NCBI RefSeq assembly: GCF_006716425.1
Contig: NZ_VFOZ01000002.1
Location: forward strand, 1 to 64,000
Direction of reading: 5' to 3'
Length of the DNA: 64,000 nt
DNA from: Actinoallomurus bryophytorum
GTDB lineage: Bacteria > Actinomycetota > Actinomycetes > Streptosporangiales > Streptosporangiaceae
Positions 1-64,000 of this stretch are shown here, piece after piece. Both the position numbers and the translations under genes were made by a program. The notes under the pieces were generated by a model. That model did no database searches. It saw nothing but the letters and a program-made list of their open reading frames with translations, and had not been told where the DNA came from. Within the stretch, counting starts at the first letter, position 1, and every line of letters starts with the position of its first letter.

Positions 1-863
1 ACGAAGTCGGTGAACCGCCCGCCCCGCACGTTGCGGGAGGTCAGCACCTGACGGCGCAGGTAGTCGATCTTGTCGTCCGCGCCGAAGATGGGCATGCCCT
101 TGTGGTTCGGGGCGAAGGAGCATCCCATGTACACGCCGAACAGGCCTTGCTGTACGAGGATGAAGCACACGGCCTGGATCGGTGACAGCACGAGGAACAG
201 CGCCGCCAGGTAGGCCGCCGCGTGAACGAGCAGCAGCGCCGCCTCGACGGGCTTGGTCTTCGACGGGGTACCGGTGCGGTCCAGAAGCGCCCGGACGCTC
301 GCGACGTGCAGGTTGAGCCCTTCCAGCAGGAGCATCGGGAAGAACAGGTAGGCCTGGGACCGGGCCAGCAGGGCGCCGAGCCCCCGCCGTGCACGGGCCT
401 GCTCCCGGGTGAAGGCGATGGCGCCGCTGGCGATGTCGGGATCGCGGCCCTCGTGGTTCGGGTGAGAGTGGTGGCGATTGTGCTTGTCGACCCACCAGCC
501 GTAGCTCAGCCCGACCAGCAGGCCGCCGTGAAGGTGACCGAGCAGGTCGTTCGCGCGCTTCGAACGGAAGATCTGCTTGTGTCCGGCGTCGTGCCCGACG
601 AACGCGACCTGGGTGAACATCACCGCGAGGAAGGCCGCGACGAGCAGTTGCCACCAGGAGCGTCCCAGCAGGGCGAAGACGACCCATCCGCCGGCGAACA
701 GGGAGAGGTTCGCCCCGATCTTGAACGCGTAGTAGGTGGGGCGGCGATCGAACAGTCCCGCCTGCTTGATCTGGCGGGACAACTCGGCGTAGTCGCTGCC
801 GCGTCCGGCAGCGGAGGGTCTACGGCGAGTGCCGGTATCCGGTCTTACGGTTTCAACGACCAC
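1..863 (-). CDS. Fatty-acid desaturase, partial (C-terminus beyond left edge)
   Basis: Membrane-bound fatty-acid desaturase, expected to introduce a double bond into an acyl chain using a di-iron centre. Reading the minus strand from a GTG at 863 (AAGGAG lies a few bases upstream), the protein has a hydrophobic stretch at about residues 48-90, a first histidine box HDAGH (residues 91-95) and a second box HNRHH (128-132), followed by more membrane segments. The third HxxHH box of the family is not reached before the window ends at about residue 287. It lies 39 bases downstream of the zinc-finger gene on the same strand, so the two are probably co-transcribed. Family assignment is secure; substrate (acyl-CoA, acyl-lipid or acyl-ACP) cannot be told. 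Confidence 0.88.
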   Translation of the reverse strand, partial: MVVETVRPDTGTRRRPSAAGRGSDYAELSRQIKQAGLFDRRPTYYAFKIGANLSLFAGGWVVFALLGRSWWQLLVAAFLAVMFTQVAFVGHDAGHKQIFRSKRANDLLGHLHGGLLVGLSYGWWVDKHNRHHSHPNHEGRDPDIASGAIAFTREQARARRGLGALLARSQAYLFFPMLLLEGLNLHVASVRALLDRTGTPSKTKPVEAALLLVHAAAYLAALFLVLSPIQAVCFILVQQGLFGVYMGCSFAPNHKGMPIFGADDKIDYLRRQVLTSRNVRGGRFTDF

Positions 864-902
864 TCTGCTTGCTCCTTCAGTGGGGAGGGGGGATCGGATC
901 GC

Positions 903-1223
903 TCAGATGGTGCGCCGGTGGACGTAGCACCATTTCCAGCTCGAGTCGGCCTGTAGCGCGCGTACCACCGGATGGTCGGTCTCCTCGTAGTGCGCGAACG
1001 CGTGCCGCCGGGGCGAGTCGTCGGAACATGCCACCCAGCCGCAGGTCAGGCACACCACGAGGCCGGCCCAGTACTCGCCTGTGGCCTGGCATTCCCGGCA
1101 CGTGGTCGCGCTGGCGTCCACGGGCGCCAGTGCGTCGAGATGCTCGCATCGAGGTGCCGATCCGTTCGGGCCGGCAACCCTCGCATCGAGGGCCATGCTG
1201 GTGCCGTCCGCGGTCATCTGCAC
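903..1223 (-). CDS. UBP-type zinc-finger domain protein
   Basis: A 106-residue protein that is essentially one ZnF-UBP domain. Candidate zinc ligands are C26 and H28, the pairs C42/C45 and C58/C61, then C66, H74, H78 and H84, which is the spacing of the ubiquitin-protease zinc finger. Bacterial members are short stand-alone domains with no known ubiquitin partner. The gene starts with ATG at 1223 and is followed after 39 bases by the desaturase on the same strand; a divergent lysR gene lies 123 bases upstream. Function is unknown; co-transcription with the desaturase suggests a link to lipid or redox metabolism, which is inference. Confidence 0.8.
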   Translation of the reverse strand: MQMTADGTSMALDARVAGPNGSAPRCEHLDALAPVDASATTCRECQATGEYWAGLVVCLTCGWVACSDDSPRRHAFAHYEETDHPVVRALQADSSWKWCYVHRRTI

Positions 1224-1346
1224 TCTTTCCCGTAACCTGTGGCATGCCGGTGAGTCTCCAGTTCACCCGTATTGCGGCAAAGGGGAAACCGGCAACCCGA
1301 GCAAGCCTCATCACCTGTCCTGATCGCCGGAGTGGAGGAGGCGGGC

Positions 1347-2261
1347 ATGGAGCTGCGCCAGCTTCGCTACTTCGTGACCTTGGCCGAAGAACTCCACTTC
1401 GGCCGGGCGGCCGCGCGGGAGCACATCGTGCAGTCCGCGTTGAGCCAGCAGTTGCAGCGGCTGGAGCGCGAGCTGGGCGTTCGCCTGCTCGAACGCAGCA
1501 CCCACCACGTCGGGCTGACCACGGCGGGAGCGGCGTTCCTGGTCGAGGCCCGGCAGATCATCGCGCACGTCGACCGCGCGGCGCAGGTGGCGCGGAGCGC
1601 GGCCGGTACGGCCCCCAGCCTGCGCGTGGGCATCATCGACGCCAGCTACGACTCCATGCCACTGATCCTGCACGAGGTCCAGGCCCGCTTCCCCGACCTG
1701 GTGATCCACCAGATCGAGGCCAGCGTGCCGGAGCAGTACCAGCGGCTCCTCGACGGCCGCCTGGACGTGGGCATCGGACGGGCCGCACTCGCGCCCGCCG
1801 GCGTGGCCTCGCACCTGTTCCGCCAGGACCCTCTGGGAGTACTGGTCCCCGACGGCCACCGCTTCGCCTCCCTGGACGGCGTACCCGTCGCCACACTCGC
1901 CGAGGAGCCACTACTGCTGTCGGAGGACGCCCGGGCACCGGAGTTCAACCAGTTCGTGGTTGAGATGTGCCGGTCCGCGGGGTTCACCCCCGCCGTCTAC
2001 GAGGGCACCGTGGAGAGCATCCGCGCCGCCGCCGCGCTGGTCGCCGCCGGACGATGCCTGTACTGCGTCCCCTCCTCCTGCATCTCCGCCCTTCCCGGCA
2101 CCCTCTGGCGGCCGTTGGTCGAGCCCGTGTCCCACTACCCCTGGTCCATCCTGTGGCGAGCCACCGACACGACCGACCACGTACGCGCGATCGTCACCTG
2201 CGCGCAGGTGATGTCACGCCGCCTGGACTGGCTGACGGCGACAGAGCGGACGCCCGGCTGA
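1347..2261 (+). CDS. LysR-family transcriptional regulator
   Basis: A 304-residue LysR-type regulator. The N-terminal winged helix-turn-helix (about residues 1-60) begins MELRQLRYFVTLAEELHFGR and continues with the typical SALSQQLQRLE recognition region. An effector-binding domain of periplasmic-binding-protein fold fills the rest. ATG at 1347 is chosen because it gives the canonical LysR N-terminus and has a GGAGGAGG Shine-Dalgarno just upstream. It is divergent from the zinc-finger/desaturase pair, the classic arrangement for a LysR protein controlling its neighbour; the 123-base gap would hold both promoters. The effector is not evident. Confidence 0.92.
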   Translation: MELRQLRYFVTLAEELHFGRAAAREHIVQSALSQQLQRLERELGVRLLERSTHHVGLTTAGAAFLVEARQIIAHVDRAAQVARSAAGTAPSLRVGIIDASYDSMPLILHEVQARFPDLVIHQIEASVPEQYQRLLDGRLDVGIGRAALAPAGVASHLFRQDPLGVLVPDGHRFASLDGVPVATLAEEPLLLSEDARAPEFNQFVVEMCRSAGFTPAVYEGTVESIRAAAALVAAGRCLYCVPSSCISALPGTLWRPLVEPVSHYPWSILWRATDTTDHVRAIVTCAQVMSRRLDWLTATERTPG

Positions 2262-2299
2262 TCACAGAGCCGTCCGGTCATCAGCTGAGGTGATCAGCC
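2256..2299 (+). terminator. Hairpin overlapping the lysR stop codon
   Basis: A perfect 10-base inverted repeat, GGCTGATCAC (2256-2265) and GTGATCAGCC (2290-2299), encloses 24 bases. The left arm contains the lysR TGA stop. There is no T tract, so this is either a factor-assisted terminator or an operator between lysR and the next gene. Confidence 0.45.
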
Positions 2300-2413
2300 C
2301 TGCTCAGGTTCGTGGTTTCCCTGCCGGGGACATGAGGGTTGGCTGGGAGCGCCTGCGCACCATGGCGGAACGCCGACGCCCCCTCGCGCACGGCATCGAC
2401 GAAAGGCTTACGT

Positions 2414-3571
2414 GTGGATCAGCTCACCCTTGGAGTCGTCTCACGGTCCCGCAAGGAGAACGAGCACCGGCTTCCGATCCACCCGCTTCATCTGGAACGC
2501 ATCCCTGCCGACCTGGGAGAACGCATCTTCCTTGAGCACGGCTATGGGGAGCATTTCGGCGTGTCGGACGAACGGCTCGCGCCGTTCGTGGCGGGGCTTC
2601 GGACCCGTGCACAGCTCGCCGCGGAGTGCGACGTCCTCCTGCTCGCCAAACCGCTGGTGCCGGACGTCGAGGAGCTCAGGGAGGGGCAGGTCCTGTGGGG
2701 CTGGCCACACTGCGTGCAGAACGCGGAGATCACCCAGCTCGCCATCGACCGGCGGCTGACGCTGATCGCCTTCGAGGCGATGAACCACTGGACCGCCGAC
2801 GGCGGGTTCGGCCTGCACGTCTTCCACAAGAACAACGAACTGGCCGGGTACAGCTCGGTCATGCACGCGCTCCAGCTCATCGGGACGACCGGCGACTACG
2901 GCCGGCGACTACGGGCGGCCGTCATCGGCTTCGGAGCGGCGGGCCGCGGCGCGGTCACCGCCCTCAACGCGCACGGCGTGCACTACGTGCACATCCTCAC
3001 CAACCGCGGCGTCACCGCGGTCGCCTCGCCGATCCACTCCGCGCGGATCGTGCGTTTCGAGCACGACTCCGGCGACCCGAAACACGGCCACGCGCTGCGC
3101 CAGGGCGTCCGCGTGCCCCTCGCGCCGTTCCTCGCCGAACACGACATCGTCGTCAACTGCGTCCTGCAGAACCCCGACGTGCCGCTGACCTTCGTCACCG
3201 ACGAGGACCTGGCCGCCTTCGTCCCGGGCAGCCTCATCGTCGACGTGTCCTGCGACGAGGGAATGGGCTTCGGCTGGGCGCGTCCCACGAGTTTCGCCGA
3301 CCCGATGTTCACGGTGGGCGACAACGTGCACTACTACGGGGTCGACCACAGCCCGTCGCTGCTGTGGGACTCCGCCAGCTGGGAGATCAGCGAGGCCCTG
3401 CTGCCCCACCTGCGGACGGTGCTCGACGGCCCGAAGTCCTGGGACGCCGACCAGACCATCCGCCGGGCGATCGAGATCCGCGACGGCGTCATCCAGAACC
3501 CCACGATCCTGTCCTTCCAGCACCGGTCGCCGCGTTACCCGCACCCGTTCGCCGCGGTCGAGTCCGCTTAG
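2414..3571 (+). CDS. N5-(carboxyethyl)ornithine synthase / alanine dehydrogenase family enzyme
   Basis: A 385-residue NAD(P)-dependent enzyme of the alanine dehydrogenase/transhydrogenase-like superfamily. The N-terminus (GVVSRSRKENEHRLPIHP) has the substrate-binding pattern of the family, and a Rossmann motif GFGAAG sits at residues 172-177. The similarity I recognise is to N5-(carboxyethyl)ornithine synthase, which joins pyruvate or another 2-oxo acid reductively to an amino acid; it could equally be an opine-type or alanine dehydrogenase. GTG at 2414 is preferred because upstream codons look non-coding and AAAGG lies six bases before it. It stands alone between two hairpins. Confidence 0.65.
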   Translation: MDQLTLGVVSRSRKENEHRLPIHPLHLERIPADLGERIFLEHGYGEHFGVSDERLAPFVAGLRTRAQLAAECDVLLLAKPLVPDVEELREGQVLWGWPHCVQNAEITQLAIDRRLTLIAFEAMNHWTADGGFGLHVFHKNNELAGYSSVMHALQLIGTTGDYGRRLRAAVIGFGAAGRGAVTALNAHGVHYVHILTNRGVTAVASPIHSARIVRFEHDSGDPKHGHALRQGVRVPLAPFLAEHDIVVNCVLQNPDVPLTFVTDEDLAAFVPGSLIVDVSCDEGMGFGWARPTSFADPMFTVGDNVHYYGVDHSPSLLWDSASWEISEALLPHLRTVLDGPKSWDADQTIRRAIEIRDGVIQNPTILSFQHRSPRYPHPFAAVESA

Positions 3572-3624
3572 GCGCGGTCCTAGGCGGAACGGCCTCCTCC
3601 CCGCACGGGAGACGCGGTTCCGCC
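3563..3624. terminator. Overlapping hairpins between converging genes
   Basis: Two inverted repeats share one arm. TCCGCTTAGG (3563-3572) pairs with CCTAGGCGGA (3579-3588) with one mismatch and a six-base loop, and includes the TAG stop of the upstream gene. GGCGGAAC (3583-3590) pairs perfectly with GTTCCGCC (3617-3624), enclosing a smaller CTCC/GGGAG stem. They lie between a plus-strand gene and the livF end, as expected of a bidirectional terminator. Confidence 0.55.
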
Positions 3625-3713
3625 GCGCTGTGCACGGTCATCCGCCACCTCGCGACCGAACACGCCCGCGCGAAGGTCGTCATCACCGTGTGAGGGCACC
3701 GCCTGGACGGGGG

Positions 3714-4433
3714 TCAGGCGGTGCCCGGATCCGGCTCCCACTCCTCGCCCAGGTAGGCGACGCGCATCCGCGGGTCCGCGGTGAGCTCGGCGGCCGTGCC
3801 GGCCAGGGTGATCTCGCCGAGTTCGAGGACGTACCCGCGGTGGGCGATCTCCAGCGCCGCGCCCGCGTCCTGTTCGACCAGCAGCACGCCGGTGCCGCTT
3901 TCGGCGATGCCGGTCAGCCGCAGCAGGATCTCGTCCACCAGGACGGGCGCCAGCCCGAGCGAGAGCTCGTCGATGAGCAGGAGCCGCGGCCGGCTCATCA
4001 GCGCCCGCGCGATGGCGCACATCTGCTGCTCGCCGCCGGACAGGCTTCCGGCGACCTGGTCGAGCCTTCCCGCGAGTGCCGGGAACAGGTCGAGCACCCC
4101 GGAGAGGTCCTTGTTGCGGCCGAGCCAGCCGCCCAGGCGCAGGTTGTCGCGTACGGACAGGCCGGGGAACAGCCGCCGGCCCTCGGGAACGTGTGCGACC
4201 CCCGCGGCGGCGATGGTCTCGACGCCGGCGCCGATCAGCTCCCGGCCGTCGACGGTCACCGATCCGCCCCGGTCGGGGAGCATCGCGGTGACGGCCCTCA
4301 GCAGGGTGGACTTGCCGGCGCCGTTGGGTCCGACGAGCGCGACGATCTCGGCCTCGCCGACGGTGAGGGAGACGTCGTGGAGCACCCGGATCCGCCCGTA
4401 CCCGGCGGTGAGCCGGTCGACTTCGAGCATCAT
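3714..4433 (-). CDS. livF: Branched-chain amino-acid-type ABC transporter ATPase LivF
   Basis: A 239-residue ABC ATPase of the LivF group. It has Walker A GPNGAGKST near residues 36-44, the signature LSGGEQQM, and a Walker B LLLIDELSLGLAP. With LivG it powers import through the LivHM channel of substrate delivered by LivK. The ATG at 4433 overlaps the stop of livG by four bases (ATGA), which fixes the start. It is the last gene of the livK-livH-livM-livG-livF operon and ends near the hairpins that face the converging gene. Confidence 0.93.
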   Translation of the reverse strand: MMLEVDRLTAGYGRIRVLHDVSLTVGEAEIVALVGPNGAGKSTLLRAVTAMLPDRGGSVTVDGRELIGAGVETIAAAGVAHVPEGRRLFPGLSVRDNLRLGGWLGRNKDLSGVLDLFPALAGRLDQVAGSLSGGEQQMCAIARALMSRPRLLLIDELSLGLAPVLVDEILLRLTGIAESGTGVLLVEQDAGAALEIAHRGYVLELGEITLAGTAAELTADPRMRVAYLGEEWEPDPGTA

Positions 4434-5206
4434 GAGGGGTTCTTCCTGGTGTAACGGTGGCCGAGGTAGGCCTCGATGACCCGCTCGTCGCTCAGCACCT
4501 GGTCCGGAGGGCCCTGGGTGAGGACCTTGCCGTGGTGCAGCACGAGGATCTCGTCGGAGACCGCGGCGATGGCGCGGACGACGTGCTCGATGATCAGCAG
4601 TGTCAGCCCGGCGTTCTTCAGCTCGTCGATGAGCCGGAGCGCGGGGTCGATCTCGGCCGGGCGCAGTCCGGCGAGCACCTCGTCGAGCAGGAGCAGCCGT
4701 GGCCGCAGCGCGAGCGCCTTGGCCAGCTCGAGCCGGCGCGCGTCCGCGACGGACAGCTCGGCCGGGGAAAGCCCGTCCTTGCCGCCCAGCCCGACCCGTT
4801 CCAGCACCTCGGCCGCCTCGCGGCGCGCGTGCGCCGGCGAACGTACCGAGGACGGCCCGAACATCGCCGCCACCGCCACGTTGTCGGCGACGGTCAGGCC
4901 GCGGAACGGCTTGACGATCTGGAACGTACGGGCCACGCCCGCGTGCGCGATCCGCCACGGTCGTACCCCGGTGAGGTCCGTGCCGCCGATCTCGACGGAT
5001 CCGGTCGTCGGCTTGAGATGGCCGCTGATGAGGTTCACCAGAGTGCTCTTGCCCGCCCCGTTGGGCCCGATCACCCCGAGCGTACGGCCGGCGGGCAGGG
5101 CCAGGTCGACGCCGGAGAGCGCGACCAGCCCGCCGAAGCGGCGCCCGAGTCCTCGCGTCCGCAGGACGGGTACGTCCTCGGCACCGGGGCTCACCGGCTC
5201 ACTCAC
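4430..5206 (-). CDS. livG: Branched-chain amino-acid-type ABC transporter ATPase LivG
   Basis: A 258-residue ABC ATPase of the LivG group with Walker A GPNGAGKST and Walker B LLLLDEVLAGL. The signature region reads LSVADARRLELAKAL, so the usual LSGGQ or LSYGQ motif is replaced by LSVAD; this variant is seen in some LivG-like proteins and the rest of the domain is intact. The GTG start at 5206 overlaps the livM stop by four bases. The C-terminal tail (VIEAYLGHRY) is typical of LivG. Confidence 0.92.
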   Translation of the reverse strand: MSEPVSPGAEDVPVLRTRGLGRRFGGLVALSGVDLALPAGRTLGVIGPNGAGKSTLVNLISGHLKPTTGSVEIGGTDLTGVRPWRIAHAGVARTFQIVKPFRGLTVADNVAVAAMFGPSSVRSPAHARREAAEVLERVGLGGKDGLSPAELSVADARRLELAKALALRPRLLLLDEVLAGLRPAEIDPALRLIDELKNAGLTLLIIEHVVRAIAAVSDEILVLHHGKVLTQGPPDQVLSDERVIEAYLGHRYTRKNPS

Positions 5207-6234
5207 AGTCGGTACCTCCGGACGTTGGAAAGGAGGGAGTAGTCGCGGTCACGCACCGCGTCCCGCGCGAAGTTGACGACGCCCTGGGGCAGCAGGATCA
5301 CCGCCACGATGATCAGTACGCCGAGCGTGAGGGTGTGCACCTCGGTGAAGTGCTGCCGCAGGTACTCCGAGGCGATGGCGATGGCCGCGGCTCCCAGGAT
5401 CGGGCCGCTGATCGTGCCGGCCCCGCCGATCACCACCATCACGACCATCAGCACCGTGATGTTCACGTCGAACAGGCGCTCCGGATAGATGCTGACCTGC
5501 TGGAAGGCATAGGCGGCCCCGGTCGCGCCGGTGAGCGCGGCCGAGACGCCGAACGCGACCGTCTTGGCCCAGGTGGTGTTGACCCCCATCGCCGCGGCGG
5601 CGTCCTCGTCCTGGTTGATGACGCGCAGCGCGTATCCGGTGCGCCCGCGCGAGATCAGCGCCACGACCACGGCCGCCACCACGGCCAGGGCGAGGAAGAG
5701 CAGGTAGAAGCCGTCGTTGCCGAGCCACTGAGTGGGTGCGCGGTCGCCGGTGGAGGGGATCGTGATGCCGGCTCCCCCGCCGGTCCAGCGCGGGACGTTG
5801 GTCACGAGCTCGCGCAGGCCCTCGGCGACTCCCAGTGTCGCCACCGCGAAGTAGTGTCCCTTGAGACGGAGCAGCGGCAGGCCGATCAGGCCGGCGAACA
5901 CCGCCGCGACCACCGCCGACACCGGCAGCGCGATCCAGAACGACAGTCCCCCGTGGACGACGAGGACGACCGTGGTGTACGCGCCGAGGCCGAAGAACCC
6001 GACCTGGCCGAAGCACGCGTAGCCGGTGTAACCGCCGATGAGGTTCCACGCCACCGCCAGCGCGACGAACATGAAGACCGTGGTGATCGTACGTTCCTGG
6101 CCCGTGTAGAGCTGGCTCTGCAGCCCCAGGCAGGCCAGCACGACCACGAGGCCGAAGGCCCACGGGAGCCACGCGGGCCGCCTGCGCACGAGAAGGGCCT
6201 TCCCCTTCCCTGCGGCCGTGTCCGGCTCGGTCAT
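5203..6234 (-). CDS. livM: Branched-chain amino-acid-type ABC transporter permease LivM
   Basis: A 343-residue inner-membrane permease of the LivM group with about ten hydrophobic segments. It contains the family region GGYTGYACFGQVGFFGLGAYT and the cytoplasmic coupling stretch near NQDEDAAAAMGVN. ATG at 6234 is chosen because it lies two bases after the livH stop and the upstream reading frame is hydrophilic and unlike the family. It pairs with LivH to form the channel. The liv-like family also transports urea, amides and aromatic or organic acids, so the substrate is open. Confidence 0.92.
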   Translation of the reverse strand: MTEPDTAAGKGKALLVRRRPAWLPWAFGLVVVLACLGLQSQLYTGQERTITTVFMFVALAVAWNLIGGYTGYACFGQVGFFGLGAYTTVVLVVHGGLSFWIALPVSAVVAAVFAGLIGLPLLRLKGHYFAVATLGVAEGLRELVTNVPRWTGGGAGITIPSTGDRAPTQWLGNDGFYLLFLALAVVAAVVVALISRGRTGYALRVINQDEDAAAAMGVNTTWAKTVAFGVSAALTGATGAAYAFQQVSIYPERLFDVNITVLMVVMVVIGGAGTISGPILGAAAIAIASEYLRQHFTEVHTLTLGVLIIVAVILLPQGVVNFARDAVRDRDYSLLSNVRRYRL

Positions 6235-6236
6235 GC

Positions 6237-7124
6237 TCACACCTCGACCCGGGTGGAGTAGAAGGCACGCCCCGCGATGCCCTGCGGGCGTACGGCCAGG
6301 ACCACTACGAGTACGGCGAACGCGACCGCGTTGACCAGCGTGCCGGGCAGCAGCTGCCCGCCCCACGCCTCGACGAGGCCGAGCACCATGCCGCCCAGCA
6401 GCGCGCCGTACATGTTGCCCAGGCCGCCGAGGACGGCGGCGACGAAGCTGAACAGCGTGAAGCGCCCGGCGTCGGCCGGGCTGAAGGTGCCGACCGCGCC
6501 GACCGCGGCACCCGCCGCCCCGGCCAGGGCGGCGGCGATGCCGAAGGTGAGCGCGTACACGTGCCGCGCGCGGATGCCCATCAACCGGGCCGCGCCCCGG
6601 TCCATGCCGGTGGCCAGGATCGCCAGCCCGGTACGTGACTTCCGCATCGCCGCCACGAGGGCGAGGGTGATGGCCAGCGCCACGACCGCGGCCAGCAGCC
6701 GGCCGACGGGCACCCGGACGCCGCTGAACAGGGTGAAGCCGTCGCCCGCGTAGCCGGTCGGGATGGAGCGGTAGTCGCCGGAGTAGATCAGGAGGAGCCC
6801 GTTGACCAGGACCAGGTCCAGGCCGAATGTGAGCAGCAGCGTGATGAAGATGGGCGCCTTGACCACCAGGTTGATCAGCCCGCGCTGCACCAGGTAACCG
6901 GCGGCGAACAGCGCGACGGCGACCGGGACCATCGAGACGAAGGGGTCCAGGCCGAGCTGCCGGTGCAGCTCGAAGGCCAGGTACGCGCCGATGAGGACGA
7001 ACGATCCGTGTGCCAGGTTGATGACGTTCATCACGCCCCACACCAGCGAGAACCCGACCGCGATCAGCGCCAGCAGGCCACCCTGCAGCAGCCCGTACAC
7101 CGTCGCCTGGAGCAGCTGGCTCAC
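6237..7124 (-). CDS. livH: Branched-chain amino-acid-type ABC transporter permease LivH
   Basis: A 295-residue inner-membrane permease of the LivH group. It begins GLLQGGLLALIAVGFSLVWGVMNVINLAHGS, the family hallmark, and contains about eight hydrophobic segments with the conserved AVLGGLGNMYGALLGG region. The GTG start at 7124 has GGAGGA just upstream and overlaps the stop of a 20-codon leader ORF. The same Shine-Dalgarno is the right arm of a CCTCC/GGAGG hairpin, so translation may depend on ribosomes reading through the leader. Confidence 0.93.
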   Translation of the reverse strand: MSQLLQATVYGLLQGGLLALIAVGFSLVWGVMNVINLAHGSFVLIGAYLAFELHRQLGLDPFVSMVPVAVALFAAGYLVQRGLINLVVKAPIFITLLLTFGLDLVLVNGLLLIYSGDYRSIPTGYAGDGFTLFSGVRVPVGRLLAAVVALAITLALVAAMRKSRTGLAILATGMDRGAARLMGIRARHVYALTFGIAAALAGAAGAAVGAVGTFSPADAGRFTLFSFVAAVLGGLGNMYGALLGGMVLGLVEAWGGQLLPGTLVNAVAFAVLVVVLAVRPQGIAGRAFYSTRVEV

Positions 7125-7183
7125 GAGTCCTCCTTCGTCGGAGGTGTGACCAGGGGCGCCGTGTCGCCGGGCCGCTCGCTCAC
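7121..7183 (-). CDS. Tiny leader ORF filling the livK-livH gap
   Basis: A 20-codon ORF that starts with GTG at 7183, overlapping the livK stop by four bases, and ends with TGA at 7121, overlapping the livH GTG. It therefore fills the gap between the two genes exactly. Its product starts MSERPGD and its C-terminal half contains LVTPPTKE. A second tiny ORF with LVTPPTQE precedes kstD at 45618-45689 in the same position relative to the next gene. Nothing shows the peptide itself is functional; the likely role is translational coupling. Confidence 0.5.
   Translation of the reverse strand: MSERPGDTAPLVTPPTKEDS
7129..7154 (-). promoter_or_regulatory. 26-base element with Shine-Dalgarno-masking hairpin (copy 1, livH)
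   Basis: On the minus strand this element can form CCTCC-GACGAA-GGAGG, in which the right arm is the livH Shine-Dalgarno. The same 26 bases recur upstream of kstD at 45626-45651 with a single mismatch. The element is both the coding end of a leader ORF and a potential anti-Shine-Dalgarno stem. Function is inferred. Confidence 0.5.
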
Positions 7184-8403
7184 TTGGTGCCCGGCCAGAC
7201 CATCTTGGCCTCCGCGATGTCCTTGGGCCAGACGGCGACCGGCTTGCCGTCCTGCACCTGGATGACCTGCATCGTCTTGGTGAGGTTCTGGCCCTGCGCG
7301 GTGAACTTCAGCGGCCCGAAGAAGGTCGGCTCGTCCAGCGCGGCGAGCGCGTCCCGTACCTTGTCCGCGTCCGTGCTCCCGGCCTTCTCCACCGCGTCGA
7401 CCAGGGCGATGCAGGCCGCCGTCGCCTCGGCGCCGTGGTACTCGGGCGCCCGTCCGCCGAACGCGGCGCCGAACGTCGTCTTGTAGTCGGCGGCGGTCCC
7501 CATCCACTTGTCCTTGCCGACCGTCTTGTCGGTCCACTGCGTGGAGCCGAGGACGCCTTCGGCGTCGGCGCCGAGCGCCTTGGCGAAGTCGGGTGTGGGC
7601 GGCGCCACGGTCTCGGCGAAACCTCCGGACGGCGTGACGCCGAGCTCCTTGGCCTGCTTGATGATCGCGATGCCCTCGACGACGTGCACCGACCCGACGA
7701 TCACATCCGGCTTCAGGGACTTGATCTTGGTGAGGGCCGAGGAGACGTCCGACGTGCCGTTGGGGAAGAACTCGGTGGCCACCACCTTGAACCCGAGGCG
7801 CTTCGCCTCGGCGGCGCCGGTCTCGGCCACGGTCTTGGAGAACCCGTCATCGGCGGACAGGAAGGCCATCGTGGCCGGCTTCGGCTGCGCCATCTCCGCG
7901 ATCGCCTGGATCATCGACGCGGCGTAGGAGTGCGCCGGAGACAGGGCGGCGAAGGTCCGCTTGTACCCCTTCTGGAAGATCTTGTCGTCCGCGCCGGAGC
8001 TGTCGGCCATCACCTGGCCGTTGCGCTCGATCACCGCGGCCGCGGCCTCGGTGGTCGCCGAGCCGTAGGGGCCGAGGATCAGCTTCACACCCTTGTCGTT
8101 GAACTGGTCGACCAGCTGCGCGGCGGTGTCCGGTTTGGACGTGTCGTCCTGGTACTGGATGGCGAGCTTGAGGCGCTTCCCTCCGACCTGGACGCCGCCC
8201 TTGGCGTTCACGGCCTGCTGGCAGAGCTGGTACCCCTCCTTGGTGAGGCCGCCTTCGCGCGCCAGAGACCCGGTCAGCGACATGGAGGCACCGAACTTCA
8301 GCGTGTTCCCGCTGTCGCTCGCCTCGCGCTCGCCCTTCGATCCGCATCCGGCCACCATCAGCGTCGCCGCCGCTGCCAGCGCCGTCATCTGCTTGGCATG
8401 CAT
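7180..8403 (-). CDS. livK: Branched-chain amino-acid-type ABC substrate-binding lipoprotein LivK
   Basis: A 407-residue substrate-binding lipoprotein of the Leu/Ile/Val-binding (type I periplasmic binding) family. The signal peptide ends in lipobox VAGC with Cys20 as the lipidated residue. The two-lobed domain includes SLTGSLAREG near the ligand site and GPYGSATTEAAAAVIERNGQV in the first lobe. It is the first gene of the liv operon, divergent from a response regulator across a 199-base gap. Ligand is unknown; related proteins bind amino acids, amides or aromatic acids. Confidence 0.92.
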   Translation of the reverse strand: MHAKQMTALAAAATLMVAGCGSKGEREASDSGNTLKFGASMSLTGSLAREGGLTKEGYQLCQQAVNAKGGVQVGGKRLKLAIQYQDDTSKPDTAAQLVDQFNDKGVKLILGPYGSATTEAAAAVIERNGQVMADSSGADDKIFQKGYKRTFAALSPAHSYAASMIQAIAEMAQPKPATMAFLSADDGFSKTVAETGAAEAKRLGFKVVATEFFPNGTSDVSSALTKIKSLKPDVIVGSVHVVEGIAIIKQAKELGVTPSGGFAETVAPPTPDFAKALGADAEGVLGSTQWTDKTVGKDKWMGTAADYKTTFGAAFGGRAPEYHGAEATAACIALVDAVEKAGSTDADKVRDALAALDEPTFFGPLKFTAQGQNLTKTMQVIQVQDGKPVAVWPKDIAEAKMVWPGTK

Positions 8404-8602
8404 CTCGATCCGCCCGCTCTCCTCGATCCAGGCCGGGCCGCCGTCCGCCCCGATCGGAGGTACGAGCCCTGAAGCGCCGTCCGGCGCACCCGCAACGTAG
8501 ACAGCTCGTACCGGGGCCGCGAAGAGCAGAGGGTGAGATTTGAGGATTCTCTAGGGTCTGGGCTGTATGCGCGGAGCGACATGATTTCTACGCTGAGGGG
8601 CG

Positions 8603-9295
8603 ATGCGGATCCTTCTCGTCGAGGACGACAACCGGTTCGCCGACGCGCTCATCGTGGCGTTGCGCCGGCAGAGCTTCGACGTGTCACGCGCGGCGACGGC
8701 GGCCGCGGCGCTGGCCGCGCCAGAGCCCGACCTGGTCCTGCTGGACCTGGGCCTGCCGGACATGGACGGCATCGAGGTGTGCCGGCGGTTGCGGGCCCGC
8801 GGCGATGTGGCGATCATCGCCATCACGGCACGGGGAGACGAGCGGGACCGGGTGATCGGCCTGCGTACGGGGGCCGACGACTACCTGGTCAAGCCGTTCG
8901 GGATCGCCGAGCTGCGGGCCCGCATCGACGCGGTCATGCGCCGTGTACGGCCGGCGGCGCGCCCTGCCGTGGCCGCCGGCGGCCTGCGCATCGACGTCGC
9001 CCGCCACCTCGTCACGTCCGCCGACGGTGCGGTCATCACCCTGACCCGCAAGGAGTTCGAGCTGCTCGCCGCCCTCTCGCGCCAGCCCGGCGTGGTCGTC
9101 TCGCGCGAACGCCTCCTCATCGAGGTGTGGAACAACCCGTGGCCGGGTGGGCAGCGCACCTTAGACGTGCACATGGCGACCCTGCGCGCCAAGCTCGGCG
9201 ACCCGAAGGTGATCCAGACCGTGCACGGCGTCGGCTACCGCCTGATCACCCGCGACGACGCCGGGATGGCCGGTCAGGTGGCGGAGGGCACGTGA
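8603..9295 (+). CDS. OmpR/PhoB-type response regulator
   Basis: A 230-residue response regulator. The receiver domain (about 1-115) has the acidic pair D8/D9, the phospho-acceptor D48 in LVLLDLGLPDMDG and the conserved Lys in VKPFG. A winged-helix DNA-binding domain follows (about 125-225, ending VHGVGYRL). A GAGGGG Shine-Dalgarno precedes the ATG. It is followed by its histidine kinase 36 bases downstream and is divergent from the liv operon, which it might control. Confidence 0.94.
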   Translation: MRILLVEDDNRFADALIVALRRQSFDVSRAATAAAALAAPEPDLVLLDLGLPDMDGIEVCRRLRARGDVAIIAITARGDERDRVIGLRTGADDYLVKPFGIAELRARIDAVMRRVRPAARPAVAAGGLRIDVARHLVTSADGAVITLTRKEFELLAALSRQPGVVVSRERLLIEVWNNPWPGGQRTLDVHMATLRAKLGDPKVIQTVHGVGYRLITRDDAGMAGQVAEGT

Positions 9296-9331
9296 GACAT
9301 CGCCGGCCGCCGCCGAGCGGGAGGTGAGGGC

Positions 9332-10828
9332 GTGCTGCGCCGCATGCTCGTGCTCTACGCCTCCCTGCTGCTCCTGGTGCTGGCCGCGCTGGAGATCCCG
9401 CTGGCCGTCGCCGTCGCCGCACGCGACACCCAGACGCTGTTCATCGACCAGCTCAACGACACCGCGCGGTTCGCCTCCCTCGCCGAGCCGGCGCTGCGCA
9501 GCGGCGAGATGGTGACACTGCGCGCCGAGCTGACCCGCTACGACAGCCTGTACGGGATCGCGGCCGCCATCGTGGACCAGGACGGAAGGATCGTCATCTC
9601 CTCGCGCCCGGGGCTGAGTCTCGGCGGAGCCGCCCGTTCGCGGCTGCGCGCCGCGCTGTCGGGCGACCGTTCGGGCATCGAGGAGGTGGTGTGGCCGTGG
9701 CGGCGCGCACCGCTCGTCGTGGCGGAACCCGTCGGCCGTGGCGGTGAGGTGGTCGCCACCGCCGTCACGATCGCGCCGACCGGGGCCGTACGCTCCCGCA
9801 TCACCACCCGGTGGACCGAGCTGGCCGCCGCCGGCCTCGCGGCGCTGCTGGGTTTCGGTCTCGCCGCCGTCCCGCTCACCCGGTGGGTGCTGCGCCCGGT
9901 CCGCGAGCTGGACGAGGTCACCGGCGAACTCTCGGCCGGGCAGTGGCAGGCACGGGTCCCGGTGACGACCGGACCGGCCGAGATGCGACGGCTCGGGGAG
10001 CACTTCAACACCATGGCCGCGGCGATGAGCCGCATCCTCGAACAGCAGAAGTCCTTCGTGTCCTACGCCGGGCACCAGCTGCGCAACCCCCTCGCGGCAC
10101 TGCGGCTGCGGGTGGAGAACCTCGCCCCCCACCTGCCCCCGGCGGGCGAACGCGATCTCGAGCTCGCCATCGACGAGGCCGGCCGGCTGGGCCGCATCCT
10201 GGACGGGATCCTCGCGCTGGTGCGCGCGGAGGGCGGCAACTACCGGATCTGTGTGGTCGACTGCGGCCGGGTCGCCAGGGAACGCGTGACCGCGTGGCGG
10301 CACGACTCCTCCGGCGTACGGCTCCGGTGCCGCGGCGCGACCCACGCCGCCGCGTTCGCGGTCCAGGGTGGCGTCGGCCAGATCCTCGACGCGCTCATCG
10401 ACAACGCCACCAAGTTCGCCGGCCCGGACGCGACGGTCACCGTGACCGTGTCCCGGCCGCACCGGCCCGCGGACGGTCTGGGCGAACCGGTCGTCGGGAT
10501 CGACGTCGTGGACGACGGGCCGGGCCTCTCCGAGGCCGACCTGGCCAGCGCCACGCAGCGGTTCTGGCGTGGTGCGGAGCACCAGAACGTCGACGGCACG
10601 GGACTCGGGCTCGCCATCGCCGGGGCGCTGGCCGAAGCGTCCGGCGGGGTGCTGCTGCTCGGGCCGGCGCGTCCGCGCGGCCTGCACGCCCGGGTGGTCC
10701 TGCCCGCGGCGGCGGGATCGCCGCCGGAGCCGGGCCCGGTCAGCTCTGCCGCTTGGACTCCCGGTAGTAACGGATCGCCCCGGGATGCAGCGGCAGCGGA
10801 TTCGTCGAGATCGCCGCGCGCAGGTTGA
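9332..10828 (+). CDS. Sensor histidine kinase
   Basis: A 498-residue membrane histidine kinase. There is a transmembrane segment at about residues 7-30, an extracytoplasmic sensor of about 130 residues, a second segment at about 163-186, a HAMP-like linker, and a HisKA domain with phospho-accepting H248 in SYAGHQLRNPL. The ATPase domain shows the N box (DALIDNATKFAG), DDGPGL and GTGLGLAIAG. GTG at 9332 gives the hydrophobic N-terminus. Its C-terminal 30 codons overlap the end of the converging TAXI gene. It pairs with the regulator immediately upstream. Confidence 0.93.
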   Translation: MLRRMLVLYASLLLLVLAALEIPLAVAVAARDTQTLFIDQLNDTARFASLAEPALRSGEMVTLRAELTRYDSLYGIAAAIVDQDGRIVISSRPGLSLGGAARSRLRAALSGDRSGIEEVVWPWRRAPLVVAEPVGRGGEVVATAVTIAPTGAVRSRITTRWTELAAAGLAALLGFGLAAVPLTRWVLRPVRELDEVTGELSAGQWQARVPVTTGPAEMRRLGEHFNTMAAAMSRILEQQKSFVSYAGHQLRNPLAALRLRVENLAPHLPPAGERDLELAIDEAGRLGRILDGILALVRAEGGNYRICVVDCGRVARERVTAWRHDSSGVRLRCRGATHAAAFAVQGGVGQILDALIDNATKFAGPDATVTVTVSRPHRPADGLGEPVVGIDVVDDGPGLSEADLASATQRFWRGAEHQNVDGTGLGLAIAGALAEASGGVLLLGPARPRGLHARVVLPAAAGSPPEPGPVSSAAWTPGSNGSPRDAAAADSSRSPRAG

Positions 10829-11687
10829 GGTGCAGGGCCTCGGGATGCGCGCGGGCCAGCGCGTCGCGCTGCTCGAACAGCATCCGCGTCAGCGCGTAGG
10901 CGCGGTCGGCCGGCATCGACGCGTTGACCACCAGGTAGTTGGGCACGCCGATGGTGCGCACCGGCCCGGAGAGCTCATAGGTCGACGCGGGGATCGACCG
11001 CTCTTCGTAGAACGCCCGATACCGCTTTCCCAGCGGCTCGACGTAGTCGCCGAGGTCGATCAGCCGGATCGGCATCACGTGCGCCAGCTCCGCGATCGTC
11101 CCGGTCGGCAGCCCCCCGGAGAAGAAGAAGGCGTCGATGTGGCCGCCGCGCAGCGCGGCGGCCGAGTCGGCCACCTGCAGCCTGCGGACGTGGACCCCCT
11201 TCTCCGGGTCCACCCCGGCCGCGGTGAGCAGCCGGGTCGCGATCAGCTCGGTGCCCGAGCCTGCCGCCCCCATCGACACGACGCGCCCGCGCAGGTCCGG
11301 CAGCCGGTGGATCGAGCTGTCCGCCGCGACCACCAGGTGCGTGTAGTTCTCGTACAGCCGGGCCAGCGCGACGACCGGCTCGCGAGCCGTGAACGGCGGT
11401 CTGCCCTCGTACGCCAGCGCGGCCGAGTCGGCGAGCGTGAAGGCGACGTCGGCCCGTCCCTCCGCCACCAGCCGGAGGTTCTCCACCGACGCGGCCGTCG
11501 CGACCACCTCGGGTTCGGCTCCGGGCAGGTGTGCGCGCGCCACCCGCGCGAGGCCCTCGCCGTACGCGTAGTACACCGCTCCCTGACCGCCGGTCGCGAT
11601 GACCAGCCGCCAGGGGTGTGCCGCCCGCTCGCCGCACGCGGCCACGAACAGCAGCACTGCGACGACGGAGACTGTGACCCACCTCAC
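10740..11687 (-). CDS. TAXI family TRAP-type solute-binding lipoprotein
   Basis: A 315-residue lipoprotein (lipobox VAAC, Cys18) of the TAXI (TRAP-associated extracytoplasmic immunogenic) solute-binding family. It contains the family pattern IATGGQGAVYYAYGEGLARV and ATAASVENLRLVAEGRADVAFTLAD. No TRAP membrane subunit is nearby. Stand-alone TAXI proteins beside two-component systems may act as sensory partners, and this gene converges on, and overlaps by about 90 bases, the histidine kinase. The GTG start at 11687 lies inside a short dyad. Confidence 0.88.
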   Translation of the reverse strand: MRWVTVSVVAVLLFVAACGERAAHPWRLVIATGGQGAVYYAYGEGLARVARAHLPGAEPEVVATAASVENLRLVAEGRADVAFTLADSAALAYEGRPPFTAREPVVALARLYENYTHLVVAADSSIHRLPDLRGRVVSMGAAGSGTELIATRLLTAAGVDPEKGVHVRRLQVADSAAALRGGHIDAFFFSGGLPTGTIAELAHVMPIRLIDLGDYVEPLGKRYRAFYEERSIPASTYELSGPVRTIGVPNYLVVNASMPADRAYALTRMLFEQRDALARAHPEALHLNLRAAISTNPLPLHPGAIRYYRESKRQS

Positions 11688-11690
11688 AGT
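11671..11690. repeat. Inverted repeat across the TAXI gene start
   Basis: ACTGTGA (11671-11677) and TCACAGT (11684-11690) form a perfect seven-base dyad with a six-base spacer. It covers the GTG start codon of the TAXI gene and the first codons. It could be an operator or a translation-blocking stem, or chance within coding sequence. Confidence 0.3.
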
Positions 11691-11805
11691 CGCACACAGT
11701 ACGCCGCCGTGGCGGCTTTACGCAGGGCTGGTGACGGCTGTACGGCCGCGATCGCCCGCGGCGGTTCACCGTCGCGCGCTACCGTCGGGGCAACAGGGGG
11801 TATTC

Positions 11806-14085
11806 ATGACCGAAACGACAGAAAACTGGCAGCCGAGCGCGTGCATCCTGTGTGAGTGCAACTGCGGCATCGAGATCAAGCTGGGTACTGACGGCCGGAG
11901 TTTCGAGCGAATCCGGGGGGACAAGGCTCATCCGGCGTCGCGGGGCTACACCTGCAACAAGGCCCTGCGGCTGGACCACTACCAGAACGGCCGCAACGAC
12001 CGGATCACCCGCCCGTTGCGCCGCCGGGACGACGGGTCGTTCGAGGAGATCGACTGGGACACCGCGATCGCCGAGGTGGCGGGCCGGCTGCGTGCGGTGC
12101 GTGACGCGCACGGCGGGGAGACGATCTTCTATTACGGCGGGGGCGGCCAGGGGAACCATCTCGGCGGTGCGTACTCCTCCGCGACGCTGAGGGCGTACGG
12201 CGGAAAGTATCGGTCCAGCGCGCTGGCGCAGGAGAAGACGGGCGAGTTCTGGGTCGACGCGCGGATGCTCGGCGGTTACGTGCGCGCGGACATCGAGCAC
12301 GCCGAGGTGAGCCTGTTCATCGGCAAGAATCCCTATCAGTCGCACGGTTTCCCCCGTGCCAGGGCCGTGTTGAAGGAGATCGCACGGGATCCGGGCCGCA
12401 CGATGATCGTGATCGACCCGGTGCGGACCGAGACGGCCGAGCTCGCCGACGTCCATCTGGCGTTGCGCCCGGGCACCGATGGTTACCTGCTGGCCGCGAT
12501 GGCCGCGGTCCTGGTCGAGGAGGACCTGCTGGACCACGCGTGGCTCGCCGAGCACGCCACGGGCCTGGCCGAGGTCATCACCACGCTGCGCCAGGTCCCC
12601 GTGTCGCGGTACGCCGAGCTGTCCGGGATCGCCGAGGACACCGTCCGTGACACCGCGCGGCGGATCGCCGCCGCGTCCTCGGTCGGCGTGCTTGAGGACC
12701 TCGGGGTGCAGATGAACCGGGACTCGACCCTGGTCAGCTACGTCGAGAAGCTCATCTGGCTGCTGACCGGGAACTTCGCCCGCCCCGGGTCGCAGTACCT
12801 GCCCAGCGGCCTGTCCCCGCTCGGCCGCGACCGGGGACGCCACATCGATGACGTGCCGCGCTCCCCGGTCGCGGGTGCGCCGATCATCAGTGGCCTGGTG
12901 CCGTGTAACGTCATCGCCGAGGAGATCCTCACCGACCACCCCGGACGTTACCGGGCGATGATCGTGGAGAGCGCGAACCCGGCACACTCCCTCGCCGGCT
13001 CGGCCACCATGCGCCAGGCCCTCCAGGCACTGGACACACTCGTGGTGATCGACGTGGCCATGACCGAGACGGCGCGGCTCGCCGACTACGTCCTGCCCGC
13101 ACCGACCCAGTACGAGAAGTGGGAGGCGACGTTCTTCAACTTCGACTTCCCCCGCAACATCTTCCACCTGCGGCCACCCGTCCTGCCCGCGCCGGAGGGC
13201 CCGCTGCCCGAACCGGAGATCCACGCCCGCCTCGCGGAGGCCTCCGGCGCCCTCACCGATGCCGATCTGGCCCCGCTGCACGCGGCCGCCGCCCGCGGAC
13301 GGGCCGCCTATGGGGCCGCGTTCATGGCCGCCACGAGCGACCGCCGCCTGGCGGGCCTGGCGCCGGTCCTGCTCTACCGCACCCTGGGACCCACCCTGCC
13401 CGGCGGCGCCGCCGCCGCTGCGGTGCTGTGGGCCGCCGCGCACCGCTGCGCCGCCGAGAACCCCGACGGCGTACGCGACGCGGGCTTCGGCACCGGCCTG
13501 GAGGCCGGCGAACGCCTCTTCGACGCGATCCTCGCCGGACCACACGGCGTCGTCATCACCGAGGACCGGTGGGACGGGGTCTGGCAGCGCGTACGCGACC
13601 CCGGGCACCGGGTCCGGCTGGCCATCCCCGAGCTGCTCGGCGACCTCACCGCTCTGGCCGAACGTCCCGCACCCGGCTCCGACTCATCCTGGCCGTTCGT
13701 CCTGACCGCCGGGGAGCGACGGGCCTTCACCGCCAACACCATCATCCGCGACCCCGGCTGGCGCCGCCGGGGCGGAGACGGCGCGCTCCGCATGAGCCTG
13801 ACCGACGCCGAACGGATGCTCCTGTCCCCCGGCGACCGCGTCCGCGTGACCACCCCGGCCGGCTCGGCCGAGATCCCGGTCGAACCCACCGACCGCATGC
13901 AGCCGGGACACGTCTCGCTGCCGAACGGCCTCGGTCTCGCCTCCTCCGACCCGCAGGGCGGCGCCGGCACCCCGCCGAACGAGCTGACCACCGCCGCCCA
14001 CCGTGACCCCTGGGTCGGCACACCACTGCACAAGCACGTCCCGGCCCGTGTCGAGCGCTGCGAGGTGGCCGCCCCCCGGCCGTGA
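11806..14085 (+). CDS. Molybdopterin-dependent oxidoreductase
   Basis: A 759-residue oxidoreductase of the DMSO-reductase superfamily. The N-terminal domain has Cys13, Cys16, Cys20 and Cys50 (C-x2-C-x3-C-x29-C), a 4Fe-4S binding pattern. The Mo/W-bis-MGD domains follow, with typical segments such as FIGKNPYQSHG and VIVESANPAHSLAGS, and a C-terminal molydopterin-dinucleotide-binding barrel ends the protein (LPNGLGLA region). No electron-transfer or membrane subunit and no chaperone gene adjoins it, so it is probably a cytoplasmic, monomeric enzyme of unknown substrate. ATG at 11806 follows a CAGGGGG stretch. Length and cofactor pattern resemble the many uncharacterised actinobacterial members. 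Confidence 0.87.
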   Translation: MTETTENWQPSACILCECNCGIEIKLGTDGRSFERIRGDKAHPASRGYTCNKALRLDHYQNGRNDRITRPLRRRDDGSFEEIDWDTAIAEVAGRLRAVRDAHGGETIFYYGGGGQGNHLGGAYSSATLRAYGGKYRSSALAQEKTGEFWVDARMLGGYVRADIEHAEVSLFIGKNPYQSHGFPRARAVLKEIARDPGRTMIVIDPVRTETAELADVHLALRPGTDGYLLAAMAAVLVEEDLLDHAWLAEHATGLAEVITTLRQVPVSRYAELSGIAEDTVRDTARRIAAASSVGVLEDLGVQMNRDSTLVSYVEKLIWLLTGNFARPGSQYLPSGLSPLGRDRGRHIDDVPRSPVAGAPIISGLVPCNVIAEEILTDHPGRYRAMIVESANPAHSLAGSATMRQALQALDTLVVIDVAMTETARLADYVLPAPTQYEKWEATFFNFDFPRNIFHLRPPVLPAPEGPLPEPEIHARLAEASGALTDADLAPLHAAAARGRAAYGAAFMAATSDRRLAGLAPVLLYRTLGPTLPGGAAAAAVLWAAAHRCAAENPDGVRDAGFGTGLEAGERLFDAILAGPHGVVITEDRWDGVWQRVRDPGHRVRLAIPELLGDLTALAERPAPGSDSSWPFVLTAGERRAFTANTIIRDPGWRRRGGDGALRMSLTDAERMLLSPGDRVRVTTPAGSAEIPVEPTDRMQPGHVSLPNGLGLASSDPQGGAGTPPNELTTAAHRDPWVGTPLHKHVPARVERCEVAAPRP

Positions 14086-14094
14086 CGGGCGAGT

Positions 14095-14505
14095 TCAGCC
14101 GCCGGCGGGCGGGCCGGCCGGGGCGCCCGACACGGTCGCCACCGGCGGGCCCACCGGCGGCCGCGGGTCCGGTTTCAGCGGCGGAGCCGGCGGCACGTGG
14201 CAGTGGTGGTTGTGGGCGCACGGGTCCGCCGGCAGCACACCGGAGTGGCCGCCGGAGGAACCCGGCGTGCCGCGCCGGGCCGTCGCCGCGGCCTTCTTCA
14301 CGGTCGTACGGTGCCGATGGTGAGGGGTGCCACTGGGCGTCGGGCTCGGCGTCACGAACGGCGACAATGTCAACGACGAAATGGTCGGGGCCGGTGCCGC
14401 GACGCCGTGCGACCCGTGCCCGCCGTAGGTGAGAACGGTCACGACCACCGCGACCACCACGAGGGCGAGCCCTCCGGCCAGCGATATCAGGCGGCGCCTC
14501 GTCAT
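14095..14505 (-). CDS. Small membrane-anchored proline/histidine-rich protein
   Basis: A 136-residue hypothetical protein. After a basic start (MTRRR) there is one hydrophobic helix (about residues 6-26), followed by a Ser/Thr/Pro-rich extracytoplasmic tail with a His-rich patch (HHRHR), a small CAHNHHC motif and a final Pro-rich stretch. ATG at 14505 has AGGAGG upstream. It converges on the molybdopterin enzyme with nine bases between stops. The composition suggests a cell-wall-spanning tail; no family is recognised. Two Cys around four residues with two His might bind metal. Confidence 0.6.
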   Translation of the reverse strand: MTRRRLISLAGGLALVVVAVVVTVLTYGGHGSHGVAAPAPTISSLTLSPFVTPSPTPSGTPHHRHRTTVKKAAATARRGTPGSSGGHSGVLPADPCAHNHHCHVPPAPPLKPDPRPPVGPPVATVSGAPAGPPAGG

Positions 14506-14681
14506 GGGACCTCGACCTCCTGGCCAGAGCGATCCTGGCGGCGAATGCTTGCGGCGCATCCTGCGGACCAGGCTCGGCGGCGCGGGACGCCTCTTCGGCC
14601 AAGATCGGACGGAAGCGGCTAGAAGCTACCAATCGCCCAGCCGACTCCGCCACTCGGCCGTCCGCGCGCCGCGCCGCGTCC

Positions 14682-16283
14682 TCAGCCGGCGCCCCGTACG
14701 ACGTCGAGGACCCGCCCGGCGCCGGCGTCGCCGGACCCGCGCCAGGCCACGTGCTGGTCGGGACGGACCAGGACGAGATCGGCGCCGTACCGGTCGTGCA
14801 GGGCGGTCCGCGTCAGGTCCACCACCGTGAGGGGGACGCCGCGCGCCCGCGCCGATCTCTCGAAGGCGGCGGACGGTGCGGGGCCCAGGCGCAGGAGCGT
14901 GAAGCCGTCGCCCAGCGCGTCGTAGAGCGAACGGCCATCGGGGAGCCAGGCGTGCGGGAGGCGTGCGCCCGGGCGGCCGGAGCCGTGGTAGGTCCGCGGC
15001 GTGTGCGACGGGACCGGCGAGCCGTCGTCGACGACGACCGGAGAGGCGGCGTAGTGGTAACCGAGGACCAGCCCTTCGCTGTGGAACTCACCGGCCTTGG
15101 CCCGTAGTGCCGCCGCGACCTCGGCCCGGTGCCGGTCCGCCGCTTCGCCGTCTCCGGTGAGCGGATGGCCGGCGAAGGAGGGGGCGAGCAGTTTCTCCTG
15201 CGCGGCGCTGTCGGTGATGGTCTGGGCGGCCACGGGCCGGCGCTCGGTCTCGTAGCTGTCCAGCAGCGCGGGATCGCCCCAGCCCTGGAGTACGGCGGCG
15301 AGCCGCCAGCCGATGTTGACCGCGTCGCCGACACAGGTGTTGTAGCCGTGCCCGCCCCACGGCGGGTTGAGATGGGCGGCGTCGCCGACCAGGAACACGC
15401 GCCCGGAACGGTAGCGGTCGGACAGCAGCATCCGCGCGACCCACGGGTCGGTGCCGACGACGCGCACGGGTACGTCCGGCGCGGAGCCGATGAGGGAACG
15501 CACCAGCGCCTGCGGGTCCGGCGTGGAGACACGGGTGTCGACCCGCTGGATGATGGCCCACCATCGGTCCTTCAGGTCGAGCCGGCCCATCAGGCCGGAC
15601 GCCTCCGGGCCGACCACCCAGTACTGCACCGCCGGGTCCAGGGCGATCCTGCGGTCGAGGCCCGGTGAACGGAAGACGATGCTGAGGTTGGGCCGTTCGC
15701 CGGACGACCCGGCGTACACCGCGCCGGCCGCCTCCCGGGTGACACCGCCGGCGCCGTCGCAGCCCAGCAGGTACTCGGCCTCGATCACGCGGGCGGCGCC
15801 GTCGCCGGCCGTCACCGTGACGCGCACCGCGCGGGCGTCCTGTTCGACGCCGGTGACCGTGTGCCCGGTCAGGCAGGTGACGGAGGACAGGTCGGCCACC
15901 GCCTCGCGGAGCACCCGTTCGGCGAGCGGCTGCGGTATCTGCTGACCCGGCTCCGCCCAGTGCTCGCTGCGCCCTTCGTACAGCCCGAAGGCGTTACGGA
16001 ACCGGGTGAGCTCGGTACCGAGCAGTGCCGTGCAGAAGATGACGTCCTGCGACCAGGAGACGGAAAGCGGCGCCACGGCGCGCAGCCGGTCCGCCAGACC
16101 CCAGCGGCGCAGGTGCTCCATGGTCCGGATACTGGTGGTCTTGGCGCGCGGCCGGTCGTCGTCGACGGTGAGACGCGGCTCCACCAGGCAGACGCGGATC
16201 CCCCGCCGGCCGAGCTCGACCGCCGCGGCGAGCCCGGCCGGTCCGCCGCCCGCGATGAGCACCTGCGGTGCGGCCTCCGTCAC
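14682..16283 (-). CDS. FAD-dependent aromatic-ring monooxygenase
   Basis: A 533-residue class A flavoprotein monooxygenase of the p-hydroxybenzoate hydroxylase/MhpA group. It has the FAD dinucleotide motif GGGPAGLAAAVELG near residue 11, a central DG region (LGCDGAGG) and the second FAD motif GRVFLVGDAAHLNPPWGGHG. The C-terminal thioredoxin-like extension seen in phenol- and pentachlorophenol-type members is also present. Such enzymes use NAD(P)H and O2 to hydroxylate aromatics. The cupin gene 39 bases upstream on the same strand is likely co-transcribed. The real substrate cannot be deduced. Confidence 0.87.
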   Translation of the reverse strand: MTEAAPQVLIAGGGPAGLAAAVELGRRGIRVCLVEPRLTVDDDRPRAKTTSIRTMEHLRRWGLADRLRAVAPLSVSWSQDVIFCTALLGTELTRFRNAFGLYEGRSEHWAEPGQQIPQPLAERVLREAVADLSSVTCLTGHTVTGVEQDARAVRVTVTAGDGAARVIEAEYLLGCDGAGGVTREAAGAVYAGSSGERPNLSIVFRSPGLDRRIALDPAVQYWVVGPEASGLMGRLDLKDRWWAIIQRVDTRVSTPDPQALVRSLIGSAPDVPVRVVGTDPWVARMLLSDRYRSGRVFLVGDAAHLNPPWGGHGYNTCVGDAVNIGWRLAAVLQGWGDPALLDSYETERRPVAAQTITDSAAQEKLLAPSFAGHPLTGDGEAADRHRAEVAAALRAKAGEFHSEGLVLGYHYAASPVVVDDGSPVPSHTPRTYHGSGRPGARLPHAWLPDGRSLYDALGDGFTLLRLGPAPSAAFERSARARGVPLTVVDLTRTALHDRYGADLVLVRPDQHVAWRGSGDAGAGRVLDVVRGAG

Positions 16284-16322
16284 GCGACAGGCACCGCGAG
16301 CACCTCGCCGGGCGTCGTCATC

Positions 16323-16865
16323 TCAGCCGTCCAGCCGAAGGTCGAAGCGGAACTCGTTGCCGAACTCCCGCCCGGCCGCGGCGAGATGCTCGGCCGAGGG
16401 AACATGCGGCGGCCGGGGCAGCCCGCGCGAGTCGGTACGGGTGCCGGCGGCGGCGAAGAAGCGCTCGAAGCCACCGGTGCAGACGCCGAGGATCCTGGTG
16501 TCGTCGGCCTCGACCCGGAAGCTGTGCGGCAGACCGGCGGGTACGTATCCGAAGTCGCCGGGGCCCAGCAGCCTCTCCAGCCGTTCGCCCTCCGCGTCCT
16601 GGATCCACACGCGCGCCCGGCCGCCCAGAACGAAGAAGATCTCGTGCACGTCGGCGTGCGTGTGGGTGGGGATCGCCTCGCCCCGGGGAGCGGCCAGGGT
16701 GAAGACCCCGAACTGTCCCTCGGTCTCGTCCTTGCTGAGCAGGACGGTGACCAGAGAGTCGAACAGGTGCGCGCGCTCCCCCTCACCCGCCGGGAGGAAG
16801 AAGGGCAGTGGCCTGCCCGGAAGCGTGAAGTCCTCCGCGCCGGCCTTGGCGAACTCCGCGGTCAT
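16323..16865 (-). CDS. Cupin-domain (quercetin-dioxygenase-like) protein
   Basis: A 180-residue single-cupin protein. The first cupin motif carries H68, H70 and E75 in PTHTHADVHE, and the second provides H114 in PAGLPHSF, giving the usual three-His-one-Glu metal site. It resembles the quercetin 2,3-dioxygenase-like cupins that open or oxidise flavonol and polyketide-type substrates. It is the first gene of a two-gene unit with the FAD monooxygenase, which suggests sequential oxidation of one aromatic compound. A TCGAATTCGA palindrome at 16874-16883 sits just ahead of the start. Confidence 0.83.
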   Translation of the reverse strand: MTAEFAKAGAEDFTLPGRPLPFFLPAGEGERAHLFDSLVTVLLSKDETEGQFGVFTLAAPRGEAIPTHTHADVHEIFFVLGGRARVWIQDAEGERLERLLGPGDFGYVPAGLPHSFRVEADDTRILGVCTGGFERFFAAAGTRTDSRGLPRPPHVPSAEHLAAAGREFGNEFRFDLRLDG

Positions 16866-17027
16866 CGGTCACCTCGAATTCGAATCGGCTCGCCGTCACG
16901 CGACGACCAGCAGAACGTGATGACCGAAGAATGAACCGGCGGGACACTCCGCGCCAGAGGGGACGGCCGCCTCCACGAACCGAGGGCCGGCGGAACATCC
17001 GCCGGCCACGACGCGTTACCACGCTCC

Positions 17028-17717
17028 ATGGCGACACTTGGACTGATCGGAAGCGGATACATAGGTGGCACCCTGGCGCGACTCGCCGTCGAGGCCGGGC
17101 TGGACGTGGTGCTCAGCAACTCGCGAGGACCGGAGACCCTCGCCGACCTCGCGGCGGAACTCGGCGCGCGGGCCACGGCGGGAACATCGGAGGAGGCCGC
17201 GGCCTCCGGGGACTGGGTCGTGGTCACCATCCCGTTCAAGAACTATCCCCAGGTGCCGCAGGCGCCGCTCGAGGGCAAGACCGTCATCGACACGGGCAAC
17301 TACTACCCGCAGCGTGACGGCCGGTTCGCGGAGCTGGACTCGCACGCCACCACGAGCAGCGAGCTGGTCCAGGCCCATCTGGATGGGTCACACGTGGTGA
17401 AGGCGTTCAACAACATCTACTTCGAGCACCTCTGGTCACTGGCCCGTCCGGCCGGCGCGCCGGACCGTTCCGCGCTGTCGATCGCCGGGGACGACGCTCA
17501 GGCCAAGGCGAGGACGACCGCGCTGCTGGACACCCTCGGGTTCGACGTGGTGGACGCCGGTCCGCTCTCCGAAGGGTGGCGCCAGGAGCCGGGCACACCC
17601 GCCTACGGGAGTCCCTACCTGAAGGACCCGGCCGCCGCGCTGACCGCGGACCCGGGCGCTCCGGCCGGGGTGGCCGAGATCCGCGAGGCGCTGGCCGAGG
17701 CCGTACGCGGTAGCTGA
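17028..17717 (+). CDS. NADPH-dependent F420 reductase-like oxidoreductase
   Basis: A 229-residue NAD(P)-binding protein of the F420-dependent NADP reductase-like family. The N-terminal Rossmann motif GLIGSGYIGGTLARLA and the NSRGPETLADLAAELG loop (Ser/Arg for the NADP phosphate) are clear. Conserved VKAFNNIYFEHL follows. Such proteins move hydride between NADPH and F420 or related flavins. It is divergent from the cupin gene across a 162-base gap and stands before a PPOX-class F420 protein, which supports an F420 context. Confidence 0.82.
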   Translation: MATLGLIGSGYIGGTLARLAVEAGLDVVLSNSRGPETLADLAAELGARATAGTSEEAAASGDWVVVTIPFKNYPQVPQAPLEGKTVIDTGNYYPQRDGRFAELDSHATTSSELVQAHLDGSHVVKAFNNIYFEHLWSLARPAGAPDRSALSIAGDDAQAKARTTALLDTLGFDVVDAGPLSEGWRQEPGTPAYGSPYLKDPAAALTADPGAPAGVAEIREALAEAVRGS

Positions 17718-17812
17718 AGCCGCCGGGCCCCCTGAGCGTGGCGGCGCATGCGTACCGGGGACGCGCCGCACGCGTCCGCCGGCGGGGGGCCGGCCGGCAC
17801 TAGGGTGTCGGC

Positions 17813-18217
17813 GTGGCCACACTCCCGCGGCGGCTGGGCGCGGACGCGCTGGAGTTCCTGCGGGAACGCCATCTCGCGACGCTCACCTCGATACGGCCGG
17901 ACGGCTCACCGCACGTGGTGCCGGTCGGCTTCACCTGGGACGCCGAAAGAGAGCTAGCCCGGGTGATCACCGACGGGTCGAGCATCAAGGCCCGTATCGC
18001 CACCGCGGGAGGGCGCGTCGCGCTGTGCCAGGTCGACGGCCGCCGCTGGCTCACCCTGGAGGGGACGAGCGCGGTCAGCGACGACCCGGCGCGGGTGGCC
18101 GATGCGGTGGCCCGCTACGCCGAGCGCTACCGGAAGCCGCGCGAGAACCCGCACCGGGTGGTCATCGAGATCACCGTGGAGAGGGTGCTCGCATCGTCCG
18201 GCCTCCTCGGCCCCTAG
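17813..18217 (+). CDS. PPOX-class F420-dependent oxidoreductase
   Basis: A 134-residue split-barrel flavin/F420-binding protein. It shows the family opening [32 protein letters not shown] and the [25 protein letters not shown] strand pair of actinobacterial TIGR03618-type F420 enzymes. These reduce small substrates with reduced F420 or bind FMN. The gene starts with GTG at 17813. It follows the F420 reductase-like gene on the same strand. Confidence 0.83.
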
Positions 18218-18249
18218 GGCGCGCGGGATCGGGGCGCCCGGATCCTTCA

Positions 18250-19371
18250 TCACATGTCCGCGGCGATTCCCGACGTCAAGGAGACGGCGTAATGATCGAG
18301 GAACAGCCGGGCGATCAGGTCGCCGCGTGAACCGCTGCCCGACTTGGCGAAGACCGACTTCAAGTGGTCCTGAACGGTGTACGACGACACGTGCAGCCGG
18401 GCGGCGATCTGCTTGGTGGACAGGCCCTTGGCCACCAGTTCGGTGACCCGGCGCTCGCTGTCGGTGAAGCCGTAGGCATCGACCATCAGGGGCGCCATCT
18501 CGGCGGGGCGAGCGGCTTCCAGCATCACCGCGACCTGCGATTCCGGACCGTCGTTCAGCAGCGAGCCTCGGATGGTCAGCCACCGGCCGGCCCGGGTGCG
18601 CGCCCGTGCCTTGGCCGGTCGGGTACGGGCCGGCGCGGGTGCCGCACCCGTTGCGGCGCCGCAGACCGAACGGGCCTGGCGGGCGACAGAGGAGATCACC
18701 AGTGGCAGCCGAGCGCCCTCTCTGCCGCCGGTGCCCAGCTCGTCCAGCAGGTGATCCGCCGCCCTGTTGGACATGCGCACGCCGTCATCGGCGTCGAGGA
18801 CCAGCAGACCGGCGTCGCCGTCACCGGCCTGCGCGCCACCGAGTAACAGGCCGCGCCGTAGTCCGTCGGCGATCACGCCGGCGATCGACGATACGAGCTC
18901 CACCTCGGCCGGGGAGAAGTGCGGGCGCCCTGCCTCACGGAACACGGTCAGCTGCCCCCAGGTCCCGGTGCTGTCGGCGAGCACCACCCGCAGTTCATCG
19001 GAGAATCCGCCGGGGCGGCGGATCTCCCGCTGACGCAGGCTACGGTCGAGATCACCGGCGGTGGCGTCGCTCAGGCTGCCGGCCGGGCGACCGGCACGGG
19101 CGAGCTGTGCCCACTTGTTGAAGTCCGGCTCGCGCACCTCGATCTCCACGAGCCGGAGCAGCTCCGCCGCGGGCAGGCCGTTCTCCACGAACTCCGCGGT
19201 CGGGAGCATGGTCGCCGGGTCGATCGTCATCAGGCAGGTGCCCTCGGCGGGCACGGCCCGTGCCAAGGCGTCGCCGACGGCCCGCGCGAACTCCGGCACG
19301 GGCAACCCCCGGTGAACCAGCCTGAGGATCTCGTCGCGGACGCGCGCATGCGCCGCCGATGCGGTGACCAC
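18250..19371 (-). CDS. LuxR-family transcriptional regulator with sensory N-terminus
   Basis: A regulator of about 373 residues. The C-terminal LuxR helix-turn-helix is clear (GFTDSERRVTELVAKGLSTKQIAARLHVSSYTVQDHLKSVFAKSG). The middle and N-terminus look GAF/PAS-like (region FREAGRPHFSPAEVELVSSIAGVIADGL). No receiver domain is present. The start is taken as GTG at 19371: a TAAGAT -10 box lies seven bases upstream, giving a leaderless message. An alternative GTG at 19458 adds codons that look non-coding and would put a palindromic operator inside the gene. The divergent gene encodes a DHFR-like protein. Confidence 0.85.
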   Translation of the reverse strand: MVTASAAHARVRDEILRLVHRGLPVPEFARAVGDALARAVPAEGTCLMTIDPATMLPTAEFVENGLPAAELLRLVEIEVREPDFNKWAQLARAGRPAGSLSDATAGDLDRSLRQREIRRPGGFSDELRVVLADSTGTWGQLTVFREAGRPHFSPAEVELVSSIAGVIADGLRRGLLLGGAQAGDGDAGLLVLDADDGVRMSNRAADHLLDELGTGGREGARLPLVISSVARQARSVCGAATGAAPAPARTRPAKARARTRAGRWLTIRGSLLNDGPESQVAVMLEAARPAEMAPLMVDAYGFTDSERRVTELVAKGLSTKQIAARLHVSSYTVQDHLKSVFAKSGSGSRGDLIARLFLDHYAVSLTSGIAADM

Positions 19372-19378
19372 AATCGGG

Positions 19379-19417
19379 ATCTTATGGCGGCCTCCGGCAT
19401 CACCCCAGAAATCTGGG
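19379..19417 (-). promoter_or_regulatory. luxR promoter with palindromic operator
   Basis: On the minus strand TAAGAT (19384-19379) forms a -10 box seven bases before the GTG start. CCCAGA/TCTGGG with a two-base centre (19404-19417) is a perfect palindrome placed where the -35 box should be. This suggests autoregulation or repression of the luxR gene. Confidence 0.45.
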
Positions 19418-19466
19418 ATACAACCCGGCTCCACGATCTCGCATGCTGGGCAGCGCACACATCAGT

Positions 19467-19486
19467 GTCCGCCCGGCAGGGCGGAC
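19467..19486. promoter_or_regulatory. Inverted repeat upstream of DHFR-like gene
   Basis: GTCCGCCC (19467-19474) and GGGCGGAC (19479-19486) form a perfect eight-base dyad with a four-base loop, 45 bases upstream of the next gene. It lies in the luxR/DHFR divergent region and may be an operator or a transcribed leader hairpin. Confidence 0.4.
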
Positions 19487-19530
19487 CGCAAAGGGGAGCC
19501 CCCTTCGCACGTACCGGAAGGACGGGAAAC

Positions 19531-20139
19531 ATGAGTAAGACCGTGCTGTACATGTCGATGTCGGTGGACGGGTTCATCGCCGGGCCGAACGTGGCGGCGG
19601 GCAACGGGCTCGGTGACAAAGGACAGCGGTTGCATGAGTGGTTTCTGCCGGACGCCGACGCAGAGCAGAGAAGGGGCGGCCACCTGGCGGGCGTGAACCG
19701 TGACGTCATGGACGAGGCCATGGCCACCGGGGCGGTCGTCGTCGGCCGGCGGACGTTCGAGCTCGCCGGCGGCTGGGACGGCGACCACCACGATGGCGTG
19801 CCGATCTTCGTCCTGAGCCGCCATCGGCCCGATCCCCAGCCACCATGGCCGGGGGTCACCTATGTAGGCGACGTCACGGCCGCGATGAACATGGCCAAGG
19901 ACGCGGCCGGCGCGGCCGGCGACAAGGACGTACTGGTCCATGGAGCCCGCACCGCTCGGCTGGCACTTGCCGCAGGCGTCCTGGACGAACTACAGATTCA
20001 CCTGATCCCGGTCCTGCTCGGACAGGGCGAACCGCTCTTCGCGGACATGCCACCCGACCACGTCGAGCTCGAACTGCTCCGTGCCGTGGACGGGCCGGGC
20101 GTGGCGCACCTGCGCTACCGCGTGAGGACGGCGGGCTGA
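19531..20139 (+). CDS. Dihydrofolate-reductase-like (RibD C-terminal domain) protein 1
   Basis: A 202-residue protein of the RibD C-terminal/DHFR-like family (KTVLYMSMSVDGFIAGPN, VVGRRTFELAGGW, VHGARTARLALAAGVLDELQIHLIPVLLGQGEPLF). These small NADPH-binding reductases are common in actinomycetes and most lack a known substrate. A GGAAGGA Shine-Dalgarno precedes the ATG. A second member follows after four bases, so the two form an operon divergent from luxR. True dihydrofolate reductase activity is unlikely, since the family is distinct from FolA. Confidence 0.87.
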   Translation: MSKTVLYMSMSVDGFIAGPNVAAGNGLGDKGQRLHEWFLPDADAEQRRGGHLAGVNRDVMDEAMATGAVVVGRRTFELAGGWDGDHHDGVPIFVLSRHRPDPQPPWPGVTYVGDVTAAMNMAKDAAGAAGDKDVLVHGARTARLALAAGVLDELQIHLIPVLLGQGEPLFADMPPDHVELELLRAVDGPGVAHLRYRVRTAG

Positions 20140-20143
20140 GACG

Positions 20144-20731
20144 ATGGCACTCATCCGGCTGTACATGACCATGTCCCTGGACGGTTACGTCACCGGGCCG
20201 CAGGACGGCCTGGACACCCCGATGGGCATCGGCGGGTTCCGCCTTTTCAACTGGCTCGACCGGCGCAATGACCCGGGACCGAGCGGACAGGTCTACGCCG
20301 AGGTGATGGCCACCCGCGCCGTCATCTCCGGCCGCCGCACCTACGAGCACGCCGGCCGCTGGCAGGGCGACCACCACAACGGCGTCCCGGTCTTCGTCCT
20401 GACCCACGACGTCCCGGACGACCCGCCGCCGGGCAGCGTCCGTTACGTCACCGACGTACGAGAGTGTGCCTCACAGGCCCGCGCGGCAGCCGGAGACGGC
20501 GACGTGATGGTGCACGGTGCCGGGGCGGCGCAGGCGCTGCTGCGGGCAGGGCAGCTCGACGAACTGGAGCTGCACGTCGTACCGGTCCTGCTCGGGCGGG
20601 GACGAAGGCTGTTCGACCATCTGCCCGCCGAGCACATCGAGCTGGACCCGGTCCGCCGGTTGACCACTCCGCAGGTCGAGGATCTCGCGCAGCATGTCAC
20701 GCACATGCGCTACCGCATCCGCCGTCCGTGA
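20144..20731 (+). CDS. Dihydrofolate-reductase-like (RibD C-terminal domain) protein 2
   Basis: A 195-residue paralogue of the preceding gene (IRLYMTMSLDGYVTGPQDG, VISGRRTYEHAGRWQGDHHNG, MVHGAGAAQALLRAGQLDELELHVVPVLLGRGRRLF). The two share layout throughout, so they arose by tandem duplication; they may form a heterodimer. The C-terminus carries an extra stretch (TTPQVEDLAQHVTHMRYRIRRP). Start ATG is four bases after the previous stop. Confidence 0.87.
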   Translation: MALIRLYMTMSLDGYVTGPQDGLDTPMGIGGFRLFNWLDRRNDPGPSGQVYAEVMATRAVISGRRTYEHAGRWQGDHHNGVPVFVLTHDVPDDPPPGSVRYVTDVRECASQARAAAGDGDVMVHGAGAAQALLRAGQLDELELHVVPVLLGRGRRLFDHLPAEHIELDPVRRLTTPQVEDLAQHVTHMRYRIRRP

Positions 20732-20794
20732 CCCGGAGCCTGACCGGCCGTCCCCCGCTGGTGCCGGGTGAGCCGTGCCCGCACGGCCCGCTGT

Positions 20795-20839
20795 TAACGA
20801 GACAATCCTGTCTTGTTACGAGATGATATCGTCTTGTTA
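20795..20839. promoter_or_regulatory. Two stacked operators and -10 box of the tetR operon
   Basis: TAACGAGACA/TGTCTTGTTA (20795-20818) is a near-perfect dyad with a four-base centre. A related 24-base copy, with more mismatches, occupies 20816-20839, a shift of 21 bases (two helical turns), and ends on the A of the tetR ATG. TATCGT (20827-20832) is a plausible -10 box seven bases before that ATG, so the message may be leaderless and fully covered by bound repressor. Confidence 0.6.
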
Positions 20840-21501
20840 TGACCTCTACGAGCGGTGAGACCGACCCGCGGGTGGTACGCAGCCGAGCGCGAGTCCTGGA
20901 CGCGGTGGCGTACCTGCTGGTCGAAAAGGGGGTACGGGGGGTCACCGTCGAGGCCGTGATGGCGCGTTCCGGAGTGGCGCGTGCCACGGTCTACCGGCAC
21001 TGGCCGACCCGCCAGGAGCTCGTCCTGGCCGGGCTGCGGCATCTGCTGCCGCCCCCCGTTCCGCCGATCGCGGTCGACGGCACGCTCGCCCAGCGGCTGA
21101 CGTCCTCCCTCGGCGAACTCGCCCGCCAGATGTCGGTCGAGCCGTGGGCCCACGCGATCCCCGCCCTGCTGGAGGCGGCACGCCGCGAGCCCGAGATCGC
21201 GGCGGCGACGGCACGGTTCGTGGCCGACCGGCAGGCGCCCCTGCGTGCCGTGCTCCGCGAGGCCGTCGAGGGCGGCGCGCTGCCGCCCGTGGACGTCGAA
21301 CTGGCACTCGCCGAGCTGCTGGGGCCGTTCGTGTACCGGCGTCTCATCACCTCCGAACCCCTCGACGAGGCGCTGTGCGCGAACGTCGTCGAGGACTTTC
21401 TCCGTGGCCACGCCGCCCGTGATACTGCGGACGCAGTAGCCGGACTCTCGTCCCCTGGGGCAACGGCGCATGACGGGCCGCCGACTACCGTGGAGGGGTG
21501 A
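20839..21501 (+). CDS. TetR-family transcriptional regulator
   Basis: A 220-residue TetR regulator. The N-terminal helix-turn-helix is canonical (RVLDAVAYLLVEKGVRGVTVEAVMARSGVARATVYRHWPTRQEL), and the C-terminal ligand domain is of the TetR_C group. No Shine-Dalgarno precedes the ATG, which fits leaderless translation from the -10 box seven bases upstream. Two stacked dyads cover the promoter, so autorepression is likely. The stop overlaps the GTG of the histidine kinase, making a tetR-kinase-regulator operon, probably also controlling the MMPL exporter downstream. Confidence 0.92.
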   Translation: MTSTSGETDPRVVRSRARVLDAVAYLLVEKGVRGVTVEAVMARSGVARATVYRHWPTRQELVLAGLRHLLPPPVPPIAVDGTLAQRLTSSLGELARQMSVEPWAHAIPALLEAARREPEIAAATARFVADRQAPLRAVLREAVEGGALPPVDVELALAELLGPFVYRRLITSEPLDEALCANVVEDFLRGHAARDTADAVAGLSSPGATAHDGPPTTVEG

Positions 21502-22724
21502 GCCGTCTGACCGAGGTGAGGCAGGCCGCCCGGCGGCATCCGCTCGTCTCGGACGGCGTTCTCGCCGTCACCGTCTATGCCCTGGCCCTCATGGCGTCCT
21601 CGATGTCGCACGGGTACGACACCGGGCCGCTGGACGCGCAGCGGACGATCGTCGGCGCGCTGATCTCCGGTGCGCTCGTCTTCCGGCGGCGGTGGCCGCG
21701 GGGGGTGCTGGCGTTCACCACGGCAGGGACGGCTCTGTACCTTGCGCTCGGCGGTCTCCGCGGCCCGCTGATGCTGGTGATCATGGTCGCGATGTACACG
21801 GTCGCCCTGGACAGCTCCCGGCGGACCACCGTGACGGTGGCGACCTGGACCGCCCTGCTCCTGGCCACCGCCGGAATGGTGTTCGGCGACCACTACTGGC
21901 TCAGCCCGGTGATCGTGAGCGTCGTGGCCCAGACGGGGCTGGCGGCGGCGGTGGGCGACGCCGTACGCAGCCGGCGGGCCTATGTCACGGCGGTCGAGGA
22001 GCGCGCGCACCGCGCCGAGCGGACCCGTGAGGAGGAGGCGGAGCGCCGCGTCATGGAAGAACGCCTGCGCATCGCGCGGGAGCTGCACGACGTGCTCGCC
22101 CACCACGTCGCGCTGATCAACGTGCAGGCGGGAGTCGCCGCGCACGTCCTGGAGACCGATCCCTCGCAGGCACGTGAGGCCCTGGCCCACATCCGGCAGG
22201 CCGGGCGGTCGGCGCTGGAGGAGCTGCGCACCACCGTCGGGCTGCTCCGACGGCCGAACGCCCGGCCGGACCCCGCCACGCCGCAGACGGCTCCCGAACC
22301 CGTGCCCGGACTGGACCGGCTCCCCCAGCTGATCGCCTCCTTCACCGCCACCGGTCTCCGCGTCGACCGGCAGGTCGAGGGCGACGCGCGCGAGCTCCCC
22401 GCCACCGTCGACCTCACCGCGTACCGCATCGTCCAGGAGGCGCTGACGAACGTACGCAAGCACGCACCCGAGGCCACCGCCGTCGTGCGCCTCACCTATC
22501 TGCCCGGTGAGTTCCGTCTCGAGGTCACCGACAGCGGGACGAGCGCGCCTCAGGACACGGCGGGGACCGGCCACGGGCTGCTCGGGATGCGTGAACGCGC
22601 GCTGTCGGTCGGCGGGGCCTTCACCGCACGCCACGAGGCCGGCCGCGGGTTCCGGGTCACGGCGGTCCTCCCTGCGCTCGCGCCTCCCGGCGCCGTGCCG
22701 TCGGCCACGACGGGCACCGCGTGA
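21498..22724 (+). CDS. NarL-type sensor histidine kinase
   Basis: A 408-residue membrane kinase of the DesK/NarX type. Four to five hydrophobic segments (about residues 15-155) precede a HisKA_3 dimerisation domain with phospho-acceptor H197 in RIARELHDVLAHHV. The ATPase domain follows (IVQEALTNVRKHAPEA, GHGLLGMRERALSVGG). No extracellular sensor domain is evident, so the membrane helices themselves may sense. It overlaps the tetR stop by four bases (GTGA) and its own stop overlaps the response regulator start. Confidence 0.93.
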   Translation: MSRLTEVRQAARRHPLVSDGVLAVTVYALALMASSMSHGYDTGPLDAQRTIVGALISGALVFRRRWPRGVLAFTTAGTALYLALGGLRGPLMLVIMVAMYTVALDSSRRTTVTVATWTALLLATAGMVFGDHYWLSPVIVSVVAQTGLAAAVGDAVRSRRAYVTAVEERAHRAERTREEEAERRVMEERLRIARELHDVLAHHVALINVQAGVAAHVLETDPSQAREALAHIRQAGRSALEELRTTVGLLRRPNARPDPATPQTAPEPVPGLDRLPQLIASFTATGLRVDRQVEGDARELPATVDLTAYRIVQEALTNVRKHAPEATAVVRLTYLPGEFRLEVTDSGTSAPQDTAGTGHGLLGMRERALSVGGAFTARHEAGRGFRVTAVLPALAPPGAVPSATTGTA

Positions 22725-23401
22725 CGATCCGGGTGGCGCTGGCCGATGACCAGTCACTGGTACGCGCGGGCTTCCGCGTGCTGGTGAACTCCGCCCCCGA
22801 TCTCGAGGTGGTCGGAGAGGCCGCGAACGGCCAGGAGGTCGTGGCGCTGGCACGCGACACGAGACCGGACGTCGTGCTGATGGACATACGGATGCCCGAC
22901 ATGGACGGGCTGGTCGCCACCCGGCAGATCACCGCCGACGAGACCCTGGCCGCCGTACGTGTCCTCGTGCTCACGACGTTCGAGATCGACGAATACGTCT
23001 TCGCGGCACTGCGGGCCGGTGCCAGCGGGTTCCTCGGCAAGGGGGTCGAGGCGGTGGAGCTGCAGGACGCCATCCGTGTCGTGGCCCGCGGTGACGCCCT
23101 GCTCTCACCGGCGGCGACGCGTGGGCTCATCGGCCGGTTCCTCGACACCACCACGGAGATCGCCGCCGGGGCCGAGGAGCGCCTGACCGAGCTGACCGAA
23201 CGGGAACGCGATGTGATGATCATGGTGGCGGCGGGACTCACCAACGACGACATCGCCGATCGGCTGCGGATCAGTCCCTTCACCGCCAAGACCCACGTGA
23301 ACCGCGCCATGACCAAGCTCGGCGCGCACGACCGGGCCCAGCTCGTGATCATCGCCTACGAGACCGGACTGGTGCGCCCCGCCGGGCGGTCCTCGCAGTA
23401 G
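22721..23401 (+). CDS. NarL/FixJ-type response regulator
   Basis: A 226-residue response regulator. The receiver has the acidic pair D9/D10 and phospho-acceptor D55 in VVLMDIRMPDMDG, and the C-terminus carries a LuxR-type helix-turn-helix (LTERERDVMIMVAAGLTNDDIADRLRISPFTAKTHVNRAMTKLG). It starts with GTG overlapping the kinase stop. Its targets likely include its own operon and the MMPL gene 113 bases downstream. Confidence 0.94.
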   Translation: MTIRVALADDQSLVRAGFRVLVNSAPDLEVVGEAANGQEVVALARDTRPDVVLMDIRMPDMDGLVATRQITADETLAAVRVLVLTTFEIDEYVFAALRAGASGFLGKGVEAVELQDAIRVVARGDALLSPAATRGLIGRFLDTTTEIAAGAEERLTELTERERDVMIMVAAGLTNDDIADRLRISPFTAKTHVNRAMTKLGAHDRAQLVIIAYETGLVRPAGRSSQ

Positions 23402-23450
23402 CCGGGCCGCGGGACTACTGCGCACGCGGTAGCGCAAGACCCTTCGCCAG

Positions 23451-23469
23451 GCGGACGGATCCCGTCCGC
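23451..23469 (+). terminator. Compact hairpin after the response regulator
   Basis: GCGGACGG (23451-23458) and CCGTCCGC (23462-23469) form a perfect stem with a three-base loop between the response regulator and the MMPL gene. A weaker CTAC/GTAG stem lies just upstream. There is no T tract; it may terminate or attenuate transcription into the exporter. Confidence 0.5.
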
Positions 23470-23514
23470 TAGAACCACCATGCTTAGACGTAACCGATAT
23501 CTGGGGGTTTCAAC

Positions 23515-25701
23515 TTGTCCGCGCTCGCGCGCTGGTGCTATCGGCATCGGCTCATCGTGGTACTTCTGTGGCTGGTCGCCGTCGCCGGACTGGGCGTCGC
23601 ATCCAAGGCCGTCGGCTCGGCCTACAGCGACAACTTCTCCCTGCCCGGCACGGAGTCGACCAAGGCCCTGCAGCTGCTGCAGAAGTCCCTGCCGGCCCAG
23701 TCCGGTGACAGCGCCACGGTGGTCTGGCAGACGGGCGAGGGAAGCACGGTAAAGGACCCGGCCGTCCAGCAGCGCATGACCGCCACCCTCGGCAAGGTCG
23801 CCAAGTTGCCGTCCGTGACGTCGGTGACCAGCCCGTACACCGCGCGCGGTGCCCGCCAGATCAGCAAGGACGGCCGCACCGCCTACGCGCAGATCTCGTT
23901 CGACCAGCTGGGGAACAAGCTGCCGAAGGGCGACATCCAGCGGGTGGTCGACACCGCGGAACAGGCACGTACGGCGGGGCTACGGGTCGAGCTCGGCGGC
24001 AACTCCATCAGCCAGACCGAACGCACCCCGCCCTCCAGCAGTGAGGCGGTCGGCGTGCTGGCGGCCGCGATCGTGCTGTTCCTCGCGTTCGGCTCCCTGT
24101 TCGCCATGCTGCTGCCGATCCTGACCGCGATCGCCGGTGTCGGCACGGGACTCCTGACCGTGGGCCTGCTCACGCACGCCCTGGACATCGGCCAGATCGG
24201 CCCGATCCTGGGCGCCCTCATCGGCCTGGGCGTCGGCATCGACTACGCCCTGTTCATCGTCACGAGACACCGCTCCGGTCTGCGGGCGGGCATGACCGTC
24301 GAGGAATCGGTGGTCAAGGCGATCGACACGTCCGGACGGGCGGTGCTGTTCGCCGGCGCCACCGTCGTGATCGCGCTGCTGGGCATGCTCGTGCTCGGCA
24401 TGAGCTTCCTGAACGGCCTGGCCATCGCGTCGGCCACCACGGTCGTGGCCACCGTACTGGCCGCGATCACCCTGCTGCCGGCCCTGCTCGGCTTCCTCGG
24501 GATGCGCACGCTGAGCCGCCGCGAACGTCGCCTGACGGCGGCGGGGACCCCGAGCGGCGGCGGTGTGTGGCAGCGCTGGGCGAGCGTGGTCCAGCGCCGG
24601 CCCGGACTGCTGTCCACCGTCGCGATCGTGCTCATCGGCGTACTGACCCTGCCGGTGTTCTCCCTGCGCCTCGGCTCCTCCGACGCGGGCAACGACCCGT
24701 CCTCGACCACGACCCGGCAGGCGTACGACCTGCTCGCCACCGGCTTCGGGCCCGGCTTCAACGGCCCGCTCCAGCTCGTCGCCCAGACACCCGCCCCGGC
24801 GGACCAGCAGGCCCTCGGCCGGCTGGTCGACGAGGTCGGCCACCTCAAGGGAGTGGCCAGCGTCGCGGCACCGCCGATGCCGCCCGGCTCCAAGATCGGC
24901 ATCGTCCAGGTGATCCCGACCACCTCCCCGCAGTCGAAACAGACCGCCGACCTGATCGACCGGCTGCGCCATGACGTCGTGCCCGCGGCGGAACGCGGCA
25001 GCACCATGAAGGTGTACGTCGGAGGTGCGACCGCGATCTTCGTCGACTTCGCCGGCGTGCTGACCGGCAAGCTGCCGCTGTTCCTCGGCGTGATCATCAC
25101 CCTCGGCTTCATCCTGCTGCTCATCGCGTTCCGCAGCCTGCTGGTGCCCGCCACCGCCGCGGTGATGAACGTGCTGGCGGCAGGGGCGTCGTTCGGCGTG
25201 ATCGTGGCGTTCTTCCAGTGGGGCTGGGGTTCGGAGCTGATCGGCCTGGGCGCCGCCGGCCCGGTCGAGGCGTTCCTGCCCGTGATCATGCTCTCCGTGC
25301 TGTTCGGCCTGTCAATGGACTACCAGGTGTTCCTGGTCAGCCGGATGCACGAGGAGTGGGTGCACACCCGGGACAACGCGCGTGCGGTCAACGTCGGCCA
25401 GGCGCAGACCGGCCGGGTCATCACCGCCGCGGCCACGATCATGATCGCCGTCTTCATCGCCTTCGTCTTCGGCGGTCAGCGGGTCATCGCCGAGTTCGGC
25501 ATCGGGCTCGCCGCCGCCGTCGCCCTGGACGCCTTCATCCTGCGGACGGTCCTGGTCCCGTCGGTGATGCACCTGTTCGGTGCGGCCAACTGGTGGCTGC
25601 CCAGGTGGCTGGACCGGCGGCTCCCCCACCTGTCGGTCGACCCCCCGGACGGCGACCCGGTGCCGCTCGCCGAGCCCGAACTGCAGCCGAACCACGGCTG
25701 A
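23515..25701 (+). CDS. MMPL-family RND-type transporter
   Basis: A 728-residue exporter of the MMPL/RND superfamily with two repeated halves. Each half has a first helix (residues about 12-35), an extracytoplasmic domain and a cluster of five helices; key regions are GLGVGIDYALFIVTRHR and FGLSMDYQVFLVSRMHEEW, which hold the proton-relay Asp-Tyr pairs. Such pumps move lipids, glycolipids or drugs outward. The start is a TTG at 23515 with GGGGG a few bases upstream. It follows the tetR/two-component operon, which may tune its expression to membrane stress. Confidence 0.92.
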   Translation: MSALARWCYRHRLIVVLLWLVAVAGLGVASKAVGSAYSDNFSLPGTESTKALQLLQKSLPAQSGDSATVVWQTGEGSTVKDPAVQQRMTATLGKVAKLPSVTSVTSPYTARGARQISKDGRTAYAQISFDQLGNKLPKGDIQRVVDTAEQARTAGLRVELGGNSISQTERTPPSSSEAVGVLAAAIVLFLAFGSLFAMLLPILTAIAGVGTGLLTVGLLTHALDIGQIGPILGALIGLGVGIDYALFIVTRHRSGLRAGMTVEESVVKAIDTSGRAVLFAGATVVIALLGMLVLGMSFLNGLAIASATTVVATVLAAITLLPALLGFLGMRTLSRRERRLTAAGTPSGGGVWQRWASVVQRRPGLLSTVAIVLIGVLTLPVFSLRLGSSDAGNDPSSTTTRQAYDLLATGFGPGFNGPLQLVAQTPAPADQQALGRLVDEVGHLKGVASVAAPPMPPGSKIGIVQVIPTTSPQSKQTADLIDRLRHDVVPAAERGSTMKVYVGGATAIFVDFAGVLTGKLPLFLGVIITLGFILLLIAFRSLLVPATAAVMNVLAAGASFGVIVAFFQWGWGSELIGLGAAGPVEAFLPVIMLSVLFGLSMDYQVFLVSRMHEEWVHTRDNARAVNVGQAQTGRVITAAATIMIAVFIAFVFGGQRVIAEFGIGLAAAVALDAFILRTVLVPSVMHLFGAANWWLPRWLDRRLPHLSVDPPDGDPVPLAEPELQPNHG

Positions 25702-25713
25702 GACGGTCCGCTG

Positions 25714-26745
25714 CTAGCAGCGGGTCGCCAGGGCGAGGAAACGGTCGGCCGGGTCGTCGTAGGCGTCCAGACGCCAGCCCGCGCCGGCCAGGAGCGGACC
25801 GAGCGTGGCCTCGGCGAGGGGTTCGTCGGGGCGGAGGGTCCGGCCGTGGCGGGCGGCCAGCGGCGCCCGGCCCGTGGGATGAAAGATGATCAGCCTGCCG
25901 CCGGTCCTGGTGACACGAGCCAGGCCGGCCAGGCCCGCGGCGGGGTCGAGCAGGTGGGGCACCAGCCCGGCGGCGAAGACCGCGTCGACGGCGGCGTCGG
26001 CGAATGGCAGGTGACGGGCGTCGGCCAGGAGGAGGACGGCGTCCTCCGCACGGCCGGTCGCCGCGGCGACGCCGAGCATCTGCGGCGTGATGTCCACGCC
26101 GAGCACGGTGCCGGCCGGGCCGACGGCGGCTCGCAGCGCGGGCAGGGCGCGGCCGGTGCCACAGCCCGCGTCGAGGGCGGTCGCGCCGCACGGGATCCCG
26201 GCCTCGCCGACCGCGGCGGCGTAGGCGGGCATGTCGTCGCCGAACCGGGTGTCCCAGGTCTCGGCGCGAGGCCCGAAGAAGGCCCGGCTCTCGGCGATGT
26301 ACCACTCACCGCGTCCAGCCAGCCGCCCGGTCACCTGACGGATCACGGGCCACGCCGGGTCGTGCAGGTCGATCACGATGTCCGCGTCGCGCTCGGCCTC
26401 CTCGTCGGCGGCACGCCGCGGACGCAGCCAGATCACCACGTCCCAGCCACCCGCCGGGGGGCGTGCGTGCCACTCGGGCCCGTCTGCGAGCGTGACGGTG
26501 CCGGGGGTCCGCTCGGCCGTGAGGGAAGAAGCGCCGCCGACGCGCGTACACGGGCGCCCGCGGCCACCCAGCCGGGCGGCGAGCCGGTCGGCGACCACGG
26601 CGGGGTACGGGCCGCCGTCGACCACCGCGCACACCGCCCCGGACGGCAGCAACGCGGCCACGCCGTCGAGCAGCTCCTCCCAGCGACCGCGCTGTTCCCC
26701 GGTCATCGCCTCCCACGTCGGTACGGTCATGGCACCACCGGTCAT
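25714..26745 (-). CDS. SAM-dependent methyltransferase with a decayed nucleoside-kinase-like N-terminus
   Basis: A protein of about 343 residues. The C-terminal half is a class I SAM methyltransferase (ALDAGCGTGRALPALRAAVG, GVDITPQMLGVA, DARHLPFADAAVDAVFAAGLVPHLLDP). The N-terminal 180 residues resemble the uridine-kinase-like P-loop proteins of actinomycetes (layout LLDGVAALLPSG..., ADIVIDLHDPAWPVIRQV), but the GxxGxGKS loop is absent: the equivalent stretch reads VVDGGPYPAVVADRL. The start is uncertain; ATGs at 26754, 26745 and 26730 are all in frame. It converges on the MMPL gene. Confidence 0.75.
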   Translation of the reverse strand: MTGGAMTVPTWEAMTGEQRGRWEELLDGVAALLPSGAVCAVVDGGPYPAVVADRLAARLGGRGRPCTRVGGASSLTAERTPGTVTLADGPEWHARPPAGGWDVVIWLRPRRAADEEAERDADIVIDLHDPAWPVIRQVTGRLAGRGEWYIAESRAFFGPRAETWDTRFGDDMPAYAAAVGEAGIPCGATALDAGCGTGRALPALRAAVGPAGTVLGVDITPQMLGVAAATGRAEDAVLLLADARHLPFADAAVDAVFAAGLVPHLLDPAAGLAGLARVTRTGGRLIIFHPTGRAPLAARHGRTLRPDEPLAEATLGPLLAGAGWRLDAYDDPADRFLALATRC

Positions 26746-27113
26746 GCGTCCCATGATGCACAGCGCCGGCCCGGGGGGCGACCCCGGAGTCCCGATGCGA
26801 GCGGCTCCGGCCCCCACGGGCGTGGCCTCAGGGACTTGTCACGTCGCTCGAAGCGCCCTCAGGAGCGGTGGCGAGCCGTGCCACTGCGGAATGACGGGGC
26901 GTACGCGCTGAACGGCATCGCCCGCGACCCGGTGTGTCGGTGACCGGAACACGGTCGTCAGGCGGGACCTGTCCAGGCTGCACCGGCCACGCCACGACCG
27001 GCGGCACGGGGCACCGGGACGTCCTCGCGGGCTCACGGCGGCGGCCCGGCAGAACCGGTCTCCGGCGTACCGGCCAGCTGTCCCTGGTCACGCTCGGGCG
27101 GACGGTTGACGTC
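26746..27113. other. Intergenic region, divergent promoters presumed
   Basis: About 370 bases between the methyltransferase and the M24-fold gene, which point away from each other. Both promoters should lie here. A TTGACG sequence at 27106-27111 resembles a -35 box but no matching -10 is seen at normal spacing. I find no convincing gene, dyad or repeat in it. Confidence 0.4.
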
Positions 27114-28316
27114 ATGGACCCATTGCAAACGAGTGCATCGTCCCCGACCATGCCTTATGTGACTGATGACCCACGCCCCGAACCGTTGTTCTCCGCGGCC
27201 GAGATGCACCGTCGCCGAGACGACTTCCGTGCCGAGCTGGCCCGCCGCGACCTGTCCCATGCCCTCGTCTACGGTGCGAACCGCTCCGGCAGCGCGGTGT
27301 CCTGGCTCACCGGGTGGCCGGTCACCCGTGAGGCGCTGCTGGTCGTCGGCCCCGCGGAGGCCGACGACGTACTCCTGGTGAACTTCTACAACCACGTGCC
27401 GCAGGCCCGGAGGCTGTCGCTGGTGCCGGTCGACTGGATCGGCCGGAACGCGATGACGACCGCGCTGGAGCGGCTCGCCTCCGCGGGCGGGCACCCCGCT
27501 CGCGTCGGGGTGGCCGGCCCACTGCCGTTCGGGCACTACCGGACGCTGACCGACCAGGTCGCCGAGGTGGTCGATCTCAACCCGGCCTACACCGCGATGC
27601 GCCTGGTGAAGTCGGAGGAGGAGGTGGCGGCCCTGCGCAAGGCCGCCGCGCTCACCGACGCCACGGTCGGCTCGCTCGAACGCGCCCTCCGTGAGGGAGT
27701 GACCGAGCACGAGCTCGTCGCCGAGATGGAGCACACCTATGTCGCGGCGGGCGGGATGCACCATATCCACTACCTCGGCGTCACCGGGATGGACAACCCC
27801 TCGGTGGGGGTACCGGCCCAGTGGCCGACCGCCCGGGGTATCCGCGAGCGTGACGTCGTGACCTGCGAGATCAGTGTCGCCGTCGCACCAGAGTACTCAG
27901 GGCAGCTGCTGCGGACCTTCACGGTCGGGGCCCCTCCGACCCCGCGGTACGCGCGGCTGCACGAGGTCGCCGAGGAGGCGTTCGAGACGCTCCGCACACG
28001 ATTGCGGCCCGGCACGCACGCCAGGGAGCTCGCGGCGGCCGGGGCCGTCATCGAGGCGGCCGGGTTCACGGCGATCGACGACCTCGTGCACGGCTTCGGC
28101 GGCGGTTACCTGCCTCCGGTCATCGACGGCCCGGGCCGGCCTCCCGGCCCCACACCGGACGTGGTCCTGGCGGCGGGCATGACGGTGGTCGTCCAGCCCA
28201 ACGTCGTCACCCGCGACCTGAGCGCGGGCGTACAGACCGGGGAACTGCTGCTCGTCAGGGACCACGGCGCCGAGCGTCTCCACGACTACCCGTACGGGCT
28301 GCGGCGCACCGGCTGA
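27114..28316 (+). CDS. M24-fold (aminopeptidase P/creatinase-like) protein lacking metal ligands
   Basis: A 400-residue pita-bread-fold protein: creatinase N-terminal domain (about 25-165), then the M24 domain (about 170-395). Of the five M24 metal ligands, the first Asp is replaced in VTCEISVAV, the second in EYSGQLLRTF, and the late Glu residues in VVVQPNVV and TGELLLV; His in DLVHGFGGGY remains. The protein is therefore unlikely to be a metallopeptidase and is closer in logic to creatinase, which needs no metal. Start is ATG 27114 or the in-frame ATG 27150; neither has a strong Shine-Dalgarno. Confidence 0.78.
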   Translation: MDPLQTSASSPTMPYVTDDPRPEPLFSAAEMHRRRDDFRAELARRDLSHALVYGANRSGSAVSWLTGWPVTREALLVVGPAEADDVLLVNFYNHVPQARRLSLVPVDWIGRNAMTTALERLASAGGHPARVGVAGPLPFGHYRTLTDQVAEVVDLNPAYTAMRLVKSEEEVAALRKAAALTDATVGSLERALREGVTEHELVAEMEHTYVAAGGMHHIHYLGVTGMDNPSVGVPAQWPTARGIRERDVVTCEISVAVAPEYSGQLLRTFTVGAPPTPRYARLHEVAEEAFETLRTRLRPGTHARELAAAGAVIEAAGFTAIDDLVHGFGGGYLPPVIDGPGRPPGPTPDVVLAAGMTVVVQPNVVTRDLSAGVQTGELLLVRDHGAERLHDYPYGLRRTG

Positions 28317-28468
28317 GCCAGCCTTCACCGCCTCGTGCCCGTCGCGGGCTCGAGGAGGTCGCGGCCCGTTTCGCCGCCGGTCACGCCCGGCCCTCGACGC
28401 TCGCCGACCGGCTGATGGATCCGGACAGGGCCGCCGGCCTCGTTCTGACCGCCGGCGACCGAGACGCC

Positions 28469-29128
28469 TCAGTCCTCCGTGGCGGCCGCTGCCTCGGTGG
28501 TCTTCTTGCCGGCCTTCTCGGCGGCCTTGGCATCGGCGTTGGAGATGAACTCCGCCGCCGCCTCGCTGCCCTTCTTGCGGTAGCGGACGGCCTCCCAGAG
28601 CGGGCCCGGGATCACGTGGATGCCGTAGTGCGCGCGGTGGTGGTTCTCGCAGAGCACCTCGAGGTTGCCCGGGGACTCGACCCACACCTGGAAGTCCTCG
28701 TCGGTCTCGAAATGCAGGCCGAGGTGCCTTTCGATGACCTTCGGGTCCACCTGGTTGATCTGGGAGAACTCGACGTGGGTGTGGTGGAGTTCGGGCTGAC
28801 CCTCACAAAGGTCGTCGTCGATGATGCACTTCCACAGACCCTGTCGCTTCAGCCGGGACTTGGCCTGCTCGAAAAGGTGGTAGTGCGGGTCGTTCTCCCG
28901 CGGATGATGCCGGGGAATGTGGGTCAGCATGTGCAGCGTCAGCGCCTGCTGGTGGGCGGCGGTGACGATTCCGGCCTTCAGGTCCGATGCGTGCTCGGCG
29001 GCGTGGTCGACCTTCCGCTTCACCTTCGTGGCGGCCTTCGCCACCTTCGGGTGCTCGCGCTCCACCTTCTTCACACGTGCCTTGGTCCGCGTCTTCTCGC
29101 GACCGAAAACCTTGCTGAAAAAACCCAT
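28469..29128 (-). CDS. HNH-like zinc/nuclease-fold protein
   Basis: A 219-residue protein of unknown function. A very basic N-terminus (residues 10-45) precedes a histidine-rich region, then an HNH-like module: C101 and C108, H115-H116, N155 in GNLEVLC (C160), and H163-H164 in ENHHRAHYG. That order matches an HNH fold with structural zinc Cys residues. The last 35 residues are Ala/Lys/Glu-rich. ATG at 29128 gives MGFFSKVFGR. It has no restriction or toxin-immunity neighbour, so a nuclease role is only inferred from the motif. Confidence 0.65.
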   Translation of the reverse strand: MGFFSKVFGREKTRTKARVKKVEREHPKVAKAATKVKRKVDHAAEHASDLKAGIVTAAHQQALTLHMLTHIPRHHPRENDPHYHLFEQAKSRLKRQGLWKCIIDDDLCEGQPELHHTHVEFSQINQVDPKVIERHLGLHFETDEDFQVWVESPGNLEVLCENHHRAHYGIHVIPGPLWEAVRYRKKGSEAAAEFISNADAKAAEKAGKKTTEAAAATED

Positions 29129-29367
29129 CGTGGGTTCACGTCCTCGATGATCCACCGCTGCCGGCAAGTGCCCCGCCCCACCGCACACCGGAGGGCGGGG
29201 GAACGCTATCGGGAGTCGTCACGCAAGATCAACCAGAAAGGAGGATCAGAGGCTGAAAGATGTGTACTCGCCCGTTCTGGGGGTAGAGAAAGCGGTTTGC
29301 CGAAGCCGGTAGGCGCCCGGCTAGCTCCGGTACGGCGCGCGGTCGGTGGCGTCGGGGGCTGGGCGGC

Positions 29368-29916
29368 TCAGGTTTGGCCGCATCGCGGGCAGGGCCGCTG
29401 TTCGGCCTCCGCGACGATCTTCGTGGCCTCTGCTCTGGCCGCCGCGACCAGTTCCTCGGCCTCCGAGAGGGCCATGCTGAGCACCTGCTCGACGCGTTGG
29501 CCCAGACCGGAGTAGGTGGGATTCTCCGCGCCGTTGAGCGCGAGGCATCCGCTCTCGACCTCCAGCCGCAGGATGGCGAGTTGCTCGGTGTTCAGCCAAC
29601 GCGTGAGTTCCGCGGACAGCTCGTCCAGAATCTGTTCCCGGCTCTGCCCGGTCGCCGCGGCGAGGCGGACGAGCAGATAATCGCTCGCCTGGACACCGGT
29701 GACCAGGTGGCGGCTCAGGACCGTCACCATTTCCGCCGTGGTGACGACGGAATCTTCTCGTTTCGGCTTGCGGAACCTTTTCGGCTTGTCTCCCGGCCCG
29801 AACGTGCCGGCGACCTCGCCGATGAGGTTCACCCCCTCATCCAGCGGGGTGGTTCCATCACCCGTGGCGGCCATGATCCGCAACCATCGCGCCGTTGTGT
29901 CCCGCATCCAGCCCAT
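29368..29916 (-). CDS. Hypothetical protein with C-terminal coiled coil and CxxC
   Basis: A 182-residue protein I do not recognise. The N-terminal third is low-complexity and basic (KPKRFRKPKRED), the middle is helical (TAEMVTVLSRHLVTGVQASDYLLVRLAAATGQSREQILDEL), and the end is an Ala/Glu coiled coil closed by CPRC (Cys176, Cys179). The helical middle may be a protein-interaction module and the final CxxC a half zinc site. It lies alone, 239 bases from the HNH-like gene on the same strand. Codon use is normal for the window, so it is likely real. Confidence 0.6.
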   Translation of the reverse strand: MGWMRDTTARWLRIMAATGDGTTPLDEGVNLIGEVAGTFGPGDKPKRFRKPKREDSVVTTAEMVTVLSRHLVTGVQASDYLLVRLAAATGQSREQILDELSAELTRWLNTEQLAILRLEVESGCLALNGAENPTYSGLGQRVEQVLSMALSEAEELVAAARAEATKIVAEAEQRPCPRCGQT

Positions 29917-30067
29917 GGCGGAACCCTACAAGATCCCGTTAGGGTCACCCGCCATCCTTTCAAAGGAATCGGGCCGGGGATGAGCCGCGATTCCCATCAA
30001 TGAGATCGACTCGGATACGCCGCCGACTCTCCATTGGAAAAGAGGCGGCCGGAAAGGCGGGAATGTC

Positions 30068-30818
30068 ATGGCCGGACGGGGCGCACGGGCCTTCGCCACA
30101 CTTTCGGTCACGCTTTTATTGACGGCCTGCGGGGGCGGACAGGAACACGCGCCCGGTCACCCCGCACCCGGTCACACCGTGTCCGACGGGTCACCGAAGC
30201 CGCTCACGGATGCCGTGGCCGCGACAGAACACGCGCGTACCGTCACGGGGACCTACGTGTGGGAGACCAAAGGGCTGCCCCCTCGCCAGGGACGTTTCGC
30301 GATCCAACGAACCCCGTACGCCGCGTCGGCGCGGGACGGGTCGGAATCGGTGATCGCCGTCGGCGGTGACGGCTACAAGATGTCCACGGCGTTCGGCGAC
30401 ACGAAGTGGACCAAGGTCGCGTTGCGACCGCCGGGCGGCAACGCGGCGCCCGGCTCACCCGACGAGGTCTCGAAGAAGATCATCGAGATCGATTCGCTCG
30501 CCAATGTGAGGTTCTTCGCGGCGGCGTCCAAGGATTTCAAAACACTTGGCACCGACCTGAACGAGAACGGCTCCACGCACCATTTCTCCGGAGCGTTTCT
30601 GGGGCTGCAGGTCGCTGAACGGAGGAAGGTCAGGGACACCAGCGCTCCCGATCCCCGCGGCCCCTATCTACTGGAGCAAGGACGCTTTCGAGATCTGGAC
30701 CGACGACCGGCAACAGGTCCGGAAGTTCGTGATCACATCCGACCAGAACATCAGGCTCACCGTAACGGCCTACGACCGGCCGATGTCGATCAAGGCGCCG
30801 CCGGCGGCCAGGACCTGA
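30068..30818 (+). pseudogene. Lipoprotein (LppX/LprG-like) gene with a frameshift
   Basis: The 5' part encodes a lipoprotein (signal peptide with lipobox LTAC, Cys21) that resembles the LolA-like LppX/LprG fold (ARTVTGTYVWETKGL, FFAAASKDFKTLGTDLNENGSTHHFSGAF). Near 30600-30650 the frame loses this character, while the frame one base later continues the family with YWSKDAFEIWTDDRQQVRKFVITS and closes at TGA 30816-30818. One extra base in that stretch, by mutation or sequencing error, explains this. Uncorrected, the first frame runs on to 31021 as arginine-rich nonsense into the next gene. Confidence 0.65.
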
Positions 30819-31017
30819 CCCCGGGTCCTGACCGGCCACACCCGTACGGGCCGAGCCCCGCCCCCCGCGATCCCGGTGAGTGGAACTCCGCACGCGCGGC
30901 TTTCCCGCGCTGGGTCAGGCTGTCGTTGCGCCGATCCCGCGAGGCCCGCGACTCGCCGACGCGAGCAGGGCGCGCGTCGGCGTTCAGGGCGACTCACTCC
31001 AGGCAGAGGGACCGAAG

Positions 31018-31977
31018 ATGAGCAGGACCGGCAGGACCAAGGTGGCGATCATCGGATCGGGCAACATCGGCACCGACCTGATGATCAAGGTGATCAGGCT
31101 CTCGGAGACTCTCGAAATGGCCGCGATGGCCGGCATCGACCCCGACTCCGAGGGGCTCGCCCGCGCGGCACGGATGAACGTGGCGGTGACCGCGGACGGG
31201 GCGGACGGGCTGATCGCGATGGACGGGTTCGAGGACATCGACATCGTCTTCGACGCGACCTCCGCGAAGGCCCACATCGCGAACGCGGCGCGCCTGGCCC
31301 CGTACGGCAAGCGGCTCGTCGACCTCACCCCGGCGGCGATCGGGCCCTACGTCGTGCCACCGGTCAACCTCGAAGAGCAGCTTCGCGCGGGTCCCCGGAA
31401 CGTCAACATGGTCACCTGCGGGGGCCAGGCGACGATCCCGATGGTGTACGCGGTCTCGCGCGTCACCCCGGTGCCCTACGCCGAGATCGTCGCCTCGATC
31501 GCCTCGAAGTCGGCCGGCCCCGGCACCCGGGCGAACATCGATGAGTTCACCGAGACCACCGCGGCCGCGATCGCGGCGGTCGGCGGCGCCGGCCGCGGCA
31601 AGGCGGTGATCGTCCTCAACCCGGCGGAGCCACCGCTCATCATGCGCGACACGGTGTTCTGCCTGATCGGGACCGCCGACCACGAGGCGATCCGCGCCTC
31701 GGTCGCGGAGATGGTCGCCCGCGTACAGGAGTACGTCCCCGGCTACCGGCTCAAACAGGAGGTGCAGTTCACCCCGATCGCCGACGGCGAGCCGGTGCAC
31801 ACGCTGCTGCCCGATGGCGCCGGGCCGGTGACCACCAAGGTGACGGTGTTCCTCGAGGTCGAGGGGGCCGCGCACTACCTCCCGGCGTATGCGGGGAACC
31901 TCGACATCATGACCTCGGCCGCGCTGCGCACCGCCGAGACCATCGCCCGCGACGCACGCACGGAGGTGGCCCTGTGA
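31018..31977 (+). CDS. hsaG: Acetaldehyde/propanal dehydrogenase (acylating) HsaG
   Basis: A 319-residue CoA-acylating aldehyde dehydrogenase. It has the NAD motif [12 protein letters not shown] (residues 10-21) and catalytic Cys134 in [11 protein letters not shown]. In steroid catabolism it converts the aldehyde released by the HsaF aldolase to acyl-CoA, working in a channelled complex with it. ATG at 31018 has AGAGGGA upstream. The stop overlaps the hsaF GTG by four bases. It opens an operon with hsaF, an acyl-CoA synthetase and an enoyl-CoA hydratase. MhpF-type acetaldehyde dehydrogenase of other meta-pathways is the alternative; the island makes the steroid role likely. Confidence 0.92.
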
Positions 31978-33020
31978 CCAAGGGAACCGGGGGAACAACC
32001 AGGCTCTACATCCAGGACGTGACACTTCGGGACGGGATGCACGCGATCCGGCACCGGATCAGCCCGGACGACGTGGCGCGGATCGCGGCCGCCCTCGACC
32101 GCGCCGGCGTCGACGCGATCGAGGTCGCGCACGGCGACGGGCTCGCCGGCGGCAGCCTCAACTACGGCCCGGGCAGCAATACCGACTGGGAATGGGTCGA
32201 GGCGGTCGCGGGGAACGTCGAGAAGGCCGTCATCACCACGCTGCTGCTCCCCGGGATCGGCACGATCGCCGAGCTCGAGCAGGCCTACGCGATGGGGGTC
32301 CGGTCGGTACGGGTGGCCACGCACTGCACCGAGGCCGACGTCTCCGCGCAGCACATCGCCAAGGCGCGCGAGCTGGGCATGGACGTCTCGGGCTTCCTGA
32401 TGATGAGCCACATGGCCCCGCCCGAACGGCTCGCCGAACAGGCGAAGCTGATGGAGTCCTACGGCGCGCACTGCGTCTACGTCACCGACTCCGGCGGACG
32501 GCTGACCATGAACGGCGTACGGGACCGCATCCGCGCCTACCGCGGCGTGCTCGATCCCGCGACCCAGATCGGCATCCACGCGCACCAGAACCTCTCCCTC
32601 GCCGTGGCGAACTCGGTGGTCGCGGTCGAAGAGGGCGTCACCCGCGTGGACGCGTCGCTGGCCGGCCACGGCGCCGGAGCCGGCAACTGCCCGATCGAGC
32701 CGTTCGTGGCAGTGGCCGACCTGCAGGGCTGGCGGCACGGCTGTGACGTGTTCGCCCTGCAGGACGCCGCGGACGACCTCGTCCGCCCCCTGCAGGACCG
32801 GCCGGTGCGGGTCGACCGGGAGACGCTCACGCTCGGGTACGCCGGCGTCTACTCCAGCTTCCTGCGGCACGCGGAGACCGCCGCCGAGCACTACGGCATC
32901 GACGTACGCAGGATCCTCCTCGAGGTCGGCAAGCGTGGCCTGGTCGGAGGTCAGGAGGACATGATCGTGGACATCGCGCTCGACCTGGCGGCCGGCAGAG
33001 CCGGCGTGGGCGGTCACTGA
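31974..33020 (+). CDS. hsaF: 4-hydroxy-2-oxovalerate aldolase HsaF
   Basis: A 348-residue DRE-TIM-type metal-dependent aldolase. [13 protein letters not shown] holds the catalytic Arg and metal-binding Asp, and [15 protein letters not shown] holds the metal His pair. It splits 4-hydroxy-2-oxo acids, such as 4-hydroxy-2-oxohexanoate from steroid ring A, into pyruvate and an aldehyde passed to HsaG. GTG start overlaps hsaG; the next gene starts two bases after the stop. Length is that of MhpE/HsaF proteins. Confidence 0.93.
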
Positions 33021-33022
33021 CG

Positions 33023-34651
33023 ATGGCGACCCCGTATCCCCGCACCCTGCCTGACGTCCTGCGTGCCACCGCGAACGCCCGTCCCGCCGCGCAGGCGCTG
33101 CTGGACGGCGAGGTCTCCCTGTCGTACGCGGAACTGCACCGTGAGGTGCAGACCACCGCCCGCGCGCTCGTCGCCCTCGGGATCGGGCCCGGCGACCGGG
33201 TCGGCATCTGGGCTCCGAACTCCTGGCAGTGGGTGGGTTCCGCCCTCGCGGTCACCTACATCGGCGCGGTGCTCGTCCCGCTGAACAGCCGCTACACCGG
33301 GCACGAGGTGGTCGACATCGCCCGGCGTACGCGGGCCAGGGCGCTGTTCGTCGCGGACGGGTTCCTCGGCCGAGGACAGCTCGGCGAGCTGCGGAAGGCC
33401 GCGGCCGGCGAAGGGGGCGGCGGGTTCCCGATCCCGGGCCTGCCCGACCTGGTGGCCGTGGTGCGGATCCCGTACCCGGGCAGCGGCGACGTGGACGACG
33501 CCCTCACCTTCCCCGAGCTCGCCGCGCTCGCCGACGGCGTACCCCTGGAGACCGTGGAGGCGCTCGCGGACGCGGTCTCCCCCGACGACGTCGCGGACAT
33601 CCTGTTCACGTCGGGGACCACGGGGCGGAGCAAGGGCGCACGCTCCGCGCACCGCCAGACGGTGACGACCGCCCGCGAATGGGCCGAGCACGGCCGGGTC
33701 GGCCCGGCCGACCGGTACCTGATCGTCAATCCGTTCTTTCACAGCTTCGGGTACAAGGCCGGCATCCTGGTGTGCCTGCTGCACGGAGCGGCGATGCTCC
33801 CCCAGCCCGTGTTCGACCTTCGCCGGACGCTGCGGCTGATCCGCGACGAGCGGGTCACGCTGCTCGCGGGCGCTCCGACGATCTTCCAGGCCCTGCTCGA
33901 CGCGCCCGGCCGAGCCGAGCGGGACACGGGCTCCCTGCGGCTCGCCGTGACCGGCGCGACCATCGTTCCGGTCGCCCTGGTCGAACGCATGCAGGCCGAG
34001 CTCGGCTTCGACCTCGTGCTGACCGCCTACGGGCTGACGGAGGCGGTGGTCGCCACGATGTGCCGGCCCGGTGACCCCGCCGCGCTCGTGGCCGGCAGTG
34101 TCGGGCGGGCGGTGGAGAGCTACGAGCTGCGGATCGGCAGGCCCGGCGGCAACGAACCCCAGCCTGCCGGTGTCGAGGGCGAGGTGCTGCTGCGCGGCGA
34201 GAACGTGATGCTCGGCTACCTCGACGACCCTGAGGCGACCGCGGAGACGATCGACGGGGACGGCTGGCTGCACACCGGGGACATCGGCCGGCTCGACGAC
34301 CGCGGCTATCTCACCATCACCGACCGGCTCAAGGACATGTTCATCACCGGCGGCTTCAACGTCTACCCGGCGGAGATCGAGCAGGTGCTGGCCCGCCTGG
34401 ACGGGGTGGTCGAGTCCGCCGCCATCGGCGTTCCCGACGAGCGGCTCGGTGAGGTGGGCATGGTGTACGTCGTCCGGCGCGCCGGCAGCGACCTCACCGA
34501 GGACGACGTGCGCGCCCACTGCGAGGAGCGACTCGCGAACTTCAAGGTGCCGCGTCAGGTGGCCTTCATCGACGAACTGCCACGGAACCTGTCCGGCAAG
34601 GTCCTCAAGCGCGGCCTCCGGCAGGCCACACCCCGTAAGGAGCAGGTATGA
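33023..34651 (+). CDS. Acyl-CoA synthetase (steroid catabolism, FadD3-like)
   Basis: A 542-residue AMP-forming acyl-CoA ligase. It has the P-loop-like LFTSGTTGRSKGA, YGLTEA, the hinge and GDIGRLDDRGYLTITDRLKDM, and the C-terminal catalytic lysine region LSGKVLKRGLR. It activates a carboxylate to a CoA thioester. Within the hsaGF operon it could activate a steroid side-chain or HIP-type propionate (FadD3 or FadD17/19-like role); the sequence alone does not say which. The next gene overlaps its stop by four bases. Confidence 0.85.
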   Translation: MATPYPRTLPDVLRATANARPAAQALLDGEVSLSYAELHREVQTTARALVALGIGPGDRVGIWAPNSWQWVGSALAVTYIGAVLVPLNSRYTGHEVVDIARRTRARALFVADGFLGRGQLGELRKAAAGEGGGGFPIPGLPDLVAVVRIPYPGSGDVDDALTFPELAALADGVPLETVEALADAVSPDDVADILFTSGTTGRSKGARSAHRQTVTTAREWAEHGRVGPADRYLIVNPFFHSFGYKAGILVCLLHGAAMLPQPVFDLRRTLRLIRDERVTLLAGAPTIFQALLDAPGRAERDTGSLRLAVTGATIVPVALVERMQAELGFDLVLTAYGLTEAVVATMCRPGDPAALVAGSVGRAVESYELRIGRPGGNEPQPAGVEGEVLLRGENVMLGYLDDPEATAETIDGDGWLHTGDIGRLDDRGYLTITDRLKDMFITGGFNVYPAEIEQVLARLDGVVESAAIGVPDERLGEVGMVYVVRRAGSDLTEDDVRAHCEERLANFKVPRQVAFIDELPRNLSGKVLKRGLRQATPRKEQV

Positions 34652-35502
34652 CCGATCCTGAGCAGCAGGTGGTCACCTACGAACGGCGCGGTCCGGTCGC
34701 GGTGGTGACCATGAACCGGCCGGAGTACGGCAACGCCCAGAACTCCAAGATGACCTATGCCCTGGACGCGGCCTTCACCCGTGCCGTCGACGACGGCGAG
34801 GTCAAGGTGATCGTCCTGGCCGGCAGCGGCAAGCACTTCAGCGGCGGCCACGACATCGGCACCCCGGGCCGCGACATCGACCAGTCCTTCGAGCGCAAGG
34901 CGGTGATCCACTGGGACCACGTCGACAAGCAGGGAGTCGAGTCCCGGTTCGCGCGCGAGTCAGAGGTCTACCTCGGCATGTGCCGCCGCTGGCGTGAGAT
35001 CCCCAAGCCGATGATCGCGATGGTCCAGGGCGCCTGCATCGCGGGCGGGCTCATGCTGGCCTGGTCGTGCGACTTCATCGTCGCCTCCGACGACGCGTTC
35101 TTCTCCGACCCGGTGGTGCGCATGGGCATCCCCGGCGTGGAGTACTTCGCGCACCCGTGGGTGATGAACCCCCGTGCCGCCAAGGAGTTCCTCTTCACCG
35201 GCGACCGCTTCGGCGCGGAGCGGGCCCGCGAGCTCGGCATGGTCAACCAGGTCGTGCCGCGCGGCGACCTCGAGACCACGGTCATGGGCATCGCGGAGCG
35301 GATCAGCGCCATGCCGCGGCTCGGCCTGGCACTCACCAAGAAGGCGGTCAACCAGGCCGAGGACCTGATGGGGATGCGCAGCGGCATGGACTCGGTCTTC
35401 GGCCTGCACCACGCGGCCCACGCGCACAACGCCGAGACCGGCCCGGACTCCCTCGCCGGCCTGGACGCCAGAAGCATGGCCGACAAGAACGGCCGGTCCT
35501 AG
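34648..35502 (+). CDS. Enoyl-CoA hydratase/isomerase
   Basis: A 284-residue crotonase-fold protein with the oxyanion-hole segments KHFSGGHDIG and GACIAGGLMLAWSCDFIVAS. In place of the two catalytic glutamates of classical hydratases there are SDPVVRMG and neighbouring residues, so the exact reaction is uncertain. It ends the hsaG-hsaF-synthetase operon (four-base overlap). It probably acts on a steroid side-chain or ring-derived enoyl-CoA. Confidence 0.85.
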   Translation: MTDPEQQVVTYERRGPVAVVTMNRPEYGNAQNSKMTYALDAAFTRAVDDGEVKVIVLAGSGKHFSGGHDIGTPGRDIDQSFERKAVIHWDHVDKQGVESRFARESEVYLGMCRRWREIPKPMIAMVQGACIAGGLMLAWSCDFIVASDDAFFSDPVVRMGIPGVEYFAHPWVMNPRAAKEFLFTGDRFGAERARELGMVNQVVPRGDLETTVMGIAERISAMPRLGLALTKKAVNQAEDLMGMRSGMDSVFGLHHAAHAHNAETGPDSLAGLDARSMADKNGRS

Positions 35503-35650
35503 AGCGGTTCCGGCGGGCGCGCCGTGGCGGGGCAGCCCGGTGAGGCCGGCGTGGAGCGGGTTGGCCAGGGGATTCCGCGGATCGCCGTCCGTCCCGAGGA
35601 ACAGGTGCCCGAGTGACTGTGATCACATGGGGACACGCCCTGACAGGCCC

Positions 35651-35663
35651 TAACGTTGGTCCG
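35651..35663 (+). promoter_or_regulatory. -10 box of a leaderless GNAT gene
   Basis: TAACGT (35651-35656) lies seven bases upstream of the first base of the GTG at 35663, and no Shine-Dalgarno is visible, so the message is probably leaderless. A TGTGATCACA palindrome at 35618-35627 falls around -38 to -45. Confidence 0.4.
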
Positions 35664-36211
35664 TGTCCGAGATCAAGTCGCGGGTCGAACTGCGCCCGCT
35701 AACCCTCGCCGACCAGGACGAGTTCTGCTCGCTCGTGCAGGCCAGCGCCGAGCTGTACGGGCCATATATGCAGCTCCCCGCGACCGCCGAGAAGTTCAAG
35801 ACCTGGATGCGCCGCTTCGACGACGGCACCAACCTGGGCTTTCTGGTCCGTGTCCTGGACACCGGCGCCGCCGCCGGCACGATCAACATCAACTCGATCA
35901 TCCGTGGCCGCTACCAGGGCGCCTCCCTCGGCTATGCCGCCTTCGCGCCGTCCGCGGGACAGGGGTACATGACCGAAGGGCTCACCGCGATCCTGCGGCA
36001 CGCCTTCGACGACCTCAGGCTCCACCGGCTGGAGGCCAACATCCAGTCGGCGAACAAGGCGTCGCTGGCGTTGGTCCGGCGTCTGGGCTTCCGCCAGGAA
36101 GGGCTTTCGCCCGCCTACCTCTACATCAACGGCGTCTGGTGCGACCACGAACGCTGGGCCATCACCGCACCGGACCCCTGGACGCCCGATCCCTCTCTTC
36201 CCGAGGTCTGA
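35663..36211 (+). CDS. GNAT-family N-acetyltransferase (RimJ-like)
   Basis: A 182-residue acetyltransferase of the RimJ/RimL type. It shows LRPLTLADQDEFCSLV at the start, the CoA-binding GQGYMTEGLTAILRHAFDDLRLHRLEA motif, and the ending LVRRLGFRQEGLSPAYLYINGVWCDHERWAI. It acetylates an amino group, possibly the N-terminus of a protein or an antibiotic. It sits inside the steroid island but with no obvious link to it. Confidence 0.88.
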   Translation: MSEIKSRVELRPLTLADQDEFCSLVQASAELYGPYMQLPATAEKFKTWMRRFDDGTNLGFLVRVLDTGAAAGTININSIIRGRYQGASLGYAAFAPSAGQGYMTEGLTAILRHAFDDLRLHRLEANIQSANKASLALVRRLGFRQEGLSPAYLYINGVWCDHERWAITAPDPWTPDPSLPEV

Positions 36212-36232
36212 GCCGACGCCACGGGAACACGC

Positions 36233-37387
36233 CTAGACGAGGTTGTCCTCGACCGCGAGACCGAACTCTCCACGGCCGTACATGGCCAGGGCACGCTCGA
36301 CGTCGTTCGCGACGTGGACGCTGCCCGCGTGGGCGTCACGCCAGGCACGCTCGATCGGGTTGCCGCGCTTCAGGGAGTTGCCTCCCGCGGTCTTGAACAG
36401 GATGTCGATGGCCGCGAGGGCACGCTCGGTCCCCCGGACCTGGTCCCGGCGGGCGCGCAGCCGCAGCTCCATCGGGATCTCCTCGTCCCCGGCGGCGTGG
36501 TCATGGATCTCGGCCACGTTCCGGTTCATCTGCAGGATCGCCGCGTCGATCTCGGAGGCGGCACGTGCCACGGCGACGTGGGCGAACCGGTCCTCGGAGA
36601 AGCGGCCGCCGCCGAGGCTGAGCCGGATCCGGTCGCGCATCGCGGAGATGTACGCGTCGTAGCAGCCGGCGACCGCCCCGATCACGGGTGCCGTGACGGC
36701 CGAGGTGAAGATCGAGGCGAACGGCATCCGGTACAGCGGCCCGGTGTTGACCTTCTGGCCGGGTCCCCGCAGGTGTGCCTGCTCGTCATTGCGGAGGGTG
36801 CGGTGGTACGGGACGAACGCCCGGTCGACGACGATGTCGTCACTGGCGGTGCCGCGCAGCCCGATGACGTCCCACACCTCCTTGATCGCGTAGTCCGCCG
36901 CGGGCACGAGCAGCGTGACGAAGTCCCCCGTCCCGGCCACCAGGCCACCCAGCAGGGCCCACGACGCGTGCCCGCAGCCGGACGAGAAGCTCCAGTGGCC
37001 GGTCAGCTCGTACCCTCCGTCGACCACCTCCAGCCGGCCGGCCGGCGCGTAGGAGGACGAGACCAGCGTGCCGGGGTCCTCGCCCCAGACCTCCTGCTGG
37101 GCCCGCTCGTCGAAGAGCGCGATCTGCCACGGGTGTACGCCGAGCACCGAGGCGACCCATCCCGTCGAACCGCAGACCCCGGAGATCGCCCGGACGACCT
37201 CGTAGAAGTGCACCGGATGGCTCTCCCCGCCGCCGAAACGCTCCGGTTGCAGCATCCGCAGCACGCCCGCCGCCTTGAGCTCCTCCATGGTCTCCTCGGA
37301 GACGGCGCCCTTCGCGTCCGTCGCCTCCGCACGCCCGGCGATGCCGGGAAGCATCGGGCGCACGCGCTCCAGGACCTCGTTGGTCAT
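36233..37387 (-). CDS. HsaA-like flavin-dependent monooxygenase/acyl-CoA dehydrogenase-fold protein 1
   Basis: A 384-residue acyl-CoA-dehydrogenase-fold protein of the HsaA/flavin-dependent monooxygenase group (VLRMLQPERFGGGESHPVHFYEVVRAISGVCGSTGWVASVLGVHPWQIALFDERAQQEVWG, ENLPS-like FSSGCGHASW). It is a paralogue of the hsaA at 41662 and the protein at 45874. Paralogues of this type act on phenols with reduced flavin. ATG at 37387. It is divergent from kshA and shares with it the operator at 37463-37481. Substrate is unknown; a steroid-derived phenol is likely. Confidence 0.82.
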   Translation of the reverse strand: MTNEVLERVRPMLPGIAGRAEATDAKGAVSEETMEELKAAGVLRMLQPERFGGGESHPVHFYEVVRAISGVCGSTGWVASVLGVHPWQIALFDERAQQEVWGEDPGTLVSSSYAPAGRLEVVDGGYELTGHWSFSSGCGHASWALLGGLVAGTGDFVTLLVPAADYAIKEVWDVIGLRGTASDDIVVDRAFVPYHRTLRNDEQAHLRGPGQKVNTGPLYRMPFASIFTSAVTAPVIGAVAGCYDAYISAMRDRIRLSLGGGRFSEDRFAHVAVARAASEIDAAILQMNRNVAEIHDHAAGDEEIPMELRLRARRDQVRGTERALAAIDILFKTAGGNSLKRGNPIERAWRDAHAGSVHVANDVERALAMYGRGEFGLAVEDNLV

Positions 37388-37462
37388 GATCTCCGCTCCG
37401 TGAAACGTCCGGGAAGTGTCGGCATCCGATGGTGCTTTCGAACCGGGTCGCGTGGCTGAGAT

Positions 37463-37514
37463 GGTCCCGGCCAGTGGGACCCGCGACCGCCTCCGGTCGT
37501 CGCGCCCGTAGCGT
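37463..37514 (+). promoter_or_regulatory. Steroid-regulon promoter of kshA (operator plus -10)
   Basis: GGTCCCG-GCCAG-TGGGACC (37463-37481) is a near-perfect dyad, followed after 27 bases by TAGCGT (37509-37514), a -10 box. Transcription should begin near 37521, about 30 bases before a small ORF that precedes kshA. The same dyad may also serve the divergent HsaA-like gene. See the other sites at 39216, 45732, 51813, 56157. Confidence 0.65.
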
Positions 37515-37550
37515 GCGAATGGCCCGGGACCGCGCCCAAAGGACGGACAC

Positions 37551-37643
37551 ATGACCACGAGCGTGAGCACCGCAGCGAGCGGAGCGGCCGGCCGAGGAAC
37601 GAGGCCGTCCGCGGAGCGAGTGAGGAGCGGGAGCGAGCAGTGA
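37551..37643 (+). CDS. Small upstream ORF coupled to kshA
   Basis: A 30-codon ORF that starts with ATG at 37551, eight bases after an AAAGGA Shine-Dalgarno, and ends with TGA at 37641-37643, overlapping the kshA GTG. Product starts MTTSVSTAASG and is Ser/Gly/Arg-rich, with nothing recognisable in it. Its place between the predicted transcription start and kshA suggests translational coupling like that at livH and kstD, but it does not share their 26-base element. Confidence 0.4.
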   Translation: MTTSVSTAASGAAGRGTRPSAERVRSGSEQ

Positions 37644-38794
37644 GCACAGCCCCCGAGAGCGGAGTCCGCGCGATCGAGGCCGTGGCGGCGCCGACACGTT
37701 TCGCCCGTGGATGGCACTGCCTTGGCCTGGCCGAGAAGTTCCGCGACGGAAAGCCGCACTCCATCCAGGCGTTCGGACAGAAGCTCGTGATCTTCCAGGG
37801 CGGCGACGGGAAGCTCAACGTCCTGGACGCGTACTGCCGTCACATGGGCGGCGACCTGTCCCAGGGCTCCATCAAGGGCAACGAGATCGCCTGCCCGTTC
37901 CACGACTGGCGCTGGGGCGGCGACGGGCGGTGCAAGCAGATCCCGTACGCGCGCCGGGTCCCGCTGAGGGCGCGCACCTCGGCCTGGCCCACCCTCGACC
38001 AGGACGGCATGCTGTTCGTCTGGAACGACCCTGAGGGGAACCCTCCACGCGAGGAGGAGGCGCTGCCGAGGATCGAGGGCGCGCTGGACGACGAGTGGAC
38101 CGACTGGCTCTGGTACGAGACCCTCGTCGAGACGAATGTGCGCGAGGTGGTCGACAACAACGCCGACATGGCGCACTTCTTCTACGTGCACCTCAGCTTC
38201 CCGACGTACTTCAAGAACATCTTCGAGGGCCATGTCGCGGCCCAGTACATGAACGGGAAGGCACGGGAGGACGCACGCCCCCGCCTTCCCGAGGGCAGCC
38301 CGACGATGCTCGGCAACACGTCGGTGGCCGCCTACTACGGCCCGTCGTTCATGATCGACGAGTTGACGTACAACTACGACACCATGGACGTGCGTACGAC
38401 GCTGATCAACTGCCACTACCCGATCGACGAGAACTCCTTCGTGCTGCAGTACGGCATCATCGTGAAGAAGCAGGACGGCCTCGACGAGAAGGCCGCCATG
38501 GAGGTCGCGGGCACCCAGGCGTCCTACGTCAAGAAGGGCTTCGAGCAGGACGTCCAGATCTGGAAGAACAAGGCCCGCATCGACAACCCGCTGCTGTGCG
38601 AGGAGGACGGCCCGGTCTACCAGCTGCGGCGGTGGTACGAGCAGTTCTACGTCGACGTCGCCGACATCGAGCCCGAGATGGTCGAACGCTTCGAGTACGA
38701 GCTCGACACCACCAAGCCGAACGAGATGTGGGAGAAGCAGGTGCAGGACAACCTCGCCGCGAAGGCGGCCAGGCGCAGGGCACCGGTCGCGTGA
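37640..38794 (+). CDS. kshA: 3-ketosteroid 9-alpha-hydroxylase oxygenase KshA
   Basis: A 384-residue Rieske oxygenase. The Rieske cluster ligands are C66, H68, C85 and H88 (YCRHMGG, ACPFHDW). The mononuclear iron site includes H179 and H184 in NNADMAHFFYVH. With reductase KshB it hydroxylates the steroid at C9, which with KstD opens ring B. Length matches KshA proteins. GTG at 37640 overlaps the small upstream ORF; the next gene overlaps its stop by four bases. A regulon operator and -10 box precede the transcript. Confidence 0.95.
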   Translation: MSTAPESGVRAIEAVAAPTRFARGWHCLGLAEKFRDGKPHSIQAFGQKLVIFQGGDGKLNVLDAYCRHMGGDLSQGSIKGNEIACPFHDWRWGGDGRCKQIPYARRVPLRARTSAWPTLDQDGMLFVWNDPEGNPPREEEALPRIEGALDDEWTDWLWYETLVETNVREVVDNNADMAHFFYVHLSFPTYFKNIFEGHVAAQYMNGKAREDARPRLPEGSPTMLGNTSVAAYYGPSFMIDELTYNYDTMDVRTTLINCHYPIDENSFVLQYGIIVKKQDGLDEKAAMEVAGTQASYVKKGFEQDVQIWKNKARIDNPLLCEEDGPVYQLRRWYEQFYVDVADIEPEMVERFEYELDTTKPNEMWEKQVQDNLAAKAARRRAPVA

Positions 38795-39132
38795 TCCACA
38801 CCGACAACCGGCTCGCCGACCTGCCGATGACCCCGGTGGAGTGCCAGCGGTGTCATGCCACGGTTCAGGTCCGCAAGTCCAGCTGGCAGCAGACCAGCGT
38901 CCAGTGGGACGAGGCGGGCGCCCGTACGTGCCCGGAGCGGCGCCCGTCCCTGATCGCCGGGGGCATCCGCGAGGCGGACTTCTTCACCTGCGCCGGACTG
39001 CGCGAGTCGATCGCCCAGGCGGCCATGTCGGGGACGATCCCCATGGCCGAGGAGACGTTCGAGGACTCGGCGCCACGCGACGGCCGCGGCCCGGCAGGCG
39101 CGGCGGCCGAAGAGGCCGCCGTCTCCCAGTGA
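38791..39132 (+). CDS. Small CxxC protein coupled to kshA
   Basis: A 113-residue protein with GTG start overlapping the kshA stop (GTGA). It contains VECQRCHATVQVRKSSWQQTSVQW, then a second Cys in RTCPERRP and a third in FFTCAGLRESI, a pattern of a small zinc or iron-sulfur-like knuckle, and an acidic C-terminus. I do not recognise the family name; similar short proteins occur beside kshA in other actinomycetes to my recollection. It could be an electron-transfer or assembly partner of the Rieske oxygenase. The acidic end supports a protein-protein role. Confidence 0.6.
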   Translation: MIHTDNRLADLPMTPVECQRCHATVQVRKSSWQQTSVQWDEAGARTCPERRPSLIAGGIREADFFTCAGLRESIAQAAMSGTIPMAEETFEDSAPRDGRGPAGAAAEEAAVSQ

Positions 39133-39154
39133 GTCACCGCCGGCCGCGCACGCC

Positions 39155-39173
39155 GATCCCGCCCAGCGAGATC
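39155..39173. promoter_or_regulatory. Second steroid-regulon dyad near hsaB
   Basis: GATCCCG-CCCAG-CGAGATC matches the regulon dyad GGTCYCG-N5-CGGGAYC in the reverse orientation. Its centre is 61 bases from that of the hsaB site, about six helical turns, so two dimers could bind on one face. No minus-strand gene starts near it. Confidence 0.5.
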
Positions 39174-39215
39174 CCGCCCCGGGGCGGAGCGGGCGTCCTG
39201 CTCCGCCCGGAGAAG

Positions 39216-39267
39216 GGTTTCGCTGGGCGGGATGAGATCGGTCCGCCCGTGGCCGTGCGCCTACCGT
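39216..39267 (+). promoter_or_regulatory. Steroid-regulon promoter of hsaB (operator plus -10)
   Basis: GGTTTCG-CTGGG-CGGGATG (39216-39234) is followed after 27 bases by TACCGT (39262-39267). The start point should be near 39274, within a tandem 13-base repeat, about 55 bases before the hsaB ATG. Confidence 0.65.
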
Positions 39268-39270
39268 GCT

Positions 39271-39296
39271 CACAGGAGAGTTGCACAGGAGAGTTG
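39271..39296 (+). repeat. Tandem 13-base duplication in the hsaB leader
   Basis: CACAGGAGAGTTG occurs twice in perfect tandem (39271-39283, 39284-39296) just downstream of the predicted -10 box. Each copy holds an AGGAG, which resembles a Shine-Dalgarno but is 35-50 bases from the hsaB start. Confidence 0.6.
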
Positions 39297-39329
39297 CTCC
39301 GTGGACGACGACGGTGACCGAGGTGCGGG

Positions 39330-39899
39330 ATGGACGTCACGACGACTTCACCGAAAGCGGATGCCGGTCATCCGGGACCCTCCCCCCAGGAGATGCGCCG
39401 CGCCATGGGCACCTTCGCCAGCGGCGTCACCATCGTCACCGGCCTGGACGACGGCGAACCCGTCGGCTTCGCCTGCCAGTCGTTCGCGAGCGTGTCCCTC
39501 GAACCACCCCTCGTCCTCTTCTGCGCCGACCACCGGGGCCGTACGTGGCCGCGGATCCGCGAGTCGGGCCGGTTCACCGTCAGTGTCCTGGCGGAGCGGC
39601 AGGACGAGGTCTGTGCCCGGTTCGGATCCGGTACCGGCCGCAAGTTCGACGGGCTCACCTGGCACGAGTCGCCGTGGGGTACGCCGGTCATCGACGGTGT
39701 CCTGCTCCGCGTGCACTGCGCCGTCCACCAGGTGCACGTCGCCGGCGACCACGACGTGGTGATCGGCAGGGTCCTCGCCATCGACGTGCCCGACGATGAC
39801 GACCGTCCGATGATCTTCTTCCGTGGCAGGTTCGGGATCGGGACCGACGAGCCCGTCCCGGCGCCCCAGCTGTGGGGCTGGGGCGACCACTGGGGCTGA
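39330..39899 (+). CDS. hsaB: Flavin reductase HsaB
   Basis: A 189-residue flavin reductase of the HpaC-like split-barrel family (MRRAMGTFASGVTIVTGLDDGEPVGFACQSFASVSLEPPLVLFC, HVAGDHDVVIGRVLAIDV). It supplies reduced flavin to the HsaA monooxygenase, which hydroxylates 3-HSA to the catechol 3,4-DHSA. ATG at 39330 has a GAGG-type Shine-Dalgarno. It has its own regulon promoter and faces the hsd/hsaC operon convergently. Confidence 0.9.
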   Translation: MDVTTTSPKADAGHPGPSPQEMRRAMGTFASGVTIVTGLDDGEPVGFACQSFASVSLEPPLVLFCADHRGRTWPRIRESGRFTVSVLAERQDEVCARFGSGTGRKFDGLTWHESPWGTPVIDGVLLRVHCAVHQVHVAGDHDVVIGRVLAIDVPDDDDRPMIFFRGRFGIGTDEPVPAPQLWGWGDHWG

Positions 39900-39930
39900 C
39901 CTCGCGTCTCAGGACCGAGGGCTCCCGGTG

Positions 39931-40719
39931 TCAGAAGGCGTCCTCTCCGCGAAGGGTCGCGTCCGCGCCGCCGTCGACGAAGACCACCTGTCCGGTCACA
40001 TGGGTGTTCTCCGGGCCGACCAGCCAGATCAGCGTGTGCGCGACCGCCTCCGGCGGAGCGTGCCCGTTCAGCGGCATCGGTACGGCCCGATCCGCCAACT
40101 CCCGGCCCTCCTCCGTAGCGAGAAGGGATTCGGTCATCGGGGTGACGACGACGCCGGGAGCGACGGCGTTCAGGGGGATCCCCGTACCGGCCCAGCCGGG
40201 GGTGAGGCACGTACGGCGTACCCACCGGGCCAGGGCCAGCTTCGAGGACCCGTAGAGCCGGTACCCGTGCCCGTCGGCGGACACCTTGGCGGCGAGCGCC
40301 ACGGCCCGTTCCTCGTCCCATTCGGCACAGGCCGCGACCACCGCCGCGTCGGTCACCTGGATCGAGGCGATCGAGGAGATCACCGCGGCGCGCGGCAGGT
40401 CCGCACGTGCGAGGGCGGGCCTCAGCGCGTCGAGCAGGTCGACCACGCCGAAGTAGTTGACCGTGATGGTCGCCTCCGTCGGCGCCGCCGTTCCCGCGCA
40501 GGCCACGACCGCGTCCACGACACCGCCGGTCCGCCGCAGCACGGCGTCGGCCGCGGCGCGCCTGCCCTCGGGCGCGGACAGGTCCGCCACCACCTCGACG
40601 TCGTGCAGGTCGACGCCGATGACCTCGTCACCTCGCCGGCGGAGCAACCCGGCAACCGACGAACCGATGCCGGACGCCGCTCCCGTCACGACCACCTTAC
40701 GGCCCATCGCCGTGGTCAC
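39931..40719 (-). CDS. 3-alpha-hydroxysteroid dehydrogenase/carbonyl reductase-like SDR
   Basis: A 262-residue short-chain dehydrogenase. It has TGAASGIGSSV (NAD site, residues 12-22), the short VVACAGT strand, ISSIASI and catalytic YGSSK, and the ending FVDGGADATLRGEDAF. Layout closely resembles the Comamonas 3-alpha-hydroxysteroid dehydrogenase/carbonyl reductase, including the missing NNAG-type loop. It would oxidise the steroid 3-hydroxyl to a 3-ketone that KstD and Ksh need. GTG start overlaps hsaC by four bases; it is the last gene of the kstD operon. Confidence 0.83.
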   Translation of the reverse strand: MTTAMGRKVVVTGAASGIGSSVAGLLRRRGDEVIGVDLHDVEVVADLSAPEGRRAAADAVLRRTGGVVDAVVACAGTAAPTEATITVNYFGVVDLLDALRPALARADLPRAAVISSIASIQVTDAAVVAACAEWDEERAVALAAKVSADGHGYRLYGSSKLALARWVRRTCLTPGWAGTGIPLNAVAPGVVVTPMTESLLATEEGRELADRAVPMPLNGHAPPEAVAHTLIWLVGPENTHVTGQVVFVDGGADATLRGEDAF

Positions 40720-41639
40720 TTACGGCGCGGCACGAAGGCCGCCAGCGGCTCCGAGCCCGACCAGTCGTGTCCCCAGTAGGAGTCGGAGCTGATCTCCTCC
40801 GCCGTGTAGGAGGACTCGTCCACGAGCATCCCGTCGGTGCCGTACTCGATGTCCCATCCGCCGGGGGCGCGCACGTAGAAGGAGACCATCTTGTCGTTCG
40901 TGTGCCGCCCGAGCGTCGAGGAGAGGGAGAAGCCGGCCTTCCCGATCCGGTCCAGGGCGCGGCCCACGGCGTCGAGGGAGTCGACCTCCACCATCATGTG
41001 GATCAGGCCGGGCTCGCCGTCGTGCGGCGCCGGGCAGATCGCCAGGCTGTGGTGGCGCTGGTTGATGCCCATGAACCGGATCCGCGCCGCCGAGCCGTCC
41101 TCCGCGACCGGCCCCACCTTCATGGCGCCGCGCGGGAGGAAGCCCAGCACCTCCGTGTAGAACTTCACGGTCTCCTCGGGCGCGGTGGTCGGCAGCACCA
41201 CGTGCCCCAGACCCTGCGCGCCGGTGACGAACCGCTGGCCCAGGGAGCCGAGGACCGGAGAGTGGTCGAGCAGCGGGCCGAAGAAGACCTCGAGGGGCAC
41301 CCCGGCGGGGTCGAGGAAGGTGATCGCCTGCTCGATCCGGCGCTCGGCGCACTCGGCGGCGGACAGCGCCTTGACCGCGCCGCCGGCGGCCTCCACGGCG
41401 GCGCCGACGGCGGCCAGGGCGAACTGGTCGCGTACCTCCCAGCCCACCGCCAGCACGTGATCGGTCTCGCCGGGCAGCACGATCACCCGCGCGGACCGCT
41501 CGTCCATCCGCAGGTACAGCCCGCCGGGCACCGGCCCGGTGCCCTCGGCGAAGCCCAGCGCGCCGACGGTCAGCTCACGCCACCGCCCGATGTCGGCCGT
41601 CTGCACCCTGAGGTAGCCGAGTCCACGAAGTTCGCTCAT
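40716..41639 (-). CDS. hsaC: Extradiol (3,4-DHSA) dioxygenase HsaC
   Basis: A 307-residue extradiol dioxygenase of the vicinal-oxygen-chelate type, with two domains as in BphC. The Fe(II) ligands are H146 (GLGHVVL), H214 (GLIHMMV) and E265 (WDIEYGTDG). It cleaves the catechol 3,4-DHSA made by HsaAB to a meta-cleavage product, DSHA. It lies in the kstD-kshB-hsaA-hsaC operon, 22 bases after hsaA. BphC-type biphenyl dioxygenases are relatives; steroid context decides. Confidence 0.93.
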   Translation of the reverse strand: MSELRGLGYLRVQTADIGRWRELTVGALGFAEGTGPVPGGLYLRMDERSARVIVLPGETDHVLAVGWEVRDQFALAAVGAAVEAAGGAVKALSAAECAERRIEQAITFLDPAGVPLEVFFGPLLDHSPVLGSLGQRFVTGAQGLGHVVLPTTAPEETVKFYTEVLGFLPRGAMKVGPVAEDGSAARIRFMGINQRHHSLAICPAPHDGEPGLIHMMVEVDSLDAVGRALDRIGKAGFSLSSTLGRHTNDKMVSFYVRAPGGWDIEYGTDGMLVDESSYTAEEISSDSYWGHDWSGSEPLAAFVPRRK

Positions 41640-41661
41640 TGCATCGCTCTTTCCGTAGGGG

Positions 41662-42846
41662 TCAGATCATCGAGCGCATCGGGCCGGGCGGCGGCTCGAC
41701 GTCGAGGTTGGTCAGCGCCGACGTGTGGAAGACCGGGCCGGGGACGTGGATCGCGTGCACCAGGCCCATGTGCGCGTCGCGCCAGAACCGCTGGATCGGG
41801 TTGCTCATCCGCATCCCGTTGCCGCCGGACCGGGCGACGATCTCGTCCACCGCCCGCACCGCGCGCCAGGCCGCCTGGACCTGGACCCGGCGGCCCATCG
41901 CCCGCTCCTCGAACGTCGAGGCCGTCCCGGCCTCCGCCTGGTCGTAGAACCGGCAGATGTTCTCGATCAGCGCGGTACGCGAGGCCGCGATCTCGGCGGC
42001 CGCCTCGCTGATGGCGTAGAGCACGTAGGGGTCGTCCTTGATCTTCGTGCCGGTGATCTGCACCCGGGTCTTCTGGTAGGCGAGGTGGTGGGCCAGCGCC
42101 CCCTCGGCGATGCCGATCACGGCCGAGGTGATGCCGAGCGGGAACGCCTGGGAGAACGGCACGTGGTACAGCGTGTTGGTCAGGCCCGCGTCCCGCGCCG
42201 CGGATCCGTCAGAGACCTTGGCGAACGGCAGCACCCGGTAGTCCGGCACGAAGGCGTCCTTGACGATGACGTCCTTGCTGCCCGTCCCCTTCAGCCCGAC
42301 GACGTCCCACGAGTCGTCGACGATCTCGTAGTCCGCACGGGGCAGGATCACGTGGAACTGCACGGGCGGCCTGGCCATCTTGCCGTCCGCGTCGCCGAGC
42401 ATCCCGCCGAGGAAGATCCAGTCGCAGTGGTCCGTCCCGGAGGAGAACTGCCAGTGCCCGGTGAAGACGTACCCGCCGTCGACGGGACGCAGTATCCCCA
42501 TGGGCGCGTACGGCGAGGCCATCCAGGTGTCCGGGTCCTCGCCCCAGACCTCGTCCCGCACGCGCGGGTCGGCCATCGCCAGCTCCCACGGATGCACCCC
42601 GACGACGCCGGCCACCCAGCCGGTGGAGCCGTCCAGGCCGGCGATCTTCATGACGGTCTCGGCGAACTCCCGTGGATGCACCTCCAGGCCGCCGTGCGTC
42701 TTCGGCTGCAGCATCCGGATGACCCCGGCCTCACGCATGACCTTGGCGGCCTGGTCGTCGAGCCGGCCGAGCTCTTCGTTGACCGGTCCCAGCGCTGCGA
42801 TCCGCTCCGCCGACTCCATCACGGTGTCGAGTACGTGGTTGCTCAT
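41662..42846 (-). CDS. hsaA: 3-HSA hydroxylase oxygenase HsaA
   Basis: A 394-residue flavin-dependent monooxygenase of the acyl-CoA-dehydrogenase fold. Length matches HsaA exactly as far as I recall, and the segments GVIRMLQPKTHGGLEVHPREFAETVMKIAGLDGSTGWVAGVVGVHPWELA and FSSGTDHCDWIFLGG are characteristic. It hydroxylates 3-HSA to the catechol substrate of HsaC using reduced flavin from HsaB. Its place between kshB and hsaC distinguishes it from the two paralogues at 36233 and 45874. Confidence 0.93.
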   Translation of the reverse strand: MSNHVLDTVMESAERIAALGPVNEELGRLDDQAAKVMREAGVIRMLQPKTHGGLEVHPREFAETVMKIAGLDGSTGWVAGVVGVHPWELAMADPRVRDEVWGEDPDTWMASPYAPMGILRPVDGGYVFTGHWQFSSGTDHCDWIFLGGMLGDADGKMARPPVQFHVILPRADYEIVDDSWDVVGLKGTGSKDVIVKDAFVPDYRVLPFAKVSDGSAARDAGLTNTLYHVPFSQAFPLGITSAVIGIAEGALAHHLAYQKTRVQITGTKIKDDPYVLYAISEAAAEIAASRTALIENICRFYDQAEAGTASTFEERAMGRRVQVQAAWRAVRAVDEIVARSGGNGMRMSNPIQRFWRDAHMGLVHAIHVPGPVFHTSALTNLDVEPPPGPMRSMI

Positions 42847-42873
42847 GTTCGCCTGTCCGTCTCTACTGGGCCT

Positions 42874-43905
42874 CTACTGGTCATAGGTCACCCGGACCCG
42901 CTCGCTGCGTGGCATCGACTGGCAGGCCAGGACGATGCCGTCAGCGATGTCGTCTTTGTCCAGCACCTCGTTGTGCGCCATCTCGACCTCGCCCTCGAGC
43001 AGGACGCACGCGCACGCGCTGCACTTGCCCTCGCGGCAGGAGAACGGCGCGTCCAGACCGGCGTCGAGCAGGACGTCGAGCAGCTTGTTCCCCTCCGGCC
43101 AGGCCAGGGTGGTCGTCTCGCCGTCCAGCTCGACCTCGACGGTCCCCGCCTCGCCGCCGGCCTCCAGCACGACGGCCGAGTCCGCGAACGGGTCGTCGGC
43201 CAATGACAGGAACCTCTCGCAGCGCACGCGGCCGTCCGGTACGCCGAGCGCCGCGACGCCGCCGGTGACGGCGTCCATGAACGGTGTCGGCCCGCAGACG
43301 AAGACGTCCCGCCCGGTGTACGGACGGGCCAGCTCCGTCAGCGTCTCCGCGCGCGGGATTCCCTGCACGGACTCCAGCAGGTGGACGACGTGCAGCCGGC
43401 GCGGGTACTGCTTCTCCAGGGCGAGGAGCTCGTCGCGGAAGATCACCGACTGCTCGTCGCGGTTGGCGTACACCAGCGTGACGTGCCCCCTGCCGGCGTG
43501 CAGGGCGGACTTGAGGATCGACATCAGCGGCGTGATCCCGCTGCCGCCGGCGAAGAGCAGGAAGTCGGCGTCCAGCGTGCGCGGCGTGAACGTGCCCGAG
43601 GGCCGGAGCGCCTCGATCTCATCGCCCTCGCTCAGGTGGTCGCAGATCCAGTTCGAGCCGTAGCCGTCCGCGGTCCGCTTCACCGTGACCTTGAGCCGCT
43701 CGCCGATGAGCGGGGAGCTCGACAGCGAGTAGCAGCGGGCCGCGCCGCTCTCACGTTCGGTGGGGATGTTGAAGGTGAGGAACTGGCCGGGCCGGTACGT
43801 GAAGTGCCCGGCGTCGGCCGCGGCCGGCTCGAGCACGATCGAGCAGGCGTCCGGGGTCTCGCGTACGACCTCGACGACCTGGAGGCGGTAAGAGCGCTGT
43901 CGAAT
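42874..43905 (-). CDS. kshB: 3-ketosteroid 9-alpha-hydroxylase reductase KshB, probable ATT start
   Basis: A reductase of about 343 residues: FAD domain (RCYSLSSSP), NAD domain (GGSGITPLMSILKSAL) and a C-terminal plant-type 2Fe-2S ferredoxin (CREGKCSACAC...C). It passes electrons from NADH to KshA. The first canonical start is GTG at 43836, but about 23 upstream in-frame codons encode YRLQVVEVVRETPDACSIVL, the first strand of the FAD barrel. No ATG, GTG or TTG precedes them before a stop; an ATT at 43905, five bases after GGGAGG, is the likely start. It follows kstD by 18 bases. Confidence 0.88.
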   Translation of the reverse strand: MRQRSYRLQVVEVVRETPDACSIVLEPAAADAGHFTYRPGQFLTFNIPTERESGAARCYSLSSSPLIGERLKVTVKRTADGYGSNWICDHLSEGDEIEALRPSGTFTPRTLDADFLLFAGGSGITPLMSILKSALHAGRGHVTLVYANRDEQSVIFRDELLALEKQYPRRLHVVHLLESVQGIPRAETLTELARPYTGRDVFVCGPTPFMDAVTGGVAALGVPDGRVRCERFLSLADDPFADSAVVLEAGGEAGTVEVELDGETTTLAWPEGNKLLDVLLDAGLDAPFSCREGKCSACACVLLEGEVEMAHNEVLDKDDIADGIVLACQSMPRSERVRVTYDQ

Positions 43906-43923
43906 CGTGGCCTCCCGGCGTAC

Positions 43924-45621
43924 CTAGGCGGTCGGCCCGGCGGCGCCGACGCTCCCGGCCGGCGCCCCTGCCCGCTGGGCGACGTGCCGGGCCGCGATGT
44001 AGCCGAACACGATGGAGGGGCCGATCGTGCCGCCGGGCCCCGGGTACTCGTTGCCCATGACCGAGGCGGAGGTGTTGCCGGTCGCGTACAGACCCTCGAT
44101 GACCGAGCCGTCCGCGCGCAGCACGCGAGAGTTCTCGTCGCACACCAGGCCGCCCTTGGTGCCCAGGTCTCCGGCCTCCACCCGGATCGCGTAGAACGGG
44201 CCCTCCTCGATCACGTCCAGCGTGGGGTTCGGCAGGGTCGGGTCACCGTAGTAGCGGTCGTAGGCGCTCTCGCCGCGGCCGAAGTCGGTGTCCTTCCCCG
44301 CGCGGGCGAACCCGTTGAAACGCTCGACGGTCGCCGTCAGCGCGCCGGCGGGCACCCCGATGCCGTCGGCGAGCTCGGCGAGCGTACCGGCCTTGTGTAT
44401 CGTGCCCGCGTCGTAGAAGGACTTGGAGAACTCGGCTCCCGGCAGCACCTGGGCGAAGGGGTAGCGCGCACGTGCCTTGGCGTCCATCACGAACCAGACC
44501 GGGACGTGCCCGCCCGCGAGCTGGTCGTGCACGAAGTTGACATAGGGCGCCGCCTCGTTCGTGAACCGCTCCCCGGTCCGGCCCGAGACGATCACCGACC
44601 GCGGGATCGAACGCTCCGACACCAGCGGGATCATGGCTCCCACGGGATGCCGTACCGACGGCATCCACCACGCGTCGTCCATGAGGTCGGTCGCCGCACC
44701 CGCCGCACGGCCGGCCGTGATCCCCTGGCCGGTGTTCTCCGGCGCGCCGCCGCTGTTGTCGGCCTGGCCGCCCTCGGGCAGGTACCGCCCGCGCATCTCG
44801 GCGTTGTGGTCGAACCCGCCGGTCGCGAGCAGCACGCCGCGGCGTGCGCCGATCCGCACCGGGTGGCCGTCCCGTTCGGCCACGACGCCGCCGACCACGC
44901 CCTTCTCGTCGACGACGAGCTCGGTCATGGGCGTCTCCAGCCACAGCGGGACACCCGCGTCCTTCAGGGCCAGCCGCAGCCGCGCGACGAGCGCGCGCCC
45001 GGTCGTCGCCATGTGCCGGCGCCGTACGAGGTTCGAGGAGACCCGCCACGCCGCGACGACCGTGGCCCATCGGCCGCGCCAGGTGCGCTTCGCCATCGCC
45101 AGGTCGTGGTAGTCCTTGGCCGTCACCCACAGGCCCAGCGGGCCGGCCATGCCGTTCGGCCGGAGGAACCTCTCGTCCTCCCCCAGCTTGCGGGTGTCGA
45201 AGGGCCTGGCCTCGATCGAACGCCCCTGGGCGCTTCCCCCCTCGACCTCGGGGTGGTAGTCGGCGTAGCCCCTCACCCAGAAGAACCTCATCCACGGGCT
45301 CTTCTCGAGGAACTCCATGACCGCGGGGCCGTTGTCGACGAACGCGTCGATCCGCGCGGCCGGAACCCTGCCTTCGGTGAGCAGCCGCAGATAGGTGCGG
45401 ATCGTGTCCGGGTCGTCGTCCAGTCCCCGGCGCCGCAGGGTCGGGTTGCCGGGCACCCAGACGCCGCCGCCCGAGATCCCGGTCGTGCCGCCGAACTTCC
45501 GGCCCTTCTCGATGACCAGGGTGCCGAGTCCCAGGTCCGCGGCCGTCAGGGCGGCGACCATGCCACCACCGCCGCTGCCCACGACAAGGAAGTCGACCTC
45601 GTGATCCCACTGTTCAGTCAA
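43924..45621 (-). CDS. kstD: 3-ketosteroid delta-1-dehydrogenase KstD
   Basis: A 565-residue flavoprotein. FAD binding is shown by GSGGGGMVAALTAADLG near the N-terminus; the C-terminal segment NEYPGPGGTIGPSIVFGYIAARH contains the active-site Tyr/Gly of KstD. It introduces the 1,2 double bond of 3-ketosteroids; with KshAB this opens ring B. The TTG start at 45621 has AGGAGG upstream and overlaps the stop of a 23-codon leader ORF. It leads the kstD-kshB-hsaA-hsaC-SDR operon. Confidence 0.95.
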   Translation of the reverse strand: MTEQWDHEVDFLVVGSGGGGMVAALTAADLGLGTLVIEKGRKFGGTTGISGGGVWVPGNPTLRRRGLDDDPDTIRTYLRLLTEGRVPAARIDAFVDNGPAVMEFLEKSPWMRFFWVRGYADYHPEVEGGSAQGRSIEARPFDTRKLGEDERFLRPNGMAGPLGLWVTAKDYHDLAMAKRTWRGRWATVVAAWRVSSNLVRRRHMATTGRALVARLRLALKDAGVPLWLETPMTELVVDEKGVVGGVVAERDGHPVRIGARRGVLLATGGFDHNAEMRGRYLPEGGQADNSGGAPENTGQGITAGRAAGAATDLMDDAWWMPSVRHPVGAMIPLVSERSIPRSVIVSGRTGERFTNEAAPYVNFVHDQLAGGHVPVWFVMDAKARARYPFAQVLPGAEFSKSFYDAGTIHKAGTLAELADGIGVPAGALTATVERFNGFARAGKDTDFGRGESAYDRYYGDPTLPNPTLDVIEEGPFYAIRVEAGDLGTKGGLVCDENSRVLRADGSVIEGLYATGNTSASVMGNEYPGPGGTIGPSIVFGYIAARHVAQRAGAPAGSVGAAGPTA

Positions 45622-45689
45622 GGGCCCTCCTGCGTCGGAGGTGTGACCAGGACGCTGTGCCTTCCGATTCGCTCGCTCCGCTCGCTCAT
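45618..45689 (-). CDS. Tiny leader ORF upstream of kstD
   Basis: A 23-codon ORF from ATG 45689 to TGA 45618, overlapping the kstD TTG (TTGA). Its C-terminal part contains LVTPPTQE, like the tiny ORF before livH. The predicted -10 box is only about ten bases upstream of its ATG, so the leader may be translated without a Shine-Dalgarno and open the hairpin covering the kstD Shine-Dalgarno. The peptide start, MSERSERIG, is in the same MSER style. Confidence 0.5.
   Translation of the reverse strand: MSERSERIGRHSVLVTPPTQEGP
45626..45651 (-). promoter_or_regulatory. 26-base element with Shine-Dalgarno-masking hairpin (copy 2, kstD)
   Basis: Minus-strand CCTCC-GACGCA-GGAGG, in which GGAGG is the kstD Shine-Dalgarno. 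It is identical at 25 of 26 positions to the element at 7129-7154 before livH. Confidence 0.5.
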
Positions 45690-45698
45690 GGTGCTGCC

Positions 45699-45750
45699 AC
45701 GTAACCACCGCAGGTGCGGGGCGGAGGCGGGCATCCCGATGAGCGAGACC
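45699..45750 (-). promoter_or_regulatory. Steroid-regulon promoter of the kstD operon (operator plus -10)
   Basis: On the minus strand the dyad GGTCTCG-CTCAT-CGGGATG (45750-45732) is followed after 27 bases by TTACGT (45704-45699), or after 28 by TACGTG. Start point is expected near 45692, at or just before the leader ORF ATG. The divergent HsaA-like gene may share the operator; TACGCT at 45814-45819 is its own possible -10. Confidence 0.65.
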
Positions 45751-45873
45751 CTGGGCGACGTGCGGGGCGTGCCGGTGGCGATCGGCCGCGTCGACGTGTC
45801 CACCAGGCGGGACTACGCTGAGGCTCCCCGCCCGAGGGGCGGAGGTGCCCCCGACCAACCAGAGGACTGCAGA

Positions 45874-47046
45874 GTGGCCGGCGACGTTCTCGAGTCCGTT
45901 CGTGAGCTGCTGCCCGTCATCCGTGAGCGTGCGACCCGTACGGAGGCGGAGCGCGCGATCCCGGAGGAGACGGTGGCCGCGCTCGTCGAGGCCGGCTTCT
46001 TCGCCATGTTCCGGCCGGCGCGCAACGGCGGGAGCGAGAGCGACCCGCTCGACTTCTTCACGGCCGTACGCCTGCTCGCCTCCGCGTGCCCGTCGACCGG
46101 CTGGGTCGCCTCCCTGCTCGGCATCACGCCGTGGCACGTGGCGCTGCTCGAACCCCAGGCCTGCGACGACGTCTGGGGCACCGACCAGAACGCCCTGGTG
46201 ACCTCCTCGTACGCGCCGACGGGCCGGCTGGTCCCGGCCGACGGCGGCTACCGGTTGAGCGGTGCGTGGCGCTCCGCGCCGGGCGCCGCGCACTGCGAGT
46301 GGATCGTGCTCGGGACCCTGATGATCGGCCCGAGCGGCGATCCCGTCGACTACACGGCGGCCGTGGTGCCACGGTCGGACTACACGCTCAAGGACGGCTG
46401 GAACGTCGTCGGGCTTCGTGGCGCCGGCGGCAAGGACGTCCTCGTCAGGGACGTGTTCGTGCCGTCTCACCGGATCTTCGGGGCCGCGGGCCGCCGGCGC
46501 CTCTCCAAGGTCCAGCGTGGCCCCGACGCCACGGCGCTCTACCGGGTGCCGTTCGCCTCCATCCACAGCACGGCGCTCACCGCCCCGCTGCTGGGCGCGG
46601 CCGAGGGCGCCTACGACTACCACCTGAAGCGGATGCGACGGCGGAGCAAGCTCAGCCACGGCGGCCGTACCTGGTCCGGAGACGGCTTCGCGCCCGTCGC
46701 GGTGGCGCGCGGAGCGGGGGAGATCGACGCGTCCATCCTCCAGCTGGACCGTAACCTGCGTGAGCTCATGCAACACGCGCTCCGCAACGAACGGATCCCG
46801 GTCGAGCTTCGGCTGCGCACACGGCGGGACCAGGTCCGCGGCACGGAGCGGGCGGTCGAGGCGGTCGACCTGCTGCTCAAGGCCGCCGGTGGTCACGGGG
46901 TACAGAACGACAACCCGATCGAGCGCGCCTGGCGCGACGTGCACACCGGGGCGGCACATGTGGTCAACGACGTCGAAGAGGGAATGTCCCTGTACGGCCG
47001 CTGGGCCTATGGTCTCGGCGTCGACGACAGCCTGATCCTGGTCTGA
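45874..47046 (+). CDS. HsaA-like flavin-dependent monooxygenase/acyl-CoA dehydrogenase-fold protein 2
   Basis: A 390-residue acyl-CoA-dehydrogenase-fold protein of the HsaA group (FAMFRPARNGGSESDPLDFFTAVRLLASACPSTGWVASLLGITPWHVALL). The C-terminal RGTERAVEAVDLLLKAAGGHGVQNDNPIERAWRDVHTG matches the paralogue at 36233 more than hsaA. It starts with GTG at 45874 preceded by AGAGGA. It is divergent from kstD and is followed by iclR after 29 bases, so the two are probably an operon. Substrate unknown, likely a hydroxylated steroid intermediate. Confidence 0.82.
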   Translation: MAGDVLESVRELLPVIRERATRTEAERAIPEETVAALVEAGFFAMFRPARNGGSESDPLDFFTAVRLLASACPSTGWVASLLGITPWHVALLEPQACDDVWGTDQNALVTSSYAPTGRLVPADGGYRLSGAWRSAPGAAHCEWIVLGTLMIGPSGDPVDYTAAVVPRSDYTLKDGWNVVGLRGAGGKDVLVRDVFVPSHRIFGAAGRRRLSKVQRGPDATALYRVPFASIHSTALTAPLLGAAEGAYDYHLKRMRRRSKLSHGGRTWSGDGFAPVAVARGAGEIDASILQLDRNLRELMQHALRNERIPVELRLRTRRDQVRGTERAVEAVDLLLKAAGGHGVQNDNPIERAWRDVHTGAAHVVNDVEEGMSLYGRWAYGLGVDDSLILV

Positions 47047-47075
47047 GGGCTCACGTTGAGTGGAGGTGCACCCGG

Positions 47076-47927
47076 ATGACGCAGGAGAGTTCGGGAGGGG
47101 CCGGTGCCCCGCCGTCGATGATCGAGCGGATGACGCTGATCATGGAGGCGTTCGGCGACCGCGCCGCGCGGCTGCGCCTGGACGAGATCGCCGCCTACAC
47201 CGGGCTGCCCCGGTCGACCTCGCACCGGATCCTCGAACAGCTCGTACGCCTGGGCTGGCTGCGGCACACCCAGGACGGCTACGCGCTGGGGCAGCGCGCG
47301 CTTCAGCTCGGGGGCTCGGTGAGCAACCACGGGGAGATCCGGGCGGCCGCGGTCCCCCTGCTCGAGGAGCTCCACGCCAGGACCGGCAAGGTCGTCCATC
47401 TGGGGATCCTGGACTTCGCCGACGTGGTCTACCTCGACAAGATCGGTGGTCCGGCCGCGCCGGCACTGCCCTCACGGGTCGGCGGGCGCGCCCCCGCCCA
47501 TGCCGTCAGCCTGGGCAAGGCGATGCTCGCCTGGCTGCCGCCCGAGGAGGCCGACACCCTCTTCGACGGAGGTATGAAGGCCCGTACCCACAACACGATC
47601 ACCAACCTGGTGGTGATGCACCAGGAGCTGCGGCGCATCCGTGCCCGGCACGGCCTGGCCTTCGAGCGCGACGAGTACGTGCTGGGGATCTCGTGCGTCG
47701 GGGCGGCGGTCCGCGGGCCGGAGGGCGTCGTCGCCGGGATCTCGCTGTGCGGGGAGAGCAACACCGACCCGCTCGAACGCTACGCGCCGCTGGTGCTCGA
47801 CGTCGCCAACCGCATCTCCCTCCGGCTGTTCCCGGAGACGTCGCCCGACGACATGCCCTCGACGGTGTGGTCGGACGGGATGATGGAACGCATCCTCAGC
47901 CTGCTCGACAACGACACCTTGATGTAG
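47076..47927 (+). CDS. IclR-family transcriptional regulator
   Basis: A 283-residue IclR-type regulator: winged helix-turn-helix at about 15-75 (LRLDEIAAYTGLPRSTSHRILEQLVRLGWL), then the effector domain (EELHARTGKVVHLGILDFADVVYLDKIGG, GISCVGAAVRGPEGVVAGISLCG). IclR regulators often activate aromatic and steroid-type catabolic genes from sites upstream of the -35 box. This is the only regulator between kshA and hsaE, and the regulon dyad is centred near -50 at its promoters, so it is the best candidate to bind it. It is transcribed with the upstream HsaA-like gene. Confidence 0.9.
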   Translation: MTQESSGGAGAPPSMIERMTLIMEAFGDRAARLRLDEIAAYTGLPRSTSHRILEQLVRLGWLRHTQDGYALGQRALQLGGSVSNHGEIRAAAVPLLEELHARTGKVVHLGILDFADVVYLDKIGGPAAPALPSRVGGRAPAHAVSLGKAMLAWLPPEEADTLFDGGMKARTHNTITNLVVMHQELRRIRARHGLAFERDEYVLGISCVGAAVRGPEGVVAGISLCGESNTDPLERYAPLVLDVANRISLRLFPETSPDDMPSTVWSDGMMERILSLLDNDTLM

Positions 47928-47937
47928 CCGCCCGGAC

Positions 47938-48687
47938 TCAGATGCCGGTCCCGGCCGTCATCCCTCCGTCGATCACGAACTCGGACCCGGTGCAGTAGCT
48001 CGAATCGTCGCTGGCGAGGAAGAGCACCATGTTGCTGATCTCCTGCGGCCGGGCGAACCGCCGGATGGGCTGGCGCGACATCGGCCCGCGGGTGTATTCG
48101 GTGATGTCCTCGGGCGCCACCCCCACCAGGGGTGTCGCCACACCCCCGGGATGCACGGAGTTCACCCGGATCCTCCGCGGCCCGAGTTCAAGGGCGGCGG
48201 ACTTGGTCAACCCGCGGATCCCGAACTTGCTGGCGCTGTACCCGGTCATGCCGGCGCCGCCGAACAGTCCGTTGACCGAGGAGATGTTGATGATCGAGCC
48301 GCCCTCGTTCATCACCTGGCTCGCGTGTTTGATCCCGAGCCACTGGGAGACGAGGTTGACCTCCAGGAATCTCCGGAAGTCCTCCACGGTCATGTCGGCG
48401 ACGGGCTGGAACGCGAGGATGCCGGCGTTGTTGACCAGGATGTCGAGCCCGCCGAACGTCGACGTCGTGCGCTCGAGGATCGTGGCCCAGCCCGCCTCCG
48501 TGGTCACGTCGTGCGGGACGAAGCGGCAGTCGTCGCCGAGCTCCTTGGCCAGCGTCCCGCCCTCGTCCTCCAGGATGTCGCCGAAGACGACCTTCGCGCC
48601 TTCGGCGAGGAACGTCCGCACGTGGGAGGCCCCCATACCCCGGGCCCCGCCCGTGATCAGGGCGACCTTTCCGTCGAGCTTTCCCAT
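47938..48687 (-). CDS. Hydroxysteroid dehydrogenase-like SDR
   Basis: A 249-residue short-chain dehydrogenase: TGGARGMGASHVRTFLAEG, NNAGI, ISSVNG, YSASK, and the ending GSEFVIDGGMTAG. It resembles the FabG3/20-beta-(3-alpha-)hydroxysteroid dehydrogenase group, including GGVATPLVG after the active site. It is 68 bases downstream of the second kstD-like gene on the same strand and converges on iclR. It probably oxidises a 3- or 17-hydroxysteroid with NAD. Confidence 0.87.
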   Translation of the reverse strand: MGKLDGKVALITGGARGMGASHVRTFLAEGAKVVFGDILEDEGGTLAKELGDDCRFVPHDVTTEAGWATILERTTSTFGGLDILVNNAGILAFQPVADMTVEDFRRFLEVNLVSQWLGIKHASQVMNEGGSIINISSVNGLFGGAGMTGYSASKFGIRGLTKSAALELGPRRIRVNSVHPGGVATPLVGVAPEDITEYTRGPMSRQPIRRFARPQEISNMVLFLASDDSSYCTGSEFVIDGGMTAGTGI

Positions 48688-48755
48688 AGCGTCACATCAC
48701 CTCGGGCTTGAGCGGCTGAACGTCGGGATCGAACGGGTGACTCTCGGTCCGCTGC

Positions 48756-50297
48756 TCATCGGCCCGCGGCCATGTCCAGCGCCGCCAGGTGGCCGAAGAC
48801 CATGCACGACCCGATCGGGTTGCCGCCGCCGGGATACGCGGTGCCGCTGACGGCCGCCATGGAGTTCCCCGCGGCGTACAGGCCCTTGATCACCTGGCCG
48901 GAGGTGTCGAGCACCCGTGCGGCCGCGTCGGTGCGCAGGCCGCCCTTGGTGCCGAGGTCGGAGAGCCCGAACGCGACGGCGTGGAACGGGCCCCGCTCGA
49001 TCGGGACCAGCGGTGAGCCGTCGGAGAACGACCGGTCGTAGGGCTCTTCGCCGCGGTGGAAGTCCTCGTCCGTGCCCGTCTCGGCGAACGCGTTGAACCT
49101 CGCCACGGTCGCGGACAGCCTCCCGGCGGGAACCCCGATCCTGTCCGCGAGCTCGCCGAGCGTGCCGGCGCTGACCCACAGGCCCGCGTCCTCGTAGTCA
49201 CGGGTCTCCCCCAGCGGCACGCTGGTCGAGCGGACCGGCGGGCGTACGCCCTCGCGGTCGTCGTAGACCATCCAGAACGGCAGGGTCACCCGGCCCTCGT
49301 CCATGCGCTCGATGACCACCCGGCCGATCCGGTCGTAGGCCCAGGACTCGTTGACGAACCGCTCCCCCTGGTCGTCGACGAAGATCCCGCCGGTGAACCA
49401 CAGGGAGAAGGTCGACCTGCCGTCCGGGTGGGTGATGCCCGGCGACCACCATGCCTCCGACATCAGGTCGGTGCTCGCACCTGCGTCGATCCCGGCCTGG
49501 ATCGCCCTGCCGAGGTTCCCGGCCGGGCCCATCGCGTCCTTGACCTCGCCGGGGACGCCGTACCGTGCCCGCATCTCCGCGTTGCGCTCGAATCCGCCGG
49601 AGGCCACGAGCACGCCGCGCCGGGTCCGGATGCGGTACCTCCGGCCATGCCCGGCGACCACGGCGCCGACGACGGTGTCGCCCTCACGGATCAGTCCGTC
49701 GCAGGCCGTCTCGGTCCGAAGTTCGACCGACTCGCGTTTCGACAGCGCCATCAGGAACCGGCCGATGAGCGCCTGGCCTCCGTGGACGAGGTCGGGCAGC
49801 GGCCGCCCGGCGCGGTCGGTGCCCAGGGGTGGCCGTACCAGGTCGCGGAGCGAGCCGAGCTGCTCGGGCTTCAGCGGCATCGGCATGATGTGCCGCCCGG
49901 TGGCGCTCGCCTTCGGCGCGGACCCGAAGTAGTCGGGCCACGGATAGACCATGAACGCGAAGTCGGCGTCGCTCTCGAGGTAGTCGACGAGCGGGGCGCC
50001 GTTGTCGATGAACGCGTCCTGCAGGTCCCGTGGCGTACGGTCGCCCACGACGGCCCGGTAGTACGTCCTGGCGTCCTCGAGGGTGTCGGTGTCACCGGCT
50101 CGCCGGAGCGCCGCGTTGCACGGGAACCACAGGCCGCCGCCGGAGTAGGCGGTCGTGCCGCCGAACCGGTCCGTCGCCTCGACGACGATCACCGAGAGCC
50201 CCTCACGGGCGGCGGTGTAGGCGCCGGTCAGCGCCCCGCCGCCGGAGCCGGCGACGAGTACGTCGCACTCCTCGTCCCAGGTCTGATCCGGCGTCAT
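48756..50297 (-). CDS. Second 3-ketosteroid delta-1-dehydrogenase-like flavoprotein
   Basis: A 513-residue FAD-dependent dehydrogenase of the KstD family (VLVAGSGGGALTGAYTAAREGLSV; C-terminal TAYPGGGNPIGSCMVFGHLAALD). It is shorter than the KstD at 43924 and differs in the substrate-domain loops, as KstD paralogues (KstD2/KstD3 or delta-4 enzymes) do. It could prefer 5-alpha- or 9-hydroxy-ketosteroids. It leads a two-gene unit with the SDR at 47938 and is divergent from a SnoaL-like gene across a shared regulon dyad. Confidence 0.87.
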   Translation of the reverse strand: MTPDQTWDEECDVLVAGSGGGALTGAYTAAREGLSVIVVEATDRFGGTTAYSGGGLWFPCNAALRRAGDTDTLEDARTYYRAVVGDRTPRDLQDAFIDNGAPLVDYLESDADFAFMVYPWPDYFGSAPKASATGRHIMPMPLKPEQLGSLRDLVRPPLGTDRAGRPLPDLVHGGQALIGRFLMALSKRESVELRTETACDGLIREGDTVVGAVVAGHGRRYRIRTRRGVLVASGGFERNAEMRARYGVPGEVKDAMGPAGNLGRAIQAGIDAGASTDLMSEAWWSPGITHPDGRSTFSLWFTGGIFVDDQGERFVNESWAYDRIGRVVIERMDEGRVTLPFWMVYDDREGVRPPVRSTSVPLGETRDYEDAGLWVSAGTLGELADRIGVPAGRLSATVARFNAFAETGTDEDFHRGEEPYDRSFSDGSPLVPIERGPFHAVAFGLSDLGTKGGLRTDAAARVLDTSGQVIKGLYAAGNSMAAVSGTAYPGGGNPIGSCMVFGHLAALDMAAGR

Positions 50298-50362
50298 TCG
50301 GTCTCCCGGGCGTCCGGCGTCATGGCGACATGCTCGACGTCACCTGGGCACCCGTGTTGCCC

Positions 50363-50381
50363 GGTCCCACTCAACAGGACC
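50363..50381. promoter_or_regulatory. Steroid-regulon dyad between kstD-like and SnoaL-like genes
   Basis: GGTCCCA-CTCAA-CAGGACC, a six-base perfect stem (CGGTCC/GGACCG with the flanks), fits the regulon dyad in this divergent region. The -10 boxes at 27-28 bases are weaker: GAGCAT on the minus side and CATGCT on the plus side. Confidence 0.5.
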
Positions 50382-50463
50382 GTGGTCTCCTCCCGCGGCC
50401 ACCCCGCCCCATGCTTTCCCCATCGCGCCGCCGCCGGGTGGCGCGGCCGGTGAAGGAGGCTCG

Positions 50464-50880
50464 GTGCTGGACACGCGACGGCTCTCGGACCGGATCGAGA
50501 TCGCCGACCTGCTCACGACCTACACCAGGGCGGTCGACACGGGCGAGTGGGACCTGCTCGACACGGTCTTCACCCCGGACGCCCGGATCGACTACACGGC
50601 GACCGGCGGCATCCAGGGCGCGTTCCCCGAGGTGAAGGCCTGGCTGGCGGAGGTGCTGCCGAGCTTCGCCCGGCGCCAGCACCTCCTGTGCCAGTCGGCG
50701 GTCGTCCTCGACGGTGACGCCGCGACGGTGACCGTGTACTTCGCGAACCCGATGGTCACGGTGCGCGGCGACGTCGAGCACCTGTTCGCGTGCGGCGGTT
50801 ACTACCACCACGACCTCGTACGCACGCCCGCGGGCTGGCGGTCCCGGCGGGTGACCCAGGAGCTGGTGTGGACCCGGTGA
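50464..50880 (+). CDS. SnoaL-like/NTF2-fold protein
   Basis: A 138-residue protein of the NTF2-like superfamily (SnoaL_4 type), opening RLSDRIEIADLLTTYTRAVDTGEWDLLDTVFTPDARIDYTATGG and closing TPAGWRSRRVTQELVWTR. The fold includes ketosteroid isomerases and dehydratases, so it may isomerise or hydrate a steroid intermediate. Active-site residues of ketosteroid isomerase are not clearly conserved. It converges on hsaD. Confidence 0.83.
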   Translation: MLDTRRLSDRIEIADLLTTYTRAVDTGEWDLLDTVFTPDARIDYTATGGIQGAFPEVKAWLAEVLPSFARRQHLLCQSAVVLDGDAATVTVYFANPMVTVRGDVEHLFACGGYYHHDLVRTPAGWRSRRVTQELVWTR

Positions 50881-50897
50881 GCCGGTGTCGTTCCGGC

Positions 50898-51743
50898 TCA
50901 CTTCCTGGTGAGGAAGGCCAGCACGGCGCTCTCCCAGGCGTCCTTCTGCTCGATCATCACCCAGTGCCCGCAGTCGGGAAAGACGTGCAGCTCCGCCTGG
51001 GGGATGGTGCGCATCGGCACGATCGCCATGTCGAGCGGGCTGACCCGGTCGTCACGGCCCCAGGTGAGGAGCGTCCTGGCCTTGATCTTGTGGAGCATCG
51101 CCCAGTACGGCGGGGTGTCCCCCGGCGGCCGGGCGTTGAGCAGCGCCCGCCCGTACATCCGGCGGGCACTGGCGAGCGTGGCGGGGTCGGTGGCCTGGCT
51201 CCAGCGCTCCTCGATCAGCTCCTCGGTGACCAGCGCGGGGTCGTGGACCATCGAGTAGAGCCACTGCACGAGCCGCTCGCGGGTGGGGTCCTCGGTGAAC
51301 TCCACCAGCAGCCTGATCCCCTCGCTCGGGCCGGGGCTGAACAGGTTACGGCCCACGCCGCCGATGGTCACCAGCCGGCGCACCCGGTCGGGCTGGGCGG
51401 CGGCGACCTGCGCGGCGACGATGCCGCCCATGGAGTTGCCGATGACGTCGGCCCGATCGAGCCCGAGCCCGTCGAGGAACCGCGTGACGGCCTCGGGCGC
51501 GGCCACCATGGGATGCCGGTCGGTCGGTTCGCTGACGCCGAAGCCGGGGAACTCCAGGACCAGGCAGCGGAACCACTCGGCGAACACCGGGAGGTTCCCG
51601 CGGAAGTTACGCCATCCCGTCACGCCGGGGCCCGAGCCGTGCAGCATCAGCAGCGGCGCGCCCTCGCCGGCCTCGTGGTAGCGCAGCACGCCCTGGTCCG
51701 TCGCCAGCTCCCGCAGGGTGGACTCGTACGTCAGTTCGGCCAT
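50898..51743 (-). CDS. hsaD: Meta-cleavage product hydrolase HsaD
   Basis: A 281-residue alpha/beta hydrolase. The oxyanion motif is LHGSGPGVTGW, the nucleophile S104 lies in GNSMGG, and the rest of the triad is Asp in WGRDDRVSPL and His in FPDCGHW. It hydrolyses DSHA, the HsaC product, to HIP-type acid and a 2-hydroxyhexadienoate that HsaE takes. ATG at 51743; a regulon promoter with TAGCGT begins its transcript about 30 bases upstream. Confidence 0.94.
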   Translation of the reverse strand: MAELTYESTLRELATDQGVLRYHEAGEGAPLLMLHGSGPGVTGWRNFRGNLPVFAEWFRCLVLEFPGFGVSEPTDRHPMVAAPEAVTRFLDGLGLDRADVIGNSMGGIVAAQVAAAQPDRVRRLVTIGGVGRNLFSPGPSEGIRLLVEFTEDPTRERLVQWLYSMVHDPALVTEELIEERWSQATDPATLASARRMYGRALLNARPPGDTPPYWAMLHKIKARTLLTWGRDDRVSPLDMAIVPMRTIPQAELHVFPDCGHWVMIEQKDAWESAVLAFLTRK

Positions 51744-51778
51744 CGTCGACCTCGGCTCGTCGCGGACGTGGTGGGGAA

Positions 51779-51831
51779 ACGCTATTCAGTGCCGGCCGCG
51801 ACCGGCCGTCCTCATCCCGATCAGCGAGACC
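51779..51831 (-). promoter_or_regulatory. Steroid-regulon promoter of hsaD (operator plus -10)
   Basis: Minus strand: GGTCTCG-CTGAT-CGGGATG (51831-51813), 28 bases, then TAGCGT (51784-51779). Start near 51772. On the plus strand the same dyad is 27 bases from GAACCT (51859-51864), seven bases before the ATG of the divergent SDR. Confidence 0.65.
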
Positions 51832-51870
51832 CTGGCCCGCGCGCCGCCGCCCACCGCCGAACCTGGCGGG

Positions 51871-52644
51871 ATGACCACTGACAGGCCCGACTTCGCCGGG
51901 CGTCAAGGCGCCGCGCTCGTCCTCGGCGCGAGCGGGGGCCTCGGCGCGGCCGTCGCCGGGATGCTGATCGGCCGGGGCAGCGATGTCGCCCTGACCTTCC
52001 GTCGCGACTCGCCGAGGATCCGCGAGCTGCTCGGGTCTCCCGGGGGGAGGACGCGCGCCTACCGGCTGGACCTGCGGGATCCGGAGGCGTGCGCGAGGGT
52101 CGTCGGCGCGTCCGCCACCGACTTCGGCGGCCTGCACACGCTCGTGTACGCCGCCGGCCCGCACGTGCCGATGCTCCACCTGAGCAGGGTGACACCCGAG
52201 CAGTTCCGCGCGCAGCTGGTCGACGACGCCGCCGCGTTCTTCAACGCGGCCCACCCGGCCCTCCCCCACCTTCGCGCGTGCGGTGGCTCGGTCGTGGCCG
52301 TGACCACCGCGGCGACGAGCCGGTTCCCGGTACGCGACGGCCTGTCGGCGGCACCGAAGGGCGCCGTCGAGGCACTCGTACGCGGCATCGCCGCCGAGGA
52401 GGGCAGGTTCGGCGTACGGGCGAACTGTGTCGGCCCCGGCATGCTGACCGACGGGATGGCCGAGCGCCTCATCGCGTCGGGCGCCCTCGACGCCCGCGCC
52501 CTCGACGCCGCACGCGCGCGCATCCCGCTGCCCCGCTTCGGCACGGCGGCCGACGTCGCCGAGGCCGTCTGCTTCCTGGCCTCCGACCGTGCCGGCTACA
52601 TCACCGGCCAGAAACTCGACGTCGACGGCGGCTACGGCGTGTGA
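51871..52644 (+). CDS. SDR-fold protein lacking the catalytic tyrosine
   Basis: A 257-residue short-chain dehydrogenase fold. NAD site VLGASGGLGAAVAG is normal and the end GYITGQKLDVDGGYGV is typical. The active-site YxxxK is replaced by SAAPK (in RDGLSAAPKGAVEALV), so Tyr is Ser while Lys stays. It may be a non-redox binder or use another acid. Divergent from hsaD and likely under the same operator, perhaps leaderless from GAACCT. A role in steroid metabolism is inferred from location. Confidence 0.8.
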   Translation: MTTDRPDFAGRQGAALVLGASGGLGAAVAGMLIGRGSDVALTFRRDSPRIRELLGSPGGRTRAYRLDLRDPEACARVVGASATDFGGLHTLVYAAGPHVPMLHLSRVTPEQFRAQLVDDAAAFFNAAHPALPHLRACGGSVVAVTTAATSRFPVRDGLSAAPKGAVEALVRGIAAEEGRFGVRANCVGPGMLTDGMAERLIASGALDARALDAARARIPLPRFGTAADVAEAVCFLASDRAGYITGQKLDVDGGYGV

Positions 52645-52715
52645 AACCCGGCCGAGGCCGGGCGGAGCCATGGTGGTCCGCCCGGCCTCGGGTTCGATCG
52701 GTCAGATGGGGTTGG

Positions 52716-54884
52716 TTATGGGCAGTTGCCGATATCGCTTTCGGAGGAGGCCAGGACGACGTCGGTCCTGGCCAGGCCGAGGGCATTGACGGTGAGGTGG
52801 ACGGCGTTGACGGTCAGGCCCTTGTCGGGGCTGGTGATCGGGGTCTGCTCGTTGAGGACGAGCTTGACGACGCCGACGTTGACCGTGGTGTTGGGTGCGA
52901 TATGGGTGGGTTCTGCGATGACCACCGTGCTGCCGACCTTGAGGAAGGCGATCGTGGTGGCTCCGGTGGATCCCGTGCAGGTGGTGGTGGAGCTGGAGTT
53001 GATGGTCTCGACGGTGACCACCGGAATGCCGGTGATCCCGACAGTGGTGTCGTCGATGGAGGCGGTGGCCACCGATTTGCCGGGGAACTCGGTGGTGGCG
53101 ACCTTCGCGCACAGGGCATGCGCGCTGATCAGTCCGCTGAGGGTGGCGGTGCACGGCACCGAGGTGGTGGCGGTCGAGGTGGTGGAGATGTGGCCGGTGT
53201 CGGGGGTGGGCGCGATGTTGACGAGTGGGATGCCGGCCAGGGTGGCCTTGGCGGTCAGGCCGTAGGCACGTCCGGTCAGCCGCTGCGGTGTGACGGTGAC
53301 CTGTTCGGCGCTGCACGGTGAGGTGACGGAGTTGTTGTCGGCGTCGCCACCGTAGGTGGCGGTCCACCGGTAGGTGCCGGCCGCGCCGATGGTCACGTTG
53401 CCGGATGCGGCGGTGCCGCCGCCGGACAGCGCGTCGGTGCGGGTGGCGATCGGCGTCCCGCAGGTGGTGTCGCCGGGCCCGAACAGCTGGAACGTGACGC
53501 TACCGGTGGGATGGAATCCGCCGGAGATGGTGGCGGTGTCGGACACGACGCCGCCGGCGGGCACCGACCCCGATGGGGTGGTGGTGATGCCCGGGGTGGC
53601 CTTGACGACCACGACCTGTTCATCGCCGCACGTGGAGGTGACCGGGTTGTTGCTGTCGTCGCCGCCGTAGGAGGCCACCCAGCGGTAGGTGCCCACCCCG
53701 CCCGCGGCGACGTTCCCGGATGTGGCGGTGCCGCTGCCCGACACCGTCCCGGTACGCGTCGCGATGGGCGTCGCACAGCCGGTGTCACCGGGCCCGAACA
53801 GCTGGAACGTGACGGTGCCCGTCGGATGGAACCCGCCGGTCAGGGTCGCGGTGTCAGAGACGTTCCCGCCCGCGGGCGCCGAGTCCGATGGCGTCGTGGC
53901 GATCGACGGGGTCACCTTGGGGACGTGTTCGGTGATCGTTTCAGTGAAGCCCGGTGACAGGACACCGTTGAGCAGGAAGTCCACCTTGCAGGTCAGGGTG
54001 CCTCCCGGTACGGCGTCGGCGCCGACGGAGACGACCTCGGTGAAGGTGGCGTCATCTCCGCTGGTCACCGTCCTGCTGCCCGGTGTCAGGGACACCGACA
54101 GGTTCGGGTCGCAGTCGCGTAGCTGGTGGGTGACCGTGACCGGCAGGTTGTGCAGGGCCGCCAGGATGGTGTTGCTGACCTGCGAGGGGTTGATACCGGA
54201 GAACAGCTGTCCACCCGTGGCGTTCGTGATCGCGCTCGCTTGCCCGGTCGAGTTCAGCCCGGACAGGTCGAGCGCGAGCACGGTGATGTCGGCTGCCTGC
54301 AGGGCGCTGATCGCATTGGCCAGCGTATGGCCGTTGCTGGGGTCATGGCTGGGGGCGTCCCCGATCAGCAACACGATCCGAGAACTGTTCGGCCGGAAGT
54401 CGACCGCCCCGGACGCGACCTGGAACAGACCGTTGATGCCGTCCTCGGGGATGTCGCCGCCGCCCGACGCGGCCAGCGAGTTGAGACCGTTGGTGACGGC
54501 GGCTTGATTGGCGGTGAGGTTCTGCGCCACCCGGAACGACGTCGCGTCCACCGACACATCTCTGTACTCGGCAACCGCGAACTGCGCGTCCGGCTGCGCC
54601 GAAGCTATGTTGGACAAAATGGTGTTCGCATTGGTCTGCACGTTCGAGATGACCCCGCCCATGCTCGCCGTCGTGTCGATCAAGAACGTGATATCCGGCT
54701 TGGGCGGGATCGCCGGAGTGGACACGGTCTTGGCGATCGTCGCCGATCCGCCCCGGGCCAGGTTCAGCGTCACATCCGCCGGGGTGACCCCGGGCGCGGC
54801 GGACGCCGTCCCTACCCCGGCCACCAGCATTGCGCCGGCCACCACCGCACACACGGCGGCCCGTAATCTTCGCGTCATTCTCAC
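52716..54884 (-). CDS. Secreted VWA protein with Ig-like repeats and a choice-of-anchor P-type end
   Basis: A 722-residue secreted protein. Signal peptide to about residue 29 (GTASA), a VWA domain at about 60-250 with MIDAS start DTTAS (70-74), a beta-domain to 320, then two similar Ig-like repeats at about 325-428 and 430-531 (GGFHPTG-VTFQLFGPGDT-C, GTYRW-A-YGGD). The last domain (LTGRAYGLTAKATLAG to the end) resembles the choice-of-anchor P region. No sortase signal or C-terminal helix is seen. It probably binds a surface ligand. It is unrelated to steroid catabolism and divides the island. Confidence 0.85.
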   Translation of the reverse strand: MRMTRRLRAAVCAVVAGAMLVAGVGTASAAPGVTPADVTLNLARGGSATIAKTVSTPAIPPKPDITFLIDTTASMGGVISNVQTNANTILSNIASAQPDAQFAVAEYRDVSVDATSFRVAQNLTANQAAVTNGLNSLAASGGGDIPEDGINGLFQVASGAVDFRPNSSRIVLLIGDAPSHDPSNGHTLANAISALQAADITVLALDLSGLNSTGQASAITNATGGQLFSGINPSQVSNTILAALHNLPVTVTHQLRDCDPNLSVSLTPGSRTVTSGDDATFTEVVSVGADAVPGGTLTCKVDFLLNGVLSPGFTETITEHVPKVTPSIATTPSDSAPAGGNVSDTATLTGGFHPTGTVTFQLFGPGDTGCATPIATRTGTVSGSGTATSGNVAAGGVGTYRWVASYGGDDSNNPVTSTCGDEQVVVVKATPGITTTPSGSVPAGGVVSDTATISGGFHPTGSVTFQLFGPGDTTCGTPIATRTDALSGGGTAASGNVTIGAAGTYRWTATYGGDADNNSVTSPCSAEQVTVTPQRLTGRAYGLTAKATLAGIPLVNIAPTPDTGHISTTSTATTSVPCTATLSGLISAHALCAKVATTEFPGKSVATASIDDTTVGITGIPVVTVETINSSSTTTCTGSTGATTIAFLKVGSTVVIAEPTHIAPNTTVNVGVVKLVLNEQTPITSPDKGLTVNAVHLTVNALGLARTDVVLASSESDIGNCP

Positions 54885-55332
54885 AGTGTCATTCCTTCTG
54901 GCGGGGCGTTATGCCATGACGAATTCAGGGTCGCCGGCCGTACGGAATTTCCATGATTGCGCCACCCAGGACGCCCCCTCCCCCGTTTTGGGCGCGCGCG
55001 GATACCAAATGGTATTGGTTAATGACCCCCGTGGCCTTTCAGCGCCGGCCGCTGACCAACAAGGCAGATGTGGCCACGGCCATAGAGTGACCGGTCGGGG
55101 AATAGATGTAAATAGGCCCTTTACTGTGAGTTCCCGACTGACCGCAGTCGGCCACTCCCGCCGATGAGAGGCACCCGCGAGAAGCGGTCTTTGCCGATTT
55201 TAGGTATGACCGATAAAAGGAGTGACCTCAGTTCGCCGCTTCAGAAAGAGCTGCCGTTCCCGTCCTCCGGGCCGACTGAATTGCGGTTATGGGCATCGCC
55301 GCAAAGTCGGCCAACGGCCTCCCACGCCCACC
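54885..55332. other. Long intergenic region, less GC-rich
   Basis: About 450 bases between the VWA gene start and the hsaE end, with noticeably more A and T than the flanks. It should hold the VWA promoter. ATACCA/TGGTAT (55002-55015) is a perfect short palindrome about 120 bases upstream of that gene. A looser GTCGGG/CCCGAC pair lies at 55094-55138. No plausible gene was found. Confidence 0.45.
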
Positions 55333-56115
55333 TCACTTGAAGCTGAGCGAGACCGAGCCGAGTTCACTGAACGTGGCGGTGAAGGTCTGGCCGCCCGCGA
55401 CGTCGATGGCCCGGGTGCACGAGCCGGGCAGCACCACGTGCCCGGCGTGCAGGCGTACGCCGAAGGAGGCGACCTTGCGGGCCAGCCAGGCGACGGCCAC
55501 GACCGGGTCGCCGAGTACCGCGTCGGAGCGGCCGGCGACGACGAACTCCCCGTCGCGGTACAGCGTCGCGTCGATCGCGGTCAGGTCCAGGCCATCGGGC
55601 GGGACGCCGTCCCCGATCACGTAGCCGGCCGAGGACGCGTTGTCGGCGATGGTGTCGGCCAGCCTGATGCGCCAGTCGGCGATCCGGCTGTCGATGAGCT
55701 CGATCGCCGGCACGACCCGTTCGGTGGCCGCGAGGACATCGGCCTCGGTGCAGCCCTCGCCGGGCAGGTCGGCACCAAGGACGAACCCGACCTCGACCTC
55801 GACCCGCGGGTAGCAGTAGCGGCCGGCGGCCACCGGCTCGTCCGGTCGCAGGGCCATGTCGGCGAGCAGGTGACCGTAGTCGGGTTCGTGCACGCCCATC
55901 ATCTGCTGCATCGCCTTGGACGACAGCCCGACCTTGTGGCCGCGTACGACGCCGCCCGCCGCCAGCCTGCGCCGGATGTTGACGAGCTGGATCTCGTACG
56001 CGTCGACCACGTCGATGCCCGGATCGGTCTCGGTGAGCGGCGGGATCGGTGCCCGCTCCCGCTCCGCCGCCCACAGGCGGTCGGCGACCTCCGCGCGCTG
56101 TTCCTCGGTCAGCAT
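55333..56115 (-). CDS. hsaE: 2-hydroxyhexa-2,4-dienoate hydratase HsaE
   Basis: A 260-residue hydratase of the MhpD/fumarylacetoacetase-like family (VDAYEIQLVNIRRRLAAGGVVRGHKVGLSSKAMQQMMGVHEPDYGHLL, VEVEVGFVLG metal-binding Glu pair, ADNASSAGYVIG). It adds water to the dienoate from HsaD, giving the substrate of HsaF. ATG at 56115 gives MLTEEQR and lies seven bases after a TAGCGT -10 box, so the transcript appears leaderless. Other in-frame ATG upstream (56190) would include the operator in the gene. Confidence 0.92.
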   Translation of the reverse strand: MLTEEQRAEVADRLWAAERERAPIPPLTETDPGIDVVDAYEIQLVNIRRRLAAGGVVRGHKVGLSSKAMQQMMGVHEPDYGHLLADMALRPDEPVAAGRYCYPRVEVEVGFVLGADLPGEGCTEADVLAATERVVPAIELIDSRIADWRIRLADTIADNASSAGYVIGDGVPPDGLDLTAIDATLYRDGEFVVAGRSDAVLGDPVVAVAWLARKVASFGVRLHAGHVVLPGSCTRAIDVAGGQTFTATFSELGSVSLSFK

Positions 56116-56122
56116 GCCGAAG

Positions 56123-56175
56123 ACGCTACCGGCGCGTTCCCAGAGGCGACCGGCCCGGTCCCACTGGCCGGGAGC
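56123..56175 (-). promoter_or_regulatory. Steroid-regulon promoter of hsaE (operator plus -10)
   Basis: Two half-sites in GGTCCCA-CTGGC-CGGGAGC (56157-56175, plus strand), then, on the minus strand, 28 bases and TAGCGT (56128-56123). The initiation point coincides with the hsaE ATG at 56115, or one base upstream. Confidence 0.6.
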
Positions 56176-56212
56176 CGCCCCGTGAGGCATGTCCGGCGGA
56201 CACGCCCCGCGG

Positions 56213-57118
56213 TCAGGCTCCGAAGACCGGCTCGGGCGGTGCCGCCTTGGCCAGCAGGCCGGCCACCACCGGACCCAGCTCGGCGGGGTCCCAGCGCGCG
56301 CCCTTGTCGGCGGCCGGGCCGTGCCGGAAGCCGTCGACCACGCCGATCTCGCCGCCCTTGACCTCGAACACCCGGCCCGTGACGCCGCGGGACTCGGCCG
56401 ACCCCAGCCAGGCCACCAGCGGCGAGACGTTCTCGGGCGCCATGGCGTCGAACCCGCCCGCCTCGGGCGCGGCCATCATGTCGGTGAAGAGCTCCTCGGT
56501 CATCCGGGTGCGTGCCGCCGGCGCGATCACGTTGACGGTCACGCCGTAGCGGGCCAGCTCGGCTGCGGCGACCAGGGTGAGGCCGACGATGCCCGCCTTG
56601 GCGGCGGAGTAGTTGGCCTGCCCGACGTTGCCGTACAGGCCCGCGCCGGAGGAGGTGTTGATGATCCGTGCGTCCACCGGCCGTCCGGCCTTCGTCTCGG
56701 CGCGCCAGTGCGCCGCGGCGTTCTTCATCGGCAGGAAGTGGCCCTTCAGGTGCACCCGCATGACCGCGTCCCACTCGTCCTCGCCGAGGTTGACGAGCAT
56801 CCGGTCGCGCAGGAACCCGGCGTTGTTGACCAGCACGTCGAGCCGCCCGAAGGCCTCGATGGCGGTGGCGACCAGCGCGGCGGCGCCGTCGGAGGTGGCG
56901 ATGTCGACCTCGCTCGCCACGGCCTGGCCGCCCAGCGAACCGATCTCGCGCACCACCTCGGCCGCCGGTCCCTCGTCGCCGGGTCCGGCACCGTCGCGTG
57001 CCACCCCGAGGTCGTTGACGACGACCGCGGCACCCTGCCGGGCGAACTCCAGGGCGTGCGCCCGCCCGAGTCCGCGTCCGGCACCGGTCACGATGACGAC
57101 TCGTCCCGCGCAGATCAT
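56213..57118 (-). CDS. SDR of the C/D-ring locus (Rv3548c-like)
   Basis: A 301-residue short-chain dehydrogenase of the peroxisomal-multifunctional-enzyme type (VTGAGRGLGRAHALEFARQGAAVVVNDLGVARDG, NNAGFLRDRMLVNL, NTSSGAGLYGNVGQANYSAAK). It matches in position and type Rv3548c beside echA20 in Mycobacterium tuberculosis. Probably dehydrogenates a hydroxyacyl-CoA from HIP degradation. Divergent from echA20 and sharing the KstR2-like operator at 57144-57161. Confidence 0.87.
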   Translation of the reverse strand: MICAGRVVIVTGAGRGLGRAHALEFARQGAAVVVNDLGVARDGAGPGDEGPAAEVVREIGSLGGQAVASEVDIATSDGAAALVATAIEAFGRLDVLVNNAGFLRDRMLVNLGEDEWDAVMRVHLKGHFLPMKNAAAHWRAETKAGRPVDARIINTSSGAGLYGNVGQANYSAAKAGIVGLTLVAAAELARYGVTVNVIAPAARTRMTEELFTDMMAAPEAGGFDAMAPENVSPLVAWLGSAESRGVTGRVFEVKGGEIGVVDGFRHGPAADKGARWDPAELGPVVAGLLAKAAPPEPVFGA

Positions 57119-57143
57119 CGCGTGGCCTCCTCTGCTAGATTCC

Positions 57144-57161
57144 TTCTAACAAATGTTTGGT
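57144..57161. promoter_or_regulatory. KstR2-like operator, copy 1
   Basis: Minus-strand ACCAAACATTTGTTAGAA, identical at 17 of 18 positions to the site at 63205-63222. Both lie in divergent promoters of C/D-ring genes, so they are the probable target of the TetR gene at 61752. It differs from the mycobacterial AnCAAGnnCTTGnT consensus. Confidence 0.65.
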
Positions 57162-57176
57162 GGAAAGGTAACACTT

Positions 57177-57932
57177 ATGGGAGTCTCCACCACAGCCCAT
57201 CCCGACGGAGTCGCCGAGATCGTCGTGGACGTCCCGCCGGTGAACGCGCTCACCGTGCGAGGCTGGTACGACCTGGCCGACGCGGTCACCGCCGCGGGCC
57301 GCGACCGGCGGGTGCACGCCCTCGTGCTGCGAGCCGAAGGCCGCGGCTTCAACGCCGGCGTCGACATCAAGGAGATGCAGGCCACCGAGGGCTTCGACGC
57401 GCTGCTGGGCGCCAACCGGGGGTGCGCCGCCGCGTTCGCCGCCGTGTACGACTGCGAGGTCCCGGTCATCGCCGCGGTGCACGGGTTCTGCCTGGGCGGC
57501 GGGATCGGCCTGGTGGGCAACGCCGACATCATCGTCGCCAGCGAGGACGCCACGTTCGGGCTGCCGGAGGTGGACCAGGGCGCCCTCGGCGCCGCCACCC
57601 ACCTGGCCCGGCTCGTCCCCCAGCACCTGATGCGCGCCATGGTCTACACCTGCCGGACCGCGACGGCGCGGCAGCTCCACCACTACGGCTCGGTGCTGGA
57701 GGTCGTGCCGCGCGAGGAGCTGCGGGACACGGCGCTGGAGGTGGCCGCCCGTATCGCGGCCAAGGACCCGCTCGTCATCCGGGCGGCCAAGGAGTCGCTC
57801 AACGGCATCGACCCGGTGGACGTCAGACGCAGCTACCGGTTCGAACAGGGCTTCACCTTCGAGCTCAACCTCGCGGGCGCCGGCGACCGTCACCGCGACG
57901 CCTTCGTCGGCAGGCGGGAGACCCCGGCATGA
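57177..57932 (+). CDS. echA20: Ring-opening hydrolase EchA20 (crotonase family)
   Basis: A 251-residue crotonase-fold protein (EGRGFNAGVDIKEMQ, GFCLGGGIGLVGNADIIVASEDATFGLPEVDQG). In the HIP pathway EchA20 hydrolyses the carbon-carbon bond of ring D to give the IpdAB substrate. ATG at 57177 follows GGAAAGG; an ATG at 57153 lies inside the operator and is not used here. It overlaps ipdA by four bases (ATGA). Order echA20-ipdA-ipdB-ipdC is that of the M. tuberculosis locus. Confidence 0.92.
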   Translation: MGVSTTAHPDGVAEIVVDVPPVNALTVRGWYDLADAVTAAGRDRRVHALVLRAEGRGFNAGVDIKEMQATEGFDALLGANRGCAAAFAAVYDCEVPVIAAVHGFCLGGGIGLVGNADIIVASEDATFGLPEVDQGALGAATHLARLVPQHLMRAMVYTCRTATARQLHHYGSVLEVVPREELRDTALEVAARIAAKDPLVIRAAKESLNGIDPVDVRRSYRFEQGFTFELNLAGAGDRHRDAFVGRRETPA

Positions 57933-58780
57933 GCACCACGGACAAGGTCATGTCGATCGACGAGGTGGTCGGCTCGCTGGAGAGCGGGATGACGATCGGC
58001 ATCGGCGGCTGGGGTTCACGGCGCAAGCCGATGGCGTTCGTACGCGCGATCTGCCGGTCGTCACTGACCGACCTGCGCGTCGTCTCCTACGGAGGACCCG
58101 ACGTCGGCCTGCTGTGCGCGTACGGCAAGGTCCGCAGCGTCACCGCCCCGTTCGTCACGATGGACTCGATCGCGCTGGAGCCGCACTTCCGTGCCGCCCG
58201 GCAGAACGGGTCGATCACGTTCACCGAGTACGACGAGGGCATGTTCATGTTCGGCCTGTACGCGGCGGCGCACCGGCTGCCGTTCCTGCCCACCCGCGCG
58301 GGCCTCGGCTCCGACGTGATGCGGGTCAACCCGGACCTGCGGACCGTCCGCTCCCCCTACGACGACGGCGAGGAGCTGGTGGCCATGCCGGCGCTGAACA
58401 TGGACGTCGCGCTCGTCCACATGAACCGCGCCGACCGGCGCGGCAACGCGCGCTACCTCGGACCCGACCCGTACCTGGACGACCTGTTCGTGAAGGCGGC
58501 GACGGCGGCCTCCTACGTCTCCTGCGAGCGGCTGGTGGACACCGCCGACCTGCTCGCGGACGGCCACGTCCAGTCGCTGCTCATCAGCCGCGTGCACGTG
58601 ACCGGCGTGACCGAGACGCCGAACGGCGCCCACTTCACCACCTGCGAGCCCGACCACGGCCGTGACGAGGCGTTCCAGCGGGAGTACGCCAAGGCCGCCG
58701 CCGATCCCGCCGCGTGGGAGGCGTTCCGGCGCCGTTACCTCGACGGAGACGAGAAGGCATACCAGGAGGCGGTCCGATGA
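57929..58780 (+). CDS. ipdA: COCHEA-CoA hydrolase alpha subunit IpdA
   Basis: A 283-residue protein of the class I CoA-transferase family, alpha subunit (MTIGIGGWGSRRKPMAFVRAICRS, ITFTEYDEGMFMFGLYAAAHRLPFLPTRAGLGSDVM). With IpdB it opens the last steroid ring (ring C) of COCHEA-CoA hydrolytically. ATG overlaps echA20, and ipdB overlaps the stop by four bases. Confidence 0.93.
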   Translation: MSTTDKVMSIDEVVGSLESGMTIGIGGWGSRRKPMAFVRAICRSSLTDLRVVSYGGPDVGLLCAYGKVRSVTAPFVTMDSIALEPHFRAARQNGSITFTEYDEGMFMFGLYAAAHRLPFLPTRAGLGSDVMRVNPDLRTVRSPYDDGEELVAMPALNMDVALVHMNRADRRGNARYLGPDPYLDDLFVKAATAASYVSCERLVDTADLLADGHVQSLLISRVHVTGVTETPNGAHFTTCEPDHGRDEAFQREYAKAAADPAAWEAFRRRYLDGDEKAYQEAVR

Positions 58781-59505
58781 CCGAGGCCACCCGCGCGGAG
58801 ATCTGCGTGACCGCGTGCGCCGAAGCGTGGCGGGGCGACGGGGAGATCCTGGCCGCCGCCATGGGCACCTGCTCCGTCCTCGGGGCGCGCCTCGCCCGGC
58901 TGACGTTCGAGCCCGGCCTGCTCACCACGGACGGCGGCGCGCTGCTGACCGCCGAGGCGATCCCGCTCGGGGCGGAGGCGGGCGCGATCGAGGGCGGCCT
59001 GCCGTTCCGCGACCATCTGTGGCTGGTCGCGGCCGGGCGGCGGCACGTGATGATGGGCGCCAGCCAGATCGATCCCCACGGCAACACCAACATCTCCGCG
59101 ATCGGCGACTGGGAGCGGCCGAAGTCGCAGCTGCTCGGCGCCCGGGGCGCGCCGGGCAACACGCGGTGCAACCCGACCAGCTACTGGATCCCCCGCCACT
59201 CGACGCGGGTGTTCGTGGAGCGGGTCGACTTCGTGAGCGGCGTCGGCACCGACCGCGGCGCGTTCGACCTGCGCCGGGTGGTCACCGACCTGGGCGTGTT
59301 CGACTTCGCCGGGCCCGGCGGAACCCTGCGGCTGGTCTCGGTGCACCCCGGCGTCACGGCGGACCAGGTGCTGGCGGCGACCGGTTTCGACCTGCCGGTC
59401 CCCGGAGACGTGCCGACGACCCGTACGCCCACGGATGAGGAGCTGCGCCTGCTGCGCGGGTTCCTGGACCCGAAGGCCCTGCGCGACCGGGAGGTGCCCA
59501 CGTGA
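58777..59505 (+). CDS. ipdB: COCHEA-CoA hydrolase beta subunit IpdB
   Basis: A 242-residue beta subunit of the IpdAB heterodimer (ILAAAMGTCSVLGARLARLTFEPGLLTTDGGALLTAEAIPLG, ASQIDPHGNTNISAIGDWERPKSQLLGARGAPGNTRCNPTSYW). It shares the CoA-transferase fold. Start overlaps ipdA, and the stop overlaps the ipdC GTG. Confidence 0.93.
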   Translation: MTEATRAEICVTACAEAWRGDGEILAAAMGTCSVLGARLARLTFEPGLLTTDGGALLTAEAIPLGAEAGAIEGGLPFRDHLWLVAAGRRHVMMGASQIDPHGNTNISAIGDWERPKSQLLGARGAPGNTRCNPTSYWIPRHSTRVFVERVDFVSGVGTDRGAFDLRRVVTDLGVFDFAGPGGTLRLVSVHPGVTADQVLAATGFDLPVPGDVPTTRTPTDEELRLLRGFLDPKALRDREVPT

Positions 59506-60605
59506 CCGAGCGAAGCGAGGGAACCAGGCAGCACGGCATTCACACCGCGCTGACCGAGCTCACCGGCGTCCGGCATCCGGTCGTGCAGACGGGCATGGGC
59601 TGGGTGGCCGGGCCACGGCTGGTGTCGGCGGTGGCCGAGGCCGGCGGGCTCGGCGTGCTGGGGTCCGCGACGATGACCGTCGACGAACTCGCGTCCGCGA
59701 TCGGCGAGGTCAAAGACCGTACCGGCGCGCCGTTCGGGGTCAACCTGCGGGCCGACGCCGGCGACGCCGCCGACCGCGTCGACCTGCTGATCAGGGAGGG
59801 CGTCAAGGTCGCCTCGTTCGCGCTGGCGCCCAGCCAGGAGCTGATCGGGCGGCTGAAGGACGCCGGGGTCGTGGTGATCCCGTCCGTCGGCGCGCGGCGG
59901 CACGCCGAGAAGGTGGCCGGATGGGGCGCGGACGCGGTGCTGGTCCAGGGCGGGGAGGGCGGCGGGCACACCGGCCCGGTCGCCACCACGCTCCTGCTCC
60001 CCCAGGTGGTGGACGCGGTGGACATCCCGGTGATCGCGGCCGGCGGCTTCTTCGACGGGAGGGGGCTGGCCGCCGCGCTGGCGTACGGCGCGGCCGGGGT
60101 GGCGATGGGCACGCGGTTCCTGCTCACCGCCGACAGTTCGGTGCCGGACGCGGTCAAGCGGGTCTACCTGGACATGGCGGAGACCGTGGTGACCCGGCAG
60201 GTGGACGGCCTGCCGCACCGGGTGCTGAGGACCGGCCTCGTCGACGCCCTGGAGACCCACGGCCGGATTCGGCGGCTGGCCGGGGCGGCCCGCAACGCCG
60301 CGCGGTTCCGGAAGCTGTCCGGGATGAGCGTGCGGGCCCTCGTACGCGACGGCCTGACCATGCGGCGCGGCAAGGACCTGTCGTGGTCACAGGTGCTGAT
60401 GGCGGCCAACACCCCGATGCTGCTGAAGGCCGCCATGGTGGACGGCCGTCCCGACCTCGGGGTGATGGCGTCCGGTCAGGTCGTCGGGGTGATCGGCGAC
60501 CTGCCCTCGTGCGCCGAGCTGATCGAGCGGATCATGCACCAGGCCGTGGCGGCGATCGATGCCTCACACGGCCTCCTCGGGCAGGACGTCACAGGCGCTC
60601 GATGA
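59502..60605 (+). CDS. ipdC: Flavoprotein reductase IpdC (NPD family)
   Basis: A 367-residue TIM-barrel FMN enzyme of the nitropropane dioxygenase/2-enoyl reductase family (VQTGMGWVAGPRLVSAVAEAGGLGVLGSATM, VQGGEGGGHTG, PVIAAGGFFDGRGLAAALAYGAAGVAMGTRFLLT). IpdC reduces an unsaturated CoA intermediate of HIP breakdown. It starts with GTG. Its stop lies 14 bases inside the end of converging fadA6. Confidence 0.92.
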   Translation: MTERSEGTRQHGIHTALTELTGVRHPVVQTGMGWVAGPRLVSAVAEAGGLGVLGSATMTVDELASAIGEVKDRTGAPFGVNLRADAGDAADRVDLLIREGVKVASFALAPSQELIGRLKDAGVVVIPSVGARRHAEKVAGWGADAVLVQGGEGGGHTGPVATTLLLPQVVDAVDIPVIAAGGFFDGRGLAAALAYGAAGVAMGTRFLLTADSSVPDAVKRVYLDMAETVVTRQVDGLPHRVLRTGLVDALETHGRIRRLAGAARNAARFRKLSGMSVRALVRDGLTMRRGKDLSWSQVLMAANTPMLLKAAMVDGRPDLGVMASGQVVGVIGDLPSCAELIERIMHQAVAAIDASHGLLGQDVTGAR

Positions 60606-61737
60606 TGGTGACGTTGGCCTGACCGCCGCCCTCGCACATGGTCTGCAGGCCGTACCGCCCGCCGGTGCGCTCCAGGTGGTGCAGCAGCGTCGTCATCAGC
60701 CGCGCGCCGGTGGCGCCGAGCGGGTGGCCCAGCGCGATGGCGCCGCCGTGGGGGTTCGTGCGCCCGGGGTCGGCGCCGGTCTCCTTGAGCCACGCCAGCA
60801 CCACACTGGCGAACGCCTCGTTGATCTCCACCGCGTCGATCTCGCCGATGGTCATCCCGGCCTTCTTCAGCGCGTACGCGGTGGCGGGGATGGGCGCCGA
60901 CAGCATCCGGATCGGGTCCTCGCCACGGGCGGAGATGTGGTGGACGCGGGCGCGCGGGGTCAGCCCGTGGTCGCGTACGGCCTGCGCCGAGGCGATGAGC
61001 AGGGCGGCGGCACCGTCGGAGATCTGGGAGGACACGGCGGCGGTCAGCCGTCCGCCGTCGACCAGGGTCTTCAGCCCGGCCATCTTCTCCGGCGAGGTGT
61101 CGCGGCGCGGACCCTCGTCGGTCGTGACCCCCTCGTACGGGGCGATCTCCTTGCCGAACAGGCCGTCGTCGATGGCCCGCAGCGCCCGCTGATGGGACTC
61201 GTAGGCGAACCGCTCCATGTCCTCACGCGTGATGTCCCAGTCGCGGGCGATCATCTCGGCGCCGTTGAACTGGGAGACCTCCTCGCGGCCGTAGCGGGCG
61301 ACCCAGCCCTTCGAACCGTGGAACGGACCCTCGGGGAAACCGAGCGCGGTGCCGCTCGCCGATCCGATCGGCACCTGCGACATGTTCTGCACGCCGCCCG
61401 CGACCACCAGGTCGGCGGTGCCCGACAGCACGGCCTGGGCGGCGAAGTGCACCGCCTGCTGGGACGAGCCGCACTGCCGGTCGACGGTGACGCCGGGCAC
61501 CTCTTCGGGCAGCCCGGCGGCCAGCCAGCACGTGCGTGCGACGTCCCCGGCCTGCGGGCCGATCGCGTCGACGCAGCCGAAGACGACGTCCTCGACCGCG
61601 GCGGGGTCGGCACCCGACCGGTCCATCAGCGTGCGCAGCACGTGGGCGCCCAGGTCGGCCGGGTGCACCCCGGACAGGCCGCCGCGGCGCCTGCCCACGG
61701 GGGTGCGGACCGCATCGACGATGTAGGCCTCGGCCAT
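60589..61737 (-). CDS. fadA6: Thiolase FadA6
   Basis: A 382-residue acetyl-CoA acetyltransferase. The nucleophile Cys is in VDRQCGSSQQAVHFAAQAV; the C-terminal His and Cys lie in GHPLGATGARL and TMCEGGGQANVTIIERL. It performs thiolysis in HIP ring catabolism. ATG at 61737 follows AAGGAG. It is third in the SDR-kstR2-fadA6 operon. Confidence 0.93.
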   Translation of the reverse strand: MAEAYIVDAVRTPVGRRRGGLSGVHPADLGAHVLRTLMDRSGADPAAVEDVVFGCVDAIGPQAGDVARTCWLAAGLPEEVPGVTVDRQCGSSQQAVHFAAQAVLSGTADLVVAGGVQNMSQVPIGSASGTALGFPEGPFHGSKGWVARYGREEVSQFNGAEMIARDWDITREDMERFAYESHQRALRAIDDGLFGKEIAPYEGVTTDEGPRRDTSPEKMAGLKTLVDGGRLTAAVSSQISDGAAALLIASAQAVRDHGLTPRARVHHISARGEDPIRMLSAPIPATAYALKKAGMTIGEIDAVEINEAFASVVLAWLKETGADPGRTNPHGGAIALGHPLGATGARLMTTLLHHLERTGGRYGLQTMCEGGGQANVTIIERL

Positions 61738-61751
61738 CGCGCTTTCTCCTT

Positions 61752-62381
61752 CTAGTCTTCGGGACTCGCCTGGATCCCTTCGAGGACCATGGCGAGGTAC
61801 TGCTTGGCGACCTCTTCGGCGGACATGCGCGCGCCGGGCTGGTACCAGCTCGCGGCGACCCACACGGCGTCGCGGATGAACCGGTAGACCAGCGGCCGGT
61901 CCAGGTCGGACCGGAACTCGCCGTCGGCCACGCCGCGTTCGAGCAGCGCCAGCCACATCTCCTCGTGGCGTTGCCGGGAGTCGGCCAGGTAGCCGAAGCG
62001 CTCCCAGGTCGCGACCAGGTACGGAGACTCCTTCTGGTAGATGACGACGGCGTGCCGATGCGCGTCCATGCACCGGAACGACTCGGCGATCAGCGCCTCC
62101 AGCGTGTGCCGGGCGCCGAGACCGGCGTCCAGGACGCGGTCGAAGCCGGCCCACATGTCGTCCAGGAAGGTGGACAGGATCTCCTCCACCATCGATTCCT
62201 TGGAGTCGAAGTGGTAGTAGAGGCTGCCGCCGAGGATGCCGGCGGCGTCGGCCACCTCGCGCACGGTGGTGGCGGCGTAGCCGCGCCCGGCGAAGACCTC
62301 GGCGGCCGCGGCGAGCAGCTCGGCGCGCCGGACCGCGCGTGCGCTGGTGGTGCCCTCGGCATCGCGGCGTCGTGGACTCAT
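61752..62381 (-). CDS. kstR2: TetR-family repressor KstR2
   Basis: A 209-residue TetR regulator (AEVFAGRGYAATTVREVADAAGILGGSLYYHFDSKESMVEEIL). In mycobacteria KstR2 represses the HIP genes and is released by HIP-CoA. Here it sits between an SDR and fadA6 in the same arrangement, and two 18-base sites in divergent promoters flank its operon and the ipd operon. The TetR_C ligand pocket is consistent with an acyl-CoA. ATG at 62381, 13 bases after the SDR stop. Confidence 0.92.
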   Translation of the reverse strand: MSPRRRDAEGTTSARAVRRAELLAAAAEVFAGRGYAATTVREVADAAGILGGSLYYHFDSKESMVEEILSTFLDDMWAGFDRVLDAGLGARHTLEALIAESFRCMDAHRHAVVIYQKESPYLVATWERFGYLADSRQRHEEMWLALLERGVADGEFRSDLDRPLVYRFIRDAVWVAASWYQPGARMSAEEVAKQYLAMVLEGIQASPED

Positions 62382-62394
62382 CGGGCAGGGTCTC

Positions 62395-63192
62395 CTAAGG
62401 GTGCTGGCTGGACACGGAGACGACCTCCCCGGTCAGGTACGAGGAGTAGCCGCTCGCCAGGAACACTATGACGTTGGCCACCTCCCACAGCTCGGCGGAC
62501 CGGCCGAACGCCTCGCGGCTGACGAGCTCCTCCAGCACCTCGGGAGGTGTCACCTTCGCCATGTGCGGGTGCATCGCCATCGACGGCGAGACCGCGTTGA
62601 CGCGTACTCCGAACTCGGCCGCCTCCAGCGCGGCGCACCGGGTCAGCGCCATCACGCCCGCCTTGGCGGCGGCGTAGTGCGACTGACCGCGCTGCGCCCG
62701 CCAGCCGACCACCGAGGCGTTGTTGACGATCACGCCACCGCCGTCCTGCTCGCGCAGCACGCGCAGGGCCGCGCGCGTACAGCGCATCGTGCCGCCCAGC
62801 GTGACGTCCAGGACGCGGTCCCACTGGTCGTCGGTCATGTCGACGAGGTCGGCGGTGCCGCCCAGGCCCGCGTTGTTGACCGCCACGTCGATGCGGCCGA
62901 ACCGCTCCAGGGCCGCGGCGTACAGGGCACTTACCTGCTCGCCGGAGGTGACGTCACAGGGCTGGGCGGCGACCCGGTCGGCGCCGAACTCACCGGCCAG
63001 GGTCTCGAGGGACGCGCCGAGGCGCCGCTCGTGCGTGTCGCTGACGAGGACGCGTGCGCCCTCCTCCAGACAGCGGTGGGCGGTGGCCCCGCCGATGCCC
63101 GCTCCCGCCGACGCGGTGATCACCACGACCCGGTCGCGGAGCAACCCGTGGGCGGGGACGTACGCCGGGGCCCCCTTCTGATGTTCGGTCAC
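62395..63192 (-). CDS. SDR of the C/D-ring locus (Rv3559c-like)
   Basis: A 265-residue short-chain dehydrogenase (VVITASAGAGIGGATAHRCLEEGARVLVSDTHERRL, NNAGLGGTADLVDM, NASVVGWRAQRGQSHYAAAK). Position between kstR2 and fadE30 matches Rv3559c. It probably dehydrogenates an intermediate of HIP degradation. GTG start at 63192. First gene of the SDR-kstR2-fadA6 operon, under the shared KstR2-like operator. Confidence 0.88.
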   Translation of the reverse strand: MTEHQKGAPAYVPAHGLLRDRVVVITASAGAGIGGATAHRCLEEGARVLVSDTHERRLGASLETLAGEFGADRVAAQPCDVTSGEQVSALYAAALERFGRIDVAVNNAGLGGTADLVDMTDDQWDRVLDVTLGGTMRCTRAALRVLREQDGGGVIVNNASVVGWRAQRGQSHYAAAKAGVMALTRCAALEAAEFGVRVNAVSPSMAMHPHMAKVTPPEVLEELVSREAFGRSAELWEVANVIVFLASGYSSYLTGEVVSVSSQHP

Positions 63193-63204
63193 GTCGGTTA
63201 CTCT

Positions 63205-63222
63205 ACCAAACAGTTGTTAGAA
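63205..63222. promoter_or_regulatory. KstR2-like operator, copy 2
   Basis: Plus-strand ACCAAACAGTTGTTAGAA between the SDR-kstR2-fadA6 operon and fadE30. It has 17 of 18 bases in common with 57144-57161 and would let KstR2 repress its own operon. Confidence 0.65.
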
Positions 63223-63232
63223 AGAAGGTTTC

Positions 63233-64000
63233 ATGGACCTGGATTTCGGCCCGGCCGAGGAGGAGTTCCGCACCGAGGTGCGGGCCTGGCTGCGGGCGCA
63301 CGTACCCGCCGAGCCGCTGCCGTCTCTGGAGACCGCGGACGGGTTCGCGGCGCACCGGGAGTGGGAGCGCACGCTCGGCGCGGACCGGATGGTGGCGGTC
63401 TCGTGGCCGCGGGAGTACGGCGGCCGCGGCGTGTCCCTCCTGCAGTGGCTGGTCTTCGAGGAGGAGTACTACGCGGCCGGCGCGCCGGGGCGCGTCAACC
63501 AGAACGGCACCGACCTGCTGGCCACCACCCTGTTCCGGCACGGCACCCCGGAGCAGCTGGCACGGATCCTGCCGCCGATCGCGGCCGGCGAGGTGATCTG
63601 GGCGCAGGCGTGGTCGGAACCCGGCGCGGGCAGCGACCTGGCCGGGCTGCGCTCGACCGCCACCCGTACGCGCGGGGGCTGGCTGCTGGGCGGGCAGAAG
63701 ACGTGGAGCTCGCGTGCGCCGTTCGCCGACCGGGCGTTCGGGCTGTTCCGCTCCCACCCCGAGGCCGGACGTCACCGGGGGCTGACGTATGTGATGTTCC
63801 CGCTGGACGCGGACGGCCTGACGGTACGGCCGATCGGGCGGCTCGACGGCAAGCCCGCGTTCGCCGAGCTGTTCCTGGACGAGGTGTTCGTGCCGGACGA
63901 GGACGTCATCGGCGTGGCGGGTGAGGGCTGGAAGGCCGCGATGAGCACGGCGGGCAACGAGCGCGGCCTGACACTGCGCCCTCCGGGCCGGTTCATGGCG
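63233..64000 (+). CDS. fadE30: Acyl-CoA dehydrogenase FadE30, partial (runs off right edge)
   Basis: The first 256 residues of an acyl-CoA dehydrogenase (MDLDFGPAEEEFRTEVRAWLRAHV, AWSEPGAGSDLAGLRSTATR, LGGQKTWSSRAPFADRAFGLFRS). It matches Rv3560c in position, the dehydrogenase that acts on HIP-CoA-type substrates. ATG at 63233 has an AAGAAGG Shine-Dalgarno. The C-terminal half, with the catalytic base, is outside the window. Confidence 0.9.
   Translation, partial: MDLDFGPAEEEFRTEVRAWLRAHVPAEPLPSLETADGFAAHREWERTLGADRMVAVSWPREYGGRGVSLLQWLVFEEEYYAAGAPGRVNQNGTDLLATTLFRHGTPEQLARILPPIAAGEVIWAQAWSEPGAGSDLAGLRSTATRTRGGWLLGGQKTWSSRAPFADRAFGLFRSHPEAGRHRGLTYVMFPLDADGLTVRPIGRLDGKPAFAELFLDEVFVPDEDVIGVAGEGWKAAMSTAGNERGLTLRPPGRFMA

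What the first reader, a model, noticed from the sequence alone, without database searches (positions are those of the whole stretch)
37463..56175. A shared 19-bp dyad at fixed distance from the -10 box in five steroid-gene promoters
GGTCYCG-N5-CGGGAYC, allowing one or two changes, occurs at 37463-37481 (kshA), 39216-39234 (hsaB), 45732-45750 (kstD), 51813-51831 (hsaD) and 56157-56175 (hsaE). In each case a TAGCGT, TACCGT or TTACGT box begins 27 or 28 bases after it on the strand of the gene. Extra copies lie at 39155-39173 and 50363-50381. Its centre falls near -50, the position expected of an activator rather than a repressor. It is unlike the mycobacterial KstR palindrome (built on AACnnGTT). 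A fixed spacing on two strands and five operons is hard to explain by chance.
Basis: partly seen in the sequence, partly recalled or inferred. Interest (0 to 1): 0.85.

Follow-up and report, generated by a model that had tools for sequence, protein, structure and literature searches.

The report
Shared steroid-gene activator binding site
The repeated DNA sign in front of these steroid-breakdown genes is real, is shared by many actinobacteria at a near-fixed distance from the promoter, and is most likely where an IclR-family protein switches the pathway on; a close form of the sign was already predicted in one species, but its partner protein was left open there.

Summary
Observation confirmed: all seven dyads exist as stated, and the five boxes begin 27 or 28 bases downstream. 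A matrix trained on kshA promoters of other genera puts these seven plus one missed site (30869-30887, before hsaG/hsaF) in the top eight places of the window. In 1.65 of 9.47 Mb of the genome, dyad plus box picks kshA, hsaB, hsaD, hsaE and one promoter outside the window, that of a steroid-CoA synthetase gene (casI); the next hit scores far lower. In 80 kshA loci, 68 have the dyad and 32 of the 33 with any TAnnnT box have it at 27/28. The dyad has IclR-family group-1 shape and resembles Lcin1, a palindrome predicted in Nocardioides simplex (PMC7593942) whose factor was left open. Best candidate: the IclR regulator at 47076-47927. Its orthologs track KshA over 157 genomes (p=1e-10), and the dyad occurs at kshA in 8 of 10 IclR-positive and 0 of 7 IclR-negative genomes. 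No -35 signal was detected, so activation from about -50 is likely. Binding and activation are inferred. The motif is not new; the regulator assignment, spacing rule and breadth seem to be.

The parts
37463..37481 (+). dyad GGTCCCGGCCAGTGGGACC of kshA (divergent from an HsaA gene)
   Evidence: a site >=12 bits upstream of kshA in 68 of 80 loci
37509..37514 (+). -10 box TAGCGT of kshA, 27 bases after the dyad
   Evidence: identical in L009
37640..38794 (+). kshA (start GTG; a 30-codon leader ORF from 37551 ends in the overlapping GTGA)
   Evidence: name by relatives and context
36233..37369 (-). hsaA-type monooxygenase, divergent from kshA
   Evidence: NCBIfam HsaA 613 bits, cut-off 450
39155..39173 (.). 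extra dyad without box; its counterpart in L009 has TACCTT at 27 and precedes a FAD dehydrogenase gene that I did not see here: possible relic
39216..39234 (+). dyad GGTTTCGCTGGGCGGGATG of hsaB
   Evidence: conserved in L009
39262..39267 (+). -10 box TACCGT of hsaB
39330..39899 (+). hsaB (flavin reductase)
   Evidence: best model HsaB, below its cut-off
45732..45750 (-). dyad GGTCTCGCTCATCGGGATG of kstD
45699..45704 (-). weak box TTACGT of kstD
43924..45621 (-). kstD (TTG start; a 23-codon leader ORF from 45689 overlaps it by TTGA); an oxidoreductase in the KshB position, hsaA, hsaC and an SDR gene follow on this strand
47076..47927 (+). IclR-family regulator, candidate binder of the dyad
   Evidence: Pfam HTH_IclR and IclR_C
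50363..50381 (.). dyad between KstD paralog (48756-50297 -) and SnoaL gene (50464-50880 +); weak boxes GAGCAT 50330-50335(-) and CATGCT 50410-50415(+)
51813..51831 (-). dyad GGTCTCGCTGATCGGGATG of hsaD
51779..51784 (-). -10 box TAGCGT of hsaD
50898..51743 (-). hsaD
   Evidence: best model HsaD, below its cut-off
56157..56175 (-). dyad GCTCCCGGCCAGTGGGACC of hsaE
56123..56128 (-). -10 box TAGCGT of hsaE; ATG follows after 7 bases (leaderless layout)
55333..56115 (-). hsaE (hydratase)
   Evidence: HpaH/DmpE-type models, below cut-off
30869..30887 (+). newly found dyad GATCCCGGTGAGTGGAACT before hsaG/hsaF; CAGGCT box at 30916-30921 (28 bases)
31018..33020 (+). hsaG (acetaldehyde dehydrogenase, 31018-31977) and hsaF (4-hydroxy-2-oxovalerate aldolase, 31974-33020)
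   Evidence: 458.7 bits (cut-off 282) and 563.5 bits (cut-off 286)

Best explanation
The dyad, 17-mer core GTYCCGNYSAGYGGRAC, is the operator of an IclR-family transcription activator, most likely the regulator at 47076-47927 and its orthologs. Shown here: the site is conserved before kshA and other ring-degradation genes in many actinobacterial genera, usually 27-28 (in other promoters up to 31) bases before a TAnnnT -10 box, with no detectable -35, and it co-occurs with the IclR ortholog. Inferred: a dimer bound at about -50, responding to a steroid or bile-acid derived ligand, recruits or holds RNA polymerase at a promoter that lacks a -35. This fires kshA, kstD, hsaB, hsaD, hsaE and probably hsaG/hsaF and the steroid-CoA synthetase gene casI together.
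For: Conserved site and spacing. Genome specificity, and the promoter of casI (steroid-22-oyl-CoA synthetase, 977 bits, cut-off 900) picked without knowing the gene. IclR ortholog at E<=1e-40 in 49 of 50 kshA genomes submitted; homolog within 10 kb of kshA in 29 of 80 loci, 15 of them above 45% identity. Over 157 genomes besides the window's own, 10 of 17 KshA+ versus 1 of 140 KshA- have the IclR. Dyad at kshA in 8 of 10 IclR+ and 0 of 7 IclR- genomes. In a quick tree 51 relatives including the window's protein form one set (SH-aLRT 99) apart from 13 own-genome paralogs. Their presumed recognition helix is nearly invariant. Dyads >=11 bits lie upstream of 18 of 30 iclR orthologs versus 1 of 14 own paralogs. 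Published IclR group-1 consensus GKTYCRYW3-4RYGRAMC has the same 17-bp plan (PMC8222616). No -35. PMC7593942 reports Lcin1 mainly before cluster E, which lithocholate induces.
Against: No binding or expression data for this protein. Two IclR+ genomes (G193, G136) have no dyad at kshA, and one kshA genome (G007) has no IclR at E<=1e-40 although its locus L016 has a strong dyad (23.6 bits). One KshA- genome (G150) has the IclR. Windows elsewhere in the iclR loci also often hold dyads (72 of 358), so closeness to iclR partly reflects the cluster. At least two dyad-positive genomes of the profile test (G095, G116) hold loci that trained the matrix, and KshA subfamily is a confounder. The dyad is asymmetric and is seen in both orientations. 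Many iclR promoters also hold another conserved element, so control of iclR through the dyad is not established. Only 33 of 68 kshA promoters with a dyad have a TAnnnT box within 53 bases. The authors of PMC8228715 proposed repression, not activation, for kshA1/kshA2 of R. ruber.
Confidence: 0.75

Rival explanations
1. The dyad is bound by another regulator (TetR, PadR, MarR or other) that merely travels with the cluster.
For: A PadR-like gene (family by eye) lies within 10 kb of kshA in 23 of 80 loci, the query's own included. A MarR-family and a TetR-family gene lie in the same steroid island as the IclR in P. simplex (PMC7062782, passages). The window has TetR genes at 20839 and 61752.
Against: That PadR is confined to Mycobacteriaceae and Nocardia loci and is not found in the 1.65 Mb of own genome held, whereas the dyad is spread over many genera. 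SRTF1 binds a different, 22-bp palindrome. The dyad has IclR group-1 shape, and presence of dyad and IclR coincide. I did not survey regulators other than by clustering of predicted proteins near kshA.
Confidence: 0.15
2. The IclR protein binds the dyad but acts as a repressor or dual regulator; induction comes from relief of repression.
For: The IclR family includes repressors and dual regulators (PMC8222616). Bidirectional sites in divergent regions would allow both. PMC8228715 suggested repressors for kshA1/kshA2.
Against: The site lies wholly upstream of the -10 region, at a near-constant distance, and no -35 is detectable.
Confidence: 0.15
3. The dyad is a chance or repeat-element feature of GC-rich DNA.
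For: Up to 2 mismatches the pattern occurs thousands of times in the genome; four strong boxless dyads that I inspected lie inside predicted coding sequence.
Against: Conservation before orthologous genes in many genera and the spacing peak (p 5e-45 and 9e-50); five dyad+box hits stand alone in 1.65 Mb.
Confidence: 0.01

Closest known systems
Lcin1 motif of Nocardioides simplex VKM Ac-2033D (PMC7593942; sections 20, 25 and passages read)
   Same: Palindrome TCCCGGT[C/G]ACCGGGA fits the dyad core TYCCGNYSAGYGGRA at most positions and scores 11.4-20.4 bits with the kshA matrix depending on flanks; sits before lithocholate-induced cluster E and an HsaEGF operon.
   Different: Reported for one species; the factor was only guessed (KR76_18060, family not given in what I read); no spacing to a -10 box given in what I read. 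The eight window dyads differ from it at 3-5 of 15 positions.
SRTF2, IclR-family regulator of Pimelobacter simplex (PMC7062782, passages read)
   Same: Steroid-induced IclR in the steroid gene island, next to a KstD; P. simplex IclRs near kshA (L026, L033) fall in the same set as the window regulator.
   Different: The paper went on with SRTF1 and gave SRTF2 no binding motif or regulon in the passages I saw; that L026 or L033 holds SRTF2 itself was not verified.
IclR-family group-1 sites (PobR/PcaU, GenR, GTT-11-AAC; PMC8222616, sections 13, 14, 19 and passages read)
   Same: 17-bp palindrome with TYC..GRA half-sites; GenR ATTCC-N7(5)-GGAAT and PobR/PcaU TTGTCCGATSATCGGACAR are alike in plan.
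   Different: 'Steroid' does not occur in that paper's main text; the half-site CCG..YGG is particular to this group.
KstR and KstR2
   Same: Regulators of actinobacterial steroid catabolism with palindromic sites.
   Different: TetR repressors with TNNAACNNGTTNNA and AAGCAAGNNCTTGCTT type sites (after PMC8228715 and PMC5348764, passages); no such site found at these promoters.

Membership tests
IclR-family regulator (protein at 47076-47927) | N-terminal HTH_IclR and C-terminal IclR_C domains above Pfam gathering score | tested here: met
   50.3 bits (cut-off 22) and 113.5 bits (cut-off 24)
PcaR/PcaU/PobR subfamily (TIGR02431) | score above the curated cut-off | tested here: not met
   124.4 bits against 284.75: best-scoring subfamily model, not a member
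IclR group-1 operator | palindrome GKTYCRYW3-4RYGRAMC or near variant | tested here: met
   17-mer GTYCCGNYSAGYGGRAC against the consensus: same length and symmetry; agrees at most positions, not at position 7 (N for Y) or 8-9 (Y, S for W), and Y/R stands for T/A at 3/15
IclR group-1 operator | bound by an IclR-family protein | not testable with these tools
   only co-occurrence shown
Lcin1 motif | TCCCGGT[C/G]ACCGGGA before steroid or bile-acid genes | tested here: inconclusive
   same half-sites, length and gene context, but 3-5 of 15 differences at the eight window dyads; the N. simplex site list was not readable
KstR operator | AACnnGTT core in the promoter | tested here: not met
   6 exact cores in the window; by position none lies at a dyad or in the promoter intervals described here
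Activator-dependent promoter | -10 box without a -35 element, operator at near-constant distance upstream | tested here: met
Activator-dependent promoter | transcription depends on the bound protein | not testable with these tools
   needs mutant and 5' RNA mapping

The most novel reading that the evidence does not exclude
A third, phylum-wide steroid regulon of actinobacteria besides KstR and KstR2: an IclR-family, steroid- or bile-acid-sensing activator that turns on ring degradation (kshA, kstD, hsaABCDE, also kshB and casI) from a near-fixed -50 site. In many genera its own gene carries a separate 22-bp palindrome that may place it under the steroid-sensing TetR repressor SRTF1, making a two-tier cascade.
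Probability: 0.55. Interest if true: 0.65.

Novelty: new member of a known kind. Interest (0 to 1): 0.5.

Why it matters
Some steroid genes, such as kshA1 and kshA2 of Rhodococcus ruber, are steroid-induced without KstR sites, and their regulator was left open (PMC8228715, passages read). A named candidate protein, a scored operator and a spacing rule make that question directly testable and give a handle for strains that make steroid drugs.

Tried and rejected
Sequence-only covariance model of 20 kshA promoters (A2, R1): over the whole genome it ranked kshA first, hsaE second and the casI site fourth, with an unrelated place third (L091, best dyad 9.2 bits). Only 150 of 33945 candidates were scored and the GC-rich spacer added noise, so I replaced it by matrix scans. 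The genome-specificity claim therefore rests on 1.65 of 9.47 Mb (all of contig 2, 100 kb of contig 3, 400 kb of contig 1) plus that partial search.

Considered and rejected: the second conserved element upstream of iclR (AGAATNNATTTCAG, 22-bp form AAACTRGAATNNATTYCAGTTT) as the IclR site. It is absent from the window at up to 2 mismatches to AGAATTCATTTCAG and fits the description of the SRTF1 palindrome (PMC7062782), though that sequence is not in the text I saw. PadR as binder: wrong taxonomic range. KstR3 of M. neoaurum (PMC10398937, passages): a repressor of another operon.

The iclR-upstream count is weaker than it looks: one search prints 19 of 30 at 11.0 or more after rounding, one search counted 18; other windows in the same loci gave 72 of 358. 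In one search the stretch taken from L163 did not contain the dyad meant, so four, not five, boxless dyads were inspected. My notes first called the synthetase gene 4.6 kb beyond the window fadD3-like; the family search says CasI.

Literature: nine searches. No listing or passage I saw named an IclR regulator as binder of this motif. Supplementary tables (Acin1-3 and Lcin1 site lists) and subscription papers such as Mohn 2012 were not readable.
Full report
Setting. The window is the start of contig 2 of a 9.47-Mb genome in 3 contigs. Its KshA is 92% identical to that of an Actinoallomurus MAG (L009), so it is probably Actinoallomurus or near. The right half encodes a steroid ring-degradation cluster: KshA, two HsaA-type oxygenases, HsaB, HsaC, an oxidoreductase in the KshB position, KstD, HsaD, HsaE, HsaG, HsaF and others. 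One HsaA, HsaG and HsaF pass curated cut-offs; KstD passes one for an unnamed FAD-binding family; HsaB, HsaC, HsaD and HsaE are best or near-best matches below cut-off; KshA and KshB are named by relatives and context.

The observation. As a loose pattern the dyad is common in this GC-rich genome, so pattern counts alone prove nothing. I therefore trained a matrix on kshA promoters. In 80 kshA loci from genome contigs, 68 have a site >=12 bits in the region from 300 bases upstream to 40 inside. The consensus is TYCCG-N-Y[CG]AGYGGRAC. This is circular for dyad presence in those loci, but not for what follows. With a stricter matrix (45 sites, none from the window or L009) the window's top eight dyads are the seven listed ones (15.5-21.9 bits) and a new one, 30869-30887 (23.3), before hsaG/hsaF; the ninth scores 13.8 (the first matrix gave the same eight). 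In 1.65 Mb of own genome the stricter matrix gave 7 dyads >=16 bits in the 64-kb window against 7 in 1.587 Mb outside. Requiring a box at 27/28 left five hits between 26.9 and 31.4, then a gap to 16.0. Four are kshA, hsaE, hsaD and hsaB. The fifth, C2:68590-68608(-), box TAACGT at 27, lies 4.6 kb outside the window, directly before a gene for a steroid-22-oyl-CoA synthetase (CasI model, 977 bits, cut-off 900). kstD (TTACGT), hsaG (CAGGCT) and 50363 (GAGCAT/CATGCT) have weaker boxes. Four boxless strong dyads elsewhere lie inside predicted coding sequence; the others were not inspected.

The spacing. Of the 68 kshA promoters, 33 have a TAnnnT at any offset 0-53: 18 at 27, 14 at 28, 1 at 31 (p=5e-45). 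The other 35, many from Mycobacterium and Nocardioides, often show boxes such as TTGAAT, TAGAAC or CAGACT there. At dyads >=13 bits other than kshA's in the same loci (388 strand-specific entries), TAnnnT counts are 22, 34, 14, 8 and 6 at offsets 27-31, of 110 in all (p=9e-50 for 27/28). So the rule is firm but looser than 27/28 in other promoters. Of 93 such entries with T[AT]nnnT at 27/28, 53 lie before genes matching a labelled window gene, some only at about 30-50% identity: KstD or related FAD dehydrogenases 15, SDRs 16, hsaD 7, hsaB 6, kshB 3, fadA6-like 3, and hsaE, hsaA and iclR 1 each; 40 were unlabelled. Judged by eye from translations, those 40 include SnoaL genes in mycobacteria, KstD-like FAD proteins, acyl-CoA synthetases, acyl-CoA dehydrogenases, a MaoC-like and a Baeyer-Villiger-like protein, but also solute-binding, luciferase-like and hydrolase-like genes with no evident steroid role, and two places without an ORF. 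No -35 signal is detectable: mean best TTGACA match 2.13 of 6 against 2.20 +/- 0.07 in shuffled spacers over 86 promoters. In hsaE the ATG follows the box by 7 bases. A leaderless start there places the dyad centre at -51.

The protein. The IclR-family regulator at 47076-47927 has the two Pfam domains of the family and its best NCBIfam model is that of PcaR/PcaU/PobR, below cut-off. The own genome has 15 IclR matches, the next best at 37% identity. Orthologs occur at E<=1e-40 in 49 of 50 kshA genomes (50 of the 80 loci were submitted), and a homolog lies within 10 kb of kshA in 29 of 80 loci, 15 of them above 45% identity. In a class-wide draw of 158 genomes, KshA (E<=1e-110) is in 18 and the IclR (E<=1e-46) in 12, both in 11. 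Without the window's own genome that is 10 of 17 against 1 of 140 (p=1e-10). I then read the upstream region of all 31 kshA matches of the 17 other KshA+ genomes. The best dyad is 14.3 bits or more in 8 of 10 IclR+ genomes and at most 5.5 in the 7 IclR- genomes; p=0.0019. The exceptions are G193 and G136. Within the IclR+ genomes, 8 of 8 kshA genes with >=66% identity to the window's KshA carry a dyad >=13.6 bits and 2 of 14 with <=61% do. At least G095 and G116 look like genomes of training loci (same coordinates or contig length as G018/L027 and L064), and KshA subfamily is a confounder. In a quick tree (SH-aLRT only, long-branch warnings) the 51 relatives form one set with support 99, apart from the 13 own paralogs. 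Their presumed recognition helix is nearly invariant (LPRSTAHRILDQLVRL, window LPRSTSHRILEQLVRL); the mycobacterial branch has LPRSSAHRMLERLVQL and a slightly different dyad. Dyads >=11 bits lie upstream of 18 of 30 orthologs, against 1 of 14 own paralogs but also 72 of 358 windows elsewhere in those loci.

Mechanism. The dyad's 17-base plan is that of IclR group-1 operators (PMC8222616; sections 13, 14, 19 and passages read). Position and spacing fit an activator contacting polymerase at a -35-less promoter. Shown: sequence, conservation, spacing, co-occurrence. Inferred: binding, ligand, activation.

Known work. PMC7593942 predicted Lcin1, TCCCGGT[C/G]ACCGGGA, by footprinting in N. simplex before lithocholate-induced cluster E and an HsaEGF operon, with an unproved factor. 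It is very probably the same operator, though the window sites differ from that consensus at 3-5 of 15 positions. PMC7062782 named an IclR protein, SRTF2, in the P. simplex steroid island, induced by sterols and with an SRTF1 site upstream, but went on with SRTF1. PMC8228715 found R. ruber kshA1 and kshA2 induced without KstR sites and proposed another regulator, acting as a repressor. What I did not find in print, within the nine searches listed, is the link between motif and IclR protein, the -10 spacing rule, and its breadth from Actinomadura and Microtetraspora to Mycobacterium.

Verdict. The motif itself was in essence predicted once; the finding is a well-defined member of a known kind, with a testable regulator.

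Noticed in passing
L026:13061 and 13120, L033:21033, and iclR promoters of L013, L017, L027, L036, L045, L054, L084: A second conserved element, AAACTRGAATNNATTYCAGTTT (22-bp palindrome), lies upstream of iclR in many genera, sometimes twice. It fits the description of the SRTF1 (TetR) operator and is absent from the window at up to 2 mismatches.
   Followed up: partly
37551-37640 and 45621-45689: kshA and kstD each have a short leader ORF (30 and 23 codons) after the promoter whose TGA stop overlaps the gene's start codon (GTGA, TTGA). In L009 kshA starts directly at the first ATG. The kstD leader begins with the repeat-like GAGCGAGCGGAGCGAGC.
   Followed up: partly
39155-39173: Boxless dyad; in L009 the counterpart (6961, - strand) has TACCTT at 27 and a 492-aa FAD dehydrogenase 39 bases on. 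The window may have lost the gene and kept the operator.
   Followed up: partly
C2:68590-68608 and L119:6891-8546(-), outside the window: casI (steroid-22-oyl-CoA synthetase) with dyad and TAACGT box; together with the absence of KstR sites at these promoters this suggests a bile-acid (cholate) type steroid cluster.
   Followed up: partly
L032, L037, L039-L042, L044, L046 and other mycobacterial loci, a few kb upstream of kshA: A PadR-like gene is conserved near kshA in Mycobacteriaceae and Nocardia only (23 loci).
   Followed up: no
mycobacterial loci such as L039:17414(-), L041:17415(-), L087:16154(-): A dyad lies 28 bases before TTGACT, in L039 and L041 with a start codon about 7 bases later, before a SnoaL-like gene: a leaderless layout. 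The window's 50363 dyad also neighbours a SnoaL gene.
   Followed up: partly
literature: The name KstR3 is used in PMC10398937 for a repressor in M. neoaurum and in PMC7593942 (citing Mohn 2012) for cholate-cluster regulators; I could not tell whether these are related.
   Followed up: no
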